Positions 1 through 64,000 of a stretch of 64,000 bases of DNA are shown in pieces. Numbering within the stretch: position 1 is the first letter of the stretch; each line of letters starts with the position of its first letter. The stretch comes from Curtobacterium herbarum (GTDB taxonomy: Bacteria; Actinomycetota; Actinomycetes; Actinomycetales; Microbacteriaceae). The stretch covers positions 1,240,001-1,304,000 of the forward strand of contig NZ_JAFBBT010000001.1 of assembly GCF_016907335.1 (NCBI RefSeq), given 5' to 3'. The position numbers were made by a program, and so were the translations under genes. Under the pieces are notes generated by a model that worked only from the letters and a program-made list of their open reading frames with translations, ran no database searches and had not been told where the DNA came from.

Positions 1-1
1 C

Positions 2-247
2 TACGAGACCCCGGCCGAGGTCCAGATGGCGAAGGCCATCGGCGGGCACATCGTCGGCATGTCCACAGCGCTCGAGGCCATCGCCGCGCGCCAGGCGGGC
101 ATGGAGATCCTCGGCTTCTCTCTCATCACGAACCTGGCCGCCGGCATCCAGAAGACGCCGCTGTCCCACACCGAGGTGCTCGAGGCCGGCAAGCAGGCCG
201 AGCCGGTCATCGCCGACCTGCTCGCCCGCGTGGTCGCGGCACTGTGA
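2..247 (+). CDS. Purine nucleoside phosphorylase, C-terminal part
   Basis: This is the last 81 residues of a trimeric-type purine nucleoside phosphorylase; the 5' part lies outside the window. The enzyme splits purine (deoxy)ribonucleosides with phosphate into base and (deoxy)ribose 1-phosphate in the cytosol. The fragment opens with YETPAE, followed by GMSTALEAIAAR and FSLITN. In the family the last motif carries the asparagine that binds the purine base. The stop overlaps the start of the next gene, a phosphosugar mutase, by 4 nt, so the two are probably co-transcribed and translationally coupled. A purine phosphorylase next to a phosphosugar mutase is also found in Mycobacterium (deoD-pmmB), which suggests a shared role in using sugar 1-phosphates from nucleosides. 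Confidence 0.9.
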   Translation, partial: YETPAEVQMAKAIGGHIVGMSTALEAIAARQAGMEILGFSLITNLAAGIQKTPLSHTEVLEAGKQAEPVIADLLARVVAAL

Positions 248-1875
248 GCGTCCTCGACACCGCGGCTGCCTGGATCGAGCAGGACCCCGACGCCGAGACG
301 CGCGCGGAACTGCAGCGGCTCGTCGACGCCGGCGACACCGACGAACTCGACGCCCGGTTCGCCGGACGGCTGCAGTTCGGCACGGCCGGGCTCCGCGCCG
401 AACTCGGTGCCGGCCCGCTGCGGATGAACCGCGTCGTCGTGACGCAGGCCGCCGCCGGGCTCGCGCGCTTCCTCATCGACTCCGGCCGTGACCGCAGCGT
501 CGTCATCGGGTACGACGGTCGCGTCAACTCGGACGTCTTCGCGCGGGACTCCGCCGAGGTGATGCGGGGCCTCGGCCTCGACGTCACGCTGCTGCCCTCG
601 GCACTGCCGACACCGCTCGTCGCGTTCGCGGTGCGGCACCTCGGCGTCGGCGCGGGCGTCATGGTCACCGCCAGCCACAACCCGCCGCGGGACAACGGGT
701 ACAAGGTCTACCTCGGCGGTGACGACGCGGGCTCGCAGATCGTGCCACCGGTCGACGGCGAGATCGCTGCGGCCATCGACCTCGTCGCAGCCGGCGACGT
801 CCGCGCGCTCGAGCGCGCGACGGACTACACCGTCGCCGATGCGTCGCTCGTCCAGGCGTACGTGGACGCGACGGCCGCGACAGTGCCGGCCCCGGGCCTC
901 CCGGTCGACGCGCAGCCGTCCGTCGTCTACACGGCCATGCACGGCGTCGGGTGGGAGACCGCCCGCGCGGTCTTCGCGCAGGCGGGGTTCCGCGAGCCGG
1001 CGGTCGTACCGGAGCAGATCGAGCCCGACGGCGCGTTCCCGACCGTCTCGTTCCCGAACCCGGAGGAGCCGGGCGCGATGGACCTGGCGATCGCCCGCGG
1101 TGTCGCGGTCGGCGCCGACCTGGTGATCGCGAACGACCCGGACGCCGACCGACTGGCGCTGGCGATCCCGGACGGCTCCGGCTCGTACCGTCGCCTGGCC
1201 GGCAACGAGGTCGGGTGGCTCCTCGGCTGGCGTGCCGCTGCACGTGCGGCCGACGCGGGCGTGACCGGTGTGCTCGCCGCGTCGATCGTCAGCTCACCGG
1301 CCCTCGCCCGCGTGGCGGAGCAGTACGGGCTCGGCCACCGCGACACGCTGACCGGCTTCAAGTGGGTGTCCCGTGTGCCGGACCTGCTGTTCGGCTACGA
1401 AGAGGCCCTCGGGTACCTGGTCGACCCGCAGGTGGTCCGCGACAAGGACGGCATCTCCGCCGCGCTCGAGCTGCTCTCGCTCGCGACCGAGCTGGCGGCG
1501 GAGGGCAGGACCATCGCGGACCAGCTCGACGCCTTCGCCGAGCGGTTCGGGGCGTTCGCGTCCGGGCAGGTCGCGACGCGGGTGGACGACCTGTCGCGCA
1601 TCGGCGAGATCATGGCGTCGCTGCGGACCTCGACGCCGTCCGAGCTCGGCGGTCTCGTGGTCGAGTCGGTGACGGACTTCCTCGACGGGGTGCCGGGCTT
1701 CCCGCCGTCGGACATCCTGCGCTTCGACCTGGAGGGCGGCGCGCGCGTCATCGTCCGCCCGAGCGGCACCGAGCCGAAGGTGAAGGTCTACATCGACACC
1801 GTCGCGGCGACCTCGGCCGAGGCCGCGGCCCTGGCCGCCCGCTTGGCCGCCGCTGTCCGCCCCTTGGTCTCGTAG
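244..1875 (+). CDS. Phosphosugar mutase (PGM/PMM family, pmmB-like)
   Basis: A 543-residue alpha-D-phosphohexomutase that moves phosphate between C1 and C6 (or C5) of a sugar phosphate. All four family motifs are intact: the phosphoserine loop TASHNP (Ser144), the metal loop DPDADR (Asp298, Asp300, Asp302), the sugar-specificity loop GYEEALGY (residues 384-391) and the phosphate-binding loop RPSGTEPK (from Arg505). Length fits the long phosphoglucomutase/phosphomannomutase group. The GTG start at 244 overlaps the upstream purine phosphorylase stop. Substrate cannot be fixed from sequence: glucose, mannose or pentose phosphates are possible. The purine phosphorylase neighbour favours pentose or hexose 1-phosphate salvage, while the distant polysaccharide locus would also need such a mutase. 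Confidence 0.9.
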   Translation: MSVLDTAAAWIEQDPDAETRAELQRLVDAGDTDELDARFAGRLQFGTAGLRAELGAGPLRMNRVVVTQAAAGLARFLIDSGRDRSVVIGYDGRVNSDVFARDSAEVMRGLGLDVTLLPSALPTPLVAFAVRHLGVGAGVMVTASHNPPRDNGYKVYLGGDDAGSQIVPPVDGEIAAAIDLVAAGDVRALERATDYTVADASLVQAYVDATAATVPAPGLPVDAQPSVVYTAMHGVGWETARAVFAQAGFREPAVVPEQIEPDGAFPTVSFPNPEEPGAMDLAIARGVAVGADLVIANDPDADRLALAIPDGSGSYRRLAGNEVGWLLGWRAAARAADAGVTGVLAASIVSSPALARVAEQYGLGHRDTLTGFKWVSRVPDLLFGYEEALGYLVDPQVVRDKDGISAALELLSLATELAAEGRTIADQLDAFAERFGAFASGQVATRVDDLSRIGEIMASLRTSTPSELGGLVVESVTDFLDGVPGFPPSDILRFDLEGGARVIVRPSGTEPKVKVYIDTVAATSAEAAALAARLAAAVRPLVS

Positions 1876-1929
1876 GGCGCTGCCGCCCGCGCGGCTGCCG
1901 CCTGCCCGGCTGCCGCCGCGTGCCGCCTG

Positions 1930-1991
1930 CGCACAACAGGAACCCGCCCGAACCGCCACATCCCGCGGTTCGGGCGGGTTCCTGTTGTGCG
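1930..1991. repeat. Long palindrome, left of AbiEi/DUF559-like gene
   Basis: A perfect inverted repeat with 27-bp arms (1930-1956 and 1965-1991) and an 8-nt loop. The outer end reads CGCACAACAG. It follows the mutase stop by 54 nt and could terminate that operon, although there is no T-tract. A related palindrome with the same arm and loop lengths lies just past the next gene (3080-3141). Between the two copies, most arm differences are compensated on both sides, so the hairpin itself appears conserved. Confidence 0.85.
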
Positions 1992-2100
1992 GCGCCGGTC
2001 GGAGCCGGACGCTCCTGCACGGCCCAGGGCAGCAGGCTGGCTGTGCACAGGGCCCGGGAAGCGCCGCCCGGCCGACGTGGAGGTGCGTGAAGCTGCCGGC

Positions 2101-3051
2101 ATGCAACGACTCGAGATCATCAGAGGTGGGAGCGCCGACCCCACCGGCCGTCGTGGTGCAGCGCTCGTGGCAGCGGCTGACCGGGGCGCCCTCGTCCGGC
2201 TCGCACCGGGCAGGTTCGTCGACGCTGAGCGCTGGCGGGCGGCGGATGCCAGGGTCCGCCACCTCGCGCGGATCGACGCCGTCGACGAGCTGATCGCTCC
2301 GCGCCTCGTCCTGTCGCACGAGTCGGCCCTCGCTCTGCACGGGTTGCCCTGGAGCGGCGAGTTCCCCGACGTGGTCCACGTGATCGACCCGCGGCGGGAG
2401 ACGTCCCAGGCGCTCCGGCTGCTCCGGAAGCACCCCGGAAAGCACCGACCGACCCGCCTTGCCAGGGCACCTTCCGGCCGTCTGGTCACGGACCTCCGGA
2501 GCACGGTCGTCGACATCGCGCTCACACAGGAGCTGCGGCGCTCCGTCCCCGTCCTCGACGTCGCGCTCCGACGCGGCGTCGACCGGACGCAGCTCGGCTC
2601 GGAGCTCGAGGCCAAGAGCGCCGCGCACGGCCGCGATCGTGCTCGGTTCGCGATCGAGTTCGCCGACCCGCGCAGTGGATCGGTGGGGGAGTCGATCGCC
2701 CGGGTGGCACTCGACGAGGTCGGAGCACCGCGGCCGGAACTCCAGGCCGAGTTCCACGACGCGGACGGCTTTGCGGCGCGGGTCGACTTCTGGTTCCCTG
2801 ACCACGGCGTCGTGCTCGAGTTCGACGGTGCGGCGAAGTACCGGGACCCGGCCATGCGCGCCGCCGGCCTCACCGCAGCGGACGTCCTCCTCCAGGAGAA
2901 GCGGCGCGAGGACCGACTCCGCCGTGTGCCGGACGTCCGTCAGGTCGGCCGCTTCGGGTGGCCCGAGACGCAGGACACGGCTCGGTTCCGTGCGCTGCTG
3001 CTGGGGCTGGGCCTCCCGCTCGAGCCCCGGCGCTTCCGTCGGATCCGCTGA
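2101..3051 (+). CDS. AbiEi-type antitoxin-like / DUF559 nuclease-like protein
   Basis: A 316-residue protein. The N-terminal half (about 5-165) resembles AbiEi-type transcriptional antitoxin domains, with a run ending RLAPGRFV and the typical segment LSHESALALHGLP. The C-terminal part resembles DUF559/Vsr-like nuclease folds: VDFWFPDHGVVLEFDG places Asp229, Glu240 and Asp242 as possible metal ligands, Lys246 follows, and a basic LLQEKRREDRLR segment comes later. Such fusions are common in Microbacteriaceae, usually without a recognisable toxin partner, as here. The ATG at 2101 is chosen because homology starts there; upstream in-frame codons run into the palindrome. Two related long palindromes bracket the gene (1930-1991, 3080-3141). 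Function is unproven; nuclease activity is an inference from the motif only. Confidence 0.7.
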   Translation: MQRLEIIRGGSADPTGRRGAALVAAADRGALVRLAPGRFVDAERWRAADARVRHLARIDAVDELIAPRLVLSHESALALHGLPWSGEFPDVVHVIDPRRETSQALRLLRKHPGKHRPTRLARAPSGRLVTDLRSTVVDIALTQELRRSVPVLDVALRRGVDRTQLGSELEAKSAAHGRDRARFAIEFADPRSGSVGESIARVALDEVGAPRPELQAEFHDADGFAARVDFWFPDHGVVLEFDGAAKYRDPAMRAAGLTAADVLLQEKRREDRLRRVPDVRQVGRFGWPETQDTARFRALLLGLGLPLEPRRFRRIR

Positions 3052-3079
3052 TGCCGCACCCACCGGTGCGGACTGTCGT

Positions 3080-3141
3080 CGCACAACAGAAACCGCCCCA
3101 AACCGCGGGAAGCCGTGGTTCGGGGCGGTTTCTGTTGTGCG
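3080..3141. repeat. Long palindrome, right of AbiEi/DUF559-like gene
   Basis: Inverted repeat with 27-bp arms (3080-3106, 3115-3141), two mismatches and an 8-nt loop, the same geometry as the copy at 1930-1991. Both share the outer CGCACAACAG. It lies between convergent stops (3051 plus, 3181 minus), so it can act as a bidirectional terminator. The matching geometry and compensated arm changes also allow a mobile-palindrome (REP-like) origin. Confidence 0.85.
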
Positions 3142-3180
3142 CAGCCGATCGGCGCCGGGCGCCGCGCCGGCCGACGGCGC

Positions 3181-4956
3181 CTACGCCAGCTCGAGCAGGA
3201 CGTGGCCGGACGAGACGGTCTGGCCGACGGGGGCGTTCAGCCCGGTGACGACGCCGTCCTTGTGGGCCTGGACGGGCTGCTCCATCTTCATGGCCTCGAG
3301 GACGACGAGCAGGTCGCCCTTCACCACGGTGTCACCCTCGGCGACCGCGAGCTTCACGACGGTGGCCTGCATCGGCGACGCGACGGACGAGCCGGACGCA
3401 GCGCGGCCGCCCTTGACGCCGGAGGACCGACGCTTCGGGGGAGCGGACGGCCCGGACGGACGACGGGCACCGGCGGAGCCGCCACCGACGACGGCGGGCA
3501 TGGTCACCTCGATGCGCTTGCCCTGCACCTCGACGACGACCGTGTCGCGGGACGCCGGGGCGGGCAGCTCCTCGGGGGCGCCGCTCCACGCCGGGATGTC
3601 GTTGACGAAGTCGGTCTCGATCCACTGCGTGTAGATGCTGAACGGCTCGTCGTCGGCGGTCGCGAACGCCGGGTCCGCGACGACCGCACGGTGGAACGGG
3701 ATGACGGTCGGCAGGCCGGCGACCTCGAACTCGGCGAGGGCACGGCGCGAACGCTCGAGCGCCTCGGCCCGGGTCGAGCCGGTGACGATGAGCTTCGCGA
3801 GCATCGAGTCGAACGCGCCGGAGACGATGTCGCCGGAGACCACGCCGGAGTCGACCCGGACGCCGGGGCCGGACGGGGCGTTGAACACGTGCACGGGGCC
3901 CGGCGCGGGGAAGAAGTTGCGGCCCGCGTCCTCGCCGTTGATGCGGAACTCGAACGAGTGGCCGCGCGGCGTCGGGTCGGCGTAGTCGAGCACGCCACCC
4001 TCGGCGATGCGGAACTGCTCGCGCACCAGGTCGATGCCGGTGACCTCCTCGGACACGCAGTGCTCGACCTGCAGACGGGTGTTGACCTCGAGGAACGAGA
4101 CCGTGCCGTCGGCGCCGATGAGGAACTCGCACGTGCCGGCGCCGACGTAGCCGACCTCGCGGAGGATCGCCTTCGACGACTCGTACAGCAGGGTCTGCTG
4201 GGCCTCGGTCAGGTACGGCGCCGGTGCCTCCTCGACGAGCTTCTGGTGGCGACGCTGCAGCGAGCAGTCACGCGTGGACACGACGACGACGTTGCCGTGC
4301 TCGTCGGCGAGGCACTGGGTCTCGACGTGCCGCGGCTTGTCCAGGTACTTCTCGACGAAGCACTCGCCACGACCGAAGGCCGCGATGGCCTCACGTGTGG
4401 CCGACTCGAAGAGCTCGGGGATCGACGCACGGTCCCGCGCGACCTTGAGGCCGCGGCCACCGCCACCGAACGCGGCCTTGATCGCGACGGGCAGGCCGAC
4501 CTCGTCGGCGAAGGCGACCACCTCGGAGACGTCCTGCACCGGTTCGATGGTGCCGGGGGCGAGCGGCGCGCCGACCTTCTCGGCCACGTGGCGTGCGGAC
4601 ACCTTGTCGCCGAGGCGCTCGATCGACTCGGGCGACGGGCCGATCCAGGTGAGCCCGGCGTCGATGACGGCGCGGGCGAACTCGGCGTTCTCGGCGAGGA
4701 ATCCGTACCCGGGGTGCACGGCGTCGGCGCCGGAGCGGCGGGCGACCGAGATGATCTTCTCGATGACCAGGTAGGTGTCGGCGCTCGTGGTGCCGTTCAG
4801 CGCGTAGGCCTCGTCGGCGAGGCGGGCGTGCAGGGCGTCACGGTCCTGGTCGGCGTAGACCGCCACCGAGGCCTTGCCCGCGTCGCGGGCCGCTCGGATG
4901 ATGCGGACGGCGATCTCGCCGCGGTTCGCGATGAGGACCTTGCTGATGCGGGGCAT
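3181..4956 (-). CDS. Acyl-CoA carboxylase alpha chain (biotin carboxylase plus BCCP)
   Basis: A 591-residue fused biotin carboxylase and biotin carboxyl carrier protein, the alpha subunit of actinobacterial acetyl/propionyl-CoA carboxylase (AccA3/AccC type). It carboxylates biotin with ATP and bicarbonate and presents it to the beta subunit. The N-terminus [14 protein letters not shown] is the biotin-carboxylase signature; the glycine-rich ATP loop GGGGRGLK is near residue 165; the biotinyl site EAMKM places the modified lysine at Lys557. A variable linker rich in Gly, Ser and Pro separates the parts. Its likely partners in this window are accD (11231-12826), accE (10983-11234) and the biotin ligase (12901-13719), all encoded elsewhere. 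A TACGCT box 8 nt before the ATG suggests a leaderless transcript. Confidence 0.95.
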
Positions 4957-4964
4957 GGAACATC

Positions 4965-4970
4965 AGCGTA
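4965..4970 (-). promoter_or_regulatory. Putative -10 box of the biotin carboxylase gene
   Basis: TACGCT on the minus strand, ending 8 nt before the ATG at 4956. The spacing would put the first transcribed base at or next to the start codon. No clear -35 box or Shine-Dalgarno sequence is seen. Confidence 0.5.
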
Positions 4971-5035
4971 TTCGTGTGCCCGGGTCCTGTTTTGACCGCC
5001 GTCCACAAGAAACACCGTGGACAGCAGGTGGATGT

Positions 5036-5860
5036 CTACAGCGCCGGCGTCGACTCCTGCGCCCACAGGTCGTGCCAGGCGATCCCGAACCCCTGCAGCA
5101 GCATCGAGCGGAGCACCGGCAGCGACAGGCCCACGACCGCCGAAGGCGCGCCGTCGATGCGGGTGATGAAGGCCGCGGCGCGTCCGTCGATCGTGAACGC
5201 GCCGGCCACCTCGAGCGGCTCGCCCGTCGCCACGTACGCATCGATCTCCGCGGGCGTCATGTCATCGGCGAACGTCAGCACCGCGCTGTCGACCGCGACG
5301 ACCCGGTCGCCGTCCACGACGAGCGCCGACCCGCCCGGCGCGACGGGTCCGAGGGACGACGCGCCCACGGGGCGGGACGACGCGCCCACCGGGCGGACGG
5401 GAGGCTCGTCACCGGCCCGCACCGCGCCTCCCGGCCCCGGGACGGTCGCCTCGGCAACCGAGTGGGCGCCGACGCGCCGGTCCACGACGCAGTGCCCGCT
5501 CCACAGCGTGCCGCCGCCCGCGGCGAGCATCTGCCGCCAGCGCTGCCGGGCGAGCTCCGGGTCGTGCGGCTTGCCGTACAGCACCCCGTCGACCTCGAAG
5601 GCCGAGTCCCCGCCGAGGACGATGCCGTCGAGCTCGGCGTCGTCCGTCCGCTCGACCAGGCCGTCCGCGACCGCCGTCGCCTTCGCCACCGCGAGCAGCG
5701 ACACGAGCTCCGGGCCGGTCAGCTCACGCCCCAGGCGGTCCCGCTCGGCGGCGGCCGCGGCATCCTCGTCGACCCCCGGCGCGACGAGCACCGGCTCGAT
5801 GCCGGACTGCGCCAACAGGGCGCGACGGGCGGGGGAGGTGCTCGCGAGGTACAGACGCAT
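5036..5860 (-). CDS. Maf-family nucleotide pyrophosphatase with insertion
   Basis: A 274-residue Maf/HAM1-like protein; the family removes non-canonical or modified nucleoside triphosphates by pyrophosphohydrolysis. The start is set by the family N-terminus MRLYLASTSPARR; an earlier in-frame ATG at 5896 lies inside the divergent gene. The catalytic acid motif is GGDSAF (Asp85). The protein is about 60-70 residues longer than usual. The extra part lies around residues 130-188, contains a tandem RPVGASS repeat encoded by a 21-bp duplication (5353-5394), and is rich in Gly and Pro, so it is probably a flexible loop. The usual DKAG motif reads EVAGAF here, so the canonical lysine is missing and substrate choice may differ. 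Confidence 0.85.
   Translation of the reverse strand: MRLYLASTSPARRALLAQSGIEPVLVAPGVDEDAAAAAERDRLGRELTGPELVSLLAVAKATAVADGLVERTDDAELDGIVLGGDSAFEVDGVLYGKPHDPELARQRWRQMLAAGGGTLWSGHCVVDRRVGAHSVAEATVPGPGGAVRAGDEPPVRPVGASSRPVGASSLGPVAPGGSALVVDGDRVVAVDSAVLTFADDMTPAEIDAYVATGEPLEVAGAFTIDGRAAAFITRIDGAPSAVVGLSLPVLRSMLLQGFGIAWHDLWAQESTPAL
5353..5394. repeat. 21-bp tandem duplication inside maf
   Basis: Two copies of a 21-bp unit (5353-5373, 5374-5394) with one mismatch. They keep the reading frame and encode the doubled RPVGASS in the extra loop of the Maf protein. Confidence 0.8.
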
Positions 5861-5874
5861 GGGAACATCGAACC

Positions 5875-7134
5875 ATGGGTGAATCCGTCGGCACACTGCT
5901 CGAACTCGACGTCACCGGGATCGCCCACGGCGGCATCTCGGTGGCACGGCACGAGGGGCGCGTGGTGTTCGTCACGGACGCGATCCCCGGGGAGCGCGTC
6001 GTGGCCCGGGTGACGGAGGACCGGAAGAAGTCGTTCTGGCGTGCCGACACCGTGCAGGTCCTCGAACCGAGCGAGCACCGGGTGGACCACGTCTGGCCCG
6101 AGGCGGGCCTCGACCGCGACCCAGCGGTCCGTCCGGGTGGCGCCGAGTTCGGGCACATCGCCCTGGCACACCAGCGGACCCTGAAGCGCGACGTGCTCGT
6201 CGACTCGTTCTCCCGCTTCGGCAAGATCGACCTGGACGCCGTGCTCGGCGCGCCGGTCGTGGTGGAGGCCGCTCCCGGTGACGACGAGGCGAACGGGCTC
6301 GGCTGGCGCACCCGCGTCCGCCTGCACGTCGACGCCGACGGCACGGCCGGACCCTTCGCCGCCCGGTCGCACACCGTCGTCCCGGTCACCTCGCTGCCGC
6401 TGGCCACCGCGACCGTGCAGGGCTCGGCGCCGCTCGGCCGCGGCTCGATGCCCGGCGCCGAGGTCGTCGACGTCCTCAGCCCGAGCGGCTCGGGCGGGGC
6501 GCGTCTGGTGATCGACGCGCAACGCCCCACCGTCGTCCAGGAGGTCGTCGGCGAGCGGACGTTCGCGGTCGACGACGACGGCTTCTGGCAGGTCCACCGG
6601 CAGGCGCCGGCCGTCCTCACCGCGGCCGTGCAGGACCTGGTCGACCGTGACCGGCTCGACCCCGAGGGCCAGCACCTCGACCTCTACGGCGGCGTCGGCC
6701 TGCTCGCCGCGGCCCTCGCCGACGTCGTCGGGCCGCGGGCCCGCGTGACGAGCGTCGAGAGCGCGACGCGCGCGACCGAGCACGCGCTCGAGAACCTGTC
6801 CGAGTGGATCGGCGCGCGTGCCGAGACCGGCCGTGTCGACCGGTGGCTGTCCCGCACGGTCGAGTCGGCCTCCCGTCCGGAGCGCGACCGCTTCCGCGCC
6901 GGCACGATCGTGCTCGACCCGCCCCGTTCCGGTGCCGGTCGCGAGGTCGTCGTGTCGATCGCCGCGCTGCAGCCGGCGCAGGTCGTCTACGTGGCCTGCG
7001 ACCCGGTCGCCCTGGCCCGCGACGTCGCGACGTTCGCCGACCTCGGGTACCGCCTGGAGGCCCTCCGCGCCTTCGACCTGTTCCCGCACACCCACCACCT
7101 GGAGGCCGTGGCGCGGCTGGTGCCGGTCGGCTGA
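5875..7134 (+). CDS. Class I SAM-dependent RNA methyltransferase, TrmA/RlmD type
   Basis: A 419-residue RNA (uracil-5) methyltransferase-like protein. Residues 5-65 form a TRAM RNA-binding domain (AHGGISVARHEGRVVFV). The SAM-binding motif LDLYGGVGLLAAAL lies near residue 267, the DPPRSG motif starts at Asp348, and the nucleophile is Cys375 in VYVACDP. All catalytic features of the TrmA/RumA/RlmD family are therefore present; the target could be 23S rRNA or tRNA. No clear iron-sulfur cysteine cluster is visible, unlike E. coli RlmD. The gene diverges from maf with only 14 nt between start codons, so the two promoters must overlap each other's coding regions or the intergenic space. Confidence 0.9.
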   Translation: MGESVGTLLELDVTGIAHGGISVARHEGRVVFVTDAIPGERVVARVTEDRKKSFWRADTVQVLEPSEHRVDHVWPEAGLDRDPAVRPGGAEFGHIALAHQRTLKRDVLVDSFSRFGKIDLDAVLGAPVVVEAAPGDDEANGLGWRTRVRLHVDADGTAGPFAARSHTVVPVTSLPLATATVQGSAPLGRGSMPGAEVVDVLSPSGSGGARLVIDAQRPTVVQEVVGERTFAVDDDGFWQVHRQAPAVLTAAVQDLVDRDRLDPEGQHLDLYGGVGLLAAALADVVGPRARVTSVESATRATEHALENLSEWIGARAETGRVDRWLSRTVESASRPERDRFRAGTIVLDPPRSGAGREVVVSIAALQPAQVVYVACDPVALARDVATFADLGYRLEALRAFDLFPHTHHLEAVARLVPVG

Positions 7135-7198
7135 GCTCCGGCGGGTGGTCGGCCCCGTCGGGAACCGTGGCGGGGTACGAAGCTGAGGCTGACCTGGG

Positions 7199-7204
7199 TA
7201 TCCT
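7199..7204 (+). promoter_or_regulatory. Putative -10 box of the two-component operon
   Basis: TATCCT in the 126-nt gap between the methyltransferase and the response regulator. It would give a 5' leader of about 50 nt before the GTG at 7261, which has a purine-rich GAGAGG upstream. No strong -35 box is seen. Confidence 0.45.
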
Positions 7205-7260
7205 TGGCGAGACGGCAACCGGGATCAGGGCCCGGCGCGTCGTCGGAACGAGAGGCAACC

Positions 7261-7989
7261 GTGGGAGACACGACCACCAGCACATCGACCGGCACGGCAG
7301 GGACTGCCGGTCTCGAGACCCGGCCGGTCCGGGTCGCCATCGTCGACGACCACGAGTCCGTCCGACTGGGGATCCAGGCCGCCTGTCAGAACGAGGGGTT
7401 CGAGGTGGTCCTCACCGCCGCGAGCGTCCCGGAGTACATCGCCCAGCTCGGTGGGCGCGAGGTCGACGTGGTCGTCCTCGACCTGTCGTTGGGCGACGGC
7501 TCGACGGTGACCGAGAACGTCAAGGGCGTGCAGGGCACCGGCTCGGCCGTCCTCGTGCACAGCATCGCCGACCGGGTCGCGAACGTCCGCGAGGCACTGG
7601 CGGCAGGGGCCGCCGGCGTCATCCCGAAGTCGTCCGCGACGAAGACCGTGATGGCCGCCGTCGCGACCGTCGCGCGGGGTGACGTGCTCAACAACCTCGA
7701 GTGGGCGAGCGCCATCGACGCCGACCGGGACTTCGCGAAGGCCCAGCTCGGGCGCCGCGAACGCGAGATCCTGCACCTGTACGCATCGGGCCTGCCGCTG
7801 AAGCTCGCGGCACAGCAGCTCGGCATCGGGTACTCGACCGCACGTGAGTACCTCGACCGCATCCGGGTGAAGTACGTCGAGGTGGGGCGCCCCGCCCCGA
7901 CGAAGGTCGACCTGCTCCGACGGGCCGTCGAGGACGGGATCCTGCCGGGTCTCGACTCCGGCATCGATCCCGACGGCGATGGTCGCTGA
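7261..7989 (+). CDS. LuxR-family two-component response regulator
   Basis: A 242-residue response regulator. The receiver domain (about 23-140) has the acidic pair Asp29/Asp30 (VAIVDDHES), the phospho-acceptor Asp74 (VVVLDLS) and the conserved Lys123 (IPKS). The C-terminus (about 165-235) is a LuxR-type helix-turn-helix, with GRREREILHLYASG and a recognition segment STAREYLDRIRVKY. An upstream in-frame ATG at 7204 overlaps the likely -10 box, so the GTG at 7261 with a GAGAGG leader is preferred. It is followed by a histidine-kinase-like gene (24-nt gap) and a membrane protein, which form a small regulatory operon. The controlled genes and signal are unknown. Confidence 0.92.
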   Translation: MGDTTTSTSTGTAGTAGLETRPVRVAIVDDHESVRLGIQAACQNEGFEVVLTAASVPEYIAQLGGREVDVVVLDLSLGDGSTVTENVKGVQGTGSAVLVHSIADRVANVREALAAGAAGVIPKSSATKTVMAAVATVARGDVLNNLEWASAIDADRDFAKAQLGRREREILHLYASGLPLKLAAQQLGIGYSTAREYLDRIRVKYVEVGRPAPTKVDLLRRAVEDGILPGLDSGIDPDGDGR

Positions 7990-8013
7990 CGACTCCCGCG
8001 CCGGACGGTCCTC

Positions 8014-9432
8014 GTGACCACCGACGCAGCGGCGGACGCCGGGCCGACACCGGCCCGGCGTCCGTCGTCGGCGGGCGGCCCGGCACCGGAAGTCGGTCCC
8101 GCATCGGCCACCGGTCCGGGGCACGTGCGGGGTGCCGGCTGGGCTGATCCGTCCCGGTCGGTCCGCGCGACGATCACGCAGGCGTCGCTCGACCGGGCCT
8201 TCACGATCCTGATGGCCATCGCCGCGATCGGGTTCGGCGCGGTGAACGTCTCCGGGCTCCTCAAGCAGCTGCCGTACCTCGACCCGGTCTGGGCTCCGGC
8301 GTCGGCGATCGTGATGGCGCTCTCGCTCGTCGCGGTCGGTGTGTCCGCGATCGCGCAGCGGTGGTCCCAGGTGGCCCAGACCGTCTGTGCGCTGTTGTTC
8401 CTCGTCGCGCTGCTGACCTTCCCGCTCACCGTCGACCGCGCGCTGCCGGTCGACCAGGTCCCGTGGCCGTGGTGGCTCTGCAACGTCGGCACGATCGCCG
8501 CCTCGCTGAGCTTCGCCACGTGGCGTGCCGCGGTCTACAACGCCCTCGTGCCGATCATCTACTTCGTGCTGCGGCTCTCGCCGGCCGGCGGCGCCGTGGG
8601 CCTGCAGCGGGCGTTCCTCGACGGCGCCTACACGGCCGTGCTCGGCATCGCGGCGCTGGTCCTCATCGTGGTGCTCCGCCGCGCGGCCGCAGCGGTCGAC
8701 GCCGCCCAGGCCACCGCGGTCCGTCGGTACTCGCGGGCCATCCGTGAGCACGCGACCGAGGTCGAACGGGTCCAGGTCGACGCGATCGTGCACGACAGCG
8801 TGCTGACGACGCTGCTGTCCGCCGCCCGTGCGGACACACCGGACGCCGAGACCCTCGCCGCACGGATGGCGCGGAACGCGATCGACCACCTCGCAGCCGC
8901 GGCCTCCGACGGCCCGGGCGAGGACCAGATCGTGCCGTTCGACGTCCTGCGGGACCGGATCGTCGCCTCCGTCACGTCCCTGGGCGCTCCCGTGCAGGTC
9001 CGGAGCGTCCCGGCGGCGGGCCCGGGGCTGCCCTTCTCGTCGGCCGACGCGATCGCCTCGGCCGCACTGCAGGCGGCGGTGAACAGCGTGCAGCACGCCG
9101 GTGACGACGTCTCGCGCTGGATCACGATCGTCGCCGACCGGAAATCCGTCGAGGTCGAGGTCGCCGACGACGGCACCGGCTTCGACGCGCACGCGGTGCC
9201 GGCCGAACGGCTCGGGGTCCGGCGCTCGATCATCGAGCGGATGGCAGCCGCCGGCGGCGAGGCCGACCTGCGGACCGCGCCCGGCTCCGGCACCCGCATC
9301 GTGCTCCGCTGGCCGGCGCTCGGCGCCGCGGGCGACGGCGAGGCCGCGGACGGCGATCCGGGCCTGGGCCGCGACGGGGCTGCGGACCGCGACGGGGCTG
9401 CGGACCGCGACGAGCGGGAGGCGCGCGGATGA
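8014..9432 (+). CDS. Membrane sensor histidine kinase (HisKA_3-like)
   Basis: A 472-residue sensor kinase, probable partner of the response regulator before it. A Pro/Ala-rich cytosolic leader of about 60 residues precedes about six hydrophobic segments (about 65-230). The dimerisation region has VHDSVLTTLL with His260 as likely phospho-acceptor. The ATPase domain shows an N-box (NSVQHAG, Asn357), the G1 box DDGTGFD (from Asp385) and a G2-like AAPGSGT-type loop (TAPGSGTRI). The C-terminal tail contains an 18-bp in-frame tandem duplication (9371-9406) giving GAADRDGAADRD. The GTG start follows the regulator by 24 nt; the stop overlaps the next gene by 4 nt. It has no recognisable extracellular sensor domain, so a membrane-embedded signal is likely. 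Confidence 0.85.
   Translation: MTTDAAADAGPTPARRPSSAGGPAPEVGPASATGPGHVRGAGWADPSRSVRATITQASLDRAFTILMAIAAIGFGAVNVSGLLKQLPYLDPVWAPASAIVMALSLVAVGVSAIAQRWSQVAQTVCALLFLVALLTFPLTVDRALPVDQVPWPWWLCNVGTIAASLSFATWRAAVYNALVPIIYFVLRLSPAGGAVGLQRAFLDGAYTAVLGIAALVLIVVLRRAAAAVDAAQATAVRRYSRAIREHATEVERVQVDAIVHDSVLTTLLSAARADTPDAETLAARMARNAIDHLAAAASDGPGEDQIVPFDVLRDRIVASVTSLGAPVQVRSVPAAGPGLPFSSADAIASAALQAAVNSVQHAGDDVSRWITIVADRKSVEVEVADDGTGFDAHAVPAERLGVRRSIIERMAAAGGEADLRTAPGSGTRIVLRWPALGAAGDGEAADGDPGLGRDGAADRDGAADRDEREARG
9371..9406. repeat. 18-bp tandem duplication in kinase tail
   Basis: Two perfect 18-bp units (9371-9388, 9389-9406), in frame, encoding repeated charged residues at the end of the sensor kinase. 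Confidence 0.85.
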
Positions 9433-10493
9433 GGGCCTCCATCCCCGCCGGTGTGGCCACCGGGCTCGCTGCGCTCTTCTCGCTGCTGCACCTGGTGCTC
9501 GCGGTCACCACCCTCCCGGGCACACCGGCGGAGGCCGCGCCGGTCATCGCCTGCATGGTCCTCTACGCCGCGGCGACCGCCCTCGCGCTGTTCGTCCGCG
9601 GTCCGGTGCTGCCCGTCTGGGTCGCCTGGTTCGCACTCGCCACCGCGGTCGTGATGCCCATCGTCTGCTCGACGGTCGTCGACCTGCGGGTGGCACCGAC
9701 CTACGCGACCTGGTGGATCGCCGCCGTCGGCACCCTAATGGTCGTGCTCGCCGTCCGGCAGCGTGGACGCTTCGCCTGGGTCGGCGTCGCGTTCTGCACC
9801 GTCCACTCGGTGGCCTGGGCCGGCCCGGAGGCGCTGGGCGCGTTGGGCGCGCTCGGCAACGTGATCTGGTTGTCGGTCGCCACCGGCTTCGCGATCGCGA
9901 TGAGCCACGCCACCCGGATCACCCGCGACTTCGTCCGGGCCGAGCAGGAGACCGTCGACTGGCAGGCGGCGCAGGACGCGCACGTCTCCGAGCGTCAGGT
10001 CCGGCTCGGACAGACGACGCGGATGGCGCTGCCGATGCTCCAGCGCATCATCGACACCTGCGGCGCCCTGGACGAGGACGAGCGCGCCGAGAGCCTGCAC
10101 CTGGAGCAGGCGATCCGCGACGAGATCCGCGGCCGCTCCCTGCTGTCCGACGACGTCCGGGTCGAGGTGATGCGCCTCCGTCGCCGCGGCGCCGTGGTGC
10201 AGCTGCACGACGACGGCGGACTGGACGACCTCGAGACGGTCGAGCAGGAGCGCGTGCACGCCGAGCTCGCCGACGCGCTGCGACGGGCGTACGACGCGGA
10301 CGCGGACAACGTCATCGTCCGGACGGTGCCGGACAACGCCGACGCCGCGGTCACCGTCGTCGGGCTGCGGTTGGACGCGGCCGAGAGCCAGTCCGCGGCG
10401 CTCGGGACGGCGGAGGACGACGAGGACGACGACGACGAGGACGCGTCCGTCGCGCTGTGGCTCGAGATCGACCGGTACGCGGCCCGGGCCTGA
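9429..10493 (+). CDS. Membrane protein of the two-component operon, unknown function
   Basis: A 354-residue protein I do not recognise by name. The first half has about five hydrophobic segments (about 5-165). A cytosolic half follows, with a helical stretch around QRIIDTCGALDEDERAESL and a strongly acidic run near the end (EDDEDDDDED). It lacks the N, G1 and G2 boxes of a kinase ATPase domain, yet its layout (membrane part, helical linker, alpha/beta tail) resembles the preceding kinase. It starts with ATG overlapping the kinase stop by 4 nt, so it is translationally coupled. A role as an accessory sensor or regulator of the kinase is an inference from context. Confidence 0.8.
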   Translation: MRASIPAGVATGLAALFSLLHLVLAVTTLPGTPAEAAPVIACMVLYAAATALALFVRGPVLPVWVAWFALATAVVMPIVCSTVVDLRVAPTYATWWIAAVGTLMVVLAVRQRGRFAWVGVAFCTVHSVAWAGPEALGALGALGNVIWLSVATGFAIAMSHATRITRDFVRAEQETVDWQAAQDAHVSERQVRLGQTTRMALPMLQRIIDTCGALDEDERAESLHLEQAIRDEIRGRSLLSDDVRVEVMRLRRRGAVVQLHDDGGLDDLETVEQERVHAELADALRRAYDADADNVIVRTVPDNADAAVTVVGLRLDAAESQSAALGTAEDDEDDDDEDASVALWLEIDRYAARA

Positions 10494-10513
10494 TCGCCGG
10501 AGCTCGCCGGCCC

Positions 10514-10593
10514 TCGCCGGCGCTGAGTCTCGCCGGCGCCGAGTTTCGCCGGCGCTGAGTTTCGCCCACACTGGGTCTCACCGGCACTGACGT
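10514..10593. repeat. Five degenerate 16-bp tandem repeats
   Basis: Units at 10514, 10530, 10546, 10562 and 10578, based on TCGCCGGCGCTGAGTT and increasingly diverged to the right. The array begins 21 nt after the stop of the upstream membrane-protein gene. Looser TCGCCGG copies continue back to that stop. Confidence 0.8.
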
Positions 10594-10606
10594 CGCCGGA
10601 AACGGG

Positions 10607-10641
10607 GAACGGGCCGGTCGGAGCTACCGACCGGCCCGTTC
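10607..10641. terminator. Hairpin after two-component operon
   Basis: A perfect 15-bp stem (10607-10621 with 10627-10641) and a 5-nt loop, based on GAACGGGCCGGTCG. It follows the 16-bp repeat array and is a good candidate terminator for the regulator operon, without an obvious T-tract. Confidence 0.65.
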
Positions 10642-10647
10642 ACGACC

Positions 10648-10684
10648 CGAGTCAGAGCGACAACCCGAATATCGCCCTGACTCG
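10648..10684. terminator. Second hairpin, adjacent
   Basis: A 13-bp stem with one mismatch (10648-10660 with 10672-10684) and an 11-nt loop, starting 6 nt after the preceding hairpin. It may be a second terminator, possibly for transcription from the minus side, or part of a structured RNA. Confidence 0.5.
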
Positions 10685-10949
10685 TCACGGTGGTGGCGTC
10701 GTACCCTAGTCGGCCACCGACCGGCGATGTACTTCGAGGAAGAACACCGAACACCGTCAATGATGCCATCGGTACCAGTGGGTGACAGTCGTCATTTCGG
10801 GGGACAATTCTGCGGATCTCGAGCGGTTCTCGGACCGCACGTCCCCCGAGCGAGGGGAGACCGAACGGTGTGTCCGCCGGATGGTGACGTCGACACCCGT
10901 CGGTATCGGACGGGGTACAGCGGCCTGACATGGACGGACGCCACCCGAG

Positions 10950-10970
10950 CCGGTACCGGACCGGTACCGG
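10950..10970. repeat. Tandem self-complementary CCGGTACCGG pair
   Basis: CCGGTACCGG occurs at 10950-10959 and again at 10961-10970. Each copy is a palindrome and the two can pair with each other. They lie 13 nt past the accE stop on the minus strand and may help end the accD-accE transcript. Confidence 0.6.
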
Positions 10971-10982
10971 CCGTGTCGTGGT

Positions 10983-11234
10983 TCAGCGGAGCGACCGGCT
11001 CCAGGCGCCCTGGTGGAGCGGCTCGCGCATGCCGCGCGCAGACCGGGTCCAGCCGTCACGCGGTGTGGTCTCCGCCCGCGCACGTCCGGCCGCGGCCGCG
11101 TCGTCGGCCTGTCGCTGCAGGACCGCGATGACGGCCGCGAGTTCCTCGGGGGACGGGTTCCCGCTGACGACGTGCACGTCCGCGACCGACGCGGGGGCGT
11201 CGGCCGGGACGGCAGCGGCGTGGCGCGGGCTCAC
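10983..11234 (-). CDS. accE: Acyl-CoA carboxylase epsilon subunit
   Basis: An 83-residue protein from a GTG at 11234 that overlaps the accD stop by 4 nt (GTGA). It matches the actinobacterial epsilon-subunit pattern: a variable N-terminus rich in Ala, the strand [21 protein letters not shown], and a C-terminal W.rSar.MR.pl..G.W motif ([19 protein letters not shown]). In mycobacteria and streptomycetes this small subunit binds the carboxyltransferase and stabilises or activates the alpha-beta complex. Its position right after accD is the normal one. It is easily missed because of its size and the GTG start. Confidence 0.85.
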
Positions 11235-12826
11235 AGCGGGATGTTCCCGTGCTTCTTCGGCGGCAGGCTGGCCCGCTTGCCGCGGAGCGCCCGGAGCGCC
11301 TTGATGACCGCGACGCGGGTGGCGTGCGGCTGGATGATCCCGTCGAGTTCCCCGCGCTCGGCCGCAAGGTACGGCGACGCGACGTTGTAGGTGTACTCGT
11401 TCGCGAGCTTCGTCCGGACGGCGGCGACGTCCTCGCCGGCCTCCTCGGCTCGCTTGATCTCGCTGCGGTACAGGATGTTGACCGCACCCTGGCCACCCAT
11501 GACCGCGATCTCGGCTGTCGGCCAGGCCAGGTTGATGTCGGCGCCGAGCTGCTTCGAGCCCATCACGATGTAGGCCCCGCCGTAGGCCTTGCGCGTGATG
11601 ACGGTGACGAGCGGGACGGTGGCCTCGGCGTACGCGTAGAGCAGCTTCGCGCCGCGGCGGATGACACCGGTCCACTCCTGGTCGGTGCCGGGCAGGTAGC
11701 CCGGGACGTCCACCAGGGTCAGGATCGGGATGCCGAACGCGTCGCAGAACCGGACGAAGCGCGCGGCCTTCTCGCCGGCGTCGATGTTCAGCGTGCCGGC
11801 CATCGCCTGCGGTTGGTTCGCGATGATGCCGACCGTGCGGCCCTCGACGCGGCCGAACCCGATGAGGATGTTCGGCGCGAAGAGCGGCTGGACCTCGAGG
11901 AAGTCCCCGTCGTCGACGACGTGCTCGATGATCTGCGTGACGTCGTACGGCTGGTTCGTGGAGTCCGGGATCACGACGTCGAGCTCGCGGTCGGCGTCGG
12001 TGGTCTCGAGCTCGGGTGCGACGTCGTAGGCGGGCGGGTCCGACAGGTTGTTGTCCGGCAGGAACCCGATGAGCGACCGGGCGTAGTCGAGCGCGTCGGA
12101 CTCGTCCTCGGCCAGCCAGTGCGCGACCCCGGAGACGGCGTTGTGCGTCTGGGCACCGCCGAGCTCCTCGAAGCCGACGTCCTCGCCCGTGACGGTCTTG
12201 ATGACGTCGGGGCCGGTGACGAACATGTGGCTGGTCTTGTCGACCATGATCACGAAGTCCGTCAGGGCGGGGGAGTACACCGCACCACCGGCAGCCGGAC
12301 CCATCACGATCGAGATCTGCGGGATGACCCCGGAGGCCGCGGTGTTGAGGCGGAAGATCTCGCCGTACTTGCCGAGGGCGACCACGCCTTCCTGGATGCG
12401 GGCCCCGCCGGAGTCGAGGATGCCGATGATCGGCACACCCGTCTTCATGGCGTGCTCCATCACCTTGATGATCTTCTCGCCGGCGACCTCGCCGAGGGAG
12501 CCGCCGAAGACGGTGAAGTCCTGCGCGTAGACCGCGACCTGGCGGCCGTGGATCGTGCCGAAGCCGGTGACGACCGCGTCGCCGTAGGGCCGCTTGGCGT
12601 CCATGCCGAAGGCGTGCGTGCGGTGTCGGACGAACTCGTCGAGCTCGACGAAGGAGTTCTCGTCGAGGAGCTGCTCGATCCGCTCGCGCGCCGTCGTCTT
12701 GCCCTTGGCGTGCTGCTTCGCGATGGCGGTCTCGCCCGCTGCGGTCACGGCTTCGTGGTACCGCACGCGGAGGTCGGCGAGCCGGCCGGCGGTCGTCGAG
12801 AGATCGGGGGTGTCTCCTGTGGTCAC
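11231..12826 (-). CDS. Acyl-CoA carboxylase beta chain (carboxyltransferase)
   Basis: A 531-residue carboxyltransferase beta subunit (AccD5/PccB type) that transfers carboxyl from biotin to acetyl- or propionyl-CoA. Family segments are clear: [15 protein letters not shown], the CoA-binding GGARIQEGV (oxyanion loop), [16 protein letters not shown], and the C-terminal half with [21 protein letters not shown] and [19 protein letters not shown]. The GTG at 12826 is chosen over an upstream ATG at 12910 because homology begins at TAGRLADLR and a TATGGT box ends 6 nt before it. The gene diverges from birA, which biotinylates the partner alpha subunit, and is followed by accE. Confidence 0.95.
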
Positions 12827-12832
12827 CCGTTC

Positions 12833-12838
12833 ACCATA
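12833..12838 (-). promoter_or_regulatory. Putative -10 box of accD-accE
   Basis: TATGGT on the minus strand, 6 nt before the GTG at 12826, consistent with leaderless transcription. It supports the shorter accD start. Confidence 0.55.
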
Positions 12839-12887
12839 CCGGCGGTCCGGGACGGCCCCGTTGGAGGACCCCCACGGTTCCGGGACG

Positions 12888-12893
12888 TAGGTT
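12888..12893 (+). promoter_or_regulatory. Putative -10 box of birA
   Basis: TAGGTT, 7 nt before the birA ATG. Together with the divergent accD box (12833-12838) it makes a compact 74-nt divergent promoter region. Confidence 0.5.
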
Positions 12894-12900
12894 TGCGTGC

Positions 12901-13719
12901 ATGTCCACACCGGTCACGTCCGAGTTCGCCTCCGCCCGCGCCGCCGTCGAGGGCGCCGGCGCGACGCTGATCGTGCTCCCGACCACCGGCTCGACGAACG
13001 CCGACCTGCTCCGCGACGCTCCGGACCTGGCCTCCGGCAGCGTCCTGGTGACCCTCGAGCAGACCGCCGGACGCGGCCGGCTGGACCGCTCGTGGACGGC
13101 CCCGGCGGGCCAGACCCTGGCGGCGAGCGTGCTGGTGCGGGCGGAGCTCGACCCGCGGGACCGGGGGTGGCTGCCGCTCGTCGCGGGCGCCGCCGTCCGG
13201 GACGCCGTCGCCGGTGCACTCGACGCCGGTGCACTCGACGCTGCAGACGGCCGCGTGCTCGTGAAGTGGCCCAACGACGTCCTCGTCGACGGCCGCAAGG
13301 TCAGCGGTGTGCTCTGTCAGGTCGCCGCCGACGGCTCCGTCGTCGTCGGCGTCGGCGTGAACCTCACCATCCCGGCGGCCGACCTGCCGACCCCGACCGC
13401 GACCTCCCTGCTCGTCGCCGGGGCGACCGCACCGGCCACGGCACTCGCCGACGCCGTCCTGACGGACCTGTGGACGGGCCTCCAGGAGGCCGTGGCCGGG
13501 CTGGTCGCCGGCGGTGCGGCCGCCGACGCGGTCCGCTCCCACGTGCGCGCCGTGTGCGGGACGATCGGCCAGCGGGTCCGCCTCGAACTGCCGGACGGGT
13601 CCGTCGTCGAGGCCGACGCGACCGGCGTCGACGACGACGGCCGCATCACGATCCGGGACCGGACCGGCGCCTCCAGGGGCGTCGCGGTGGGGGACGTCAC
13701 CCACCTGCGCTATGCATGA
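12901..13719 (+). CDS. birA: Biotin--[acetyl-CoA-carboxylase] ligase
   Basis: A 272-residue biotin protein ligase that joins biotin to the carrier lysine of carboxylases such as Lys557 of the alpha chain at 3181-4956. It lacks the N-terminal DNA-binding domain of E. coli BirA, so it is a class I, non-repressor enzyme. The biotinyl-AMP loop GRGRLDRSW starts at Gly57, and [15 protein letters not shown] starts at Lys122. A C-terminal beta domain ends the protein. A 15-bp in-frame duplication (13211-13240) gives [10 protein letters not shown]. It diverges from accD and slightly precedes a PH-domain protein. Confidence 0.93.
13211..13240. repeat. 15-bp tandem duplication in birA
   Basis: Two perfect 15-bp units (13211-13225, 13226-13240) encode the doubled GALDA in a surface loop before the KWPND motif. 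The frame is kept. Confidence 0.85.
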
Positions 13720-13723
13720 GCCC

Positions 13724-14257
13724 ATGACGGACGAGCCTGCCACCGAGCTCGTCGTCGCCCGGCTGCGACCACACGCCCGACGGCTCGTCCGGCCCGCGGT
13801 CTTCGTCGTCCTCGTCGCGGCGGCCGGTGGCTTCGGCTTCGGGGTGTTCCGTGCGGAGCTCGCCTGGCTGAACGTCGTCGTCGCGGTCCTCGTCGTCGTG
13901 CTCGTGCTCGTCGGCGGCCTGGTGCCGCTGCTGCGGTGGATGTCCGAGCGGTACGTCGTCACGACCCGGCGGCTCGTCGTCTCGCACGGGCTGGGCACCC
14001 GGACCCGGCGGGAGCTCCTGCACTCCCGCGGCTACGACGTCACCGTGCGACGGCAGGGTGCGCAGGGACTGTTCCGGTCCGGCGACGTGCTCGTGTTCCC
14101 CGGCGACGACCCGGCGCTCGTGCTCGCCGACGTGCCGCACGCGGACCTCGTCGTCGCCGTGCTGCACGACCTGGTCGAGGCGCACGAGGCCCGACGTCGG
14201 CACCGCGAGCCCGACTGGGACGACATCGTCCGCGGGACCACGCGGTACGACCGCTAG
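13724..14257 (+). CDS. PH-domain membrane protein
   Basis: A 177-residue protein with two hydrophobic segments (about 25-70) followed by a bacterial PH-like (bPH2/YdbT-type) domain: ERYVVTTRRLVVSHGLGTRTRRELLHSRGYDVTV, then LFRSGDVLVF. Such proteins are common beside birA or the biotin carboxylase genes in actinobacteria, but their role is not established. Starts at 13712 (overlapping birA by 8 nt) and 13724 are both possible; neither has a clear ribosome site. A hairpin follows at 14269-14300. Confidence 0.78.
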   Translation: MTDEPATELVVARLRPHARRLVRPAVFVVLVAAAGGFGFGVFRAELAWLNVVVAVLVVVLVLVGGLVPLLRWMSERYVVTTRRLVVSHGLGTRTRRELLHSRGYDVTVRRQGAQGLFRSGDVLVFPGDDPALVLADVPHADLVVAVLHDLVEAHEARRRHREPDWDDIVRGTTRYDR

Positions 14258-14268
14258 CGGACACGGTG

Positions 14269-14300
14269 CGGTGAACCGCCTGCGTTCTTGCGGTTCACCG
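14269..14300. terminator. Hairpin between PH-domain gene and ugd
   Basis: A perfect 11-bp stem (14269-14279 with 14290-14300, CGGTGAACCGC) and a 10-nt loop ending in TTCTT. It lies 12 nt past the stop of the PH-domain gene and before the ugd promoter box, so it is a likely terminator. Confidence 0.65.
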
Positions 14301-14325
14301 TCGCGTGGACCCGGTCACGACCCGG

Positions 14326-14331
14326 TACCGT
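14326..14331 (+). promoter_or_regulatory. Putative -10 box of ugd
   Basis: TACCGT, 7 nt before the GTG at 14339. This spacing supports the GTG start over the longer reading frame and suggests a leaderless transcript. Confidence 0.5.
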
Positions 14332-14338
14332 CGTCCAC

Positions 14339-15646
14339 GTGCGTATCTCTGTCATCGGCTGCGGCTACCTCGGTGCCGTCCATGCCGCTTCCATGGCCAA
14401 GCTCGGACACGACGTCGTCGCGGTGGACGTCGACCCGGGGAAGATCGAACGACTCGCGGCGGGCGAAGCCCCGTTCTTCGAGCCCGGTCTGCCCGAGATC
14501 CTGACCGAGGCCCTCGCCTCCGGCCGGATCCGGTTCACCACCGACATGTCCGAGGTCGCCGGTGCCCGCGTCCACTTCGTCGCGGTCGGCACCCCCCAGG
14601 GCCCGACCGGCGCCGCCGACCTGAAGTACGTCGACGCCGCCGTCGCCTCGCTCACCGAGCACCTCTCCGCCGGCGAGTTCGTCGTCGGCAAGTCGACCGT
14701 CCCCGTCGGCACCGCGGCCCGCCTGGCTGCCGACGTCAGTGCGGCCGTCCCCGGCGCCACCCTGGTCTGGAACCCCGAGTTCCTCCGCGAGGGCTTCGCG
14801 GTGCAGGACACCATCGCGCCGGACCGCCTGGTCTACGGGGTGCCCGCCGGACCCGAGGGCGACGCAGCCGTCGCGGCCCTCGACGAGGTCTACGCCGTCG
14901 CGCTCGCCGAGGACACCCCGCGGCTCGTCGTCGACCTGGCCACCGCCGAGCTCGTCAAGGTCAGCGCGAACGCGTTCCTCGCGACCAAGATCTCGTTCAT
15001 CAACGCCATGGCGGAGATCGCCGAGGTCGTCGGCGCCGACGTCACCGCACTCGCCGACGCCATCGGGCACGACGCCCGCATCGGCCGGAAGTTCCTCAAC
15101 GCCGGCCTCGGGTTCGGCGGCGGTTGCCTGCCGAAGGACATCCGTGCGTTCCAGGCCCGGGCGACCGAGCTCGGCGTGGGGGAGTCGCTCGCGTTCCTGG
15201 CGGACATCGACGCGATCAACCTGCGCCGTCGTGCCCACGTCGTCGACCTCGCCGCGCAGGCCCTCGGCGGCGACGTCACCGGCAAGCGCGTCGCCGTCCT
15301 CGGGCTCGCGTTCAAGCCGAACTCCGACGACGTCCGTGACTCGCCGTCGCTCGACATCGCGGCCCGACTGCACGAGCAGGGCGCCGTCGTCGCCGCGTAC
15401 GACCCGGAGGCGACCGGCACCGCCCGACGCCTGCACCCCGAGCTGCACTACGTCGAGTCCGCGACGGAGGCGCTCACCGGCGCGGACATCGTGCTCGTGC
15501 TCACCGAGTGGAACGAGTTCCGCGAACTCGACGCCGCCACGGTCGCCGCCGCGGTCGCCACCCCGGTCGTCATCGACGGGCGCAACTGCCTGGACCGCGA
15601 CGCCTGGCGTGCCGCGGGCTTCGCGTACCACGGGATGGGTCGCTGA
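14339..15646 (+). CDS. UDP-glucose/GDP-mannose dehydrogenase family (UDP-glucose 6-dehydrogenase)
   Basis: A 435-residue nucleotide-sugar dehydrogenase that oxidises UDP-glucose (or a related NDP-sugar) twice at C6 with NAD to the uronic acid. The N-terminal Rossmann motif GCGYLGAVHA (from residue 7), the central FLATKISFINAMAEI, the catalytic Cys263 in GGGCLPKD, and the C-terminal LGLAFKPNSDDVRDSPSL segment are all present. UDP-glucuronate would be a precursor for acidic surface polysaccharide. It precedes the two GT-C/pentapeptide cassettes and is in the same orientation. The substrate could also be UDP-N-acetyl sugars, but the motif set looks like UDP-glucose dehydrogenases. Confidence 0.92.
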   Translation: MRISVIGCGYLGAVHAASMAKLGHDVVAVDVDPGKIERLAAGEAPFFEPGLPEILTEALASGRIRFTTDMSEVAGARVHFVAVGTPQGPTGAADLKYVDAAVASLTEHLSAGEFVVGKSTVPVGTAARLAADVSAAVPGATLVWNPEFLREGFAVQDTIAPDRLVYGVPAGPEGDAAVAALDEVYAVALAEDTPRLVVDLATAELVKVSANAFLATKISFINAMAEIAEVVGADVTALADAIGHDARIGRKFLNAGLGFGGGCLPKDIRAFQARATELGVGESLAFLADIDAINLRRRAHVVDLAAQALGGDVTGKRVAVLGLAFKPNSDDVRDSPSLDIAARLHEQGAVVAAYDPEATGTARRLHPELHYVESATEALTGADIVLVLTEWNEFRELDAATVAAAVATPVVIDGRNCLDRDAWRAAGFAYHGMGR

Positions 15647-15662
15647 GCCCCTCCCGCAGAGG

Positions 15663-15695
15663 CCACCGGCGGCCGGCCACGCCCGGCGCCGGTGG
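15663..15695. terminator. Hairpin after ugd
   Basis: A 9-bp GC-rich stem (15663-15671 with 15687-15695, CCACCGGCG) and a 15-nt loop, 17 nt past the ugd stop. A possible terminator, weaker than the others. Confidence 0.4.
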
Positions 15696-15727
15696 GCCGG
15701 TCGTCGCGGCCCCTCACCCGCACCGGT

Positions 15728-15733
15728 TAGTCT
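15728..15733 (+). promoter_or_regulatory. Putative -10 box of the first GT-C cassette
   Basis: TAGTCT, 8 nt before the ATG at 15742, within CCGGTTAG. The same CCGGTTAG precedes the paralogous gene at 18311, so the promoter was probably duplicated with the cassette. Confidence 0.5.
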
Positions 15734-15741
15734 CGGTGGCG

Positions 15742-17358
15742 ATGTCCGGGAGAACAGTCGACGCGACGCGAGCAGGGCGCTCGGCGGAGCGCGGGGACCG
15801 GACGCTCGTCACCCGGCTGCGTGCGCTCGCCGCGCTCGGCCACTGGGGTGTCCTGCTGGCACACCCCTGGGTGTTCCGCACCGCGATGATCGTCTTCGTC
15901 GTGTTCGGCGTGCTGTTCGCCGTGGTGCTGCACTACCCGATCGTCGACGGCAACGGGACCGTTCCCTACGTGGGCACGATCGCACCGGACGAGCACCGCC
16001 ACATCGCGAACGTCCTGTTCTACGCGCACCGCTCGATCACCGCCGGGCCGATCATCGACAGCGTGCCCACGCGCGACCTCGCGATGGGCGAGGTCCTCCG
16101 GTTCCCGAGCTACTTCTACTACTACGTCATGTCCTTCCCCGTGAAGGTGATGATCAACGAGGCGTTGCCGTACTCCTGGATCGTCGTCTTCCTGCGGCTC
16201 GTCAACCTCGTCGCCGGGCTGCTCGGACTCGTGGTGGCGCGCCGACTCCTCAAGGCGACGGGCTTCTCGGAGTCGATCGCCGTGCTGTCGGTCGTCCTGC
16301 TCGCCTTCACCGGCCGGTACATGTGGCAGTCGGCCGCCGTCAGCTACGACCCGGCAGCGATGACGCTGTTCCTCCTGTGCCTGTACTTCTGCGGGCGGTT
16401 CATCCACGCGCCGAGCCCGGCGACACTCGCGAAGGCGGTCGTCGTCGGCGGCTGGGCCATCATCGGCAAGTACACGTTCGTCCCGTTCGTCGTCGTCGCC
16501 ATCGTGGTCGCGGTCGTGATGGTCGCGCAGCGCGACGGGCTCCGGGGCGTCGTCGACGTGCGGCACGCGCTGTCGTCCTTCCGCGACGGGGTGCGCCGAC
16601 GGACGGTCGGCACGATCGCCTGGGTGCTGGCCTTCGTCGTGGCCGCGGCGATCATCGTGGAGCGGTTCGGCGTCAACCTCATCGTCTACCGGCAGTTCAA
16701 CCCGGACTGCGACAAGCTCCACACCCACCAGCAGTGCCTCACGTTCGACATCTACACCCGGAACTACAACGCCGAGCGCAACCACGACCTCGCGGTCCTC
16801 AGCGGCACGCCGCAGACACCGTTCGACCTCCTGGAGTTCGCAGGGCGCTGGTGCACGACGTACTTCCAGTCGATCTTCTTCTACCGCGACCGCAACTCGA
16901 CGTGGGCGGTGCAGCCGGTCGTGGCGCTCCTCGGGGCGCTGGTGTTCGTCGCCGCGTGCATCGCCGTGCTGTTGACGCTCCGCTCGATCCTGCGGACGCG
17001 AGGCTTCGTGTGGGCCGTCGCCGTCGCCGGTGTCTACGTCGCGGCGATGTTCGTGTTCAACCTGCAGACCTTCCTGCGTCTCGACAACGACTTCGCGTTC
17101 TCGGGGCGCTACCTGCTCCCGGTGCTCCCACTCATCTACGCCGTCGCGATCGTCGCGGCGATCGCCTTCTGGCGCTCGCTCCCGTCGGGGTGGCGTCAAG
17201 TGGCAGTCGTCCCGGTGGTGGTGGTCGTCCTGGTGGTCCTCGTGCTCTACTCCGCGCCCGTCGCGTTCTTCACCTACGCGCGTGACCCGAGCTGGTACAC
17301 CGACACGGCGCTTCGACTGCTGCCGCACTGGCTGACGGGGGCGGGGTCCGGCGCATGA
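15742..17358 (+). CDS. GT-C-like polytopic membrane protein, cassette copy 1
   Basis: A 538-residue membrane protein with about ten to twelve hydrophobic segments. After the first membrane helix, an outside loop carries TIAPDEHRHIANVLFYA with Asp83-Glu84. An acidic pair followed by His in the first loop is typical of GT-C glycosyltransferases that use polyprenyl-phosphate sugars, and of DUF2142 proteins (compare KDEPAHF and PDEKAHF at 29852 and 34241). A large outside loop near 335-400 has conserved cysteines and FFYRDRNSTW. The gene at 18311-19948 is a full-length paralog. It overlaps the pentapeptide gene by 4 nt. I infer a surface glycosyltransferase or polysaccharide assembly role; no named family is certain. 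Confidence 0.75.
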   Translation: MSGRTVDATRAGRSAERGDRTLVTRLRALAALGHWGVLLAHPWVFRTAMIVFVVFGVLFAVVLHYPIVDGNGTVPYVGTIAPDEHRHIANVLFYAHRSITAGPIIDSVPTRDLAMGEVLRFPSYFYYYVMSFPVKVMINEALPYSWIVVFLRLVNLVAGLLGLVVARRLLKATGFSESIAVLSVVLLAFTGRYMWQSAAVSYDPAAMTLFLLCLYFCGRFIHAPSPATLAKAVVVGGWAIIGKYTFVPFVVVAIVVAVVMVAQRDGLRGVVDVRHALSSFRDGVRRRTVGTIAWVLAFVVAAAIIVERFGVNLIVYRQFNPDCDKLHTHQQCLTFDIYTRNYNAERNHDLAVLSGTPQTPFDLLEFAGRWCTTYFQSIFFYRDRNSTWAVQPVVALLGALVFVAACIAVLLTLRSILRTRGFVWAVAVAGVYVAAMFVFNLQTFLRLDNDFAFSGRYLLPVLPLIYAVAIVAAIAFWRSLPSGWRQVAVVPVVVVVLVVLVLYSAPVAFFTYARDPSWYTDTALRLLPHWLTGAGSGA

Positions 17359-18254
17359 GCACCACCACGCCCTGGTTCCGCCGCCGACGCTGGTCGATCG
17401 GCCTCGTGCTGGTCCTCGTCGTGCTCGTCGCCGGCGCGTACCAGCGTGTGTCCTCCGGCCCGGCCGGCGAGGACGTCGCTGGCTGCACGATCGTCAACCA
17501 CCCGTCGATCGACAGCCGGACCCACTGCCGGAACGCCGACCTCGCCGGACGTGACCTCCGTCAGCGCGACCTCCGGCTCGCGGATCTGCGGGGCGTCGAC
17601 CTCGCCGGGGCCGACCTCCGTGGTGCGATCCTCTACGGCGCAGACCTGACCGGCGCGGACCTGACGGGCACCGACCTCGGCGAGGCCGACCTCACGTCGG
17701 CGAACCTGACGAACGCGACGATGGTGAAGACCCGGCTCGGCGCGGCCATCGTCGCGGGCATCACCATCACGGGGACCACACTCGCCGCACCGTCGCAGTC
17801 CGTGTGGGCCGACGGGGCCACGCCCGTGCTGCTGCGGTGGTCCTCCGGAACCCTGCCGGGCGTCGTGCAGAACACGTGCGACTCCCGTGAGGGCCTGTTC
17901 TACCCTGGCGACAACCCGGTGTCGTGCCAGATCGCCACCGGCACCGACGCCGGACAGTCCGCGGTGTACCAGATCCAGATCGAGGTCAAGCAGGCACCGG
18001 AGATCACCGCGCCGTCCTCGGTCACCCTGACCGCCGGTCGCCGGGCCGCCGTGCAGGTCCACGCCGACAGCCCGTACCCGCAGGTCCAGGCGCACGTCGA
18101 CGGCCTGCCGACGGGCCTTCGGTGGGACGCCGCGACCCAGCGCATCGTCGGTACCCCGACGTCGGCCGCGGTCGGGGAGCACACCGTCCTGCTCCGGGCG
18201 GACAACGGCCGGGCGGTCCGGAAGACGATCCGGATCACCGTCGTCGCCGGCTGA
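17355..18254 (+). CDS. Membrane-anchored pentapeptide-repeat and Ig-like protein, copy 1
   Basis: A 299-residue extracytoplasmic protein. A basic N-terminus and one membrane helix (about 14-29) act as anchor. Residues 61-128 are pentapeptide repeats of the A(D/N)LxG type, which form a right-handed beta helix. Two Ig-like parts follow, the last with the putative-Ig signature GLPTGLRWDAATQRIVGTP. Cysteine pairs are shared with the paralog at 19945: C44/C58 in C..NHP..D.RTHC, and NTC...GLFYPG..PV.C. The ATG overlaps the GT-C-like gene before it, so the two proteins are probably made together and may act together at the surface. The exact function is unknown. Confidence 0.78.
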   Translation: MSTTTPWFRRRRWSIGLVLVLVVLVAGAYQRVSSGPAGEDVAGCTIVNHPSIDSRTHCRNADLAGRDLRQRDLRLADLRGVDLAGADLRGAILYGADLTGADLTGTDLGEADLTSANLTNATMVKTRLGAAIVAGITITGTTLAAPSQSVWADGATPVLLRWSSGTLPGVVQNTCDSREGLFYPGDNPVSCQIATGTDAGQSAVYQIQIEVKQAPEITAPSSVTLTAGRRAAVQVHADSPYPQVQAHVDGLPTGLRWDAATQRIVGTPTSAAVGEHTVLLRADNGRAVRKTIRITVVAG

Positions 18255-18297
18255 CCCGGCCGAGGCCGATCGGACGCGAGGGACAACGGTTCCCGGT

Positions 18298-18303
18298 TAG
18301 AGT
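18298..18303 (+). promoter_or_regulatory. Putative -10 box of the second GT-C cassette
   Basis: TAGAGT inside CCGGTTAG, 7 nt before the ATG at 18311. It mirrors the box before copy 1 (15728-15733). Confidence 0.5.
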
Positions 18304-18310
18304 TGAGTTG

Positions 18311-19948
18311 ATGTTCGCATTCGAAGGGGGCTCTCCCGTGCAGCGCCTCCGCGGGGCCCACGCGGCACGGCGTCGGCCGTCCGAGGTCGTCCGGGACGCG
18401 CTGCTCGAGACGCCGGGCCGTCTCGGTGCCCTCCTCGCCCGTCCGTGGGTGTTCTGGACGGCGATCGGCGTCTTCGTGGTGCTGGGCGTCCTCTTCGCGG
18501 TGATCCTGAAGTACCCGGTGGTCGACGGTGACGGACACGTCCCGTACCCCGGCACGATCGCACCGGACGAGCACCGGCACATCGCCAACATCCTGTACTA
18601 CGCACAGCGCCCGGTGACCGCCGGGCCGGTGCTGCACCACATCGCGCCGTCCGACCTGGCGATGGGGGAGATGCTCCGCTTCCCGAGCTACGTCTACTAC
18701 TACGTGATGAGCTTCGCGGTGAAGCCGATCATCGACCTCGGGCTGCCGTACTCGTACATCGTGGTCGCCCTGCGACTGGTGAACGTCGTCGTGGGGGCCA
18801 TCGGGCTGATCGTCACCCGTCGACTCCTCCGGACGATGGGGCTGTCCGAGGCGGTCGCGGTCCTGACCGTGATCATGCTCATCGGCACCGGCCGCTACGT
18901 CTGGCAGTCCTCAGCCGTCAGCTACGACGCCCCGTCGATGACACTGTTCCTCTGCACACTGCTGTACAGTGCCCGGTTCCTCCGCGAACCGAGCTGGGGG
19001 TCGCTCGCCAAGGCGGTCGTCCTGAGCGGGTGGACGGTGCTGTTCAAGTACACGTTCATCCCGTTCGCGGTGGTGGCGATCGTCGTCGCCGTGGTGCTCG
19101 GGCTGCGTCGCCACGGCTGGCACAGTCTGTCGACCCCGCTCCGCGGCTTCGTGGACGCCGTCCGGACCCGGGCGGTGCGGACCGCGCTCTGGTCGGTGTC
19201 GTTCGTCCTGGTGACCGCCCTCGTGGTCGAGCGGCTCGGGGTCAACCTCGTCACGTACCGGGCGTTCAACCCGGACTGCTCCGCCCTGCACACGCACGCG
19301 CAGTGCATGCGGTTCTCCATCTACGCCCGCAACTTCCAGGCCACGCGGAGCCACGAGCTCGCCCAGGCCAACGGGCAGTCGTCGAGCGTCCCCGACCTGC
19401 TGGAGTTCGCCGGCCGTTGGGCGACCACGTACTTCCAGTCCGTCTTCTTCTACCGGGACCGGAACTCGACCTGGTCGGTGCAGCCCGCGGTGATCGTGCT
19501 GGGCGCCCTCGTCGTCGTCGCCGCCGTCGTGCTGACGTCGGCCATGGTCCGGTCGCTGTTCCGCACCCGGGCGCTCGTGTGGGCCGTCGCCGTCGCGGGC
19601 GTCTACACGGTCGCGATGTTCGTCTTCAACCTCCGGACGCTGCTCACGCTGGACAACGAGTACGCCTTCTCAGGTCGCTACATGCTGCCCGTCCTGCCAC
19701 TCGTGTACGCGCTCTTGATCGTCGCTGCGCTGGGGGCATGGCGCCGCCTGCGCAACCGGTGGCGCACCGTGCTGGTCGTGCCCGTCCTGCTCCTCGGCCT
19801 CGTGGTGGTGCTCCTGTTCAGCACGCCGTTCGCGTTCTTCACGTACGCGAACTCGCCCGACTGGTACACCAACTCGGCGCTCGACCTGCTGCCGCACTGG
19901 ATGACCGGCGTGGACGACGTCGTGGTGCCGTCGGCGGTGCAGCAGTGA
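18311..19948 (+). CDS. GT-C-like polytopic membrane protein, cassette copy 2
   Basis: A 545-residue paralog of the protein at 15742-17358, with the same order of membrane segments. The first outside loop reads TIAPDEHRHIANILYYA (Asp86-Glu87). MGEMLRFPSYVYYYVMSF, FNPDC.ALHTHAQC and FFYRDRNSTWSVQP match copy 1 closely. The ATG at 18311 fits the leaderless pattern of this window. A GTG at 18338, preceded by GAAGGGGG at the right distance, is a serious alternative and would shorten the protein by nine residues. The stop overlaps the second pentapeptide gene by 4 nt. Function is inferred as for copy 1: an outside-facing glycosyltransferase-like enzyme. Confidence 0.75.
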   Translation: MFAFEGGSPVQRLRGAHAARRRPSEVVRDALLETPGRLGALLARPWVFWTAIGVFVVLGVLFAVILKYPVVDGDGHVPYPGTIAPDEHRHIANILYYAQRPVTAGPVLHHIAPSDLAMGEMLRFPSYVYYYVMSFAVKPIIDLGLPYSYIVVALRLVNVVVGAIGLIVTRRLLRTMGLSEAVAVLTVIMLIGTGRYVWQSSAVSYDAPSMTLFLCTLLYSARFLREPSWGSLAKAVVLSGWTVLFKYTFIPFAVVAIVVAVVLGLRRHGWHSLSTPLRGFVDAVRTRAVRTALWSVSFVLVTALVVERLGVNLVTYRAFNPDCSALHTHAQCMRFSIYARNFQATRSHELAQANGQSSSVPDLLEFAGRWATTYFQSVFFYRDRNSTWSVQPAVIVLGALVVVAAVVLTSAMVRSLFRTRALVWAVAVAGVYTVAMFVFNLRTLLTLDNEYAFSGRYMLPVLPLVYALLIVAALGAWRRLRNRWRTVLVVPVLLLGLVVVLLFSTPFAFFTYANSPDWYTNSALDLLPHWMTGVDDVVVPSAVQQ

Positions 19949-21009
19949 GCGGCACCCTGGCACCACGGCGGCGGGTGCTCTCCGTGGTGGCGGCCGTCCT
20001 CGTCGTCGCCCTGGTGGTCGCCGTCCTCCTCGCCATCCGCGCCGCTCGGGAACGCACGCAGTCGGCCGCCCGCACCGTCGGCTCCTGCTCCGTGCTGCTC
20101 CACCCCGGGCCCGACGTCCGCACGCACTGCCCCGGCGTGGACTGGTCCGGCCGCAGCCTCAGCGGGACGGACCTGCGCTTCGCCGACCTCACCGACGCCC
20201 GCCTGGGTGGCACCGACCTGCACGACGCGGTCATGTTCGGCGCCGACCTCAGCCGCGCCGACCTCCGTGGCGCCGACCTGCGCGGTGCAGACCTGACCGG
20301 CGCGGTCCTCACCGACGCGCAGATCGAGGACGCCCGCCTCGACGGCGCTGCCATCGCGGGCATGCAGTTCTCCGGCACCGTGCTGGCGGCGCCCGGGCAG
20401 CTGGTCTGGGTCCAGCCCGGGCAGGGACCGGCCACGGTGTCGTGGACGTCCACCTCGCCGTCCGGGGTGATCAGCAACACCTGCGTCGACAAGCAGGGCC
20501 TGTTCTACCCGGGGACGACCCCGGTGCGCTGCATCGTGGCGACCGGCCCCGACGGCTACCAGGTGGCGCAGTACGACGTGCCGATCACGGTCAACCAGGC
20601 GCCCACCGTCGACGCTCCCGAGACGGTCGCGGCGACGGTCGGCCAGCCGGTCTCCGTCCAGCTGGCGGCGAGCAGCCCGTTCCCGGCGGTCGGCCTGACG
20701 GCGCTCACGGGGGACCTGCCGGACGGCCTCACCTGGGACCAGGACACCCTGCAGATCGTCGGCACGCCGACCGAGGCCGCCGTCGGGACGCACGTCGTCG
20801 TGTTCCGGGCTGAGAACGGCATGGCGGCCGAGGCGTCGATCACGATCACCGTCTCCGCGGTGGACCCCGCAGCCCCCGTCGACCCGGCGGCGCCGGCCGG
20901 CACGACCGACCCCGGGGCGACGGATCCGGGGTCCCCTGACCAGTCAGCGATCGACCCGTCGACCGGACTCCCGACCGCGGCGGCGACCGCCGTGCCGACG
21001 GAACCGTAG
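19945..21009 (+). CDS. Membrane-anchored pentapeptide-repeat and Ig-like protein, copy 2
   Basis: A 354-residue paralog of the protein at 17355-18254. It has an N-terminal membrane helix (about 11-30), pentapeptide repeats (about 70-135, DLRGADLRGADLTGA), the same cysteine pattern (C.VLLHPGPDVRTHC; NTC...GLFYPG..PV.C), and the Ig signature GLTWDQDTLQIVGTP. It differs from copy 1 by a C-terminal tail of about 45 residues rich in Pro, Ala, Asp and Thr, typical of wall-spanning linkers. The GTG at 19945 overlaps the membrane-protein stop by 4 nt. The stop falls in an 8-bp tandem array (21009-21040). Confidence 0.78.
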   Translation: MSGTLAPRRRVLSVVAAVLVVALVVAVLLAIRAARERTQSAARTVGSCSVLLHPGPDVRTHCPGVDWSGRSLSGTDLRFADLTDARLGGTDLHDAVMFGADLSRADLRGADLRGADLTGAVLTDAQIEDARLDGAAIAGMQFSGTVLAAPGQLVWVQPGQGPATVSWTSTSPSGVISNTCVDKQGLFYPGTTPVRCIVATGPDGYQVAQYDVPITVNQAPTVDAPETVAATVGQPVSVQLAASSPFPAVGLTALTGDLPDGLTWDQDTLQIVGTPTEAAVGTHVVVFRAENGMAAEASITITVSAVDPAAPVDPAAPAGTTDPGATDPGSPDQSAIDPSTGLPTAAATAVPTEP

Positions 21010-21040
21010 CTCGTGAGCTCGTGAGCTCGTCAGCTCGTCA
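21009..21040. repeat. 8-bp tandem array joining two gene ends
   Basis: Four units of GCTCGT(G/C)A at 21009, 21017, 21025 and 21033. The array begins on the last base of the plus-strand stop (21007-21009) and ends on the minus-strand stop of gtrA (21038-21040), so it fills the whole space between two convergent genes. Confidence 0.85.
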
Positions 21041-21511
21041 GCGCGTCGAGCTCGACGCCTCCGTGCTCCGCGCCGACTCCTGCTCGACCCGGTCGGGGTG
21101 GTACACCCAGGTCTTGTAGAGCCAGAACCGGAACGCCGTGCCGAGGACCAGCCCGATGCCGTTGCCGGAGACGTTGTCCGCGAGCGCCGAGGTGAACCCG
21201 AGCGCGTAGTGGGAGACCGCGAGGCAACCGAGCGAGATCACCATGCCGCCGAGCGACACGACGACGAACTCGACGCCCTCCTTCGCGGCGACCGAACGGC
21301 GCTGGTGGCGGAAGGTCCAGTACCGGTTGCCGATCCAGTTGACGACGATCGCAACGGTGGTGGACACCACCTTCGCCCAGAAGGGTCCGGAGTGGACGTC
21401 CTCCGGCGAGAGCACCGTCGCCCGCAGCAGGTTGAACACCCCGAAGTCGACGACGAAGCCGACGGCGCCGACGACCCCGAACCGGGCGAGCTGTGCGATG
21501 AGACGCCGCAC
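21038..21511 (-). CDS. GtrA-family membrane protein
   Basis: A 157-residue protein with four hydrophobic segments and the GtrA signature ARFGVVGAVGFVVDFGVFNLL near the N-terminus and NWIGNRYWTF in the middle. GtrA proteins are thought to help move polyprenyl-linked sugars across the membrane for surface glycosylation. The GTG at 21511 has GGAGG 4 nt upstream; the longer frame has no support. It is divergent from purK. A GtrB-like GT2 occurs at 35802-36743 and a polyprenol-phosphate mannose synthase at 54618-55382; either could be its partner. Confidence 0.85.
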   Translation of the reverse strand: MRRLIAQLARFGVVGAVGFVVDFGVFNLLRATVLSPEDVHSGPFWAKVVSTTVAIVVNWIGNRYWTFRHQRRSVAAKEGVEFVVVSLGGMVISLGCLAVSHYALGFTSALADNVSGNGIGLVLGTAFRFWLYKTWVYHPDRVEQESARSTEASSSTR

Positions 21512-21646
21512 GGGGCCTCCTGGATCCGTAGAGTGAGGTGCTGACCGGTCGGTGCGACCGGCGGCGGTGGATCGGCGATCGACCACCCGGAATCGTAGAC
21601 GACCGGTTCTCCCCGCGTGGTGGGAACCGCGGAAGGAAGACACAGC

Positions 21647-22783
21647 ATGGCGTTGCGCGTCGGAGTCGTCGGCGGAGGGCAACTCGCCCGGATGATGGTG
21701 CCGGCGGCCGTGGAGCTCGGAATCGACATCCGCGTCCTGGCCGAGGGGCCCGGGATGTCCGCGGCCATCGCCGCCACCGCCGAGGGCGACTACCACGACG
21801 CCGACACGGTCCTCGCGTTCGCCCGGGACGTCGACGTCGTCACGTTCGACCACGAGCACGTCCCTCAGGACGTCCTGCGCGCGCTCGTCGGCGCCGGGGT
21901 GGCCGTGCGCCCGGGGCCGGCCGCGCTGGCGGTCGCGCAGGACAAGATCCTGATGCGCACGCGGCTGTCCGAGCTCGGACTGCCGGTGCCCGACTGGTCG
22001 GCCGTCCACGACGCCGACGAGCTCCGCACGTTCCTCGACGACCACGGCGGGAAGGCCGTCGTGAAGACGGCGCGTGGCGGGTACGACGGCAAGGGCGTCC
22101 GGGTCGTGACCGATCCGTCCCAGGTCGACGACTGGTTCGTCGCGCTGGCGGAGACCGGCGGCGAGCAGGCGCTCCTGGTCGAGGAGTTCGTCCCGTTCAC
22201 CCGCGAGCTTGCCCAGTCGGTGGCGCGCCGACCCTCGGGCGACGTCGTCGCGTGGCCCCTGGTCGAGACGCAGCAGCGTGACGGCGTCTGCGCAGAGGTC
22301 ATCGCGCCGGCTCCGGACAGCGCCGGACGACTCGCCGACCTGGCCGAGTCGATCGCGGTCCGCATCGCGGAGGAACTCGACGTCACCGGTGTCCTCGCGG
22401 TCGAGCTCTTCCAGACCAGCGATGAACGGATCCTCATCAACGAGCTCGCGATGCGTCCGCACAACACCGGCCACTGGTCGATCGACGGCGCGACGACCAG
22501 CCAGTTCGAACAGCACCTCCGTGCCGTCCTCGACCTGCCGCTCGGCACCACCGGCATGGACACGCGCGTCGCCGTGATGGTGAACGTCCTCGGCGGTCCG
22601 GCCGACGGTGACCTCGCGGCGCGGTACCCCGCGGCGCTCGAAGCGTTCCCCGAGGCGAAGTACCACTTCTACGGCAAGGCCCCGCGGCCCGGCCGGAAGA
22701 TCGGGCACGTGACCGTCACCGGCGACGACGTGGACGACGTCGTCTTCCGTGCGCGGAGCGCGGCGGCACACTTCGACGACTGA
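21647..22783 (+). CDS. purK: 5-(carboxyamino)imidazole ribonucleotide synthase
   Basis: A 378-residue ATP-grasp enzyme of purine synthesis that makes N5-carboxyaminoimidazole ribonucleotide from AIR, ATP and bicarbonate. The N-terminus VGVVGGGQLARMM, FDHEHVP, the ATP-grasp segment VVKTARGGYDGKGV and the C-terminal NELAMRPHNTGHWSIDG are diagnostic. The ATG at 21647 follows GGAAG. PurE, the next enzyme of the pathway, is normally adjacent but here lies about 2.2 kb downstream, after a secreted glucanase gene. A strong palindrome follows the stop (22794-22835). Confidence 0.96.
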   Translation: MALRVGVVGGGQLARMMVPAAVELGIDIRVLAEGPGMSAAIAATAEGDYHDADTVLAFARDVDVVTFDHEHVPQDVLRALVGAGVAVRPGPAALAVAQDKILMRTRLSELGLPVPDWSAVHDADELRTFLDDHGGKAVVKTARGGYDGKGVRVVTDPSQVDDWFVALAETGGEQALLVEEFVPFTRELAQSVARRPSGDVVAWPLVETQQRDGVCAEVIAPAPDSAGRLADLAESIAVRIAEELDVTGVLAVELFQTSDERILINELAMRPHNTGHWSIDGATTSQFEQHLRAVLDLPLGTTGMDTRVAVMVNVLGGPADGDLAARYPAALEAFPEAKYHFYGKAPRPGRKIGHVTVTGDDVDDVVFRARSAAAHFDD

Positions 22784-22793
22784 TCCCGGGCCG

Positions 22794-22835
22794 GGACGGG
22801 AGGCTCGTGGCGGGCCCGCCACGAGCCTCCCGTCC
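22794..22835. terminator. 42-bp perfect palindrome after purK
   Basis: Arms 22794-22814 and 22815-22835 are perfect inverted repeats with no spacer, 11 nt after the purK stop. As RNA it would form a very stable GC-rich hairpin, so it likely terminates purK and uncouples it from the gene downstream. Confidence 0.75.
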
Positions 22836-22954
22836 GCCCGGTGACACGCCCGGTGCCGGTACCACCCGTCCAGGTGGCACCCGCACTGGCGGCTGGTCGC
22901 GGCCGCCGTCCCGTGGTGCGATGGAGGCTCACGTCGGTCGTCGAGGGGAGCTCC

Positions 22955-24943
22955 ATGTCAGGCCGTCCGTCCGCCCGCGTCGTCCTCTGGGCCGTGGCGT
23001 CCGTCGTCGCGTCGCTCACGCTCGGTTCGGTCGTCGCGGCACCGGTCCCGGCGCACGCCGCCACCGCTGCCATCGCCACGCCCGCGTCGATCCGCGCGGC
23101 GTCCGCTGCCGACCTCTACCGGAACGGCCCGTACACGTCGCCCACCAGCGAGGCGGCGAAGGCCGCCACCGCGCTGGCCACGTCGGACCCGGCCGGGGCC
23201 CGGGCCGCGTCCACCATCGCCCGGTACCCGGTCGCCACGTGGCTCGGCGAGTGGACGACCGGTGCCGCGCTCGACCGGACGCTCGACACGGCGACCGCCG
23301 GCGCGGCGGCGACGGGGACCACCGCGGTCTTCGTCACCTACGCCATCCCGCAGCGCGACTGCGGCGGCTACTCCGCCGGCGGCTTCGACGAGGCGACCTA
23401 CGACGCGTGGGTCGACCGGATCGCGACGCGGCTCGCCGGCAAGCACGCCGCGGTCGTCGTCGAGCCCGACTCGCTCGCGATGCTCAGCAACGACCGCTGC
23501 ACCGCCTCCCTCGGGACGCAGCGGTACCGGATCCTGTCGCGTGAGGTCGCCGCGTTCACCGCCGCCGGCGTGCCGGCGTACCTCGACGCGGGCAACTCGA
23601 ACTGGGTGCCACCGGCGACGATGGCGGCCCGGCTCGAGAGCGCGGGCGTCCGGCAGGCCCGCGGGTTCTTCACCGACGTCGCGAACCACTACGCGGTGGC
23701 CCAGGAACAGGCCTACGCGGAACAGGTGTCGGCGCGCACGGGCGGCTCGCACTACGTCATCGACACCTCACGGAGCGGCCAGGGATGGCGCGGGACCTGG
23801 TGCAACGCGCCGGGGGCCGGTCTGGGTCCCTCGCCGCGCGTGGCCGCCGACGGCTCGGCACTCGACGCGCTGCTCTGGGTGAAGACTCCCGGCGCGAGTG
23901 ACGGCACCTGCAACGGCGGCCCGGCGGCGGGGAAGTGGTACTCGGCCTCCGCGCAGGCGCTGGTCGCGAACGCCGTCCTCGGGCTGCCGCCGGCCGTCCG
24001 GTCGCCGGTCGGCACCCTCGACACCGTGACGGTCTCGGGCGGGTCCGTCCGTGTCCGCGGGTGGGCGTTCGACGAGGACGAACCGGACGCGCCGATCGGT
24101 GTCCGGGTGACCGTCGACGGCCAGGGATCCGGTTCGGCCGCTGCCGACCGCCCACGCCAGGACATCGGCGACGCCTACGGCGTCGGTGGCGACCACGGGT
24201 TCGACCTCACCGTCCCGGCCGCAGCGGGCACGCGGACGGTCTGTGTCACCGCGGTGAACACCGGCCGTGGCAGCGACGCTCGGCTCGGGTGCGAGGACGT
24301 CACCGTCCTCGGCAACGACCCGGTGGTCCGGGTGACCCAGGCCAGCGTCGTCGCCGCCGGCATCCGCGTGGAGGGTCTGGCGTACGACGGCGACGACGTC
24401 GGCGCGGCGGTGACCGTCGCCCTGCGCGTCGACGGTCGGACGGTGCGGACGACCACCGCCGACGGAGAGCGGGCCGACCTGCGGACGAGTGGTGTCGGCA
24501 CCGCGCACGGGTTCGTGGCCGTGCTGCCGGCCGGAGCCGGCGCACACACCGTCTGTGCCCGCGCGACGAACACCGGTGGCGGCCAGGACGTCACCTCACG
24601 GTGTGTCGCTGTGACGGTGGCCGCGAGTGCTCCGACCGGCCGGTTCGAGCGGGCCACCTCGAGCGCGCACCGCCGGGTCGACCTCCGCGGGTACGCCTTC
24701 GACCGCGAGGACACCGGCGCACCGGTCTCGATCCGGGTCACCGTCGACGGCGAGCGTGTCGCACAGGTCGCGGCGGCCGCGGGCCGGCCGGACGTCGACC
24801 GCAGGACCGGGGCCGGCACGACCCACGGGTTCGCGGTGCGGGTCGTCGCGGCCAGCGGGGAGCGGCGCGTCTGCGTGCGCGCCGTCGGCATCGGCGCCGG
24901 CGGGGACCGCGACCTCGGTTGCCGCACGACCACCGTCCGGTGA
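22955..24943 (+). CDS. Secreted glycoside hydrolase family 6 (cellulase) with three C-terminal repeats
   Basis: A 662-residue secreted beta-1,4-glucanase. A signal peptide covers about 1-35 (cleavage near AHA). The GH6 catalytic domain (about 70-340) shows FVTYAIPQRDCGGYSAGG with Asp135, VVVEPDSLAML with Asp172 (likely acid), FFTDVANHYAVAQEQAYAEQ, WCNAPGAGLG and LLWVKTPGASDGTCNGGP. Three repeats of about 105 residues follow (from about 350, 453 and 559), each with a G(W/L/Y)A(F/Y)D motif, a VTVDG-like strand, HGF and VC..A.N.G. The same repeat type occurs four times in the secreted protein at 50866-52950. The start ATG at 22955 follows GAGGGGAG. The gene interrupts the usual purK-purE pair. 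It may degrade plant cellulose or trim a surface glucan. Confidence 0.92.
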   Translation: MSGRPSARVVLWAVASVVASLTLGSVVAAPVPAHAATAAIATPASIRAASAADLYRNGPYTSPTSEAAKAATALATSDPAGARAASTIARYPVATWLGEWTTGAALDRTLDTATAGAAATGTTAVFVTYAIPQRDCGGYSAGGFDEATYDAWVDRIATRLAGKHAAVVVEPDSLAMLSNDRCTASLGTQRYRILSREVAAFTAAGVPAYLDAGNSNWVPPATMAARLESAGVRQARGFFTDVANHYAVAQEQAYAEQVSARTGGSHYVIDTSRSGQGWRGTWCNAPGAGLGPSPRVAADGSALDALLWVKTPGASDGTCNGGPAAGKWYSASAQALVANAVLGLPPAVRSPVGTLDTVTVSGGSVRVRGWAFDEDEPDAPIGVRVTVDGQGSGSAAADRPRQDIGDAYGVGGDHGFDLTVPAAAGTRTVCVTAVNTGRGSDARLGCEDVTVLGNDPVVRVTQASVVAAGIRVEGLAYDGDDVGAAVTVALRVDGRTVRTTTADGERADLRTSGVGTAHGFVAVLPAGAGAHTVCARATNTGGGQDVTSRCVAVTVAASAPTGRFERATSSAHRRVDLRGYAFDREDTGAPVSIRVTVDGERVAQVAAAAGRPDVDRRTGAGTTHGFAVRVVAASGERRVCVRAVGIGAGGDRDLGCRTTTVR

Positions 24944-24974
24944 GCGGGCAGCCCGTCCGGCCGCCGGTCGCGGA

Positions 24975-24980
24975 TAAGCT
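24975..24980 (+). promoter_or_regulatory. Putative -10 box of purE
   Basis: TAAGCT, 6 nt before the GTG at 24987, so purE appears to have its own leaderless promoter instead of depending on purK. Confidence 0.55.
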
Positions 24981-24986
24981 CGTGGG

Positions 24987-25496
24987 GTGACCGACACCAC
25001 TGCGCCCGCACCGCTCGTCTCGATCATCATGGGGTCCGACTCGGACTGGCCGACCATGCGCCCCGCCGCGGAGATCCTCGACGAACTCGAGATCCCCTTC
25101 GAGGCCGACGTGGTCTCGGCGCACCGGACCCCGGACAAGATGGTCCGCTTCGGCCGTGCGGCCGCCGGTCGGGGCATCCGCGTCGTCATCGCCGGTGCCG
25201 GGGGCGCCGCGCACCTCCCGGGCATGGTCGCGTCGCTCACGACGCTCCCGGTGATCGGTGTGCCCGTGCAGCTCGCGCGTCTCGACGGTCTCGACTCGCT
25301 GCTCTCCATCGTGCAGATGCCCGCCGGCATCCCCGTGGCGACGATGGCGATCAACGGGTCCGCGAACGCCGGCCTGCTCGCCGCGCGGATCATCGGGTCG
25401 TCCGAGCCCGCCGTGGCGGAGCGGCTGGCGGAGTACGCCACGCGTCTCGAGCAGGTCGTCGAGCGGAAGGCCGCCGCGCTGCGCGACCAGCTCTGA
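24987..25496 (+). CDS. purE: 5-(carboxyamino)imidazole ribonucleotide mutase
   Basis: A 169-residue class I PurE that turns N5-CAIR into CAIR in purine synthesis. The N-terminal [12 protein letters not shown], the [13 protein letters not shown] segment with the conserved His, the [11 protein letters not shown] loop, and VIGVPV are all present. It is separated from purK by the GH6 gene and a terminator, and has a -10 box right before its GTG start. Confidence 0.96.
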
Positions 25497-25512
25497 CCGG
25501 CGGCCGTCCACC

Positions 25513-25594
25513 GACCCCGTCAGGAGGCGGTGGACGACCCCGTCAGGAGACAGTGCTCGGGCCCGGTCAGGAGGCGGTGGCCGACCCCGTCAGA
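25513..25594. repeat. Tandem repeats overlapping the lipoprotein stop
   Basis: About 23-bp units starting at 25513 and 25536, then a diverged unit near 25561 and a partial one at 25583. The core is CCCCGTCAGGAGGCGGTGG. TCA (minus-strand stop) recurs in each unit, and the true stop of the lipoprotein gene is the one at 25567-25569. Confidence 0.75.
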
Positions 25595-26283
25595 CCGTCG
25601 ACGGTGACCGTCCTGGTGGCGCCGGACGCGGTGACGGTGGCGGTCCAGACCGGCGCTGAGCCGGAACCACCGAGCACGAGTGACGTGAGGCTGCTGCCCG
25701 GCACGGCGGCGAGGGCGCGTGTCGCCGCGTCGGCGGCCTGCACCCGCAGCGAGCCGGAGCGGGCGACGTTCGCGGCCTTCGTCGCGGCGTCGGCGTCCTT
25801 CGGGAACGGCCCCGACGTGACGCGGTCGAGCGTGGCGGAGACCACCGACTGCGTCTGCGAGCCGTCCGGGCCGGACACGACGACGGTCCAGTTGTCGCCG
25901 GCACCGACGATCGAGACGGTCGTGCCACCGCCCGCCGCCGCGACGCCCTGGGCGGCGACGGCGCCGAAGTCCACCGAGGTCGGCTGGTCGACACCGCTGC
26001 CGTTGCCGGTGCCGGGCGCGTTGCCGTCGTCCGCCGAGCCGGTCTGGTCGTCCGAGGGGGTGCCCGCCGACGGGGGCGCCGAGGTCGCGCTCGACGGGGT
26101 GTCCGTCGCCGCCGGGGTGCGGGTCGGGCGTCCGGTCGGCTCCGGCGAGGCCGACCGCGAGCTCGAGGGCGTCCGGGAGGGAGTCGGGTCGTCCCCGCTG
26201 GAGCAGGCGGCCAGGGTCGTCGTCAGGCTGAGTCCGAGCACGACCGAGGCGGTGATGACCGGGAGGGATCGACGTCGTTGCAT
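25567..26283 (-). CDS. Lipoprotein of unknown function
   Basis: A 238-residue predicted lipoprotein. A signal peptide ends in the lipobox LAAC (cysteine near residue 27). A Ser/Thr/Pro-rich, disordered linker follows (about 30-100). A folded domain of about 130 residues comes next, with two strands-and-loop halves (TTVSIVGAGDNWTVVVSGPDGSQTQ; PVWTATVTASGATRTVTVDG) and an alpha-helical centre. I do not recognise a named family; it resembles small secreted substrate- or peptidoglycan-associated domains. The start is set by the signal peptide. The C-terminal coding end lies in a tandem repeat. Confidence 0.75.
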   Translation of the reverse strand: MQRRRSLPVITASVVLGLSLTTTLAACSSGDDPTPSRTPSSSRSASPEPTGRPTRTPAATDTPSSATSAPPSAGTPSDDQTGSADDGNAPGTGNGSGVDQPTSVDFGAVAAQGVAAAGGGTTVSIVGAGDNWTVVVSGPDGSQTQSVVSATLDRVTSGPFPKDADAATKAANVARSGSLRVQAADAATRALAAVPGSSLTSLVLGGSGSAPVWTATVTASGATRTVTVDGLTGSATAS

Positions 26284-26373
26284 GCCCTGATGATGACAGT
26301 GGCAGCGGGCTGCCCAGGGCGGCGACACGGTGCGGCCGACCATCGATGCCGAGCCGTGATCCGACGCGCGCGG

Positions 26374-27516
26374 TCAGAGGTCGGCGTGCAGCTGCCAGAC
26401 CTCGAGCGCGGAGTCGTGCCAGTCGAACATGCGTGCGCGGTCCGGACCCGCGACGGCGAGCTGGCCGGCCAGGTGCGGGTCGTTGACGACCTGGTAGACG
26501 GCCTGCGCGATCCGTTCCGGGTAGCCGTCGCGGGGGTTCCGTTCGACGGTGATCCCGGCGTCCGAGGCGACTTCACGGACAGCGGGGTCGTCGGAGTGCA
26601 CGACCGGTGTCCCGAAGCTCATCGCCTCGACGACGGGCAGCCCGAAGCCCTCGGCCAGGCTCGGGAACACGAACACCGTCGCCCGGTCGTAGACGACGGC
26701 CAGGTCGGCGTCCTCGACGTGGCCGAGCACCTTCACCCGGTCGGCGGCGAGGCCGGCGCGTTCCGCGGTCTCGGCGACGTCGACGTCGCCCCAGCCGTCC
26801 GGCCCGGCGATGACCAGCGGGATGTCCGTCGGGGCATCGGGGTGTGCCATCGCCTCGATCAGCGAGCGCAGGCCCTTGCGCGGCTCGAGCGTGCCGACCG
26901 CCAGGACGTAGCGCGGCGGCAGACCCAGGCGCTCCGCTCGGAGGTCCGCGTCGACGGGTACCCGGAGTCGGGCGCTCGGCGCTCCGCCGATGACCCGGAG
27001 TCGGTCGTCGAAGCGGTGCACGTCGTTCAGCGCGGCGGCGACCGCGTGGGTGGGGACGACGACGGCGTCGGCGTAGCGGTAGGCCCGCTTCACCATCGCC
27101 TTGTGGAAGTGCACCCCGCGGGGCGTCAGGGTCTCCGGGTGGGTCCACGGGACCGTGTCGTGCACCGTTACGACGATCTGGTGGCCGACGTCCTGCACCC
27201 GGTCGTGCTTGACGAGGGGAGCGAGCACGCTCGGGGCGTGCACCATGCCGTGTGACGCGCGGCGGGCCAGCCCGGCCTGCCATGCGAGGGACAGCTCCCG
27301 ACGGGGGAGGGCGAGCCGCTCGAGGTCCGCCAGCCCGGGCAGCAGGGTGCGCAGCCGCTGCAGCTCGGCGGGGGACGCCGCCGAGACCACGGCTTCGACG
27401 TCGCACCCGGCGGGTGCGGTCTCGATGAGCTTCCGGGTGAGTTCCTCCGCGTAGCGTCCGATGCCGCCCGGTACCGGTGCGATCACCTGGTCCACGATCA
27501 CGCGGAGAGTGGTCAT
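26374..27516 (-). CDS. Glycosyltransferase family 4 (GT-B fold)
   Basis: A 380-residue cytosolic retaining glycosyltransferase. The N-terminal PVPGGIGRYAEEL acceptor-domain loop is typical. The donor domain has YVLAVGTLEPRKGLRSLIEA, and the nucleotide-sugar site FVFPSLAEGFGLPVVEAMSFGTPVV carries the EX7E-type motif (E...E in EGFGLPVVE). It most resembles mannosyl/rhamnosyl GT4 enzymes of surface polysaccharide loci. The next gene upstream (27596-28678) is in the same direction; a GATAGT box at its stop may start separate transcription. The exact donor and acceptor are unknown. Confidence 0.9.
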   Translation of the reverse strand: MTTLRVIVDQVIAPVPGGIGRYAEELTRKLIETAPAGCDVEAVVSAASPAELQRLRTLLPGLADLERLALPRRELSLAWQAGLARRASHGMVHAPSVLAPLVKHDRVQDVGHQIVVTVHDTVPWTHPETLTPRGVHFHKAMVKRAYRYADAVVVPTHAVAAALNDVHRFDDRLRVIGGAPSARLRVPVDADLRAERLGLPPRYVLAVGTLEPRKGLRSLIEAMAHPDAPTDIPLVIAGPDGWGDVDVAETAERAGLAADRVKVLGHVEDADLAVVYDRATVFVFPSLAEGFGLPVVEAMSFGTPVVHSDDPAVREVASDAGITVERNPRDGYPERIAQAVYQVVNDPHLAGQLAVAGPDRARMFDWHDSALEVWQLHADL

Positions 27517-27591
27517 GCGGCGGGGCTCCTCGGGGTGGTCGGACGGGACGATCGGCCGTCCGGACAGGTCGGCCGGTCGTCCGCACGGGAC

Positions 27592-27597
27592 ACTATC
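27592..27597 (-). promoter_or_regulatory. Putative -10 box of the GT4 gene at 26374-27516
   Basis: GATAGT on the minus strand overlaps the stop region of the upstream membrane-protein gene and would give a leader of about 65-70 nt. Confidence 0.35.
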
Positions 27598-28678
27598 AGG
27601 GCGTGCCGGGACTTCCCGGCACGCTGCCGACCGGGTCGGCCGCGGCCGTGTGGCGGCGGTGCCGGATCGCCAGCGCGGCTCCGAGACCGGCGAGGACCAC
27701 GTCCCCGAGGGTCATGAACGCACGGCTGATGACGGCGAGGGCGAGGGCCCCCGTCGGGTCCGTCACCGATCCGAGCAGCAGGAGCAGGACGGCTTCGCGG
27801 GGGCCGAGACCGGCGGGGGCGATCACGACGAGGAACCCGACGAGCCAGGCGACGGCGTACGCGCCGGTGGCGACGGGGAAGAGCACGGCCGAGTCGGCGC
27901 CGAAGGCCTGCAGGACGAACGTCGCCTGCGCGCCGTAGGCGAGCCACATCACCACCGACCAGACGATGGACATCACGGTGCCGGTCCAGGTCAGGGTGAT
28001 CTCCTGCGGCGGCCGGCGCAGGACCCGCATCGCGACCGCGATCAGCCGACCGAGCACCGGCGGCGTCAGCGCCACGAGCCCGATCACCACGACGACGGCG
28101 AGCCACCAGAACGTCTGCAGGCCGTCGGGGGAGCCGAGGAGCAGCGCGACGATCCCGACCAGCGCGGCGGTCACCATGCTGACGAGCATCGACGCCAGCG
28201 ACGCGACGGCGCTGCCCGTCCGCGCCAGCCCGTGCGCGCGGCCGAGTTCCGCCTGCGCGGCGATGGACCACACGCCACCCGGGATGTACTTGCCGAGCTG
28301 CCCGACGAAGAAGATCGACGAGGCCGCAGCGGGTCGGACCCGGAACCCCGTCGCCGCCATCATCGCCCGCCACGAGAGCATGTTCGCGATCAGGGCCACG
28401 AGGGTGAGCACGACGCCGAGCGTGACGGTGCGGGCATCGAGCCGCGCGAAGTCGACGACGATCTCGTCCCACTGCCGGGCCACGCCGACGACGAGGAGCA
28501 CCACCGCGACGGCGGCCGCGGCCCACTTGACCGCGTTCAGGATGCGGGCTCGCCGGCTCCGGGGCGCGACGACGGGCACCTCGGCACCGATCGTCTGGTC
28601 GGTCTCGGGGGTGTTGGCGGGCTGTCCATCGGCCGGATCTGCGTCGGCGGCGGACCCCGTAGGCTGTCGTGCGTCCAT
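27596..28678 (-). CDS. Flippase-like integral membrane protein (LPG synthase TM family)
   Basis: A 360-residue protein with a 45-residue cytosolic leader and about eight membrane helices. The segment FFVGQLGKYIPGGVWSIAAQ and the late VIAPAGLGPREAVLLLLL are hallmarks of the lysylphosphatidylglycerol synthetase TM region/UPF0104 family. Members without the aminoacyl-transferase domain are common in polysaccharide loci and are proposed to flip lipid-linked substrates. It diverges from a GT4 gene with 28 nt between starts. The role as a lipid or polyprenyl-sugar flippase is inferred from family and location. Confidence 0.85.
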   Translation of the reverse strand: MDARQPTGSAADADPADGQPANTPETDQTIGAEVPVVAPRSRRARILNAVKWAAAAVAVVLLVVGVARQWDEIVVDFARLDARTVTLGVVLTLVALIANMLSWRAMMAATGFRVRPAAASSIFFVGQLGKYIPGGVWSIAAQAELGRAHGLARTGSAVASLASMLVSMVTAALVGIVALLLGSPDGLQTFWWLAVVVVIGLVALTPPVLGRLIAVAMRVLRRPPQEITLTWTGTVMSIVWSVVMWLAYGAQATFVLQAFGADSAVLFPVATGAYAVAWLVGFLVVIAPAGLGPREAVLLLLLGSVTDPTGALALAVISRAFMTLGDVVLAGLGAALAIRHRRHTAAADPVGSVPGSPGTP

Positions 28679-28706
28679 CGACCGACAACTCTAAGCGAGA
28701 GCGCTG

Positions 28707-29888
28707 ATGCATCCCGACCCTGTTGCTCGTCCGACCCTGCTCGTCGCCGCATCGACGTTCCCGGCCGAAGCGGGTGACGGCACCCCGGGGTTCGTGCTCG
28801 ACCTGGCCCGCGCTCTGTCGAGCGACCACCGCGTCGTGGTCGTGGCCCCGATGACGAAGGGTGCGGCGAAGCACCAGCGCATCGGCGACGTCGAGGTCCG
28901 CCGCTACTCGTACTTCCCGGCCCGCTGGCAGGACCTGGCCGACGGCGCGATCGTCGACAACCTCCGCGCCGCACCCGCGCGGTGGCTGCAGGTCCCGTTC
29001 TTCTTTGGTGCGATGGCCCTCGCCTTCCGTCGGGAGGCCAGGCGCTCCCGACCCGACGTCGCACTGCTGCACTGGATCATCCCGCAGGGTGCCGTCGGCA
29101 AGCTCGTCCTCGGCGACCTGCCGCGCGTGGTGACCACGCTGGGCGGCGACCTCTACGCGCTCCGGCACCCGGTCCTCCAGCGCGTCAAGCGGGCCGTCAT
29201 CGCGAGCGCGGCCGCCGTGACCTGCATGAGCACCGACATGGCCCTCGAACTCCGCAAGCTCGGCGCGCGCGACGACCAGGTCCACATCGTGCCGATGGGC
29301 GTCGACCTCGAGCCGATCTCGCGTGCGGTGGCCAGCGAGACCCGCACCCCGGGCCGCCTGCTCTTCGTCGGCCGCCTCGTCGAGAAGAAGGGCGCGACCG
29401 TGCTCCTCGACGCCCTCGACCGCGTCGAGCACCGCCCGGACGAGGTCGTCGTCGTCGGTGACGGCCCCCTCCGGCAGGCGCTCGAGGCCCGTGCCGCCGA
29501 CGGCGTCGACTTCGTCGGCGCGCAGGACAAGGCCGCCCTCGCCGCCCACTACGCCAAGGCCGGCATCGCGGTCTACCCGTCCGTCCCCGCGGCGAACGGT
29601 GACCGGGACGGCCTGCCCGTCGCACTCCTCGAGGCCATGACGGCGGGCTGCGCGGTCGTCGCGTCCGCCGTGCCCGGCATCGTCGACGTGGTCGAGGACG
29701 GCGTCAACGGCCTGCTCGTCGCCCCGGGCGATGCCGACGCCCTCGCGGCGGCGGTGGACCGGCTCCTCGCCGACCCCGCGCTCGCGGAGCGTCTCGGTGC
29801 CGGTGCCCGCGCGACGGCGGCTGCGTACACCGTCGACGCCGTGGGGGACCGCTACCGGTCGCTGATCGCGGACGCGCTCGCGGGCTGA
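28707..29888 (+). CDS. Glycosyltransferase family 4 (GT-B fold)
   Basis: A 393-residue GT4 enzyme. The N-terminal loop AGDGTPGFVLDLARALS, the donor domain GRLLFVGRLVEKKGATVLLDAL and the binding motif GDRDGLPVALLEAMTAGCAVVAS (E...E motif absent its first glutamate: DGLPVALLE) are typical of the PimB/WbaZ-like group. The ATG at 28707 is close to the divergent flippase-like gene. Its 3' end overlaps by 37 nt the 3' end of the opposite-strand DUF2142-like gene (29852-31408), an unusual antisense overlap of coding ends. Confidence 0.9.
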   Translation: MHPDPVARPTLLVAASTFPAEAGDGTPGFVLDLARALSSDHRVVVVAPMTKGAAKHQRIGDVEVRRYSYFPARWQDLADGAIVDNLRAAPARWLQVPFFFGAMALAFRREARRSRPDVALLHWIIPQGAVGKLVLGDLPRVVTTLGGDLYALRHPVLQRVKRAVIASAAAVTCMSTDMALELRKLGARDDQVHIVPMGVDLEPISRAVASETRTPGRLLFVGRLVEKKGATVLLDALDRVEHRPDEVVVVGDGPLRQALEARAADGVDFVGAQDKAALAAHYAKAGIAVYPSVPAANGDRDGLPVALLEAMTAGCAVVASAVPGIVDVVEDGVNGLLVAPGDADALAAAVDRLLADPALAERLGAGARATAAAYTVDAVGDRYRSLIADALAG

Positions 29889-31408
29889 CCCGGACGCTCG
29901 TCCCCGGCGACCGTCAGCGGCCCGTCCGCGTCCGGTCGGCGCGACGCGTCCGGTCGGCGCGACGCGTCCGGACGCCGCCGTGCGTCGAGGAAGCCCCCGA
30001 CGACGCAGCCGGCGGCCGCGACGACCGACACCCAGAACGCGACGTGCACCCACTGCGCCGCGTCGGGCACGATGCTCCGCACGTGGAGGTCGAAGAGCGT
30101 GCGGTAGGGCACGAACGCCAGCGCCACCCACAGCGTCACCAGGACGCCCGACAGTCGACGGGACCCGGTCAGGCCTGCCGCCATGAGCAGGGTGATGGGT
30201 TCGAGCACGGTGAGTGCGTACCGCGTGATCGGGGCACCACCGCCCGTGACGTACTGGATCTCGACGACCACGAGCAGGAGCGTCACGGCGACGAGCATGG
30301 CCACGACGAGGGCGGCGGGCAGCCACGGGCGGCTCGTGCTCGGCACGGTGCTCGTGCTCGGCACGGCCGGGAGCGGTGCCCGACGGCGCTGCAGCAGGCT
30401 CACGACACCCCACACGACCGCGAGCGCGACCGGGGTGAGCATGAGGACCCAGTGGGTCGGGTCGGACGGCCGGAGGATGCCGCGGTACACGCTGAACAGG
30501 CTCGTGTAGAAGGACGGGTCGAACGTCACCGCGCTGAACGACCGCTCGACGCGGTCCGCGTGCTCGAGGCCCCACTGTGCGTGCCGACCGCTGAAGTTCC
30601 CGGTGTCGATCTTGTTGTGCACGTAGAACCAGCCCGCGCACACGACGGCTGCGACACCCGGGGTCGCCGCTGCCACCACCCTCGCCCAGATCGGTCGGAG
30701 CCGGCCCAGCCGGACGGAGCGTGCGACGAGGAGCGACACGATGATGGCGACCAGCCAGACGACGAACGTCAGCCGGGTTGCCATGCCGGCAGCCGCGACG
30801 ACGGACGCACCGACGAGCAGCCGCGGCCCGACCTCGGACCGGATCGCCGCGCCGGCGACCCCGCACGCCAGGGTGCAGAGCAGGACGAACAGGACGTCGT
30901 TGTAGATCGACGAGCCCTGCTGGATCAGCATGCCGGCGAACGCGGTCGTCACGGCGGTCGCACCAGGGAGGCGCACCCGGCCGGGGAAGCAGCGGGACGC
31001 GGCCCAGGCGGCGGCGAGCACCACGGCGCCGGCCAGCAGCGCACTGATGCCTCGACCGGCCATCACCGCGAGGAGCGGGTGGTGGGCGTCCCAGAGCGGG
31101 CCCACGATCGGCGCCAGGATCGCGTAGTAGAGCGGCGGGTGCTGCGAGACCCACTGCACCGGGGCCTCGACCCCGAACGGGGCCGCGTAGGTGATCCCGT
31201 CCTCGAACACCGGCAGCCGGCCGTGCCAGAGCAGCACGGCGTAGTCGAAGTGCGCCGGTTCGTCCTTGCTGCCGAGCGGCGGGTACGTGAAGAGCCGTGC
31301 GACCGAGGCAGCGACCATGAACAGCGCCGCCGACCACACGGTCAGGCTGGCCCACGCCGGGCTGCGCCAGCGTCGGGAGGACGGGGCGCGGCGGCGGTGC
31401 TGGCTCAT
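29852..31408 (-). CDS. DUF2142-like GT-C membrane protein
   Basis: A 518-residue protein with about eleven membrane helices. The first outside loop carries LGSKDEPAHFDYAVLL (Asp49-Glu50, His53), the PxDExxHF-type signature of DUF2142, a family placed with GT-C polyprenyl-phosphate-sugar transferases. The motif SQHPPLYYAI follows. It is the last gene of the rmlB-rmlD-epimerase operon (ATGA overlap at 31405-31408). The C-terminal tail holds an 18-bp duplication giving RPDASR repeats (29928-29971), and a second duplication (30333-30368) encodes VPSTSTVPST in a loop. It probably adds a sugar outside the membrane. Confidence 0.82.
   Translation of the reverse strand: MSQHRRRAPSSRRWRSPAWASLTVWSAALFMVAASVARLFTYPPLGSKDEPAHFDYAVLLWHGRLPVFEDGITYAAPFGVEAPVQWVSQHPPLYYAILAPIVGPLWDAHHPLLAVMAGRGISALLAGAVVLAAAWAASRCFPGRVRLPGATAVTTAFAGMLIQQGSSIYNDVLFVLLCTLACGVAGAAIRSEVGPRLLVGASVVAAAGMATRLTFVVWLVAIIVSLLVARSVRLGRLRPIWARVVAAATPGVAAVVCAGWFYVHNKIDTGNFSGRHAQWGLEHADRVERSFSAVTFDPSFYTSLFSVYRGILRPSDPTHWVLMLTPVALAVVWGVVSLLQRRRAPLPAVPSTSTVPSTSRPWLPAALVVAMLVAVTLLLVVVEIQYVTGGGAPITRYALTVLEPITLLMAAGLTGSRRLSGVLVTLWVALAFVPYRTLFDLHVRSIVPDAAQWVHVAFWVSVVAAAGCVVGGFLDARRRPDASRRPDASRRPDADGPLTVAGDERPGQPASASAISDR
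29928..29971. repeat. 18-bp in-frame tandem repeat in DUF2142-like gene tail
   Basis: Perfect units at 29928-29945 and 29946-29963 plus 8 bp of a third. They encode the repeated RPDASR near the C-terminus and keep frame. Confidence 0.85.
30333..30368. repeat. 18-bp in-frame duplication, loop of DUF2142-like gene
   Basis: Two 18-bp units (30333-30350, 30351-30368) that differ at the last two bases. They encode a doubled VPSTST in a loop between membrane helices. Confidence 0.8.
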
Positions 31409-32343
31409 GCGGTCTCCTGGTCGGTGGGACGGCTGCCCCGGATCGCGTCGACGGTGCGACGCACGCCGAGCTCGAACGGCACGTGTGTCCGGTCGTCCAG
31501 CGCCGTCATGACGCGCGATCGGAAGCGGAGGTCCCGACCGTGCGAGGTCGCGGCGGGGTCGTGGCCCTCGCGGACGTCGAGCGGCTCGCCGAACGCGGCG
31601 GACACCGCCTCGACGACCTCGGTGATGGTGCGTCCGTGCTGGGAGGCGAAGATCTTCGTCGTGGTCGGCCCGACCGCACGGTCGGCGACCACCGCGAGCC
31701 CGTCGGCCACCATCGCCGCGGCGTCGTCGATGTAGAGGTAGTCACGCGTGGTGTCCATCGGCACGTAGATCGACGAGGGACGTCGCTCGAGGTGGGCCAG
31801 GGCGAGCTGTGACACCAGGCCCTGCGGCTTCCGCAGGTTCGCGCCGGGGCCGTAGAGGTTCGAGATCCGGCCGACGAGCAGGGGCGTCCCGGTCGCCTCG
31901 GCGAAGTCCCGGAAGCGGGCCTCGGCAGCGAGCCGGCTGCGGCCGTACGGCGCGAGGGGGAGCGGGTCGGTGTCCTCGTCGAACGGCGCGCCGCTCGCGC
32001 CGGCGTACACGCCGCCGGCCGACGACGCGAAGAAGACCGCGCCGGGGGTGTCCGGGGACGCGCCGGCGGGGTCCAGCACACGCTCGAGGATCGTCGACTC
32101 GGCGGTGAACGCCTGCTCGCCGGTCGCGACGATGCCGCTGCCGGCACACCAGACGAGCCGCCAGGGCGTGTCCCCGGCCTGGAGGCCCGTCACGGCTTCC
32201 CGGAGCACGGTCGCGGCCGCCTCGGTGTCGTTCCAGGGCACACGGGGGACGACCACGCGGTCGCCGGCGCGCTCGAGCGCGCCCACGACGGCACGGCCGA
32301 GGAACCCGCCGCCGCCGACGACGAGCGCAGTCGCGCCGCTCAC
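31405..32343 (-). CDS. NAD-dependent epimerase/dehydratase with altered catalytic motif
   Basis: A 312-residue extended SDR protein. The Rossmann motif VVGGGGFLGRAVV (residues 8-20) and the strand ASSAGGVYAG are normal. The catalytic YxxxK reads Tyr133-x3-Arg137 (YGRSRLAAE), so lysine is replaced by arginine. Downstream, ISNLYGPGANLRKPQGLVSQL and DYLYIDDAA match NDP-sugar epimerases. It starts with a GTG that overlaps rmlD and ends overlapping the DUF2142-like gene, so it belongs to the rhamnose operon. It may make a variant deoxysugar from a dTDP-rhamnose intermediate. Activity with Arg is uncertain. Confidence 0.85.
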   Translation of the reverse strand: MSGATALVVGGGGFLGRAVVGALERAGDRVVVPRVPWNDTEAAATVLREAVTGLQAGDTPWRLVWCAGSGIVATGEQAFTAESTILERVLDPAGASPDTPGAVFFASSAGGVYAGASGAPFDEDTDPLPLAPYGRSRLAAEARFRDFAEATGTPLLVGRISNLYGPGANLRKPQGLVSQLALAHLERRPSSIYVPMDTTRDYLYIDDAAAMVADGLAVVADRAVGPTTTKIFASQHGRTITEVVEAVSAAFGEPLDVREGHDPAATSHGRDLRFRSRVMTALDDRTHVPFELGVRRTVDAIRGSRPTDQETA

Positions 32344-33191
32344 GCGGTGAGGACCCCGGCCTCGGCAGCGGCGTGCAGGGCGTCCCGCCAGTCGCGCATC
32401 GGGGCGAGACCCGCGCGGGACCACCCGTCGTGGCCGAGGACGCTGTACGCCGGGCGCGGTGCCGGGCGCACGAAGGCCGAGCTGTCCGTCTCGAGCACGC
32501 GTTCCGGGTCGAGTCCGACCTCGGCGAAGATCGCGCGCGTGAAGTCGTACCAGGACCCCTGGCCGGCGTTCGTGCCGTGGTAGATGCCCGCGGGCGCGTC
32601 GGCGTCGACGAGTGCGACGATCTGGCGTGCGAGGTCACCGGTCCAGGTCGGCTGTCCGACCTGGTCGGTGACGACGCTGACGGTGTCGTGGGTCGCAGCC
32701 AGGCGGACCATGGTCTTGGCGAAGTTCGGACCACCGGCGCCGTACAGCCAGGCAGCCCGGACGACGTACGACGAGTCCGGGGCGACCGAGCGCACCGCGT
32801 GCTCGCCGGCGGCCTTCGTTCGGCCGTACGCGCCGATCGGGTCGGTGGGCTCGTCCTCGGCGTAGGGCGTGGTGCCGGAGCCGTCGAACACGTAGTCCGT
32901 CGAGACGTGCACGAGCCGCGCCCCCGCGGCCACCGCGGCCGTCGCCAGCACCTCGGGTCCGCGGGCGTTCACGGCGTGCGCGTCGGACTCGTGGGACTCG
33001 GCGTCGTCGACCTTCGTGTACGCGGCGGCGTTCAGGACGACGTCGTGCCCGGCGACGGCAGCGGCGACCGCGTCCGGGTCGGTGATGTCGAGGTCGGCAC
33101 GGGAGAGCGCCGTGACCTCACGCCCGGCCAGTGCCTGCTGGAGGTCCTGGCCGAGCATGCCGGCGGCGCCGGTGATGAGGAATCGGGTCAT
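32340..33191 (-). CDS. rmlD: dTDP-4-dehydrorhamnose reductase
   Basis: A 283-residue SDR that reduces dTDP-4-keto-L-rhamnose to dTDP-L-rhamnose with NADPH. It has the N-terminal FLITGAAGMLGQDL, DLDITD, VLNAAAYTKVDDAE, STDYVFDG, the catalytic YGRTK and the RAAWLYG segment typical of RmlD. The ATG at 33191 is set by homology. It lies 14 nt after rmlB and overlaps the epimerase by 4 nt (GTGA). With rmlB here and rmlC-rmlA at 38059-39546 the whole rhamnose pathway is present. Confidence 0.95.
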   Translation of the reverse strand: MTRFLITGAAGMLGQDLQQALAGREVTALSRADLDITDPDAVAAAVAGHDVVLNAAAYTKVDDAESHESDAHAVNARGPEVLATAAVAAGARLVHVSTDYVFDGSGTTPYAEDEPTDPIGAYGRTKAAGEHAVRSVAPDSSYVVRAAWLYGAGGPNFAKTMVRLAATHDTVSVVTDQVGQPTWTGDLARQIVALVDADAPAGIYHGTNAGQGSWYDFTRAIFAEVGLDPERVLETDSSAFVRPAPRPAYSVLGHDGWSRAGLAPMRDWRDALHAAAEAGVLTA

Positions 33192-33205
33192 GGTGTCGGT
33201 CCGGC

Positions 33206-34192
33206 TCAGGCGAGCGCGGCACGCTCCTTGAGGGGCTCCCACCAGGCGCGGTTGTCGCGGTACCACTGGACGACGTCGGCGAGCCCCTGCGCGAACGGGA
33301 CCTGGGGCTCGTAGCCGAGCTCGGCCTGGATCTTGGAGATGTCGACCGAGTAGCGCAGGTCGTGCCCGAGGCGGTCGGCGACGCGGTCGACGTACGACCA
33401 GTCCTTGCCCGTGGACTCGAGCAGCAGCTCGGTGAGTTCCTTGTTGGTCAGCTCGGTACCGCCGCCGATGTTGTAGATCTCGCCGGCGCGGCCACGGGTC
33501 AGGACCATCGCGATGCCGCGGGTGTGGTCGTCCACGTGCAGCCAGTCGCGGATGTTGTTGCCCTCACCGTAGAGGGGCACGTGCACGTCGTCGATGAGGT
33601 TCGTGACGAAGAGCGGGATGACCTTCTCAGGGAAGTGGTACGGGCCGTAGTTGTTCGAGCAGCGCGTGATCGAGAGGTTCAGGCCGTGCGTGCGGTGGTA
33701 GCTGCGGGCGAGCAGGTCGCTGCCGGCCTTCGACGCCGAGTAGGGCGAGTTCGGCTCGAGCGGCCGTTCCTCGTCCCACGAGCCCTCGCTGATGGAGCCG
33801 TAGACCTCGTCCGTGGAGACGTGCACGAAGCGCTCGGTACCGTGGCGCAGGGCCGCGTCGAGCAGGCGCTGGGTGCCGACGACGTTCGTCTCGACGAAGA
33901 TGCCGGAGTCGCGGACGGAGCGGTCGACGTGGGACTCGGCGGCGAAGTGCACGATGGCGTCGATGCCGGGCACGACCTGGTCGAGGGCCGCGGCGTCGCG
34001 GATGTCGCCCTGGACGAAGCGGTAGCGCGGGGAGTCCGCGACCGGGGCCAGGTTGGCCAGGTTGCCCGAGTAGGTGAGGGCGTCGTAGACGACGACCTCA
34101 GCGCCCTCGAGGCCCGGGTAGGCGTCCTGGAGGGTTCGACGGACGAAGTTCGAGCCGATGAAGCCGGCTCCTCCGGTGACGAGGATCTTCAC
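33206..34192 (-). CDS. rmlB: dTDP-glucose 4,6-dehydratase
   Basis: A 328-residue NAD-dependent SDR that makes dTDP-4-keto-6-deoxyglucose. It has GGAGFIGSNFVR, the HFAAESHVDRS segment, the dehydratase triad motif STDEVYG, catalytic YSASK, and NNYGPYHFPEKVIPLF, all diagnostic of RmlB. It is preceded by AGGAAA at ribosome-site distance and by a TAGACT box (34238-34243), so it starts the rmlB-rmlD-epimerase-DUF2142 operon, although read-through from 34241-35797 is possible. Confidence 0.96.
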   Translation of the reverse strand: MKILVTGGAGFIGSNFVRRTLQDAYPGLEGAEVVVYDALTYSGNLANLAPVADSPRYRFVQGDIRDAAALDQVVPGIDAIVHFAAESHVDRSVRDSGIFVETNVVGTQRLLDAALRHGTERFVHVSTDEVYGSISEGSWDEERPLEPNSPYSASKAGSDLLARSYHRTHGLNLSITRCSNNYGPYHFPEKVIPLFVTNLIDDVHVPLYGEGNNIRDWLHVDDHTRGIAMVLTRGRAGEIYNIGGGTELTNKELTELLLESTGKDWSYVDRVADRLGHDLRYSVDISKIQAELGYEPQVPFAQGLADVVQWYRDNRAWWEPLKERAALA

Positions 34193-34237
34193 GCTGGTTT
34201 CCTTTTCCTGGCCGTGGGCCGTTGTCGGTCGGCGAGC

Positions 34238-34243
34238 AGTCTA
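34238..34243 (-). promoter_or_regulatory. Putative -10 box of the rmlB operon
   Basis: TAGACT on the minus strand overlaps the stop of the upstream DUF2142 gene and gives a leader of about 38 nt that includes the AGGAAA ribosome site. Confidence 0.45.
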
Positions 34244-35797
34244 GCGGGGCGGGTGGACCGGGCTGTCGACGGCATCGGGGGGTGTGGACGGGAGCCGCGC
34301 GACCCCCACCACGGCCGCCGCCGCGGTGAGCAGGGCGACGAACGCGAGGACCCCGGTCGCGGTCGCGCCGAGGGACGCGTCGGACCAGACCGCGTAGCCG
34401 GCGCCGGGGACGAGCCGGACACGGGCGGTCGCGAGCCCGACGGTCGCGAGGACGACCATCCCGACGACCAGGACCACCGGCAGGATCCGTCGGAGCCGGG
34501 TCCCGCCCGGGAGACGCCGCCACGCGAGGGCGCTGAGCACGATCAGGGCGAGGACGGCGGGGAACAGGTAGCGCCCCTGCGTCCCGACGACCGTCGTCGT
34601 CGTCAGGTAGCCGTGGATGCTGGTCGACGTCTGCGCCGCGAGCAGCAGCACCGGGAAGACGGCGAGGAGCACCGCGGTCCGGCGCCCCGGCCCGCGCCGG
34701 AAGGCCAGGGCGGCGACGACGCCGACGGTGACCAGCGTGAGCGGGACGAGCAGCCACGGCGACATCGACGCGAAGGCGTTCGACCCGAAGCTGCCCCAGA
34801 ACGTCCGGATGACCGTTCCCCAGCTCACGTCGACGAAGGTCAGCGCATCGGGTCCCTGTCCGGCGGGGAAGGACTGCGGCGGCCGGATGGCGGCGTACCC
34901 GTCGGGCTGCAGGGTCCGGTACACGACGAGGTTCCGCACCCACCACCACCCGCCGACGGCGCCGGCCAGCAGGAGCACCCCGGCCGTCTCGACGAGTCGA
35001 CGACCCCACGCCGGGGCACCGTGGCCGAGGAGCAGGGCGAGGGCCACCACGGGGACGGCGGGGAGCCCGGTGCCCTTCGTGACGACGAGCAGACCGAGGG
35101 CGATCCCGAGCGACAGTAGGACGCGCGGACGCCGGTCGCCCGTCAGCGCGAGGACGAGCACGGCCGTGACGAACCCGCCGAGGGACATCGTGAGCGCGTC
35201 GTTCGTCACCGAGGCCGCGATCGAGGCCAGTTCCGGCACGGCCAGCACCGCGGCAGCGCCGACGACGGCGGCACGCGGCGACCGGGTCAGCCGGCGGACC
35301 GCCGCCCAGGCGAGCACCGGCAAGGGCAGCACCACGAGCGCGTCGAACAGGCGCAGGGCCAGCAGCGCGTGGTCCCAGCGCAGGTACTCGAAACCGACGG
35401 TCCGCAGGACCGCGGCCTGCAGCAGGTACGCGGTCGGCGGGTGCTGGGTCATCTGGTCGACGGCGCCCGGGTCGATGCCCGGGTGCGCGGCGCGGAGCTT
35501 CTGCACCGTGGCCCGCGACGCCGCGGGCAGGGTGTCCGTGCCGGCCGCAGCCTGACCCGCGGCGGCCTGCACGGCGTTCAGGAACCGCTGGTCACCCGGT
35601 CCGACCCAGGCGTCCCCGATCGCCAGGTGCAGCGCGGTGTCGAAGTGGGCCTTCTCGTCCGGCGCCTGGAACGGCGGGACGAGCACCGCCCAGAGCCCGA
35701 GCACCAGGGCGAACACGGCGACGACGAGTCCGAGGGTGATCCCCTCGAGCCGCCCGACGCGCGCACGGTCCACCGGGGTGGTCGGTCGGCTCGGCAT
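34241..35797 (-). CDS. DUF2142 family membrane protein (GT-C-like)
   Basis: A 518-residue polytopic protein with about twelve helices. The DUF2142 signature PPFQAPDEKAHFDTALHLA sits after the first helix (Asp47-Glu48, His51), followed by MTQHPPTAYLLQA. The late GTQGRYLFPAVLAL is also conserved in the family. It is 4 nt after the GtrB-like GT2 gene (35802-36743), so the pair may work as polyprenyl-phosphate sugar synthase plus outside glycosyltransferase. It shares the acidic loop with 29852-31408 but is otherwise quite diverged. The family has no firmly proven substrate known to me. Confidence 0.88.
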   Translation of the reverse strand: MPSRPTTPVDRARVGRLEGITLGLVVAVFALVLGLWAVLVPPFQAPDEKAHFDTALHLAIGDAWVGPGDQRFLNAVQAAAGQAAAGTDTLPAASRATVQKLRAAHPGIDPGAVDQMTQHPPTAYLLQAAVLRTVGFEYLRWDHALLALRLFDALVVLPLPVLAWAAVRRLTRSPRAAVVGAAAVLAVPELASIAASVTNDALTMSLGGFVTAVLVLALTGDRRPRVLLSLGIALGLLVVTKGTGLPAVPVVALALLLGHGAPAWGRRLVETAGVLLLAGAVGGWWWVRNLVVYRTLQPDGYAAIRPPQSFPAGQGPDALTFVDVSWGTVIRTFWGSFGSNAFASMSPWLLVPLTLVTVGVVAALAFRRGPGRRTAVLLAVFPVLLLAAQTSTSIHGYLTTTTVVGTQGRYLFPAVLALIVLSALAWRRLPGGTRLRRILPVVLVVGMVVLATVGLATARVRLVPGAGYAVWSDASLGATATGVLAFVALLTAAAAVVGVARLPSTPPDAVDSPVHPPR

Positions 35798-35801
35798 CCG
35801 C

Positions 35802-36743
35802 TCAGTCGCCGTAGCGCGCGAGCTTCTGCAGGTCGAGCTGTTCCTCGGCCAGGGTGCGGTTCATCCGGGTCAGGTCGGCGACCACGCCGATCACCATCGA
35901 CAGCAGCGCACTGATGACGAGCGTGACGCCGAGGATCAGGGACTGCAGGTGGTTGCCGCCGCTGTCGGCCCAGAGCAGGACGAGGTACCGGACGAACGGG
36001 ATCAGCCCCGCGACGCCGAACACGGCGCTGACCGATGCGAACAGCGCCATCGGTCGGTACATCAGGTAGACCCGGGCGATGGCGGACCCCGACTGGAACA
36101 TGTGCTGCCAGATGTTCTTGAAGAGCCGTGACTCGCGGGTCTTCGCGTTCGTCGTGATCGGGATGCTCGCGATCGCCAGGCGCTTGTAGCCGGCCTGCAC
36201 GATCGTCTCCATGCAGTAGCTGAAGCGGGTGACGATGTTGAGACGGATCAGCGAGTACTTCGAGTACGCGCGGAACCCGCTGGCGGCGTCGGGCAGGTCC
36301 AGGCCTGCGGCCCGGCTGGCGACGAACGACCCGAAGCGCTGCATGAGCTTCTTGAAGCCGGAGAAGTGCTCGATGGTGCGCGTCTGCCGGTCACCGATGA
36401 CGATCTCGGCCTGGCCGTTGATGATCGGCTGCACGAGCTCGGTGATGTGCGCCTGCGGGTACTGGTTGTCACCGTCCGTGTTGACGACGATGTCCGCACC
36501 GTGCAGGAGCGCGTAGTCCACGCCGTCGCGGAACGACCGTGCCAGGCCCATGTTCGTGGTGTGCCGGACGATGTGGGTGACGCCGTGGGCACGGGCGACC
36601 TCGACCGTCCGGTCCGTCGAGCCGTCGTCGATGATCAGGATCTCGATCTCGTCGACACCCGGGATCGAGGTCGGGATCGTCTCGAGGACCGCGGGGAGCG
36701 TCTCCTCTTCGTTGAGGCAGGGGATCTGGACGAACAGTTTCAC
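35802..36743 (-). CDS. Glycosyltransferase family 2, GtrB/DPM-like
   Basis: A 313-residue inverting GT2 with an N-terminal GT-A domain and two C-terminal membrane helices. Motifs are CLNEEETLP, IIDDGSTD (Asp39-Asp40), NTDGDNQY (DxD-type) and DAASGFRAYS. The helices lie at about 225-250 and 262-285. This layout matches GtrB/ArnC-like polyprenyl-phosphate sugar synthases. The GTG at 36743 begins the protein; the longer frame upstream is noise. It is followed after 4 nt by the DUF2142 gene, its likely user. It diverges from a GT at 36873. Confidence 0.9.
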   Translation of the reverse strand: MKLFVQIPCLNEEETLPAVLETIPTSIPGVDEIEILIIDDGSTDRTVEVARAHGVTHIVRHTTNMGLARSFRDGVDYALLHGADIVVNTDGDNQYPQAHITELVQPIINGQAEIVIGDRQTRTIEHFSGFKKLMQRFGSFVASRAAGLDLPDAASGFRAYSKYSLIRLNIVTRFSYCMETIVQAGYKRLAIASIPITTNAKTRESRLFKNIWQHMFQSGSAIARVYLMYRPMALFASVSAVFGVAGLIPFVRYLVLLWADSGGNHLQSLILGVTLVISALLSMVIGVVADLTRMNRTLAEEQLDLQKLARYGD

Positions 36744-36830
36744 GAGGTGGTGGGTTCCCTGGGTTGGTCGGCCGGCGGGTTCCGGCCCGGGGACGGCACC
36801 CGATGCTGTGGACGGGCACACGGACGTCCC

Positions 36831-36836
36831 AGTGTA
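36831..36836 (-). promoter_or_regulatory. Putative -10 box for the GtrB-like gene
   Basis: TACACT on the minus strand in the 129-nt divergent region. It would give a leader of about 80 nt. The overlapping plus-strand TGTATGCA is less convincing for the gene at 36873. Confidence 0.35.
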
Positions 36837-36872
36837 TGCAGAGACTCCCTGCGTCCGTGCCACCATGGGCGC

Positions 36873-37982
36873 ATGGCTCTCCTCCGGTCGACCGTCGCCC
36901 GTCTGCTCGGCCGGGGCGTGCAGCAGCGAGGACCGGAGCAGCAGCCGCCGCTGGTCGGCTTCGTCGTGCACGGCGCCGGTGGTGTGCACCCGGCGTCGGC
37001 GCACATCCGGGTGACCGGTCGGATGTCGGCGCTCGCGGCCTCCGGGGCGGCCCGTGTGGCGCAGGTCGACCCGGTGCGGTGGGCGGACGGCTCGGACACC
37101 GCGCACCTCGACGCGATCCTGGTGCAGCGCGACGCGTTCCCGCTCGGCTCGCTCGACGCGGCGTTCGCCCGGGCGTCCGCCGAGGGCACCCGCATCGTCG
37201 CCGAGGTGGACGACGACTTCTTCACGGCGGAGGCGCGTGCCCGGCTCGCCCGCGCCGAGTACGACCCGGAGCGCCTGGCGTCCGTCGACCGTCTGGTCCG
37301 CGCCGCCGCTGCCGTGGTCGTCTCGACGGAACCGCTGCGCGCCGTGCTCGCGGCGCAGGGCATCGACGCGGTCGTCGTCCCGAACGGCGTCCAGCCGGGG
37401 CTGTGGGCGCACGATCCGGTCGTCCCCGCGGCGGCGGGACCGCGGCGCGTCCTCTACATGGGGAGCGCGACCCACGGTGGCGACCTCGACCTGCTCCGCG
37501 ACGTGTTCGACGGTCTCGTCGACGACGACGGCCGACCCGTCCGGCTCGAGGTCGTCGGCGTCACGCAGGACGACGGCGACGCCTGGTACGACCGACTCGA
37601 GCTGCCCGAGGGCGCCAGCCACTACCCGCAGTTCGTCGCGTTCCTGCGCGACCACGCGGACCGCTGGTCGGCGGGCGTCGCACCGCTCACGGACGACCGC
37701 TTCAACGACGCCAAGAGCGATCTGAAGTTCCTGGAGTACTCGATGCTCGGGCTGCCCTTCGTCGGGTCGGACCGCCCGTCCTACGCCGGCGTCGCCGCGC
37801 ACGGTGGCCTGCTCGCCGGTGACCGGGTGGACGACTGGCGCGCGGCCCTCCGGACGGCGTTCCACGACCCGGACGCCCGTGTCCGTCGTGCGCAGGCGTA
37901 CGTCCGGGCGGAACGTGTCGTCGCCAGCGGGCGGGACGAACCCGGCGAACGGGCGTGGCGCGCGGCGCTCGGGCTCGCCTGA
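36873..37982 (+). CDS. Glycosyltransferase (GT-B like)
   Basis: A 369-residue probable glycosyltransferase. The N-terminal half is variable but has VQRDAF and EVDDDFF, the latter typical of GT families that cap rhamnan or teichoic chains. The C-terminal half has RRVLYMGSATHGGDLDLL, then SAGVAPLTDDRFNDAKSDLKFLEYSMLGLPFVGS, a donor-site pattern of GT4/GT1 enzymes. The N-terminal VARLLGRGV also opens the gene at 39549 (GRLLGRGV), suggesting shared origin of that leader. It heads the rmlC-rmlA cluster. Substrate unknown. Confidence 0.82.
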   Translation: MALLRSTVARLLGRGVQQRGPEQQPPLVGFVVHGAGGVHPASAHIRVTGRMSALAASGAARVAQVDPVRWADGSDTAHLDAILVQRDAFPLGSLDAAFARASAEGTRIVAEVDDDFFTAEARARLARAEYDPERLASVDRLVRAAAAVVVSTEPLRAVLAAQGIDAVVVPNGVQPGLWAHDPVVPAAAGPRRVLYMGSATHGGDLDLLRDVFDGLVDDDGRPVRLEVVGVTQDDGDAWYDRLELPEGASHYPQFVAFLRDHADRWSAGVAPLTDDRFNDAKSDLKFLEYSMLGLPFVGSDRPSYAGVAAHGGLLAGDRVDDWRAALRTAFHDPDARVRRAQAYVRAERVVASGRDEPGERAWRAALGLA

Positions 37983-38046
37983 CGCGTGCTGCCCGGCCCG
38001 CCCGACGCGCGCGGCCGGGCGTGGACGCGGGCAGCGACCGGCTTGC

Positions 38047-38052
38047 TACGCT
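38047..38052 (+). promoter_or_regulatory. Putative -10 box of rmlC
   Basis: TACGCT preceded by TGC, 6 nt before the GTG at 38059. It supports this start and leaderless transcription of rmlC-rmlA. Confidence 0.55.
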
Positions 38053-38058
38053 GCTCCG

Positions 38059-38670
38059 GTGCAGATCCGCGAACTGAAGATCCCCGGCGCGTGGGAGTTC
38101 ACGCCCGTCCAGCACGGCGACGCACGAGGAGCGTTCCTCGAGGCGTACCGGGCCGACGTGCTCGAGCAGACCGTCGGGCACCCGCTCGATCTCCGTCAGG
38201 TGAACATGTCGATCTCGTCGCGCGGCGTCGCGCGGGGGATCCACTACGCCCTGGTCCCGCCGAGCCAGGCGAAGTACGTCACCGCGGTGCGCGGCGCGTT
38301 CATCGACTACATCATCGACATCCGCGTCGGTTCGCCGACGTTCGGGCAGTGGGACTCCGTCCGCATCGACGACGTCGACCGCCGCGCCGTGTACCTGTCC
38401 GAGGGCCTCGGCCACGCGATCGTCGCGCTCGAGGACCAGTCCACCGTGAACTACCTGGTGAGCGCCCACTACGACCCCCAGCGCGAGAAGGGGATCAGCA
38501 TCCTCGACCCGACGGTCGGCCTCGAGCTGCCGGACGGCATCGGCGAGCCGGTCCTGTCCGAGAAGGACACCGGTGCGCCGACCCTCGAGCAGGCTGCCGA
38601 GCTCGGACTCCTCCCGACGTACGACGAGTGCGTCGCCTACACCGAGTCCCTCCGGACCACGAACAAGTAA
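38059..38670 (+). CDS. rmlC: dTDP-4-dehydrorhamnose 3,5-epimerase
   Basis: A 203-residue cupin-like epimerase that converts dTDP-4-keto-6-deoxyglucose to dTDP-4-keto-rhamnose. It has the typical GDARGAFLEAYRAD, RQVNMSISSRGVARGIHY (catalytic His in RGIHY), GAFIDYIIDIRVGSPTFG and YLSEGLGHAIVAL. Length fits the family. It is 12 nt before rmlA. The two form the second half of the rhamnose pathway, on the opposite strand from rmlB-rmlD. Confidence 0.95.
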   Translation: MQIRELKIPGAWEFTPVQHGDARGAFLEAYRADVLEQTVGHPLDLRQVNMSISSRGVARGIHYALVPPSQAKYVTAVRGAFIDYIIDIRVGSPTFGQWDSVRIDDVDRRAVYLSEGLGHAIVALEDQSTVNYLVSAHYDPQREKGISILDPTVGLELPDGIGEPVLSEKDTGAPTLEQAAELGLLPTYDECVAYTESLRTTNK

Positions 38671-38682
38671 GGACGCATACCC

Positions 38683-39546
38683 ATGAAGGGCATCATCCTC
38701 GCCGGTGGTTCCGGCACCCGCCTCTGGCCGATCACCAAGGGCATCTCGAAGCAGCTCATGCCGATCTACGACAAGCCGATGGTCTACTACCCGCTGTCGA
38801 CGCTGATGATGGCCGGCATCCGCGAGGTCCTCGTCATCACGACGCCGGAGTACAACGACCAGTTCCGGGCGCTGCTCGGCGACGGCTCGGCCCTCGGCAT
38901 GACGATCGAGTACGCCGTCCAGCCGAGCCCGGACGGCCTGGCGCAGGCGTTCGTCATCGGTGAGGACTTCATCGGTGACGACAGCGTCGCGCTGGTCCTC
39001 GGAGACAACATCTTCCACGGCACCGGCCTCGGCACGAGTCTGCAGAAGAACACCACGGTGCAGGGCGCGACGATCTTCGCCTACCACGTGGCCGACCCCA
39101 AGGCGTACGGCGTCGTGGAGTTCGACGACGACTTCACCGCGGTCTCCATCGAGGAGAAGCCGGCGCACCCGAAGTCGAACTACGCGGTCCCCGGCCTCTA
39201 CTTCTACGACAACGACGTCGTGGAGATCGCCAAGACCATCGAGCCGAGCGCCCGCGGCGAGCTCGAGATCTCGACCGTCAACGAGCGCTACCTCGAGGCG
39301 GGTTCGCTCGGGGTCGAGGTCCTGGACCGCGGCACCGCGTGGCTCGACACCGGCACGTTCGAGTCGATGATGCAGGCGTCCGAGTACGTCAAGGTCATCG
39401 AGGACCGCCAGGGCCACAAGATCGGCTGCATCGAGGAGATCGCCTGGCGCAACGGGTGGATCGACGACGACGCCCTCGCGGCCCTCGCCGCCCCGCTGGC
39501 GAAGAGCGGTTACGGCGTGTACCTGCAGAACCTGCTCCGCGGCTGA
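38683..39546 (+). CDS. rmlA: Glucose-1-phosphate thymidylyltransferase
   Basis: A 287-residue nucleotidyltransferase that makes dTDP-glucose from dTTP and glucose 1-phosphate. It has the pyrophosphorylase motif [37 protein letters not shown] and [20 protein letters not shown], all diagnostic of RmlA. It is followed after 2 nt by a large glycosyltransferase gene. It is the committed, feedback-controlled step of rhamnose donor synthesis in known systems. Confidence 0.96.
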
Positions 39547-39548
39547 TC

Positions 39549-41471
39549 GTGCGGCTCGGCCGACTGCTCGGTCGGGGCGTGTCCCCGTCGGGTCCGGACA
39601 CGGACGACGGGGCTGCACCGGGCCTCCCGGTCGACACGTCCCTGGTGACCGACGCGCCGGTGGTCGACCACGACGGGTTCGACGTCGTCGTGACGGTCCG
39701 CCAGGCCGCGCACCGGGCAGGTGCACACCTGCCGACGGTGCGGGACGCCCGCGCCGCGGGGGCGACGACGGTCATCGTGGCCGTCCACGACGTGCACGCC
39801 GGTCCCACGAGCACGTACCCGCGGGTGGTCGGCGGCGACGACCACGTCGTGGCGGGACCGACCGTGGCCGCCACCTGGGGCGGCGCGGTCGCCGCCGCCC
39901 GGTCCGTCCTGCGGTCCCCGGTGGTCGTCGTGCAGGACGCCGACGTCACCCTGCCGGCCGGTGCCCTCGCCCGCCTCGTCGCCACGGTCGCCCCGGGCGC
40001 CGGCGACGGCATGGGCGCGGGTGGTGACGCGCAGGCCAGCCGGGAGGCCGTGGTCGCCGTCCCCGTCGTCCGGTCCGGTACCGACGTGGTCACCAGCGCC
40101 GGCGCGGTCCTGGTGCGCGGCACGGCGCCGGTCGCCTCACTCCTGCGCGGACACCCCGCGGAGGACGCCGACGCCCTGGACGGCGCACGCGTCTTCGCCG
40201 CGGACGAGCCCTGCTTCGCCGCCCGGACGGCGGACCTCGCGGTCCCGGTCCGCACCGTCGACACCCGCACCGCCGTCGCCCGGCTCACCCGCGACACCGC
40301 GGACGCTGCCGGCGGAGACTGCGTCGTGGTCCCGCTCGGGCGGGTGTACCGCATCGAGCCGCTCCGGGAACGGCGGTACGACGCCGACGCGGCGGACGCG
40401 CTCGCCGTCTGGCGCGACCGGGGCGACGACTCGGCAGCGGACGCCCTCGGCCGCCTCGGGTTCCGTCCGACGGCGGGCACCGCCGACCCGGCCGGGGCGC
40501 CCGTGGCGTTGCGCGAGCCGGTGGTCCGCGCCGAACGCCTGCACACGCGGGACCGTGGTGAGCGGCTCCGCTGGTCGATCCGGATCGCGGCGCACCCCGG
40601 GCCCCGGGGCGACGACTGGGGCGACACGTTCTTCGCACACGACCTCGCCACCGCGCTGCGTGCACTCGGACAGGACGTCGTCGTGGACCACCGGGAGTCG
40701 CACGTCCGGCCGTTCTCCGAGCACCTCGACGACGTCGCCCTGACCCTCCGCGGCCTCGACGACACCCCGGTCCACCCGACCGCGACCAACGTGCTCTGGG
40801 TGATCTCACACCCCGATCTCGTGTCCGCGTCCGAGCTCGCCCGCTACGACCTCCGGTTCGCCGCCGGTCCGGTGTGGGCCGCCCGCGTGGAGCGGGAGAC
40901 CGGGCTGGGTGTGGCGCCCCTGCTGCAGGCGACCGACCCGTCCCGCTTCCACCCGGGACCGACCGACCCGGCGTTCCCGGAGCTCGACACCGCCTTCGTC
41001 GGGAAGACCCGCGAGGTCTTCCGGCCGGTCGTCCGCGACGCCGTCGCGGCCGGCGTCGACCTCGCCGTCTGGGGCGAAGGATGGGCGGGACTGCTCCCGG
41101 ACGGCGTGCACCGCGGCGTCTTCGTGCCGAACGACCGACTGCCGGCGCTCTACCGGAGCGCCCGCGTGGTGCTCAACGACCACTGGGACGACATGGCGCG
41201 CGACGGGTTCGTGTCGAACCGACTGTTCGACGCGGCAGCGTCCGGGGCCCTCGTCGTCACGGACCCGGTCCCCGGCGTCGCGGAGCTGTTCCACGGCGCG
41301 GTCCACCCGTACCGGGACGTCGCCGAGCTGCGGGCGCTCGTCCGGCTGGGCGAGTCCGCCTCGGCCGAGGACCGGGCTGCTCGCGGTGCCCGGATCGGGG
41401 CCGAGCACTCCTTCGCCCGACGGGCGGAGACGCTCATCGCTGCCGTGCGGCAGGAGCGCGCGAGCCGCTGA
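39549..41471 (+). CDS. Large glycosyltransferase with C-terminal GT-B (CgeB-like) domain
   Basis: A 640-residue protein. The N-terminal 250 residues look like a divergent GT-A/GT2-type domain: AGATTVIVAVHD, VVVVQDADVTLPAGALARL (a QDAD motif), then a less clear region. The C-terminal half (about 330-640) resembles the Glyco_trans_1_2/CgeB type, with TNVLWVISHPD, DLRFAAGPVWAARVE, TAFVGKTREVFRP and the strong VLNDHWDDMARDGFVSNRLFDAAASGALVVTD. Two catalytic modules in one chain would add two sugars or act sequentially. It follows rmlA directly (GTG at 39549), so rhamnose transfer is likely. Confidence 0.8.
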   Translation: MRLGRLLGRGVSPSGPDTDDGAAPGLPVDTSLVTDAPVVDHDGFDVVVTVRQAAHRAGAHLPTVRDARAAGATTVIVAVHDVHAGPTSTYPRVVGGDDHVVAGPTVAATWGGAVAAARSVLRSPVVVVQDADVTLPAGALARLVATVAPGAGDGMGAGGDAQASREAVVAVPVVRSGTDVVTSAGAVLVRGTAPVASLLRGHPAEDADALDGARVFAADEPCFAARTADLAVPVRTVDTRTAVARLTRDTADAAGGDCVVVPLGRVYRIEPLRERRYDADAADALAVWRDRGDDSAADALGRLGFRPTAGTADPAGAPVALREPVVRAERLHTRDRGERLRWSIRIAAHPGPRGDDWGDTFFAHDLATALRALGQDVVVDHRESHVRPFSEHLDDVALTLRGLDDTPVHPTATNVLWVISHPDLVSASELARYDLRFAAGPVWAARVERETGLGVAPLLQATDPSRFHPGPTDPAFPELDTAFVGKTREVFRPVVRDAVAAGVDLAVWGEGWAGLLPDGVHRGVFVPNDRLPALYRSARVVLNDHWDDMARDGFVSNRLFDAAASGALVVTDPVPGVAELFHGAVHPYRDVAELRALVRLGESASAEDRAARGARIGAEHSFARRAETLIAAVRQERASR

Positions 41472-41481
41472 CCGACACCGG

Positions 41482-41533
41482 GCGGCTGGCGGTCAGCGGG
41501 AGCGGACGCGGCTGGCGGTCAGCGGGAGCGGAG
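41482..41533. repeat. 26-bp tandem duplication overlapping a stop
   Basis: Units 41482-41507 and 41508-41533 match at 25 of 26 bases. The minus-strand stop TCA of the GT2 gene (41519-41521) lies inside the second unit, and the first unit carries an identical copy. Confidence 0.88.
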
Positions 41534-42664
41534 GCGTCGCGCGGCGTCGCCGACGCGGTCGGCCAGCCGCACCACGCGACGCGCACGGATCCGGTCGATC
41601 TCGCCCTGGAGCTCGCGCCGCAGGGCGTCGGCCCGGTCGCGCTCGAACTGCACCGTCGTGCGGAGGGTGTCCGCGGTGCCCTCGCCCGCACGGACCGCGT
41701 CCTCCAGGTCCTGGATCCGGGAGTCGCGGGAGGCGATCGCCCGGCCCGTGCGCTGCAGCGACCGCAGTTCCTCGTCACTCACCACCGGGTCCGGAGCAGC
41801 ACCGAGCGACGACGACCCGGCGCGGCGCAGCACCTCGACGATCCCGTCGTCGCGGGTGAACGGGCCCGTCGCCGCGTCGTCGTCGGTCACGAACCGCAGC
41901 GAGAAGACGGCCTGCAGGGTTCCCTCCTGCAGGCGGCGGTAGTCGATCATCCCGTGGTGGCGCGGGCTGGGCGTCAGGTCGGGGTTGGCTTCGTAGGCCC
42001 GGCCGCTGACCTCGACGCGGTGCGCGTACTGGTCCCAGGACCGCCAGGGCAGGTGCAGGACCTCGAGCGCGAGTTCCTCGGGTACCGGGGCGCCGTTCGC
42101 GACACTGGCGCGGTGGTTGCCCTGGACGACCGTGACGGACGGATCACCGACGTGCACGGTGTTCGGCGTCGGGGGTGCGATGAGCCCTGCGGCACGCAGC
42201 TCGTCGGCGGATCGCTCGTCGCGCCAGTGCAGTCGCTCGATGCCGGCACCGGACGTGGCGAGTTCCCCGGTCAGGTTGACCACCGGGACGAAGAACGCAC
42301 CGACCACGGGGTCGAGGCGTTCGAACACCTGCCGGACGGTGAGCGTCCGGTCCACGGGGATGATGAACTCGTCCGCGTCGGCGTTGACCACCCAGTCCGC
42401 ACCGTGCACGGTCGCCGCGTCGCGGGCCATGCCGGTGACGACGGTGCCCTGCTGCTTGCGGTGCACCGGGTCGTGGCGCAGGTCGACGGTGACGTCGTCC
42501 CGCTCGGCGAAGGCCGCGAGCAGGTCGGTCGTGCCGTCGACCGAACCGTTGTCGGTGATGACGAACACGTCGAAGCCCTGCGCGACGTGGTGGTCGAGCC
42601 AGGCAGGGAGGACGTCCGCTTCGTCGCGGACCATCAGGGTGACGGCGAGGATCATGTGCTGCAT
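41519..42664 (-). CDS. Glycosyltransferase family 2 (GT92-like) with coiled-coil tail
   Basis: A 381-residue protein. Residues 4-250 form a GT-A domain of the Glyco_tranf_2_4/GT92 type: LMVRDEADVLPAWLDHHVAQGFDVFVITDNGSVDGT, then WVVNADADEFI with a DADE metal site. The HMID..R.Q.G region follows. The C-terminal ~90 residues are highly charged and heptad-like (EELRSLQRTGRAIASRDSRIQDLEDAVRAGEG...), a likely coiled coil. It is the last gene of the wzm-wzt-GT4-GT2-GT2 operon. The ATG at 42655 is an alternative start. Donor unknown. Confidence 0.88.
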   Translation of the reverse strand: MQHMILAVTLMVRDEADVLPAWLDHHVAQGFDVFVITDNGSVDGTTDLLAAFAERDDVTVDLRHDPVHRKQQGTVVTGMARDAATVHGADWVVNADADEFIIPVDRTLTVRQVFERLDPVVGAFFVPVVNLTGELATSGAGIERLHWRDERSADELRAAGLIAPPTPNTVHVGDPSVTVVQGNHRASVANGAPVPEELALEVLHLPWRSWDQYAHRVEVSGRAYEANPDLTPSPRHHGMIDYRRLQEGTLQAVFSLRFVTDDDAATGPFTRDDGIVEVLRRAGSSSLGAAPDPVVSDEELRSLQRTGRAIASRDSRIQDLEDAVRAGEGTADTLRTTVQFERDRADALRRELQGEIDRIRARRVVRLADRVGDAARRLRSR

Positions 42665-42708
42665 TCCGGGTCGGGGAGTGGGACTGCTCCCTGAGAGGTT
42701 ATCTGGGT

Positions 42709-43560
42709 TCAGCGGGTGTGCGTGGCACGGGCGCGCACGGCGAGTGCGATGCGGAGCAGGGTCCGCAGCGGCCACAGCAGCCGACCCGGGTACTTGTGCG
42801 ACAGGAACCGGTACGCGCTCTGGTGGTGCGCCAGACGCATCCGCTCGGAGGACCCCTGCGTGGCGGTCCCGCCGACGTGGGTCGCGACGGCGGCCGGCTC
42901 GTACACGTTCCGGAGGCCCAGCCGCCCGATCCGCCATCCCAGGTCGACGTCCTCGAAGTACATGAAGAACGTCTCGTCGAAGCCGCCGAGCTGTTCGAAG
43001 ACGTCCCGGCGCACGAGGACGCAGGCGCCGGAGAGCCACCCCGCGTCACGACGGACGGTGTGGTCGCCGTCCTGTCGGTAGCGCTTGGTCCACGGGTTGT
43101 CGTGCCACACGTTGGCGAACACCGCGTGGCCGAGGCCGGTCCGCAGCGACGGGACGAGACGGGCGGACGGGTACACCGCGCCGTCCGGCTCCAGCAATCT
43201 CGGCCCGACCGCGCCGATGGTCGGGTCCTCGGCCGCGGTGGCGATCATCCGGTCGAGAGCGGCCGGTTCCAGGACGACGTCGGGGTTGGACACCAGGACC
43301 CACCGCACGTCGGGGTCGAGGGTCGCGACGGCACGGTTCACCGCCGCCCCGTACCCCAGGTTCGCACCGACGGCGACGAAACGCGCGCCGGCGGCCTCGG
43401 TCACGGCCCGCAGGTGCTCGGCGGTCGCGGAGTCGTTGTCGGCGACGACGATCTCGACCGACGAGCCGCTCGCGGCGGCGGTGGAAGCGAGGAAGTCCGG
43501 CAGGACGTCGTCGGAGTTGTAGGTGACGGTGACGATCGCCGCACGGCCGTCGGCGGTCAC
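42709..43560 (-). CDS. Glycosyltransferase family 2 (rhamnosyltransferase-like)
   Basis: A 283-residue GT2. Motifs are VTVTYNSDDVLPDFLAS, VVADNDSAT, LGYGAAVNRAV, VLVSNPDVVLEP (NPD metal motif), and the acceptor region GWLSGACVLVRRDVFEQLGGFDETFFMYFEDVDLGWRI. This set is typical of WbbL/RfbF rhamnosyltransferases. The GTG at 43560 overlaps the GT4 stop by 4 nt. With dTDP-rhamnose made in this window, rhamnosyl transfer is the best guess. Confidence 0.92.
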   Translation of the reverse strand: MTADGRAAIVTVTYNSDDVLPDFLASTAAASGSSVEIVVADNDSATAEHLRAVTEAAGARFVAVGANLGYGAAVNRAVATLDPDVRWVLVSNPDVVLEPAALDRMIATAAEDPTIGAVGPRLLEPDGAVYPSARLVPSLRTGLGHAVFANVWHDNPWTKRYRQDGDHTVRRDAGWLSGACVLVRRDVFEQLGGFDETFFMYFEDVDLGWRIGRLGLRNVYEPAAVATHVGGTATQGSSERMRLAHHQSAYRFLSHKYPGRLLWPLRTLLRIALAVRARATHTR

Positions 43561-44723
43561 GCGTACACCTCGATGTGCCGGTCGGCGCAGGCCGCCCAGG
43601 TGAAGGTGTCGGCGCGGTCCCGAGCGCGTCGGGTCCGCTCGGCGCGCACGTCGGCGGTGTCGGCGAGCAGGGCGGCGAGGCCGTCCCGGATCGCGGTCGT
43701 CTCCGGTTCGACGTAGGTCACGGCGTCACCGCCGACCTCGGGGATCGCGAGGCGGTCGGTGGTGAGGACGTCGGCTCCGGAGGCCATCGCCTCGAGCACG
43801 GGCAGCCCGAACCCCTCGCCGGTGCTCGGGTAGGCGACCACGCGCGCGCCGCCGAGGAACGACCGCAGCTCGTCGACGGGCAGGTAGCCGAGGTAGCGGA
43901 GGGGAGCACCGGGGACGTCGCCGGCGGCGGAGAGTGCGGCGGCGGCCGCTGCGTCCCAGCCGAGTCCACCCGCGACGAGCAACGTCGGGGCGGTGCCGGT
44001 GCCGGTGCCGGACTCGCTGTCGCTGTCGCTGTCGCGGGCGCTGTCGCGCAGGGCACGGTGCGCGGCGATGAGCGCCGGCACCTGCTTGCGCGGCTCGACC
44101 GTCCCGAGGAACGCGATCCAGTCGGTGCTCGCGTCGAGCTGGTGGGTGGCTCGGAACGCCGTGACCTCGTCCGCCGTCGGCACGTGGAACACGGCCGTGT
44201 CGACACCGAGGTGCGCCACCGCCGTCGGCCGCCGTGGACGGCCGGCCAGGCGGTCGAGTTCCGCGACGGTGGCTCGGCTCGGTGCGACGGTCGCGCGGGC
44301 GAACCGGCGAGCGAGCTTCGTCCAGGTGCGGAAGAACGTCGCCTTGAGGCGCGAGTGCGCCGCCGGGTCGGAGAAGAAGGTCGCGTCGTGCAGCGTGACG
44401 ACGGTCCGGGAGGCGCGGGTCACCGGGAACGTGTAGTGCGGGCTGTGCAGGAGCTCGGCCCCGGCACGGCGCAGCAGCGCCGGCAGCCCGACCTGTTCCC
44501 AGACCAGACGGAGCGGCCGGGAGGACGTCCAGGTGGGGGCGGCACGGTACCGGTGCCCCGGCGCGAGGCCGCGGAGCCAGTCCAGGTCCTCGGCCTTCAC
44601 GACGACGGCCACGCTGGCACCGCGTTCCGCCAGGCCCTGCAGCAGCCCGGAGATGTAGCGCGCCACGCCACCGCGGTTCGGTGGGATCGAGGTGGCGTCG
44701 ACGAGCACGGGGAGTGCCCGCAC
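43557..44723 (-). CDS. Glycosyltransferase family 4 with microsatellite insertion
   Basis: A 388-residue GT4. The N-terminal SIPPNRGGVARYISGL, HSPHYTFP, VVTLHDATFF and the donor motif YPSTGEGFGLPVLEAMASGADVLTT are typical of mannosyl or rhamnosyl GT4 enzymes. In the middle, hexanucleotide microsatellites (about 43990-44040) encode a Ser/Asp then Gly/Thr run, a flexible insertion inside the donor domain after the RKQVPALIAAHRAL helix. It starts with GTG at 44723, 1 nt after the Wzt stop region, and overlaps the next GT2. Confidence 0.9.
   Translation of the reverse strand: MRALPVLVDATSIPPNRGGVARYISGLLQGLAERGASVAVVVKAEDLDWLRGLAPGHRYRAAPTWTSSRPLRLVWEQVGLPALLRRAGAELLHSPHYTFPVTRASRTVVTLHDATFFSDPAAHSRLKATFFRTWTKLARRFARATVAPSRATVAELDRLAGRPRRPTAVAHLGVDTAVFHVPTADEVTAFRATHQLDASTDWIAFLGTVEPRKQVPALIAAHRALRDSARDSDSDSESGTGTGTAPTLLVAGGLGWDAAAAAALSAAGDVPGAPLRYLGYLPVDELRSFLGGARVVAYPSTGEGFGLPVLEAMASGADVLTTDRLAIPEVGGDAVTYVEPETTAIRDGLAALLADTADVRAERTRRARDRADTFTWAACADRHIEVYA
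43992..44033. repeat. Hexanucleotide microsatellites in GT4 gene
   Basis: Three GGTGCC units from 43992 followed closely by three TCGCTG-type units. They are in frame and encode alternating Gly-Thr and Ser-Asp residues. Copy number could vary between strains without frameshift. Confidence 0.8.
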
Positions 44724-44724
44724 C

Positions 44725-45963
44725 TCAGCGGACCTGGCGCTCGGTGGCCTGCGTCCAGGCGATGCCGGACTGGGTGTCCTCGTCGGCCACGACGAAGCGG
44801 GCCGCCTCGCGTTGGATCACGATGTGCTCGCCGCTGGGCTTCGCCAGGAAGACGTGCACGAAGTACTGCCCACCGCCGAGTCGCACGTCGCGCAGGTGCC
44901 ACTCGACCGTCGCGGTGCCGCGCAGGGGGTCGTGGTGGGTGGCGAGCTGCCGGCTGTCGACGCCGAAGGCCGGGTGGCCGAGGTGCGTCTCGATCTTGAT
45001 GCCGGCACGCCACTCGGGCAGGACCGTCGTGTGCGAGAACGTCGCCCGGACGATCAGGTCGTCGCCGTGGCGGTGCTCGGCGCCCTCGGGCTTGCCGGGG
45101 ATCTCGAGCTCGACGTGCTCCACCTTGCCGGGGCTCGCCACGTCCTTCGGGTCGTGGGCCTCGACCTCGGCGACACGACGGTCCTCGAGGATGTCGCGGA
45201 AGTTCTTCACGGCCAGGCGGGCGGACCCCTGGAACATCACCTCGCCGTGGTGCAGGACGACGGCGGAGTCGCAGAGTTCCTGGACCTGACCGAGCGAGTG
45301 CGACACCAGGATGATGGTCCGCCCCTGGGCTTGGAACTCGCGGATCTTGTCGAGGCACTTCTTCTGGAACTGCTCGTCGCCGACGGCCAGGACCTCGTCG
45401 ACCAGCAGGACGTCCGGGTCGGTGTTGATGGCGACGGCGAAGGCGAGTCGCACGTACATGCCGGATGAGTAGAACTTCACCTGGGTGTCGATGAAGTCAC
45501 CGATGCCGGAGAACTGCAGGATGTCGGCGAAGCGGGCTTCGGTCTCCTCCTGCGACTGGCCGAGGATCGCGGCGTTCAGGTAGACGTTCTCGCGACCGGT
45601 CAGGTCGGGGTGGAAGCCGGCACCGAGCTCGATGAGCGCGGCCAACCGGCCCCGTCGGTCGACGGTCCCGGTGGTGGGTTCCAGGATGCCGCCGATGGTC
45701 TTCAGCAGGGTCGACTTGCCGGAACCGTTCGGGCCGAGCAGCCCGATGGTGGTACCGGCCGGGATGTCCAGGCTGATGTCCTTGAGCGCCCAGAAGTCTT
45801 CGCTGTGGCGTCGGCCGGCGCGACCGAGGGTGACGACGCGCTCCTTGAGCGAGTTGTCCTTGCGGATCGTGAACCGCTTGGAGACGTTCCGCACCGTGAC
45901 GACGGCCGGGGCGTCGGCGAACGGCGAGGTGGTGGTCTGCGCGAGGTCGTTGTCGATGGTCAT
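44725..45963 (-). CDS. Polysaccharide ABC transporter ATPase (Wzt/TagH-like)
   Basis: A 412-residue ATPase of a polysaccharide exporter. The ABC domain (about 20-260) has Walker A GPNGSGKST (Lys83), the family segment IELGAGFHPDLTGRENV, the signature YSSGMYVRLAFAVA and Walker B VLLVDEVLAVGD. A C-terminal beta-sandwich of about 140 residues (GDDLIVRATFSHTTVLPEW, GGQYFVHVFLAKP) resembles the Wzt carbohydrate-binding domain that reads the chain end in some O-antigen exporters. It starts 4 nt after the permease and is followed by three glycosyltransferases. The ATG at 45963 is set by homology. Confidence 0.93.
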   Translation of the reverse strand: MTIDNDLAQTTTSPFADAPAVVTVRNVSKRFTIRKDNSLKERVVTLGRAGRRHSEDFWALKDISLDIPAGTTIGLLGPNGSGKSTLLKTIGGILEPTTGTVDRRGRLAALIELGAGFHPDLTGRENVYLNAAILGQSQEETEARFADILQFSGIGDFIDTQVKFYSSGMYVRLAFAVAINTDPDVLLVDEVLAVGDEQFQKKCLDKIREFQAQGRTIILVSHSLGQVQELCDSAVVLHHGEVMFQGSARLAVKNFRDILEDRRVAEVEAHDPKDVASPGKVEHVELEIPGKPEGAEHRHGDDLIVRATFSHTTVLPEWRAGIKIETHLGHPAFGVDSRQLATHHDPLRGTATVEWHLRDVRLGGGQYFVHVFLAKPSGEHIVIQREAARFVVADEDTQSGIAWTQATERQVR

Positions 45964-45967
45964 CGGA

Positions 45968-46864
45968 TCAGATCTCCTGGGCGAAGTTGCCCTGCAGCTT
46001 GGCGAACACGCGCTGGCACACGACGAGGGCGACGAGGCCGACGACGGCCGCGATGCCCAGGCGGAGCAGCAGGTGCGACGGGTACTCGGCGTCGGCTCCG
46101 GCGGTCCAGAACGCACGGTGGATGCCGAGCACCGCGAGGGTGATCGGGTTCGCCGAGTAGAGGTTCAGCAGCCACTCGGGCGCACGGCTCGCGACCATCT
46201 GCCAGCTGTAGACGATGGGGGAGCCCCACATCAGCAGCAGCACCAGGACCTCGACGAGGTACTGCATGTCGCGGAGGTAGACGTTCGCCGCCGCGAGCAG
46301 GAGGGCCAGCGCCGTCGCCCAGATGAGGATCACCAGGGTGGCGGGGAGGAAGTAGAGCAGGTCGGGCCGGAGCCAGGCGAAGCCGCTCTGCAGGACCGCT
46401 GCGGCCAGCAGGACGACGAGCTGCACGCCGAAGTTGAACAGCGCGGCACCCACGCTCGCCAGCGGGTAGATCTCCCGCGGCAGGTAGACCTTCTTGATCA
46501 GGCCGCCGTTCGAGACGATCGACGCGGTCCCGGAGGCCACGATCTCGCTGAACAGCCCGTACAGGGTCAGGCCCGAGAACACGTAGATGGCGAACTCGGG
46601 GATGTTCCGCGACGCGCCGAGGATCTCACCGAGCACGAAGTAGTAGATCGCCAGCTGCACGAGCGGGCGGATCAGCGTCCAGGCGAACCCGAGCGCGCTG
46701 TCCTTGTACCGCGACTTCAGGTCGCGGCGGATCAGCAGGTCGAGCAGCTGCCGGTGTGCGAAGACCTCCCGGACGGAACCGAGCAGCGCCGTCGCCGGAC
46801 GACCGGCGGGGACCATGCGCTCCTGGCGGAGACGCTCGAATCGCTCGCTGACGATGTTGCTCAT
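45968..46864 (-). CDS. Polysaccharide ABC transporter permease (Wzm/TagG-like)
   Basis: A 298-residue ABC-2-type permease with six membrane helices. The family segment RDLKSRYKDSALGFAWTLIRPL, FSGLTLYGLFSEIV and SNGGLIKKVYLPREIYPLASV are characteristic of Wzm/TagG. It pairs with the ATPase gene 4 nt downstream. The ATG at 46864 has GAGGAA upstream, and a TACAGT box lies at 46900-46905. It likely exports a rhamnose-rich polysaccharide linked to undecaprenyl phosphate. Confidence 0.94.
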   Translation of the reverse strand: MSNIVSERFERLRQERMVPAGRPATALLGSVREVFAHRQLLDLLIRRDLKSRYKDSALGFAWTLIRPLVQLAIYYFVLGEILGASRNIPEFAIYVFSGLTLYGLFSEIVASGTASIVSNGGLIKKVYLPREIYPLASVGAALFNFGVQLVVLLAAAVLQSGFAWLRPDLLYFLPATLVILIWATALALLLAAANVYLRDMQYLVEVLVLLLMWGSPIVYSWQMVASRAPEWLLNLYSANPITLAVLGIHRAFWTAGADAEYPSHLLLRLGIAAVVGLVALVVCQRVFAKLQGNFAQEI

Positions 46865-46899
46865 GGGTTCCTCACGTTGGTGCGCTGGGGCGACGGACA

Positions 46900-46905
46900 A
46901 CTGTA
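46900..46905 (-). promoter_or_regulatory. Putative -10 box of the wzm-wzt operon
   Basis: TACAGT preceded by TG on the minus strand (extended -10 type), giving a leader of about 29 nt with a GAGGAA ribosome site. Confidence 0.55.
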
Positions 46906-46936
46906 CATCGGCCCTCGGGACGGCTGACTGCGACCG

Positions 46937-49504
46937 TCAGCGCCCGTTCTTGCTCTCGCGCATGATGCGCACACGGTTCTGGACCTTGTCCCGGAGCCCG
47001 GCGACGCCGTTCTGCTTGAGGTACCAGGTGGCCAGGCGGACGTCGCGGACGACACCGTGCCGGCTGTTGGCGATCTCGTGGAACTCCATCTCGCGCGCCC
47101 GTGCGGGGCTCAACGCGACGCGGGGACGGCTCCCCGCCGTGACGGACCCGGCAGGGACGGCCGCGTCGTGCGCACGGTCGGCGGCGACCTGTGGGTCCTT
47201 GCAGAACTCCACGAGCGGGGCGAGCGCGCGCTCCCACGTGAACTCGTCGCGGACGCGGGTCACGGCGTCACGAGCCGCCTGCGCGGCGATCGGGTCGTAG
47301 AGCATCGACTCGAGCGCGGCGGCGAGGGCGTCGACGTCGCGTTCCTGCACGGCCACGCCCATGCCCTCGGCCGCGACCAGGTCGCCGAAGCTGTCGCCGT
47401 CGGTCGTGACGATCGGCAGGTTCGCCCACATGTAGTCGAGGATCCGGGTGCGGAACGAGAACGTCGTCTCGATGTGCGCGAAGTGCGTGCTGACGCCGGC
47501 GTCCGCCTCGAGCAGGTAGTTCTGCCGGTCGTCGAGCGCGACCCACTGCTCGTTGAAGAAGACGTGCTTGCCGGTCAGGCCGAGCTGGTCGCTGATGCGC
47601 CGGGTCTCGGAGACGATCGCCATCTCCGGCACGTCGGGGTTCGGGTGTGCGACGCCCAGGAAGAACAGGCGGATGTCGTCGTGGCGCTCGGCGACCTGTG
47701 CGATCGCACGGACGAGGGAGGGCGTGTCGAACCAGTTGTAGATGCCACCGCCCCAGATGACGACCTTGTCGTCGTCGCCGATGCCCGGCGTGACGCCACG
47801 GATGGCCTTGCGCTCGTGCTGCGGCGGCTTCGAGTCCATGCCGAACGGGGCGACCGCGATGAGCTTGCGGAGGTTGTCGTCGGCCAGGTAGTTGTCCGGG
47901 TTGACGCGACCGACCGCGGCCAGCTGTCCGAGCCAGAACAGGCGCTGCCGCTCGGAGGCGCAGAGGAAGAAGTCGCCGCGCTCGAGCTGGGCGTTGATGA
48001 CCTCGGTCGTGCTGGTCACCTGGTTGCGCCAGCCGACGTCTCCGTTGTCCCGCGCCTGCTCGAGCTGCTCGAGGTGCATCGGGTCGTACAGGTCGACGAC
48101 CATGATCTTGTTCGACCGCTGCAGGGTCGTGAAGTGGTGCAGTGCGTAGCCCTGGAAGAAGATGACGTCCGCCCACTCCTCGTGCTCCCGCATCGCACGC
48201 TCGTGCTGCAGCGGGACACGGGCGACCTCGAAGGCGTCGGACTTGCGGTTCGCCACGTTCCAGGTCACCAGGCGCACGTCGTTGTCGGCGGACAGCGCCT
48301 CGGCGATCTTCCACGCGCGCATGCCCGGGCCGGCCATCTTCTCGCCGAGGGCGTCGCCGGTGATGACGAGGACCTTCGTCCGGTGCATCGGCGCCTCGAT
48401 GTCGAACGCCTCGAGGATGGCGCGGTAGCCCTCCAGGAAGTAGCCGTCCTCGAAGAGCGGCTTGAACGCGTCCCCGAACAGCCGGAACACGTCCTTGTCG
48501 CTGCGGACGCGCTGCGACTGGATCCGGCGACGCTCCTCGGACAGGCGCGGCAGGTCGGCGACGAACTGGTCGAGCGCGAAGAACCCGGCGACGGTCTCCT
48601 TCGAGATCGCGGTGAGGGCGTCGAACTCGTCCGGCGCGCCGGTGAAGCGACGGATGTCGAACTCCTCCGAGTCGCGACCGCTCTTGGCGACCGCGCGACG
48701 GGCGAGGAGCGCCAGCGCCGCGGGGAGGAACACGCCGAGGTTCTCGTCGGAGAGGTTCTTGTAGAGCAGGTGCAGGGCGTTCCGCTCGAGCAGGTACATC
48801 TCACGGTGGTCACCGAACGACTTCATCGAGCCGTGGTGCTTGTGGAAGACGACCGAGCGCGGGGCGAACCGGACGCGGTAGCCGAGCAGGTTCAGGCGCC
48901 AGCCGAGGTCCACGTCGTCGTAGAACATGAACAGGCCCTCATCGAACCCGCCGACCTCGAGGAAGACGTCGCGGCGGACGAAGAGCGCCGACCCGGTCCC
49001 GAAGAGCAGGTCCTGCGGGGTGTCGAAGCGGCCGTCGTCGACCTCGGAGATGTGCGCCTTGTAGCCCATCCCGAACCAGCTGAGACCGGACTCGACGAAG
49101 TCGATCGTGCGGCCCTCCCAGTCGAGGACCTTGCTCGCGACCGCGGCGACCCGGGGGCTCGGGGCGAAGCCGGCGATGCCCTCCTTGACCCAGTCGACGT
49201 GCGGCTTCGCGTCGTTGTTGAGGAACGCCACGACGTCGCCGGTGGCCTCGCGCGCGCCGAGGTTGCTGCCGCCGGTGAAGCCGAGGTTCTCCGCCGAGAC
49301 GATGATCCGCACGTTGGCCTGGCCGCCGAGCGCCGCGCGGAGGCGGGCTTCGCTGTCGTCGCCGGAGCCGTTCTCGACGACGACGATCTCCAGACGGTCC
49401 GCCGGCCAGTCCACCTCGCTGAGACGGGCGATGCACTCGAGGGTGTCGTCGGTGCCGCGGAAGTTGATGACGACGACGGACACGCGGGGCGCGGAAGTGG
49501 GCAT
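46937..49504 (-). CDS. GT2-GT4 fusion glycosyltransferase
   Basis: An 855-residue bifunctional protein. Residues 5-290 form a GT2 domain (VSVVVINFRGTDDTLECI, VVENGSGDD, FLNNDAKPHVDW, LFVRRDVFLEVGGFDEGLFMFYDDVDLGW), as in rhamnosyltransferases. A linker of about 80 residues leads to a GT4-like domain (about 375-760) with TGDALGEKMAGPGMRAWKIAEALS, DNDVRLVTWN, FFQGYALHH, VIWGGGIYNWFDTPSLV and THFAHIETTFSFRTRILDYMWANLPIVTTDGDS. The C-terminal basic tail (about 790-855) may bind the membrane. Similar two-module enzymes occur in rhamnan and O-antigen loci. It has its own TATAGT box (49576-49581). Confidence 0.9.
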   Translation of the reverse strand: MPTSAPRVSVVVINFRGTDDTLECIARLSEVDWPADRLEIVVVENGSGDDSEARLRAALGGQANVRIIVSAENLGFTGGSNLGAREATGDVVAFLNNDAKPHVDWVKEGIAGFAPSPRVAAVASKVLDWEGRTIDFVESGLSWFGMGYKAHISEVDDGRFDTPQDLLFGTGSALFVRRDVFLEVGGFDEGLFMFYDDVDLGWRLNLLGYRVRFAPRSVVFHKHHGSMKSFGDHREMYLLERNALHLLYKNLSDENLGVFLPAALALLARRAVAKSGRDSEEFDIRRFTGAPDEFDALTAISKETVAGFFALDQFVADLPRLSEERRRIQSQRVRSDKDVFRLFGDAFKPLFEDGYFLEGYRAILEAFDIEAPMHRTKVLVITGDALGEKMAGPGMRAWKIAEALSADNDVRLVTWNVANRKSDAFEVARVPLQHERAMREHEEWADVIFFQGYALHHFTTLQRSNKIMVVDLYDPMHLEQLEQARDNGDVGWRNQVTSTTEVINAQLERGDFFLCASERQRLFWLGQLAAVGRVNPDNYLADDNLRKLIAVAPFGMDSKPPQHERKAIRGVTPGIGDDDKVVIWGGGIYNWFDTPSLVRAIAQVAERHDDIRLFFLGVAHPNPDVPEMAIVSETRRISDQLGLTGKHVFFNEQWVALDDRQNYLLEADAGVSTHFAHIETTFSFRTRILDYMWANLPIVTTDGDSFGDLVAAEGMGVAVQERDVDALAAALESMLYDPIAAQAARDAVTRVRDEFTWERALAPLVEFCKDPQVAADRAHDAAVPAGSVTAGSRPRVALSPARAREMEFHEIANSRHGVVRDVRLATWYLKQNGVAGLRDKVQNRVRIMRESKNGR

Positions 49505-49575
49505 GGCTGGACTCCGTACATCGACTGGCAGCGGAGCGCGGAGGGCGCGCCGCGGGAACCCCGGAAGGCGGCACC

Positions 49576-49581
49576 ACTATA
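49576..49581 (-). promoter_or_regulatory. Putative -10 box of the GT2-GT4 fusion gene
   Basis: TATAGT on the minus strand, the best -10 match in the window, giving a leader of about 65 nt. A GGAG lies about 8 nt before the ATG at 49504. Confidence 0.55.
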
Positions 49582-49657
49582 CCGAGAACACCACGGGCCT
49601 CCCGGGGTGGCCGCGCGGTGTCGGTGACCCGGACGGTCGGCCTGGGAGACTGTCGGC

Positions 49658-50683
49658 GTGGACGTCTCCGTGGTCATCGTCGACTGGCACCAGCCCGAGC
49701 TCACCCGTCGGGCCGTCGGATCCGTGCTGTCGCAGCGCGTCGACGCGTCGGTGGAGGTGGTGCTGGTCGTGAACGACGCCGACGACGACACGGTGCGCTC
49801 GTACCGCGAGGACTTCCCGGCGCTCGTGGTCGTGCCGGAACGGACCAACGCGGGCTTCGCCGGGGGCGTGGCACGCGGCCTCGCCGCGTCGTCCGGGGCG
49901 GTCGTCGTCCTCGTCAACAACGACGCGGTCGCCGACCACGGCTTCCTCGACCGCGGGCTGGCGGCACTGGCCGCGGGGGGACCGACCACGGCGGCCGTGG
50001 CCGCGACCGCGGTGCTGGAGGGACGGTTCGCGCCGGTCGCGCCCGGGGCCTCCCGTTCCGACCACGACCTGGTCGCCGCCGACGGCCGACGCTGGCGCCG
50101 GGTCGAGACCGGCGGGGTGACGCTCGTGAACGGCACCGGGGTCGTCCTCGACCGCTCCGGCAACGGGCGGGACCGGGACTGGCTCCGGCCGGTGGACGAC
50201 GCCCCGGAGCACGCCCCGCTGTTCGGGTTCTCCGGCGGCGCCGCGTTCCTGCGCCGCGCCGCCGTCGAGGCGGTCGGCGGGTTCGACGAGTCCCTCTTCA
50301 TGTACTACGAGGACCTCGATCTCGCCTGGCGTCTCCGCCTGGCGGGGTACCGGATCGGGGCGGCCCCGGATGCGGTGGTCGTGCACCGGCACGCGGCGAG
50401 TTCGGGCAGCGACTCGCCGCTGGTGCGGTACCAGAGCATGCGCAACCGGCTCGTCGTGACGGCTCGTGACGCGACGGGTCGCATGGTCGGCCGGGTCGTC
50501 GCGCGGACGGTGGTGCGGATGGTGCGCGACCTCGCGCAGCCCGCTCGCGCGCAGCTCACCCCGGGTGCGTGGTGGCGGCTCGTCCGGGAGGCCCCTGCCG
50601 CGCTCCGCCGCGCCCGTCGCCTGCGCCGCGTCGACGGTCACGACGCGCAGGCGCGTCGGCGTGTGGAGTCGCTGCTGACGTGA
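49658..50683 (+). CDS. Glycosyltransferase family 2 (rhamnosyltransferase-like)
   Basis: A 341-residue GT2. It has VVIVDWHQPELTRRAVGSVLSQ, LVVNDADDD, TNAGFAGGVARGL, VLVNNDAVAD and the acceptor motif FSGGAAFLRRAAVEAVGGFDESLFMYYEDLDLAWRL. This is the WbbL-type pattern, as in 42709-43560 and the N-terminal half of 46937-49504. GTG at 49658 follows GAGACT by 6 nt, in line with the leaderless pattern. The C-terminus is basic and possibly membrane-bound. Confidence 0.91.
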   Translation: MDVSVVIVDWHQPELTRRAVGSVLSQRVDASVEVVLVVNDADDDTVRSYREDFPALVVVPERTNAGFAGGVARGLAASSGAVVVLVNNDAVADHGFLDRGLAALAAGGPTTAAVAATAVLEGRFAPVAPGASRSDHDLVAADGRRWRRVETGGVTLVNGTGVVLDRSGNGRDRDWLRPVDDAPEHAPLFGFSGGAAFLRRAAVEAVGGFDESLFMYYEDLDLAWRLRLAGYRIGAAPDAVVVHRHAASSGSDSPLVRYQSMRNRLVVTARDATGRMVGRVVARTVVRMVRDLAQPARAQLTPGAWWRLVREAPAALRRARRLRRVDGHDAQARRRVESLLT

Positions 50684-50865
50684 GCCCCGTGGCCGGGTCG
50701 AGCGCCGTCCCGGACGGGGGGTGAAGTGGGGGCTGTGTGATCGCTGTTGCACAGGTAGTCTTCTGAGGCGCGTGAGCCTCCGTCGCGATCTGGGGTCGTC
50801 AGTTGCTCACACCCGAACCGCGTGCTCGACCACACCCCGTCGCCGCCCCCGGAAAGGCCCCCGAC

Positions 50866-52950
50866 GTGAAGAAGCTCGTCGCCATCGCCGCCACCGTGCT
50901 CGCCGTCGCGAGCGTGCTGGTCGGCTTCCAGATCGCCGGACCGACCGCGGGGCAACAGCCTGCGAACGCCCTCAGTGGCTCGTCGTTCCAGGCCGGCAAC
51001 ATCATCTCCGACGCGAACTTCTACAACGGCGGGTCGATGACGATCAACCAGGTGCAGGCGTTCCTCGACAGCCAGGTGTCGACGTGCACGAACAGCAACT
51101 GCCTCCGCAACGGCCGGTACTCGATGAACAACCGCGGTGCCGATGCCATGTGCGCCGCGGTCACCGGCGGGTCGTCCCTCTCGACCGCCCAGATCGTCAC
51201 TCGCGTCGGCAAGGCCTGCGGGATCAGCCCGAAGGTGATGCTGGTCACGCTGCAGAAGGAACAGGGCCTGATCACGTCCCGCGGGCCGTCCGCCGCCGTG
51301 CTCGAGCGCGCCATGGGGTACGCCTGCCCGGACAACGTCGGTGGGCACTGTGACCCCGCGTACGCCGGCGTCGGCAACCAGATGTACTGGTCGGCGTGGC
51401 AGTGGAAGCGCTACAGCAACCCGCCCGGCACGAGCAACTACTTCACCTGGTTCAACCCGGGCGGCAACCGAGCGATCCAGTACAACGTGCCGACGTCGTG
51501 CGGCACGAAGTCCGTCGCGGTCCAGAACAAGGCAACCGCCGCGCTGTACTACTACACGCCGTACACGCCGAACACCGCCGCACTGAACAACCTCTACGGC
51601 ACCGGCGACGGCTGCTCCGCCTACGGCAACCGCAACTTCTGGCGCATGTACACCGACTGGTTCGGCTCCACCACCGGCAACGCGCCGGTGCCCACCACGG
51701 CGAAGGGCAGCTACGACGCCGTCACCGCGTCGTACAACACCGCCACGGTGGCCGGCTGGGCGCTCGACACCACGACCACGGCGAGCACGCGGATCCGGGT
51801 CACGATCGGATCGACGTCCACCACCGCCCCTGCGACCGGCAACCGTCCCGACGTCGCCGCCGCCTACCCGAAGTCCGGGGCGAAGCACGGGTTCACCGCG
51901 ACCGTGGCCGCACCCGCCGGCTCGCAGCAGGTCTGCGTCAGCGCGCTCTCGTCGAACGGCAAGACCTCGGCCGACCTCGGGTGCAGGACGGTCACCGTGC
52001 TGAACGGTTCGCCGTTCGGTTCGCTCGACCGGGCGGCCGCCGCTCCCGGCGGCGTCTCGGTCGCCGGGTGGGCGATCGACCCCGAGACCGCGAAGTCGAT
52101 CGGCGTCACCGTCACCTCCGACGGCAAGGCCGTGAAGAAGTTCACCGCGACGAAGAGCCGCCCGGACGTCGCCCGGGCCTACCCGAAGGCAGGAGCGGCG
52201 CACGGCTTCGGCGCGACGAGTCCCGTCCCGGCGGGCAGCCACCGCATCTGCGTCACGGGGACGAACGTCGGCAAGGGCAGCAACGCGACGATCGGGTCGT
52301 GCTCGACGGTCGACGTGCCCGGATCCCGTCCGATCGGGTCCTTCGAGCGGGCCACCGTCACGCCCACGGCCGTCACCGTGACCGGGTGGGCGCTCGACGG
52401 CGACTCCAAGAGCCCGATCCGGGTCGAGGTCACCGTCGACGGTGTCGCGAAGCGCGTCGCCGCGGACGGCTCCCGTCCGGACGTCGCGAAGCTCTACCCG
52501 ATCTACGGTTCGGCGCGCGGGTTCACCGTGTCGGTCCCGGCGTCACGCGGCACGCACGAGGTCTGCGTCAAGGCACTGAACACCGGTTCGGGCAACTACA
52601 GCCCTCGGCTGGGGTGCAAGACCGTCACGGTGGTGAACGCCGCACCGATCGGGAGTCTCGACGAGGTCAAGCCGGTCGCCGGGGGCATCAGTGCTGCGGG
52701 GTGGGCGATCGACCCGGACACGAAGTCCTCGATCGCCGTGGACCTGACCGTCGACTCGACGGTGAAGCGGGTCACCGCATCGGCCAGCCGCCCGGACGTG
52801 GCGCGCTCGTACCCCGCGGCCGGTGCCGCACACGGGTACCGGGCCACGCTGGGGGCCTCGGCCGGCACGCACAAGGTGTGCGCGACGGCCGTCGACTGGG
52901 CCGGCGGAGCCGGGACGCCGCTGGGCTGCAAGACGGTGACGGTGCCCTGA
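50866..52950 (+). CDS. Secreted lysozyme/transglycosylase-like protein with four repeats
   Basis: A 694-residue secreted protein. A signal peptide covers about 1-32. Residues 40-275 form a domain common in actinobacterial hemagglutinin- or amidase-annotated proteins: INQVQAFLDSQV, AAQIV-like helix, then VMLVTLQKEQGLI with Glu132 in a lytic-transglycosylase-like position, then GVGNQMYWSAWQWKRY and ALYYYTPYTPNTAA. Four repeats of about 103 residues follow (from about 279, 381, 485, 592), each with GWA(L/I)D, VTVDG-like, RPDVA..YP..G..HGF and VC..A.N.G motifs. The same repeat occurs three times in the GH6 enzyme at 22955-24943. GTG at 50866 follows GGAAAGG. It probably acts on or binds the cell wall. 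Confidence 0.8.
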   Translation: MKKLVAIAATVLAVASVLVGFQIAGPTAGQQPANALSGSSFQAGNIISDANFYNGGSMTINQVQAFLDSQVSTCTNSNCLRNGRYSMNNRGADAMCAAVTGGSSLSTAQIVTRVGKACGISPKVMLVTLQKEQGLITSRGPSAAVLERAMGYACPDNVGGHCDPAYAGVGNQMYWSAWQWKRYSNPPGTSNYFTWFNPGGNRAIQYNVPTSCGTKSVAVQNKATAALYYYTPYTPNTAALNNLYGTGDGCSAYGNRNFWRMYTDWFGSTTGNAPVPTTAKGSYDAVTASYNTATVAGWALDTTTTASTRIRVTIGSTSTTAPATGNRPDVAAAYPKSGAKHGFTATVAAPAGSQQVCVSALSSNGKTSADLGCRTVTVLNGSPFGSLDRAAAAPGGVSVAGWAIDPETAKSIGVTVTSDGKAVKKFTATKSRPDVARAYPKAGAAHGFGATSPVPAGSHRICVTGTNVGKGSNATIGSCSTVDVPGSRPIGSFERATVTPTAVTVTGWALDGDSKSPIRVEVTVDGVAKRVAADGSRPDVAKLYPIYGSARGFTVSVPASRGTHEVCVKALNTGSGNYSPRLGCKTVTVVNAAPIGSLDEVKPVAGGISAAGWAIDPDTKSSIAVDLTVDSTVKRVTASASRPDVARSYPAAGAAHGYRATLGASAGTHKVCATAVDWAGGAGTPLGCKTVTVP

Positions 52951-52991
52951 GCTCCAGCCCTGAGCCCTGAGCCCTGAGCCCTGAGCCCTGA
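52944..52991. repeat. 7-bp GCCCTGA repeats overlapping a stop
   Basis: GCCCTGA occurs at 52944-52950, where it includes the stop TGA, and then five times in tandem at 52957-52991. Each unit again contains TGA, so the ORF end has been multiplied. Confidence 0.88.
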
Positions 52992-53133
52992 GCCCTTGCT
53001 CGACCACCACGGACGCCGTCGCCCACCGGGCGGCGGCGTCCTGCTGTGCCGTGGCTCTCGCCGCCGGTCCCGGCGCGGGACGCGCCCGGTGCCGGTCCAG
53101 TCCCACCGGTGGCTGCTGTGAGAGGATCGTCCG

Positions 53134-54585
53134 GTGCTTGAGACCAGACCGCCCGTCGGGGGGATGACGGACGGCGAGCCGACGGGCAGTCCCGTCCGCC
53201 GCCGTGTCCTGTCGATCGTCGTCCCGCTCGTCCTCTGGGTCGTCATCGCCGTGGCAGGCTGGTTGCGTCTGACTCCCCAGGTCCGCAACACGCTCTGGGC
53301 CGAGGACGGCAAGGTCTTCCTCGACGAGCAGTACCGCCTGGGGGTCGCCGGGGCGCTGTTCCACGACTACGCCGGCTACCTGCACGTCGTGCCGCGGCTG
53401 GTCGTCGCGGTCGCGTCCCACATCGGCCCCATCGACCGACTCGCCGTGACGGTGTCCGCGCTCTGCGTCGTCGTCGCTGCCGCCGTCGGCGCCGCGGTCT
53501 GGGTGCTCACCGCCGGGGTCATCCGCTCCGTGGTCGCCCGGCTGCTCCTGGCGCTGATCCCGGCGCTCGTGCCCCTCGGTCCGATGGAGATCCAGGCGAA
53601 CGCTGCGAATCTGCACTGGTTCCTGATGTTCCTGATGCCCTTCGCCCTGTTGACGCCGGTGCGTTCCTGGTCGAAGGGGATCCTGCTCGGCATCGCGACG
53701 TTGCTGGCCGGGTTGACCGAGATCCAGATCGTGGCGTTCTTCCCCCTGTTCTTCGTCGGCATCCGGAACCGGTACCGCTGGCCGATCATCCTCGGGTCGG
53801 TGATCGGCGGTGCGGCCCAGGTCGTCACGACCCTGACGCACCCGCGTGCCGCCGCATCGGTCCCGCACGAAACCGTCGCCGACATGGTGCTCGGCTACGC
53901 GGTGCAGCCGTTCGCCGGATCGTTCACCTGGAGCATGCCGGCCGTCGGTCGGGTCATCGCCGAGCACGGCGTCTGGGTCGTGGTGCTCCCGCTCGTCGTC
54001 GCCGCCGTCCTGACGGCCCTCGGCCTGTGGCTCGGCGCCCCCGGCCAGCGCTGGATGCTCGGCTCGATGGTGTGGGCCTCGGCAGCGGTCTGGTTCGGAG
54101 CGGTGTTCCTCAACCCGAACCAGATGCTCGCGTTCGCCCACTTCGACGCGGGCCAGTGGCTCGGGAACTGGACGTTCCGCTACAGCGCGGCCGGGTCCAT
54201 GTACGTCATCGGCGCGTTCGTCGTGCTCGCCGACATCGCCCTCACGCGCGGCGGCCTCGTCCGCGGTGGATTCGACCGGGGTGGACTCGTCCGCGGCGGA
54301 CTCGACCGGGGCGCAGCGACCGGACGGCACCGGGTCGGCGTCGTCTGGGCCTTCCGGGTCGTCGGGATCCTGCTGGTCCTCGGTGTCGCACTGTCGTTCG
54401 CGCTGAACTTCTCGGTGGACAAGGCGAACCGCCAGGCCGGCCCGTACTGGGACCAGGGCATCGAGACGTCCGAGTCCCGCTGCGCGCAGACGCCGAGTGC
54501 CGATGCGTCCGTGCAGATCGCCCCGGGGCCGCAGTGGGCTGTCAGCGTGCCCTGCGCCATCATCGACCAGGACGCCGCGCGCTGA
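53134..54585 (+). CDS. Polytopic membrane protein, WAED family, copy 1
   Basis: A 483-residue protein with about ten membrane helices. After the first helix comes LWAEDGKVFLDEQYRLG (Glu57-Asp58) and then YAGYLHVVPRLV (79-90), both also in 56844-58262. The acidic motif in the first outside loop resembles GT-C glycosyltransferases, but I know no family name. A late loop holds a 30-bp in-frame duplication (54253-54312) that gives repeated RGG(L/F) residues. A GTG start at 53134 has GAGGAT 6 nt upstream (leaderless pattern); ATG at 53164 is an alternative. It precedes a polyprenol-phosphate mannose synthase gene (32-nt gap), so it may use that lipid-linked sugar. Confidence 0.72.
   Translation: MLETRPPVGGMTDGEPTGSPVRRRVLSIVVPLVLWVVIAVAGWLRLTPQVRNTLWAEDGKVFLDEQYRLGVAGALFHDYAGYLHVVPRLVVAVASHIGPIDRLAVTVSALCVVVAAAVGAAVWVLTAGVIRSVVARLLLALIPALVPLGPMEIQANAANLHWFLMFLMPFALLTPVRSWSKGILLGIATLLAGLTEIQIVAFFPLFFVGIRNRYRWPIILGSVIGGAAQVVTTLTHPRAAASVPHETVADMVLGYAVQPFAGSFTWSMPAVGRVIAEHGVWVVVLPLVVAAVLTALGLWLGAPGQRWMLGSMVWASAAVWFGAVFLNPNQMLAFAHFDAGQWLGNWTFRYSAAGSMYVIGAFVVLADIALTRGGLVRGGFDRGGLVRGGLDRGAATGRHRVGVVWAFRVVGILLVLGVALSFALNFSVDKANRQAGPYWDQGIETSESRCAQTPSADASVQIAPGPQWAVSVPCAIIDQDAAR
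54253..54312. repeat. 30-bp in-frame duplication in WAED membrane protein
   Basis: Two 30-bp units (54253-54282, 54283-54312) with a few mismatches encode GGLVRGGFDR and GGLVRGGLDR in a cytosolic or outside loop. Confidence 0.8.
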
Positions 54586-54617
54586 GCGCCGAGCCGACCG
54601 CGAACCGTGAGAAGGAA

Positions 54618-55382
54618 ATGACCCGCACCACCGAACCCCGAGCCCTCGTCATCGTCCCGACGTACAACGAGGCCGAGAACATCCGCGACATCGCGGCCCG
54701 CATCCTCGAGACCGTGCCGACGGCGTCGCTGCTGGTCGTGGACGACGGCAGCCCGGACGGCACCGGCGACCTGGTCGAGGCGATGGCTCAGGACGACGAC
54801 CGCGTGCACCTGCTCCGCCGCGCCGGCAAGCTCGGCCTCGGGACCGCGTACGTCGCCGGGTTCCGCTGGGGCCTGGAGCAGGGGTACGACCTGCTCGTCG
54901 AGATGGACGCGGACGGCTCCCACCCCGCTGACCGTCTGCCGGCGCTGATCGCGGCGGTGGCCGACGCGGACCCCGCCGACGACGTCATGCTCGCGATCGG
55001 CTCGCGCTGGATCCGTGGCGGCTCGGTCGTCGACTGGCCCAAGCGCCGCGAGGTCCTCAGCCGCGGGGCGAACACGTACGCCCGGCTGATCCTCGGCCTG
55101 GCCGTCCACGACATCACCGCCGGCTTCCGCGTCTACCGCGCCGAAGCGATCGCCCGGATGGACCTCGGGTCGATCGACTCGAAGGGCTACTGCTTCCAGA
55201 TCGACATGACGCTGCGCACGCACGACCTGGGGGGACGCATCGTCGAGGTGCCGATCCGCTTCCGCGACCGCGTGCACGGGGTGTCGAAGATGAGCAAGGA
55301 CATCATCGTCGAGGCGATGGTCCGCACCACCCAGTGGGGCCTGCAGCGCCGGTTCCGTCCCCGGTCGCAGCGCCGCGCCTGA
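54618..55382 (+). CDS. Polyprenol monophosphomannose synthase (DPM1-like)
   Basis: A 254-residue GT2 of the dolichol-phosphate mannosyltransferase group without C-terminal membrane helices, as in the catalytic part of mycobacterial Ppm1. It has VIVPTYNEAENI, VVDDGSPDGT, the DxD-type EMDADGSH, RWIRGGSVVDWP, TAGFRVYR and the C-terminal FRDRVHGVSKMS. It would transfer mannose from GDP-mannose to polyprenyl phosphate, giving the donor for GT-C enzymes such as the WAED proteins. ATG follows AGAAGGAA. GDP-mannose supply would begin with manA at 61911. The stop lies in a 20-bp tandem repeat. Confidence 0.93.
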   Translation: MTRTTEPRALVIVPTYNEAENIRDIAARILETVPTASLLVVDDGSPDGTGDLVEAMAQDDDRVHLLRRAGKLGLGTAYVAGFRWGLEQGYDLLVEMDADGSHPADRLPALIAAVADADPADDVMLAIGSRWIRGGSVVDWPKRREVLSRGANTYARLILGLAVHDITAGFRVYRAEAIARMDLGSIDSKGYCFQIDMTLRTHDLGGRIVEVPIRFRDRVHGVSKMSKDIIVEAMVRTTQWGLQRRFRPRSQRRA

Positions 55383-55406
55383 GGCAGCAGCGCCGCGCCT
55401 GAGGCA
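55367..55406. repeat. 20-bp tandem duplication overlapping a stop
   Basis: Perfect units 55367-55386 and 55387-55406. The stop TGA of the mannose synthase gene (55380-55382) lies in the first unit and is duplicated in the second. Confidence 0.92.
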
Positions 55407-55424
55407 CTGGGCGGGTCGGACCCG

Positions 55425-55456
55425 GGGCGTGTCAGGTCCGGGGCGTGTCAGGTCCG
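55425..55456. repeat. 16-bp tandem duplication overlapping a stop
   Basis: Perfect units 55425-55440 and 55441-55456. The minus-strand stop of the ligase-like gene (55448-55450) lies in the second unit and is copied in the first. Only 18 nt separate it from the repeat of the convergent gene. Confidence 0.92.
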
Positions 55457-56749
55457 GGGGAGTCGGATCCGCCAGGACCGCCGCCTGGCCGAGACCACCA
55501 GCACGGTGACGAAGAGCATGAGCCCGGCACCGTGCAGCACGTAGCTCTCCGCGGCGCTCGTGACACCGAGCAGGACGAGCACCGCCGCGGGCCAGACGTA
55601 CGCCACCCCCGGGAAGGTCGTGGCGGTCACCCAGGACCGGGCGAAGGCGAGTGCGGCGGCGCCGACGAGCAGGAGCATGCCCGCGAGGCCGATCTGCAGC
55701 CACGCGTCGACCACGGCGTCCAACCCCGAGGTGAAGCGGACCCCGGACGGGTCGACGAACGCCACGTACGGCACGACCGGCTCGGTGGGCCAGGTGCCGA
55801 CCCAGCCCCAGCCCTGGATCGGGTACTGGGCGATGAACGTGCGGATCTCGGACCAGAGCTCGAGCCGGGTCGTCGTCCCGCCCGCGGCGCCGATCTCGGG
55901 GAGCACCCGGTCGCGCGCGACGACGAGGAACACCGCCATGGCGACGACGAACGTGCTGAGGACCGTGTTCACCACGGGGCGGGTGCCGGGTCGGGCGTGT
56001 CGGAGTGACCAGAGCGCCAGCGCGGTGACGGTGAGCGCGATCGTCGCGAGTCCGGTGATGGGTGACTGCACCAGCATGAGGGTGACGACCGCGGTGGCGG
56101 TCGACACGATCGCCCGCCACCGTGTCACCGACCGGGTGAGGAACTCGACGACGAAGGTGACGAGGGCGGTGGCGGCGATGAAGCCCATGAAGTTGCGGGT
56201 GCCGCCGATGCCCTGGATCGGCCCACCGAACGCGATGTCCCCGCGGATGCCGAACGCCGGGATCGGCAGGTCCAGGACCAGACCGGAGAGGACCTCCAGC
56301 CCGAGTGCCACGGCCAACAGGACCCGGAACGCGTCACCGCAGGCCCGGATGACCTGCACCAGGTCGCGGCCGAGCGCCAGGTAGAGACCCAGCCCGACGA
56401 AACCGAGCGTCGCCGCGAACCCCCGGAGCGCGACCCAGGAGTACTCGCTCCACAGCACGCTGAGCCCGCAGTACCCGACGAGGGCGATCAGGGACAGCGG
56501 CAGGACCCCGTGCCACTCGATCCGGTAGCGCTGTCCGAGCAGGCTCAGCCCGGCCAGGACGACGAGTGTGACGAGGACCGCCCACGTCCCCGGAGCGCCG
56601 ACGAGGGCCCGGACGGTGGGCTCGCCGAAGGCGAAGAGCACGATCGTCGTGGCGAGTGCCTGGCTGAACCGGCCGCCCGCGGAGAACCCGATCCAGGCGG
56701 ACAGGTACCGACGTGCGCGCACGCGTCGGGTCGTCCGGCCGTCCGTCAT
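55448..56749 (-). CDS. O-antigen ligase/polymerase-like membrane protein, copy 1
   Basis: A 433-residue protein with about eleven helices and a large outside loop near the C-terminus: TTTRLELWSEIRTFIAQYPIQGWGWVGTWP and then HAxx-less LDAVVDAWLQIGLAGMLLLVG. The GWGW and downstream aromatic/acidic pattern are characteristic of the Wzy/WaaL (Wzy_C) superfamily that joins or polymerises lipid-linked glycans. GTRNFMGFIAATALV in the middle is also typical. It is divergent from the WAED copy 2 gene and convergent with the mannose synthase. Start 56749 is chosen; 56791 is possible. Confidence 0.85.
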   Translation of the reverse strand: MTDGRTTRRVRARRYLSAWIGFSAGGRFSQALATTIVLFAFGEPTVRALVGAPGTWAVLVTLVVLAGLSLLGQRYRIEWHGVLPLSLIALVGYCGLSVLWSEYSWVALRGFAATLGFVGLGLYLALGRDLVQVIRACGDAFRVLLAVALGLEVLSGLVLDLPIPAFGIRGDIAFGGPIQGIGGTRNFMGFIAATALVTFVVEFLTRSVTRWRAIVSTATAVVTLMLVQSPITGLATIALTVTALALWSLRHARPGTRPVVNTVLSTFVVAMAVFLVVARDRVLPEIGAAGGTTTRLELWSEIRTFIAQYPIQGWGWVGTWPTEPVVPYVAFVDPSGVRFTSGLDAVVDAWLQIGLAGMLLLVGAAALAFARSWVTATTFPGVAYVWPAAVLVLLGVTSAAESYVLHGAGLMLFVTVLVVSARRRSWRIRLPRT

Positions 56750-56828
56750 CCGTCCATGATGACGTACGCGACCCGGCTGCAGCTGCGCCATCGCGGAGCG
56801 TCGATATCACGGATCGTCGCTCCACCAG

Positions 56829-56834
56829 TAGCGT
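56829..56834 (+). promoter_or_regulatory. Putative -10 box of WAED copy 2
   Basis: TAGCGT, 9 nt before the ATG at 56844; identical to the box before galE. Confidence 0.45.
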
Positions 56835-56843
56835 CGGCCCTCG

Positions 56844-58262
56844 ATGCGACGCCCCGGGACACAGCGCTGGGCGGCCCCTGCGGCCGTGCTCGTCGGGGTG
56901 CTCGCCGCCGCCGTCGCGTGGGTGCGGCTCGGACCGGAGGCGCGCGGGACCGGGTGGGCCGAGGACATCGGCCTGTTCTTCCGTGAACGGCTCGAGCTCG
57001 GGGCCGTCGAGAGCGTCGTGCATCCCTACGCGGGCTACCTGCACGTGGTCCCGCGACTGGTGGTCGACGTCGCCTTCCTGCTGCCGGTCGAGTGGTACGT
57101 CCTCGCGGTCTCGGCGATGTCCTGCCTGCTCGTCGGCGCGGTGTGCGGCGGCGTCTGGGTCCTGGCGCGGGACGTCGTGCCGTCCTGGCCGCTCCGACTC
57201 GTGCTGGCCGCGGTGCCCGTGCTGCTGCCCACGGCGCCGTGGGAGGTCTCCGGCACCGCGGCGAACCTGCACACCTTCGGCCTGTTCCTGGCACCGTGGC
57301 TCGTCGCGCACCGGGTCCGGACGTGGTGGGGCGCCGCGGTCCTGGCGCTCGTGACCGTGCTGGTGGTCGGGTCGGAGACGCAGGCCGTCGTCTTCCTGCC
57401 CCTCCTCGTGCTGGCGTGGTCGCCGTCGGCCGGGCGCGGCGACACCGGGGTGGAGGACCGTCGGCGGGGCACGCGGTGGCGCGCACTGCCCGTGACCCTC
57501 GCCGCCGTCGGGACCGCAGCCGCGCAGATCGGGACGGCGCTGACCACTGCGCGCGCGTCCGCGCCGGGCGCACCCACGGCCCAGGACGTCGCCGCCGGCT
57601 GGGCACTGCAGACGGTCGGTGGACTCTGGACCGCCGACGTCGGTGCCGTCGGGCGCGCCGTGGTGGCCGACGGCTGGGCCGTCGTGGCGGTGCCGGCCGT
57701 CGCACTCCTCGTGGTCGTGGTGCTCGGCGCGGCGACCGCACTCCGCGACGGTCACCCCCGCCGCGCGGTCCTCACACTGGCGCTCGCGCTCGGTGCGGCG
57801 GCGGTCTGGACCGCAGCGCTGGTCGCGAACGCCTCGGCCGACGGCCGGTGGTCCCGCGCCGCACCCGGCGACCTCGTCGACGCGACACCGTCCCGGTACG
57901 CCGCCGCTGCCGGCCTCCTGCTCTGCGCGTCCGTGGTCGTCGCTGCCGCCGTGCTCGTCGACCGCCGCGTCCATCGGGGACGAGACCGGGCAGAGGACGC
58001 GTCCGGTCGGCGTCGTCGACAAACGGGAGGCCCGACCGCCGCCGTCTTCGTCACCGTCGGCTGGTCCGTGGTCACCCTGCTCGTCGCCTCGTGGGTCGGC
58101 AACGTGCCCGGCGTGGCACAGCGAGCCTCCGGGCCGACGTGGCAGCCGCAGTTCGTCGCCGCGGAACGCACGTGTGCCCGGCATCCGTCCGGGACGGTGC
58201 GGATCCGAGCGCTGCCCTGGAGCGCCGAGGTGCCCTGCTCGCTGGTGCTCCGCGACCGCTGA
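56844..58262 (+). CDS. Polytopic membrane protein, WAED family, copy 2
   Basis: A 472-residue paralog of 53134-54585. GWAEDIGLFFRERLELG (Glu40-Asp41) and YAGYLHVVPRLVVD (62-75) align with copy 1, then about nine further helices. A cytosolic loop before the last helix (about residues 370-395) is basic and variable. The short C-terminal domain ends in a conserved-looking ERTCARHPSGTVRIRALPWSAEVPC, with two cysteines, similar to the copy 1 end (SRCAQTP...VPCAI). Like copy 1 it is next to an O-antigen-ligase-like gene. I infer an outside glycosyltransferase-like role. Confidence 0.72.
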   Translation: MRRPGTQRWAAPAAVLVGVLAAAVAWVRLGPEARGTGWAEDIGLFFRERLELGAVESVVHPYAGYLHVVPRLVVDVAFLLPVEWYVLAVSAMSCLLVGAVCGGVWVLARDVVPSWPLRLVLAAVPVLLPTAPWEVSGTAANLHTFGLFLAPWLVAHRVRTWWGAAVLALVTVLVVGSETQAVVFLPLLVLAWSPSAGRGDTGVEDRRRGTRWRALPVTLAAVGTAAAQIGTALTTARASAPGAPTAQDVAAGWALQTVGGLWTADVGAVGRAVVADGWAVVAVPAVALLVVVVLGAATALRDGHPRRAVLTLALALGAAAVWTAALVANASADGRWSRAAPGDLVDATPSRYAAAAGLLLCASVVVAAAVLVDRRVHRGRDRAEDASGRRRRQTGGPTAAVFVTVGWSVVTLLVASWVGNVPGVAQRASGPTWQPQFVAAERTCARHPSGTVRIRALPWSAEVPCSLVLRDR

Positions 58263-58289
58263 GCACGCGGCACCGGGGCAGGACGCTCC

Positions 58290-58331
58290 GCGCGTCGGTC
58301 AGTGCGCGTCGGTCAGCGCCCGTCGATCAGG
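58290..58331. repeat. 14-bp tandem array overlapping a stop
   Basis: Three units at 58290, 58304 and 58318 (core GCGCGTCGGTCAG) with few mismatches. The minus-strand stop TCA of the ligase-like gene (58327-58329) is in the third unit, and the other two keep TCA at the same place. Confidence 0.88.
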
Positions 58332-59706
58332 GGTTCGCAGCCCACCGGAACGCCCGCTTGGCCAGCGGCGTCCGCGGACCGTCGCCGACGGAGACGGGCT
58401 CCTCGGTGACGAGCACGATCCGCGACTTGATCGCCATGAGGGCGAAGAGCACCCAGTTGCCCTGGTAGAGCAGCCGCGACTCGGCGACGGACTGCACCAG
58501 GAGCGCGACCACGACGAGCAGGGGGAACAGGGTCACCGGGTCGAACGGGCGCGGACGGAGGTCCGGTCCGAACCCGGGTCGCGTCGCGCCGGCCCACGAC
58601 CGCGCCAGGGTGGTGAGCACGTAGACGGCGAAGAGGACCAGGCCGACGATGCCGGTCTGCATCCAGACGTCCAGCCCGGCGTCGTGCGCCTGCAGGTACT
58701 GCACGCCGTGCAGCGGTGCCAGACCGGACAGCATCGGGATGTTCGGCCACCAGTAGCCGATCCAGCCCCACCCGAGCACCGGGTGCTGCACGACGAGCCC
58801 CCACACGGCGGCCCAGATCGTGCCACGACCGGTCAGGTCCGAGGAACGACCGAGCACGTCGAGGAGCTGCTCGCGGCCGAGGACCACCGCGACCACCACG
58901 ACGGCGACCACGGCGACCAGCCCGAGGTACCGGCCGGCCCGGTGCCCACTGGGCACGCGGCGCATCCACAGCGCGACGGCGAGGACACCAGCGACGGCGA
59001 CCGCGGCGACGATCACCGTCGACGAGCGGGTCAGCGCGAACACCACACCGGCGACCACGAGCCAGCCGATCGCCTGGTTCCGACGGAGCCGGCCCTCGGC
59101 GAGCTGCACGGCGACGGCGATCGCGGCGAGCAGCGCGACCATCGCGAGCAGGTTGGCGTTGCCCGGCAGCCCCTGGATGCGTCCACCGGTGAACAGCTCC
59201 GCGCGGGAGAAGTAGAACGCGTCCGGGATCTTCCGGTCGCCGTAGTCGGTCCAGATCGGGGCGATCGGGTGCCGGACCACGACGGCCACGACGGCCTCGA
59301 ACAGCAGGGACAACCCGAGCACCCAGCGGAACGCCAGGCTGGCCGCGTCGAGGATGCGGCGCCACGTCAGCGTCGACGCGATCGCGAACGCGACGAGCGC
59401 GCACACGACCTGCGCGACGGTGCTCGCGAGCGTCGCCGGGCGCCAGTGCGACCAGATCACCGTGACCAGGCACCAGGCGAGGAAGAGCCAGAGAGCGCGT
59501 GGCGTGCGGGTGAGGGGCGGGCGGGCCCGGACCACGACGCTGATGCCCCAGGCGCCCTCGAGCGCCCAGACGGCCGCCGCGCCGTACCAGGTGATCGTGT
59601 TCGGGACTGCGTCCCCGGCGAACAGCGTCAGCAGGACCGCGGTGGCGAGGGCGAACGCCTCCCGCTCGGGGACGGATCCGCGGGCGAGGGGCCAGGTGTT
59701 CGTCAC
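58327..59706 (-). CDS. O-antigen ligase/polymerase-like membrane protein, copy 2
   Basis: A 459-residue protein with about eleven helices. The outside loop has RGTIWAAVWGLVVQHPVLGWGWIGYWWP and AHDAGLDVWMQTGIVGLVLFAVYVL, matching copy 1 at 55448. GLPGNANLLAMVALL in the middle parallels the IGGTRNFMGF segment of copy 1. The Wzy_C/WaaL assignment is supported by the GWGW and HD.GLD patterns. GTG at 59706 has TAGCCT 7 nt upstream. Two such proteins, each next to a WAED protein, suggest two parallel end reactions. Confidence 0.85.
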   Translation of the reverse strand: MTNTWPLARGSVPEREAFALATAVLLTLFAGDAVPNTITWYGAAAVWALEGAWGISVVVRARPPLTRTPRALWLFLAWCLVTVIWSHWRPATLASTVAQVVCALVAFAIASTLTWRRILDAASLAFRWVLGLSLLFEAVVAVVVRHPIAPIWTDYGDRKIPDAFYFSRAELFTGGRIQGLPGNANLLAMVALLAAIAVAVQLAEGRLRRNQAIGWLVVAGVVFALTRSSTVIVAAVAVAGVLAVALWMRRVPSGHRAGRYLGLVAVVAVVVVAVVLGREQLLDVLGRSSDLTGRGTIWAAVWGLVVQHPVLGWGWIGYWWPNIPMLSGLAPLHGVQYLQAHDAGLDVWMQTGIVGLVLFAVYVLTTLARSWAGATRPGFGPDLRPRPFDPVTLFPLLVVVALLVQSVAESRLLYQGNWVLFALMAIKSRIVLVTEEPVSVGDGPRTPLAKRAFRWAANP

Positions 59707-59713
59707 GGGGGAC

Positions 59714-59719
59714 AGGCTA
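59714..59719 (-). promoter_or_regulatory. Putative -10 box of ligase-like copy 2
   Basis: TAGCCT on the minus strand, 7 nt before the GTG at 59706, supporting that start over the upstream ATG at 59727. Confidence 0.5.
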
Positions 59720-59730
59720 GCGCGCACCGG

Positions 59731-61818
59731 TCACCCGCCGAGCGAGTGCAGCGCCGAGCGCAGCGCCGATCCGAGGGCCGGCGCCAGCGTCGTGGCGAAG
59801 GTCGCCGTCAGGTGCGTCGGATCGCGGTGGGTGAGCACCCCGCCGATCACCGCCGGACAGGTCGTCGCCGAGCAGTACCAGTCCGTCAGGTCGACGTACC
59901 GGGCCCGGTCACCGATCGCCGCCACCGCCTGCTCGCTGCCGTCGAAGGCCGCGAGCGCCTGATCACGGGGCAGATCGCAGGCGCCCGTCGTGGGGCCCCG
60001 CATCTGGGCGAGACAGGCGAGCACGTCGTCGCGCGCGGTCGGGTTGTCCCGGAGCGCGATGACCGGCACACCGTGCTCCGTCGCACTGCGCCAGGCCCCG
60101 ACGAGCCCCCGGACGACGGTCTCGTCGGCGTCCGCGGGGTCGGTGGCGATGACCGGGCTCTTGGTCGCGGCGTGCGTCACGACGAGGGCGTCGAGCCCGT
60201 CCGCGTGGTCCTGCACCCAGCGCACCGCGTTCTGCTTCCAGCCCTGGCAGCTGTCGGTGTAGGCCTGGGTCGGTGCCTGCTGCGTCGCGGTGGTGAAGTA
60301 GCAGCCGATGTGCCCGGCGACGTCGATCCGCCAGTGCTCGCGCTCCGCGATCGCCGCGTACGCCGTGATCAACGCGTTGTTGTGCGAGTCGCCGACCGCC
60401 AGCAGGTGCTTCCGGTAGCCGGTCCGCGGTCCGAACGAGCACACGTTGAAGTCCGCGGTGGTGTTCGACCAGCACGCGTCCTCATTGGCGTCGTCGTGGA
60501 GTGCGGCCGCGGGGGCCGGGACACGGACGTCCGCCAGCCGGGGGTTGACGCACGGCTCGGCCGATCCGATGTGGGTCGCCGCCCCGAAGCAGTCCACGTC
60601 CCCACGGGCCAGACGCTCCGTGAACGCCTGGGCCTGGACCTGCTGGACGTGCACCGCCGTCAGGGTGCCGGCACCGAGGGCGACGACGACCGCGGTCGCG
60701 ACCAGGCCGATCACCGCCACCCGGACCGGTCGCATCCGCACCGTCCGGACCCGGGCGCGCAGGGGCTCCTCGACCAGCAGGGTCGACGCCGCCGCGAGCA
60801 CGAGCGCGCCGACCAGGACCGCCAGCTTGCTCGTGGTGCCGAGCGGGTGCCCCAGCACGACCGGCAGCAGGACGACCGCCGGCCAGTGCCAGAGGTAGAT
60901 CGCGTACGAGGTCCGTCCGATGAAGGCCACCGGTGCCGTCCGACCGACGACCTCCAGGGTGCTCCGCGCGCCCGCGGCCAGGACCAGCGCGGCCGAGAGC
61001 ACCGGCAGCAGTGCCGCGGTGCCGGGGAACGGGGTCGACGGCGTGATCACGACGACCGACGCGACGAGACCTGCGACACCCGCCCACGTGCCTCCCGCCC
61101 GGACCGCCGCCACGCGGGCCGAGCGCGCCGCGGCGAGCGGCACGGTCGCGACGAACCCGCCCAACGCGAACTCCCACGCGCGCGTCGCGGTCGAGAAGTA
61201 CGCGATCCCCGGGGCCGTCCGCGTCTCGACCACGCACCAGACCAGGCTCAGCACCCCGACCGTCCCGAGCAGGACCCGGGCGGTCCGGACCGGGTCCTGG
61301 CGGCGTCGGCGCAGCAGGGCGGCCAGCAGCACCAGGAGGACCGGCAGGACGATGTAGAACTGCTCCTCGACCGACAGCGACCAGAAGTGCTGGAACGGCG
61401 ACGGCTGGTTGTCACTGGCCAGGTAGTCGACCGCGTCGGACGCCAACTGCCAGTTCTGCAGGTACACCGTGGCGGCGATGAGCTCCCGGCCGTACTGGCC
61501 CCAGAGCGAGCTCGGCACGACGGCCAGGACCGCGATCCCGGTCACCGTCAGCGTCAGGAAGGCACCGGGCAGGAGCCGCCCGGCACGCCGCGCCCAGAAC
61601 CTCCCCAGCGCGATGCGGCCGGTCCGCACCTGCTCGCGGAGCAGGTGGCCGGTGATGAGGAAGCCGGAGATGACGAAGAACACGTCGACGCCCACGAACC
61701 CGCCCGGCAGCCGGTTCGGCCACAGGTGGTACAGCACGACGGCCACGACGGCGAACGCGCGGAGTGCCTGGACGTCCCAGCGAGTACGGTCGTGAACGGG
61801 TGCAGCTGGCTCGGACAT
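59731..61818 (-). CDS. OafA/YrhL-type acyltransferase with SGNH domain
   Basis: A 695-residue membrane acyltransferase. The Acyl_transf_3 domain (about 10-375) has the N-terminal DVQALRAFAVVAVVLYHLWP, GGFVGVDVFFVISGFLITGHL and FQHFWSLSVEEQFYIVLPV. After a last helix (about 380-400) an outside SGNH-hydrolase-like domain follows, with the nucleophile block LLAVGDSHNN and the late DPTHLTATFA (Asp and His of the triad). Such two-part enzymes add acetyl groups to surface polysaccharides or peptidoglycan. It is upstream of the ligase-like gene (24-nt gap) and likely modifies the same glycan. Confidence 0.93.
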   Translation of the reverse strand: MSEPAAPVHDRTRWDVQALRAFAVVAVVLYHLWPNRLPGGFVGVDVFFVISGFLITGHLLREQVRTGRIALGRFWARRAGRLLPGAFLTLTVTGIAVLAVVPSSLWGQYGRELIAATVYLQNWQLASDAVDYLASDNQPSPFQHFWSLSVEEQFYIVLPVLLVLLAALLRRRRQDPVRTARVLLGTVGVLSLVWCVVETRTAPGIAYFSTATRAWEFALGGFVATVPLAAARSARVAAVRAGGTWAGVAGLVASVVVITPSTPFPGTAALLPVLSAALVLAAGARSTLEVVGRTAPVAFIGRTSYAIYLWHWPAVVLLPVVLGHPLGTTSKLAVLVGALVLAAASTLLVEEPLRARVRTVRMRPVRVAVIGLVATAVVVALGAGTLTAVHVQQVQAQAFTERLARGDVDCFGAATHIGSAEPCVNPRLADVRVPAPAAALHDDANEDACWSNTTADFNVCSFGPRTGYRKHLLAVGDSHNNALITAYAAIAEREHWRIDVAGHIGCYFTTATQQAPTQAYTDSCQGWKQNAVRWVQDHADGLDALVVTHAATKSPVIATDPADADETVVRGLVGAWRSATEHGVPVIALRDNPTARDDVLACLAQMRGPTTGACDLPRDQALAAFDGSEQAVAAIGDRARYVDLTDWYCSATTCPAVIGGVLTHRDPTHLTATFATTLAPALGSALRSALHSLGG

Positions 61819-61898
61819 CGCCGAGAGTCTATGTATCGCGGATCGTGCACGTCGTGCGACGCTCCCGTCCCGCGCTGCTCCGGTCCGGCGCCGCCGGA

Positions 61899-61904
61899 TA
61901 CGCT
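61899..61904 (+). promoter_or_regulatory. Putative -10 box of manA
   Basis: TACGCT, 6 nt before the ATG at 61911, the same hexamer as before rmlC and the biotin carboxylase gene. Confidence 0.55.
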
Positions 61905-61910
61905 CGACCC

Positions 61911-63137
61911 ATGTTCCTCGGCATCACGAACACCCCGCGCGACTACGCCTGGGGGTCCGTCTCCGCGATCCCCGAACTCCTCGGACGGACCGTCACCGGC
62001 GTCCCGCAGGCCGAACTCTGGCTCGGCGCCCACCCCGGCAGCCCGAGCGTCGTGGTCAACCCCGCCATGGTCGGCGGCGCGGACACCCTGCTCGACTGGA
62101 TCGCCGCCGAACCGCAGACCGCCCTCGGCGACGACCGCACCGGTCTGCCCTTCCTGCTCAAGGTCCTCGCCGCCGCCGCCCCGCTCTCGCTGCAGGCGCA
62201 CCCGACGCCCGAGCAGGCGCGCGAGGGCTTCGACCGCGAGGAAGCCGCGGGCGTCCCGATCGACGACCCGGCCCGCAACTACAAGGACCCGTTCCCGAAG
62301 CCCGAGCTCGTCGTCGCACTGAGCGACCGCTTCGAGGCGCTCAGTGGCTTCCGCCCGGTCGCCGACGCGCTCGCCGAGGTCGAGGCGCTCGACGCCGGGT
62401 CCGGGCGGCTGGGCCCGCTCGTCGTGCACCTGCAGCAGGGGCTCGAGGACACCGTGCGCTGGCTCGAGGAGACCGACGACTCCGCCGGGGCCGTGATCGG
62501 CGCGGTCGGACACCTGGCAGCGGAGGCGGTGGCCGCCGCCGACGTCGCCGGGACCACCGTCTCGCCGAACACCGCGACTGCCGCCGACCTCGCCCGGGCC
62601 TACCCGGACGACCCGGGCGTCGTCGTCTCGCTCCTCATGCACCGCGTGACGCTGACCCGCGGCGAGGCCATGTACCTGCCGGCGGGGAACATCCACGCGT
62701 ACCTCGACGGCCTGGGCATCGAGCTGATGGCCCCGTCGGACAACGTGCTCCGCGGCGGCCTGACCCCGAAGCACGTCGACGTGCCCGAGCTCCTGCGCGT
62801 CCTCGACTTCACGGCGTACCCGGCGCCGCTGCTCGAGCCGGAGCACCTCAGCCCGGTCGTCGACCGCTTCGCCCCCGAGGGCGTCGGCTTCGCCCTGGTG
62901 CGGGTCACGAGCGACGGTCGTCCGGTCGGGCTCACGACCGGTGGCACGGCACCGCTGACGGGGCCGTCGATCGCGATCTGCACCGAGGGGGTCGTCACGC
63001 TCGTCGGGGCGCACTCGGCGACGCTGCTCCGCCAGGGGGAGTCCTGCTACGTCACCCCGGACGAGGGCGACGTGTCGGTCGAGGCGGACGCCGGCAGCGG
63101 CCGCACCGCGACGGTCTTCATCGCCACCGGCGCGTAG
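61911..63137 (+). CDS. manA: Mannose-6-phosphate isomerase, class I
   Basis: A 408-residue zinc isomerase linking fructose 6-phosphate and mannose 6-phosphate, the first step to GDP-mannose. It has the N-terminal ITNTPRDYAWGS, LWLGAHPGSPS, the metal-binding LQAHPTPEQA and KPELVVAL, and the late YLPAGNIHAYLDGLGIELMAPSDNVLRGGLTPKHVDV, all diagnostic of type I PMI. It would supply mannose for the mannose synthase at 54618 and other GTs. The stop begins a 40-bp tandem repeat. Confidence 0.95.
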   Translation: MFLGITNTPRDYAWGSVSAIPELLGRTVTGVPQAELWLGAHPGSPSVVVNPAMVGGADTLLDWIAAEPQTALGDDRTGLPFLLKVLAAAAPLSLQAHPTPEQAREGFDREEAAGVPIDDPARNYKDPFPKPELVVALSDRFEALSGFRPVADALAEVEALDAGSGRLGPLVVHLQQGLEDTVRWLEETDDSAGAVIGAVGHLAAEAVAAADVAGTTVSPNTATAADLARAYPDDPGVVVSLLMHRVTLTRGEAMYLPAGNIHAYLDGLGIELMAPSDNVLRGGLTPKHVDVPELLRVLDFTAYPAPLLEPEHLSPVVDRFAPEGVGFALVRVTSDGRPVGLTTGGTAPLTGPSIAICTEGVVTLVGAHSATLLRQGESCYVTPDEGDVSVEADAGSGRTATVFIATGA

Positions 63138-63209
63138 GCCGGCGCTCCCGGGCGGACCAGCCGGTCCGCCCGCGGGGGCCGGCACTCCCGGGCGGACCAG
63201 CCGGTCCGC
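63137..63209. repeat. 40-bp tandem duplication with hairpins between manA and galE
   Basis: Units begin at 63137 (last base of the manA stop) and 63177. They match at 32 of 33 bases over 63137-63169 and 63177-63209. Each contains a hairpin with 8-bp (first copy) or 7-bp stem around GCGGACC-AGCC-GGTCCGC, so the duplication doubled a likely terminator. The galE -10 box begins right after the second copy. Confidence 0.88.
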
Positions 63210-63215
63210 TAGCGT
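63210..63215 (+). promoter_or_regulatory. Putative -10 box of galE
   Basis: TAGCGT directly after the second repeat hairpin and 6 nt before the ATG at 63222. Confidence 0.55.
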
Positions 63216-63221
63216 GGCGGC

Positions 63222-64000
63222 ATGAGTTGGTTGGTCACCGGCGGTGCCGGGTACATCGGGTCCCACGTAGTCCGAGCGCTCGTCGCGGCGGGCCTCGACA
63301 CGGTCGCGCTCGACGACCTCTCGAGCGGCTTCCGCGCGTTCGTGCCGGAGAGCGTGCCGTTCGTCGAGGGCACGATCCTGGACGGCGAGCTCCTCGCCCG
63401 CACGCTCCGCGAGCACGAGGTCACCGGTGTCGTGCACGTCGCGGGCTTCAAGTACGCGGGGGTCTCGGTGGAGCGGCCGCTGCACACCTACGAGCAGAAC
63501 GTGACCGGCATGGCGACCCTGCTCCGTGCCTCCGCGGACGCCGGGGTCGACAAGGTCGTGTTCTCCTCGAGCGCCGCGGTCTACGGCACGCCGGACGTCG
63601 ACGTGGTCGTCGAGGAGACCCCGAAGGCCCCCGAGTCCCCGTACGGCGAGTCGAAGCTCGTCGGCGAGTGGCTGCTCCGCGACATGGAGGTCGCCGCAGG
63701 CTTCACCACCACCTCGCTGCGCTACTTCAACGTCGTCGGGTCGGGGGAGCCGGACCTGTACGACGCCAGCCCGCACAACCTCTTCCCGCTCGTCTTCGAC
63801 GCCCTGCTGGCCGGTCGGACGCCGCGGATCAACGGCGACGACTACGCCACGCCGGACGGCACGTGCGTCCGTGACTACGTGCACGTCGCCGACCTGGCGC
63901 ACTCGCACGCGGTCGCCGCTCGCAAGCTCGAAGCGGGGGAGCCGCTGCAGCGCGCGTACAACCTCGGCAGCGGGGACGGCGTGAGCGTCCGCCAGATCAT
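63222..64000 (+). CDS. galE: UDP-glucose 4-epimerase, N-terminal part
   Basis: The first 259 residues of an extended SDR; the gene runs off the window. It interconverts UDP-glucose and UDP-galactose. It has VTGGAGYIGSHVV (from residue 5), VVHVAGFKYAGVSVE, SSSAAVYG, catalytic YGESK, LRYFNVVGSG and the late CVRDYVHVADLAHSH, all typical of GalE. It follows manA and a duplicated terminator and would add galactose donors to the polysaccharide supply set. Confidence 0.93.
   Translation, partial: MSWLVTGGAGYIGSHVVRALVAAGLDTVALDDLSSGFRAFVPESVPFVEGTILDGELLARTLREHEVTGVVHVAGFKYAGVSVERPLHTYEQNVTGMATLLRASADAGVDKVVFSSSAAVYGTPDVDVVVEETPKAPESPYGESKLVGEWLLRDMEVAAGFTTTSLRYFNVVGSGEPDLYDASPHNLFPLVFDALLAGRTPRINGDDYATPDGTCVRDYVHVADLAHSHAVAARKLEAGEPLQRAYNLGSGDGVSVRQI

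Follow-up and report, generated by a model that had tools for sequence, protein, structure and literature searches.

Short tandem repeats outside genes have been described in several systems. According to the accessible part of the report on them (PMC9879509), Borg elements contain fast-changing tandem repeats that have non-triplet periods outside genes and in some cases begin in gene ends. For mycobacteria, the available text of PMC2734929 describes an array that begins 40 bp past a stop codon, as well as one gene whose expression is linked to array length. These two cases make the statement in the first-pass annotation that no system of this kind had been described too strong. Like the Borg repeats, the arrays that we analysed at gene ends in Curtobacterium are head-to-tail, of independent origin and quick to change, with periods that are multiples of three inside genes and mostly not elsewhere. 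As far as the same text covers them, Borg repeats are perfect, A-enriched and about half intragenic, whereas the Curtobacterium arrays are GC-rich and often imperfect, with a measured bias for stops over starts. The arrays also resemble mycobacterial VNTR/MIRU, which are actinobacterial intergenic arrays that vary in copy number. However, the available text presents MIRU as one family at 41 scattered places, and such a single dispersed unit sequence was not found in Curtobacterium, where the units are unrelated when compared by eye. This fits the earlier claim that the arrays reflect a process and not a repeat family. The TAACTGA direct repeats of Beggiatoaceae are likewise short intergenic arrays containing stop triplets, but the accessible part of PMC4679880 describes one fixed 7-bp motif that lies mostly before starts and is thought to be regulatory, whereas the Curtobacterium motifs vary and are rare near starts. 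Fail-safe stops, as treated in the available part of PMC6764699, are also extra stops past the real stop, but in Curtobacterium extra stops show no in-frame enrichment. Our literature search, which left most subscription journals outside its reach, returned no earlier description of tandem repeats favouring the stop side of genes in Curtobacterium.

We focused on a window of 64 kb (the whole stretch covered by the first-pass annotation), in which 52 genes were called with our own caller. Short tandem duplications had been claimed at the stops of at least nine gene ends, and Tandem Repeats Finder detected an array at all ten places named (10/10), each with a stop at or shortly before it in our gene calls. 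With this program, a 15-bp x2.6 array (1879..1917) lies 3 nt past the stop of a + strand phosphoglucomutase/phosphomannomutase gene (244-1875), and a 16-bp array with unit CTCGCCGGCGCTGAGT (10513..10590) begins 19 nt past the stop of the + strand gene 9429-10493. An 8-bp array with unit AGCTCGTG (21008..21054) covers two convergent stops, at 21009 (+) and 21038 (-, GtrA-like). The degenerate 23-bp x3.6 array at 25511..25593 (73% matches in Tandem Repeats Finder) contains GTCAGGAG three times; its last copy includes the stop of the - strand gene 25567-26283, and its + strand neighbour is an AIR carboxylase gene ending at 25496. At 41482..41536 (26 bp x2.1), the stop of a - strand glycosyltransferase gene (41519-42655) falls within the second copy, and a + strand gene ends at 41471. 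The 7-bp array with unit GCCCTGA (52944..52996) takes in the stop of the + strand gene 50866-52950. Two perfect arrays span stops: a 20-bp x2 duplication (55367..55406) that of a + strand glycosyltransferase family 2 gene at 55382, and a 16-bp x2.4 array (55422..55459) that of the - strand gene 55448-56722. A 14-bp x3 array (58289..58330) ends on the stop of a - strand gene with a Wzy_C/O-antigen ligase domain (58327-59727), with a convergent + strand gene end at 58262. Finally, an imperfect x2 duplication of about 40 bp (63138..63204) lies directly 3' of the + strand stop at 63137 of a phosphomannose isomerase-type gene. Its two copies differ by an indel and hold the stem GCGGACC..GGTCCGC, and Tandem Repeats Finder assigns it a period of 22 with 63% matches.

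By eye, the stop triplet lies inside the repeated units in 7 of the 10 window arrays (21008, 25511, 41482, 52944, 55367, 55422 and 58290), and the earlier observation that the stop triplet itself is repeated in most cases thus holds for the window. In a sample of 864 kb from the 3.52-Mb genome, the stop was overlapped by 24 of 62 stop-side arrays. Across 26 perfect arrays, the number of bases beyond two copies ranged from -1 to 18. A stricter finder of our own (at least two full copies, score of at least 14) retained 7/10 window arrays and left out those at 25511 (degenerate), 41482 (scored as slightly fewer than two copies) and 63138 (indel).

The stop-side bias of these tandem repeats is real and far above chance. 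In the 864-kb sample, the first 60 nt past stops in codirectional gaps, 15.3 kb in all, contained 28 arrays (1.83/kb), and convergent gaps contained 24 arrays in 20.5 kb (1.17/kb). Near starts there were 5 arrays in 15.2 kb (0.33/kb), divergent gaps held 12 in 28.0 kb, and gene interiors held 64 in 700 kb (0.09/kb). When genes with gaps of 25 nt or more were scored for the presence of an array, 30 of 529 stop-side intervals and 6 of 534 start-side intervals had one, and dinucleotide shuffles (n=5) gave a mean of 0.0 for stops and starts alike; the enrichment near stops that the first-pass annotation had proposed to look for is therefore present. Over the full Curtobacterium data set of 2.38 Mb and 2063 genes, the densities were 1.09 arrays/kb at codirectional stops, 1.31 in convergent gaps, 0.19 near starts, 0.26 in divergent gaps and 0.067 in gene interiors. 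Within divergent gaps of 160-400 nt, density was 0.07/kb up to 70 nt from a start versus 0.80/kb in mid-gap. Other Actinobacteria showed the same trend more weakly (arrays in 15/741 stop-side versus 5/813 start-side intervals), and arrays were more numerous in Curtobacterium. The controls comprised 56 of 75 non-Curtobacterium loci and 4 from another set (the remainder were short or ungrouped); these loci and the set of nine relatives described below each represent mostly one neighbourhood, with gaps that are not fully independent. In E. coli the caller recovered 0/43 RefSeq stops in one 50-kb stretch, presumably since the first step of its training depends on a high GC content at third codon positions, and the total of 1 array in 200 kb is alone usable for that species.

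Inside genes, periods were multiples of three in 63 of 64 arrays in the 864-kb sample and in 133/134 over all Curtobacterium sequence used. Near stops, 38 of 62 periods were not multiples of three, not far from the two thirds that would be expected if no frame rule applied. Compared with 1/64 inside genes, this bears out the claim that unit lengths at gene ends are mostly not multiples of three.

Next, we consider how the arrays change. The comparison of unit counts among close genomes that had been suggested earlier uncovered whole-copy changes at gene ends in three pairs, although these events are few and come from pairwise comparisons: a 10-bp copy gained or lost across a stop (G006/G012), a 12-bp unit over a stop in 2 versus 3 copies (G056/G057) and a difference of two 7-bp units (G041/G042). 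Over all five pairs, 14 tandem-type indels lay outside gene interiors. In each of nine relatives, 36 to 41 of the 52 window genes had mutual matches, and the units that relatives carry at corresponding gene ends are different when compared by eye. Two relatives also have a period of 16 at the end of gene 9429-10493, and one of their units has GCGCTGAG in common with the unit described here. As both the period and GCGCTGAG recur at this gene end, some arrays may be homologous between species. For the convergent junction, 30 loci were compared (one from the genome itself), of which 13 were usable; 16 were left out as their upstream gene matched elsewhere (negative gap) and one had no match. Our finder detected an array at 5 of these 13 junctions. 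Arrays recur at the same convergent gaps across species at p=0.033, with one count per gap and several tests made; this supersedes the p=0.010 obtained when each gap was counted from both sides.

Within convergent gaps, 20 of 53 arrays span the stop where 14.2 are expected, a placement not far from uniform. When all gene ends are taken together, 49 of the 159 left array edges fall in the interval from -7 to +3, where uniform placement would give about 27, and these arrays have somewhat more copies than those extending deeper into the gene (mean 3.7 vs 3.0, p=0.02). Anchoring of array starts at the stop was nevertheless rejected, as the excess shrinks to 16 observed versus 10.6 expected (sd 2.8) under a placement null in convergent gaps of 60-400 nt; this slight remainder counts against the reading as tolerated slippage given below.

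The arrays are probably ordinary slippage-type tandem duplications that are visible where selection permits them. They share three features with slippage-type tandem repeats, or VNTR in the broad sense: copies arranged head to tail more often than chance allows, a copy number that varies between close genomes and a frame rule inside genes. Slippage would produce tandem duplications genome-wide, through strand slippage or misaligned repair, and a selective filter would leave those that spare reading frame and promoter. A duplication inside a gene would persist mainly when it adds a whole number of codons and one 5' of a start would upset promoter or ribosome-binding spacing, while one 3' of a stop would have no consequence. 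A duplication that spans the stop would leave the protein intact, since the stop would be retained in its first copy. As duplications after or across stops would be harmless, the repeated stop triplet would be a by-product. Slippage tolerated where frame is irrelevant, one of the explanations first put forward, is well supported by the stop bias, the rule of three inside genes, the different units at matching gene ends in other species, the whole-copy changes between close genomes and the near-neutral DNA at convergent stops. In two close pairs, convergent stop-proximal DNA diverges at 75-105% of the fourfold-site rate and start-proximal DNA at about 30%. Substitution divergence in G006/G012 was 12.6% at convergent sites <80 nt from a stop, 8.4% at codirectional sites <60 nt, 4.8% near starts and 16.8% at fourfold sites; the corresponding values in G045/G046 were 9.3%, 7.3%, 2.3-3.0% and 8.8%. 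Substitution next to convergent stops is thus near-neutral. The indels of 5 or more in these two pairs also favour this reading: they occurred at 21.3 and 11.6 per kb near convergent stops and at 5.1 and 5.3 near codirectional stops. In codirectional gaps, the middles had 5.2 and 5.0 per kb, and DNA near starts had 2.6 and 0.7. Near divergent starts the values were 0.22 and 0.00.

Lack of MutS was rejected as the cause of the array density: MutS was detected in 0/20 genomes and NucS in 20/20, but the same holds in seven other genera. The available part of a review states that NucS does not correct indels (PMC8228993), and that of PMC4060949 that classical repair works best on loops of 1-3 bp. 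Since the seven other genera are alike and repair is best at 1-3 bp, the absence of MutS leaves the longer units and the higher density in Curtobacterium unexplained. Ku was detected in 18 of the 20 genomes.

Alternatively, convergent ends could be mutational hot spots, where head-on transcription or naked nascent RNA would expose single-stranded DNA or stall replication and lead to more duplications. We regard this as unlikely, but several observations point towards it. Per substitution, indels were about twofold more frequent beside convergent stops (77 indels/513 substitutions) than in other non-start non-coding DNA (68/931; odds ratio 2.06, p=4e-5), and substitution divergence was alike in near and far parts of convergent gaps (11.0% vs 10.4%). 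Relaxed constraint alone would not predict a twofold indel excess at nearly equal divergence; such an excess could stem from alignment effects or from a mutational hot spot of modest strength. In convergent gaps >400 nt, array density was 1.79/kb near stops versus 0.30/kb far from them (p=6e-4), and the recurrence across species (p=0.03) points the same way. However, codirectional stops showed no excess of indels per substitution (p=0.68), gaps within one array are non-independent events, and of the 77 indels near convergent stops in the two larger pairs, only 2 qualified as tandem in our test. The tandem indels of G006/G012 comprised 2 at codirectional stops and 2 at codirectional starts, and recent indel events lend thin support to slippage itself. 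The hot spot at termination sites proposed in the first-pass annotation is not required by the data: in convergent gaps of 160-400 nt, near and far densities did not differ significantly (2.54 versus 1.41/kb, p=0.21), but the twofold indel excess at convergent stops would fit it. There is a small chance that convergent ends in Curtobacterium are a duplication hot spot, in which case the repeats would mark colliding transcription units.

A role of the arrays as transcription terminators or Rho-loading tracts, expanded because they are functional, is very unlikely. The array following 63137 does duplicate a stem, and C slightly exceeds G in the arrays (40.9% vs 37.1%), but array-free DNA is similar (C 39.2%, G 35.9%) and units differ between species; C-rich Rho-type tracts were rejected on this composition. 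Predicted folding energy per nucleotide was -0.402 in arrays and -0.408 in array-free stop-side intervals (p=0.68; from a set of 109 arrays, those 40 nt or longer were compared with 300 array-free intervals drawn from 1066). As a set, the arrays are thus predicted to form hairpins no stronger than those of neighbouring DNA, although individual arrays, for example 63138-63204, may be exceptions.

Back-up stops, with selection retaining stop copies against read-through, are highly improbable despite the stop triplets within repeated units in 7/10 window arrays. Over codons 1-10, extra stops in our genome occurred in frame at 0.0093 per codon, while the other two frames had 0.0118 and 0.0142; the same comparison gave 0.0073 versus 0.0068 and 0.0141 in relatives and 0.0115 versus 0.0133 and 0.0177 in other Actinobacteria. 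Among 40 arrays that contain a stop, only 11 have a frame-keeping period, and the earlier suggestion of back-up stop codons is not upheld. The available part of PMC6764699 likewise reports that selection for extra stops was not found in Eubacteria. Assembly errors are known to stem from repeats, but an artefact has next to no probability here, with arrays of different units in many genomes and arrays shared by close pairs that differ by whole units.

Under the reading as tolerated slippage, the arrays offer a natural indicator of the places at which a compact, GC-rich genome can bear duplications that break the frame. It also cautions that stop codons can be repeated at gene ends without serving any function. 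Gene-end arrays are candidate fast-changing strain markers. If the twofold indel excess at convergent stops is mutational, it would tie transcription collisions to small duplications in bacteria.

All ten tandem arrays that the first-pass annotation had listed in the window (at or near 1879, 10513, 21008, 25511, 41482, 52944, 55367, 55422, 58289 and 63138) were found, each at the stop of a called gene, and three of them fall below a stricter cut. The stop triplet lies within the repeated units in seven of the ten, as claimed for most cases. The window comprises bases 1240001-1304000 of the single 3,515,806-base contig of Curtobacterium herbarum. One window protein is 77-89% identical to its named matches in five Curtobacterium loci and at most 67% identical to the remaining named matches, which places the genome in Curtobacterium. 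Several of 14 scanned window proteins (19975-21511, 39579-42655, 54618-59727) resemble surface polysaccharide synthesis proteins (glycosyltransferases, an O-antigen ligase domain, a GtrA-like protein), and phosphoglucomutase and phosphomannose isomerase types occur elsewhere in the window.

We sampled this genome as the window plus 40 stretches of 20 kb, mostly one per 80 kb (864 kb, 785 called genes, 71.6% G+C), and called arrays with a period of 6-70, at least two copies and a score of at least 14. Codirectional gaps held 1.83 arrays per kb in the 60 nt that follow a stop (28 in 15.3 kb) and 0.32 in their middles (8 in 24.8 kb). Density per kb was 0.33 near starts (5 in 15.2 kb) and 0.09 inside genes (64 in 700 kb). 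Convergent gaps, where two stops face each other, had 1.17 (24 in 20.5 kb), and divergent gaps, between two starts, 0.43 (12 in 28.0 kb). With fixed windows at gene ends, for which gaps of at least 25 nt were required, 30 of 529 stop windows versus 6 of 534 start windows contained an array, and five rounds of dinucleotide shuffling left a mean of 0.0 in both. Including syntenic relatives, the counts were 53/942 and 7/959 (Fisher p=2e-10). The stop-side array pattern is real and strong. Frame behaves as the annotation described: only 24 of 62 periods near stops are multiples of three, and 63 of 64 inside genes are. The gene at 19975-21009, whose protein matches pentapeptide-repeat families, has an in-frame 60-bp repeat at 20181-20318.

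Five pairs of close genomes were aligned: G006/G012 (92.7% over 255 of 280 kb), G045/G046 (95.4%, 190 of 240 kb), G056/G057 (99.2%, 38 of 40 kb), G041/G042 (99.0%, 20 of 20 kb) and G031/G025 (95.7%, 15 of 20 kb). Up to 80 nt from convergent stops, substitution divergence was 12.6% in G006/G012 and 9.3% in G045/G046. The corresponding values were 8.4% and 7.3% up to 60 nt from codirectional stops, 4.8% and 2.3-3.0% near starts, and 16.8% and 8.8% at fourfold sites. In the same two pairs, DNA near convergent stops had 21.3 and 11.6 indels of at least 5 bases per kb. The rates were 5.1 and 5.3 close to codirectional stops and 5.2 and 5.0 in the middle of codirectional gaps; next to starts they were 2.6 and 0.7 in codirectional gaps and 0.22 and 0.00 in divergent ones. 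This means that DNA after stops, foremost convergent ones, is nearly unconstrained, whereas DNA before starts is constrained, a difference that suffices to account for most of the contrast in arrays between stops and starts. Array placement in divergent gaps of 160-400 nt (1 in 13.7 kb near starts versus 7 in 8.8 kb mid-gap) fits this reading.

The duplications near stops, mostly 6-27 bp, would arise by slippage or misaligned repair, with copy number drifting afterwards. Unit counts differ at gene ends in three pairs, each by gain or loss: a 10-bp copy across a stop, present in just one genome of the G006/G012 pair, two versus three copies of a 12-bp unit over a stop in G056/G057, and two units of a 7-bp array in G041/G042. 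The five pairs contain 14 tandem-type indels outside gene interiors. As only 2 of 77 indels near convergent stops in the two larger pairs pass the tandem test as simple copies, the pairs demonstrate that such changes occur, not that they are the main indel source. A duplication over a stop keeps the protein, since the first copy retains the stop, which is why we interpret the repetition of the stop triplet as a by-product.

Evidence is mixed for an additional mutational hot spot for duplication at gene ends, which the annotation had also proposed. Convergent stop-proximal DNA carries 77 indels per 513 substitutions (odds ratio 2.06 versus other non-start non-coding DNA, p=4e-5; p values here come from among several such tests), an excess in which a single complex event can count as several alignment gaps. 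Convergent gaps longer than 400 nt, which may contain genes missed by the gene caller, hold 1.79 arrays per kb near stops versus 0.30 far from them (p=6e-4). However, codirectional stop-proximal DNA shows no such excess (37 indels per 565 substitutions versus 68 per 931 in other non-start non-coding DNA, p=0.68), and in convergent gaps of 160-400 nt the 16 arrays at most 70 nt from a stop (2.54/kb) do not differ significantly from the 7 farther away (1.41/kb, p=0.21). The suggestion of back-up stops is not supported, as in-frame extra stops are not enriched, in agreement with PMC6764699. Nor is a general role of the arrays as terminators supported, their folding energy per nucleotide equalling that of array-free stop-side windows; the array at 63138-63204, which contains a duplicated stem, may be an exception.

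Among relatives, 20 of 101 species-ends orthologous to an array-bearing C. herbarum gene end carried an array, compared with 9 of 299 orthologous to an array-free one, convergent gaps being entered from both sides. Gap type accounts for part of this recurrence. Among 14 gene ends, each with three or more eligible species, arrays occupied 29 of 101 species-ends in convergent gaps of at least 40 nt. When each gap was counted once, the clustering was weak (arrays in 21 of 67; 32 pairs versus 22.2 expected, p=0.033). By eye, relatives' units are mostly unlike the C. herbarum unit; at the end of gene 9429-10493, some arrays may be homologous between species. At the junction of the convergent stops 58262 and 58327, 5 of 13 usable loci have arrays, each with a different unit. 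In 16 of 30 loci (L177-L179, L181, L183-L188, L190, L195, L196, L198, L199, L203), C. herbarum being one of the 30, the gene ending at 58262 has its best match somewhere other than in the convergent neighbour. Paralogues or frequent swapping of this gene may be the reason, or else the script's choice of match.

Across 60 loci, each about 20 kb or shorter, from five groups of other Actinobacteria, the bias has the same direction at a lower level (15/741 stop windows versus 5/813 start windows), and Curtobacterium stop windows, at 53/942, exceed these (p=1.5e-4). The small set from other Microbacteriaceae (8 loci, 166 kb) contained one array in total. Total density was 0.179 per kb in C. herbarum; two further Curtobacterium sets gave 0.085 and 0.121, and the non-Curtobacterium groups ranged over 0.006-0.089. 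E. coli K-12 had 1 array in the 200 kb examined. The literature searched surfaced no report of a quantified stop-side bias or a high array load in Curtobacterium. The nearest described case is that of Borg repeats (PMC9879509), which likewise follow a rule of three inside genes and none outside.

MutS was found in none of 20 genomes searched and NucS in all 20; the review PMC8228993 states that NucS leaves indels uncorrected. The absence of MutS alongside the presence of NucS may contribute to array formation, but this state is common to seven other genera and thus does not explain the higher level in Curtobacterium. The annotation's remaining explanation, slippage tolerated where frame is irrelevant, is well supported, in that the places where duplications are tolerated largely account for the pattern.
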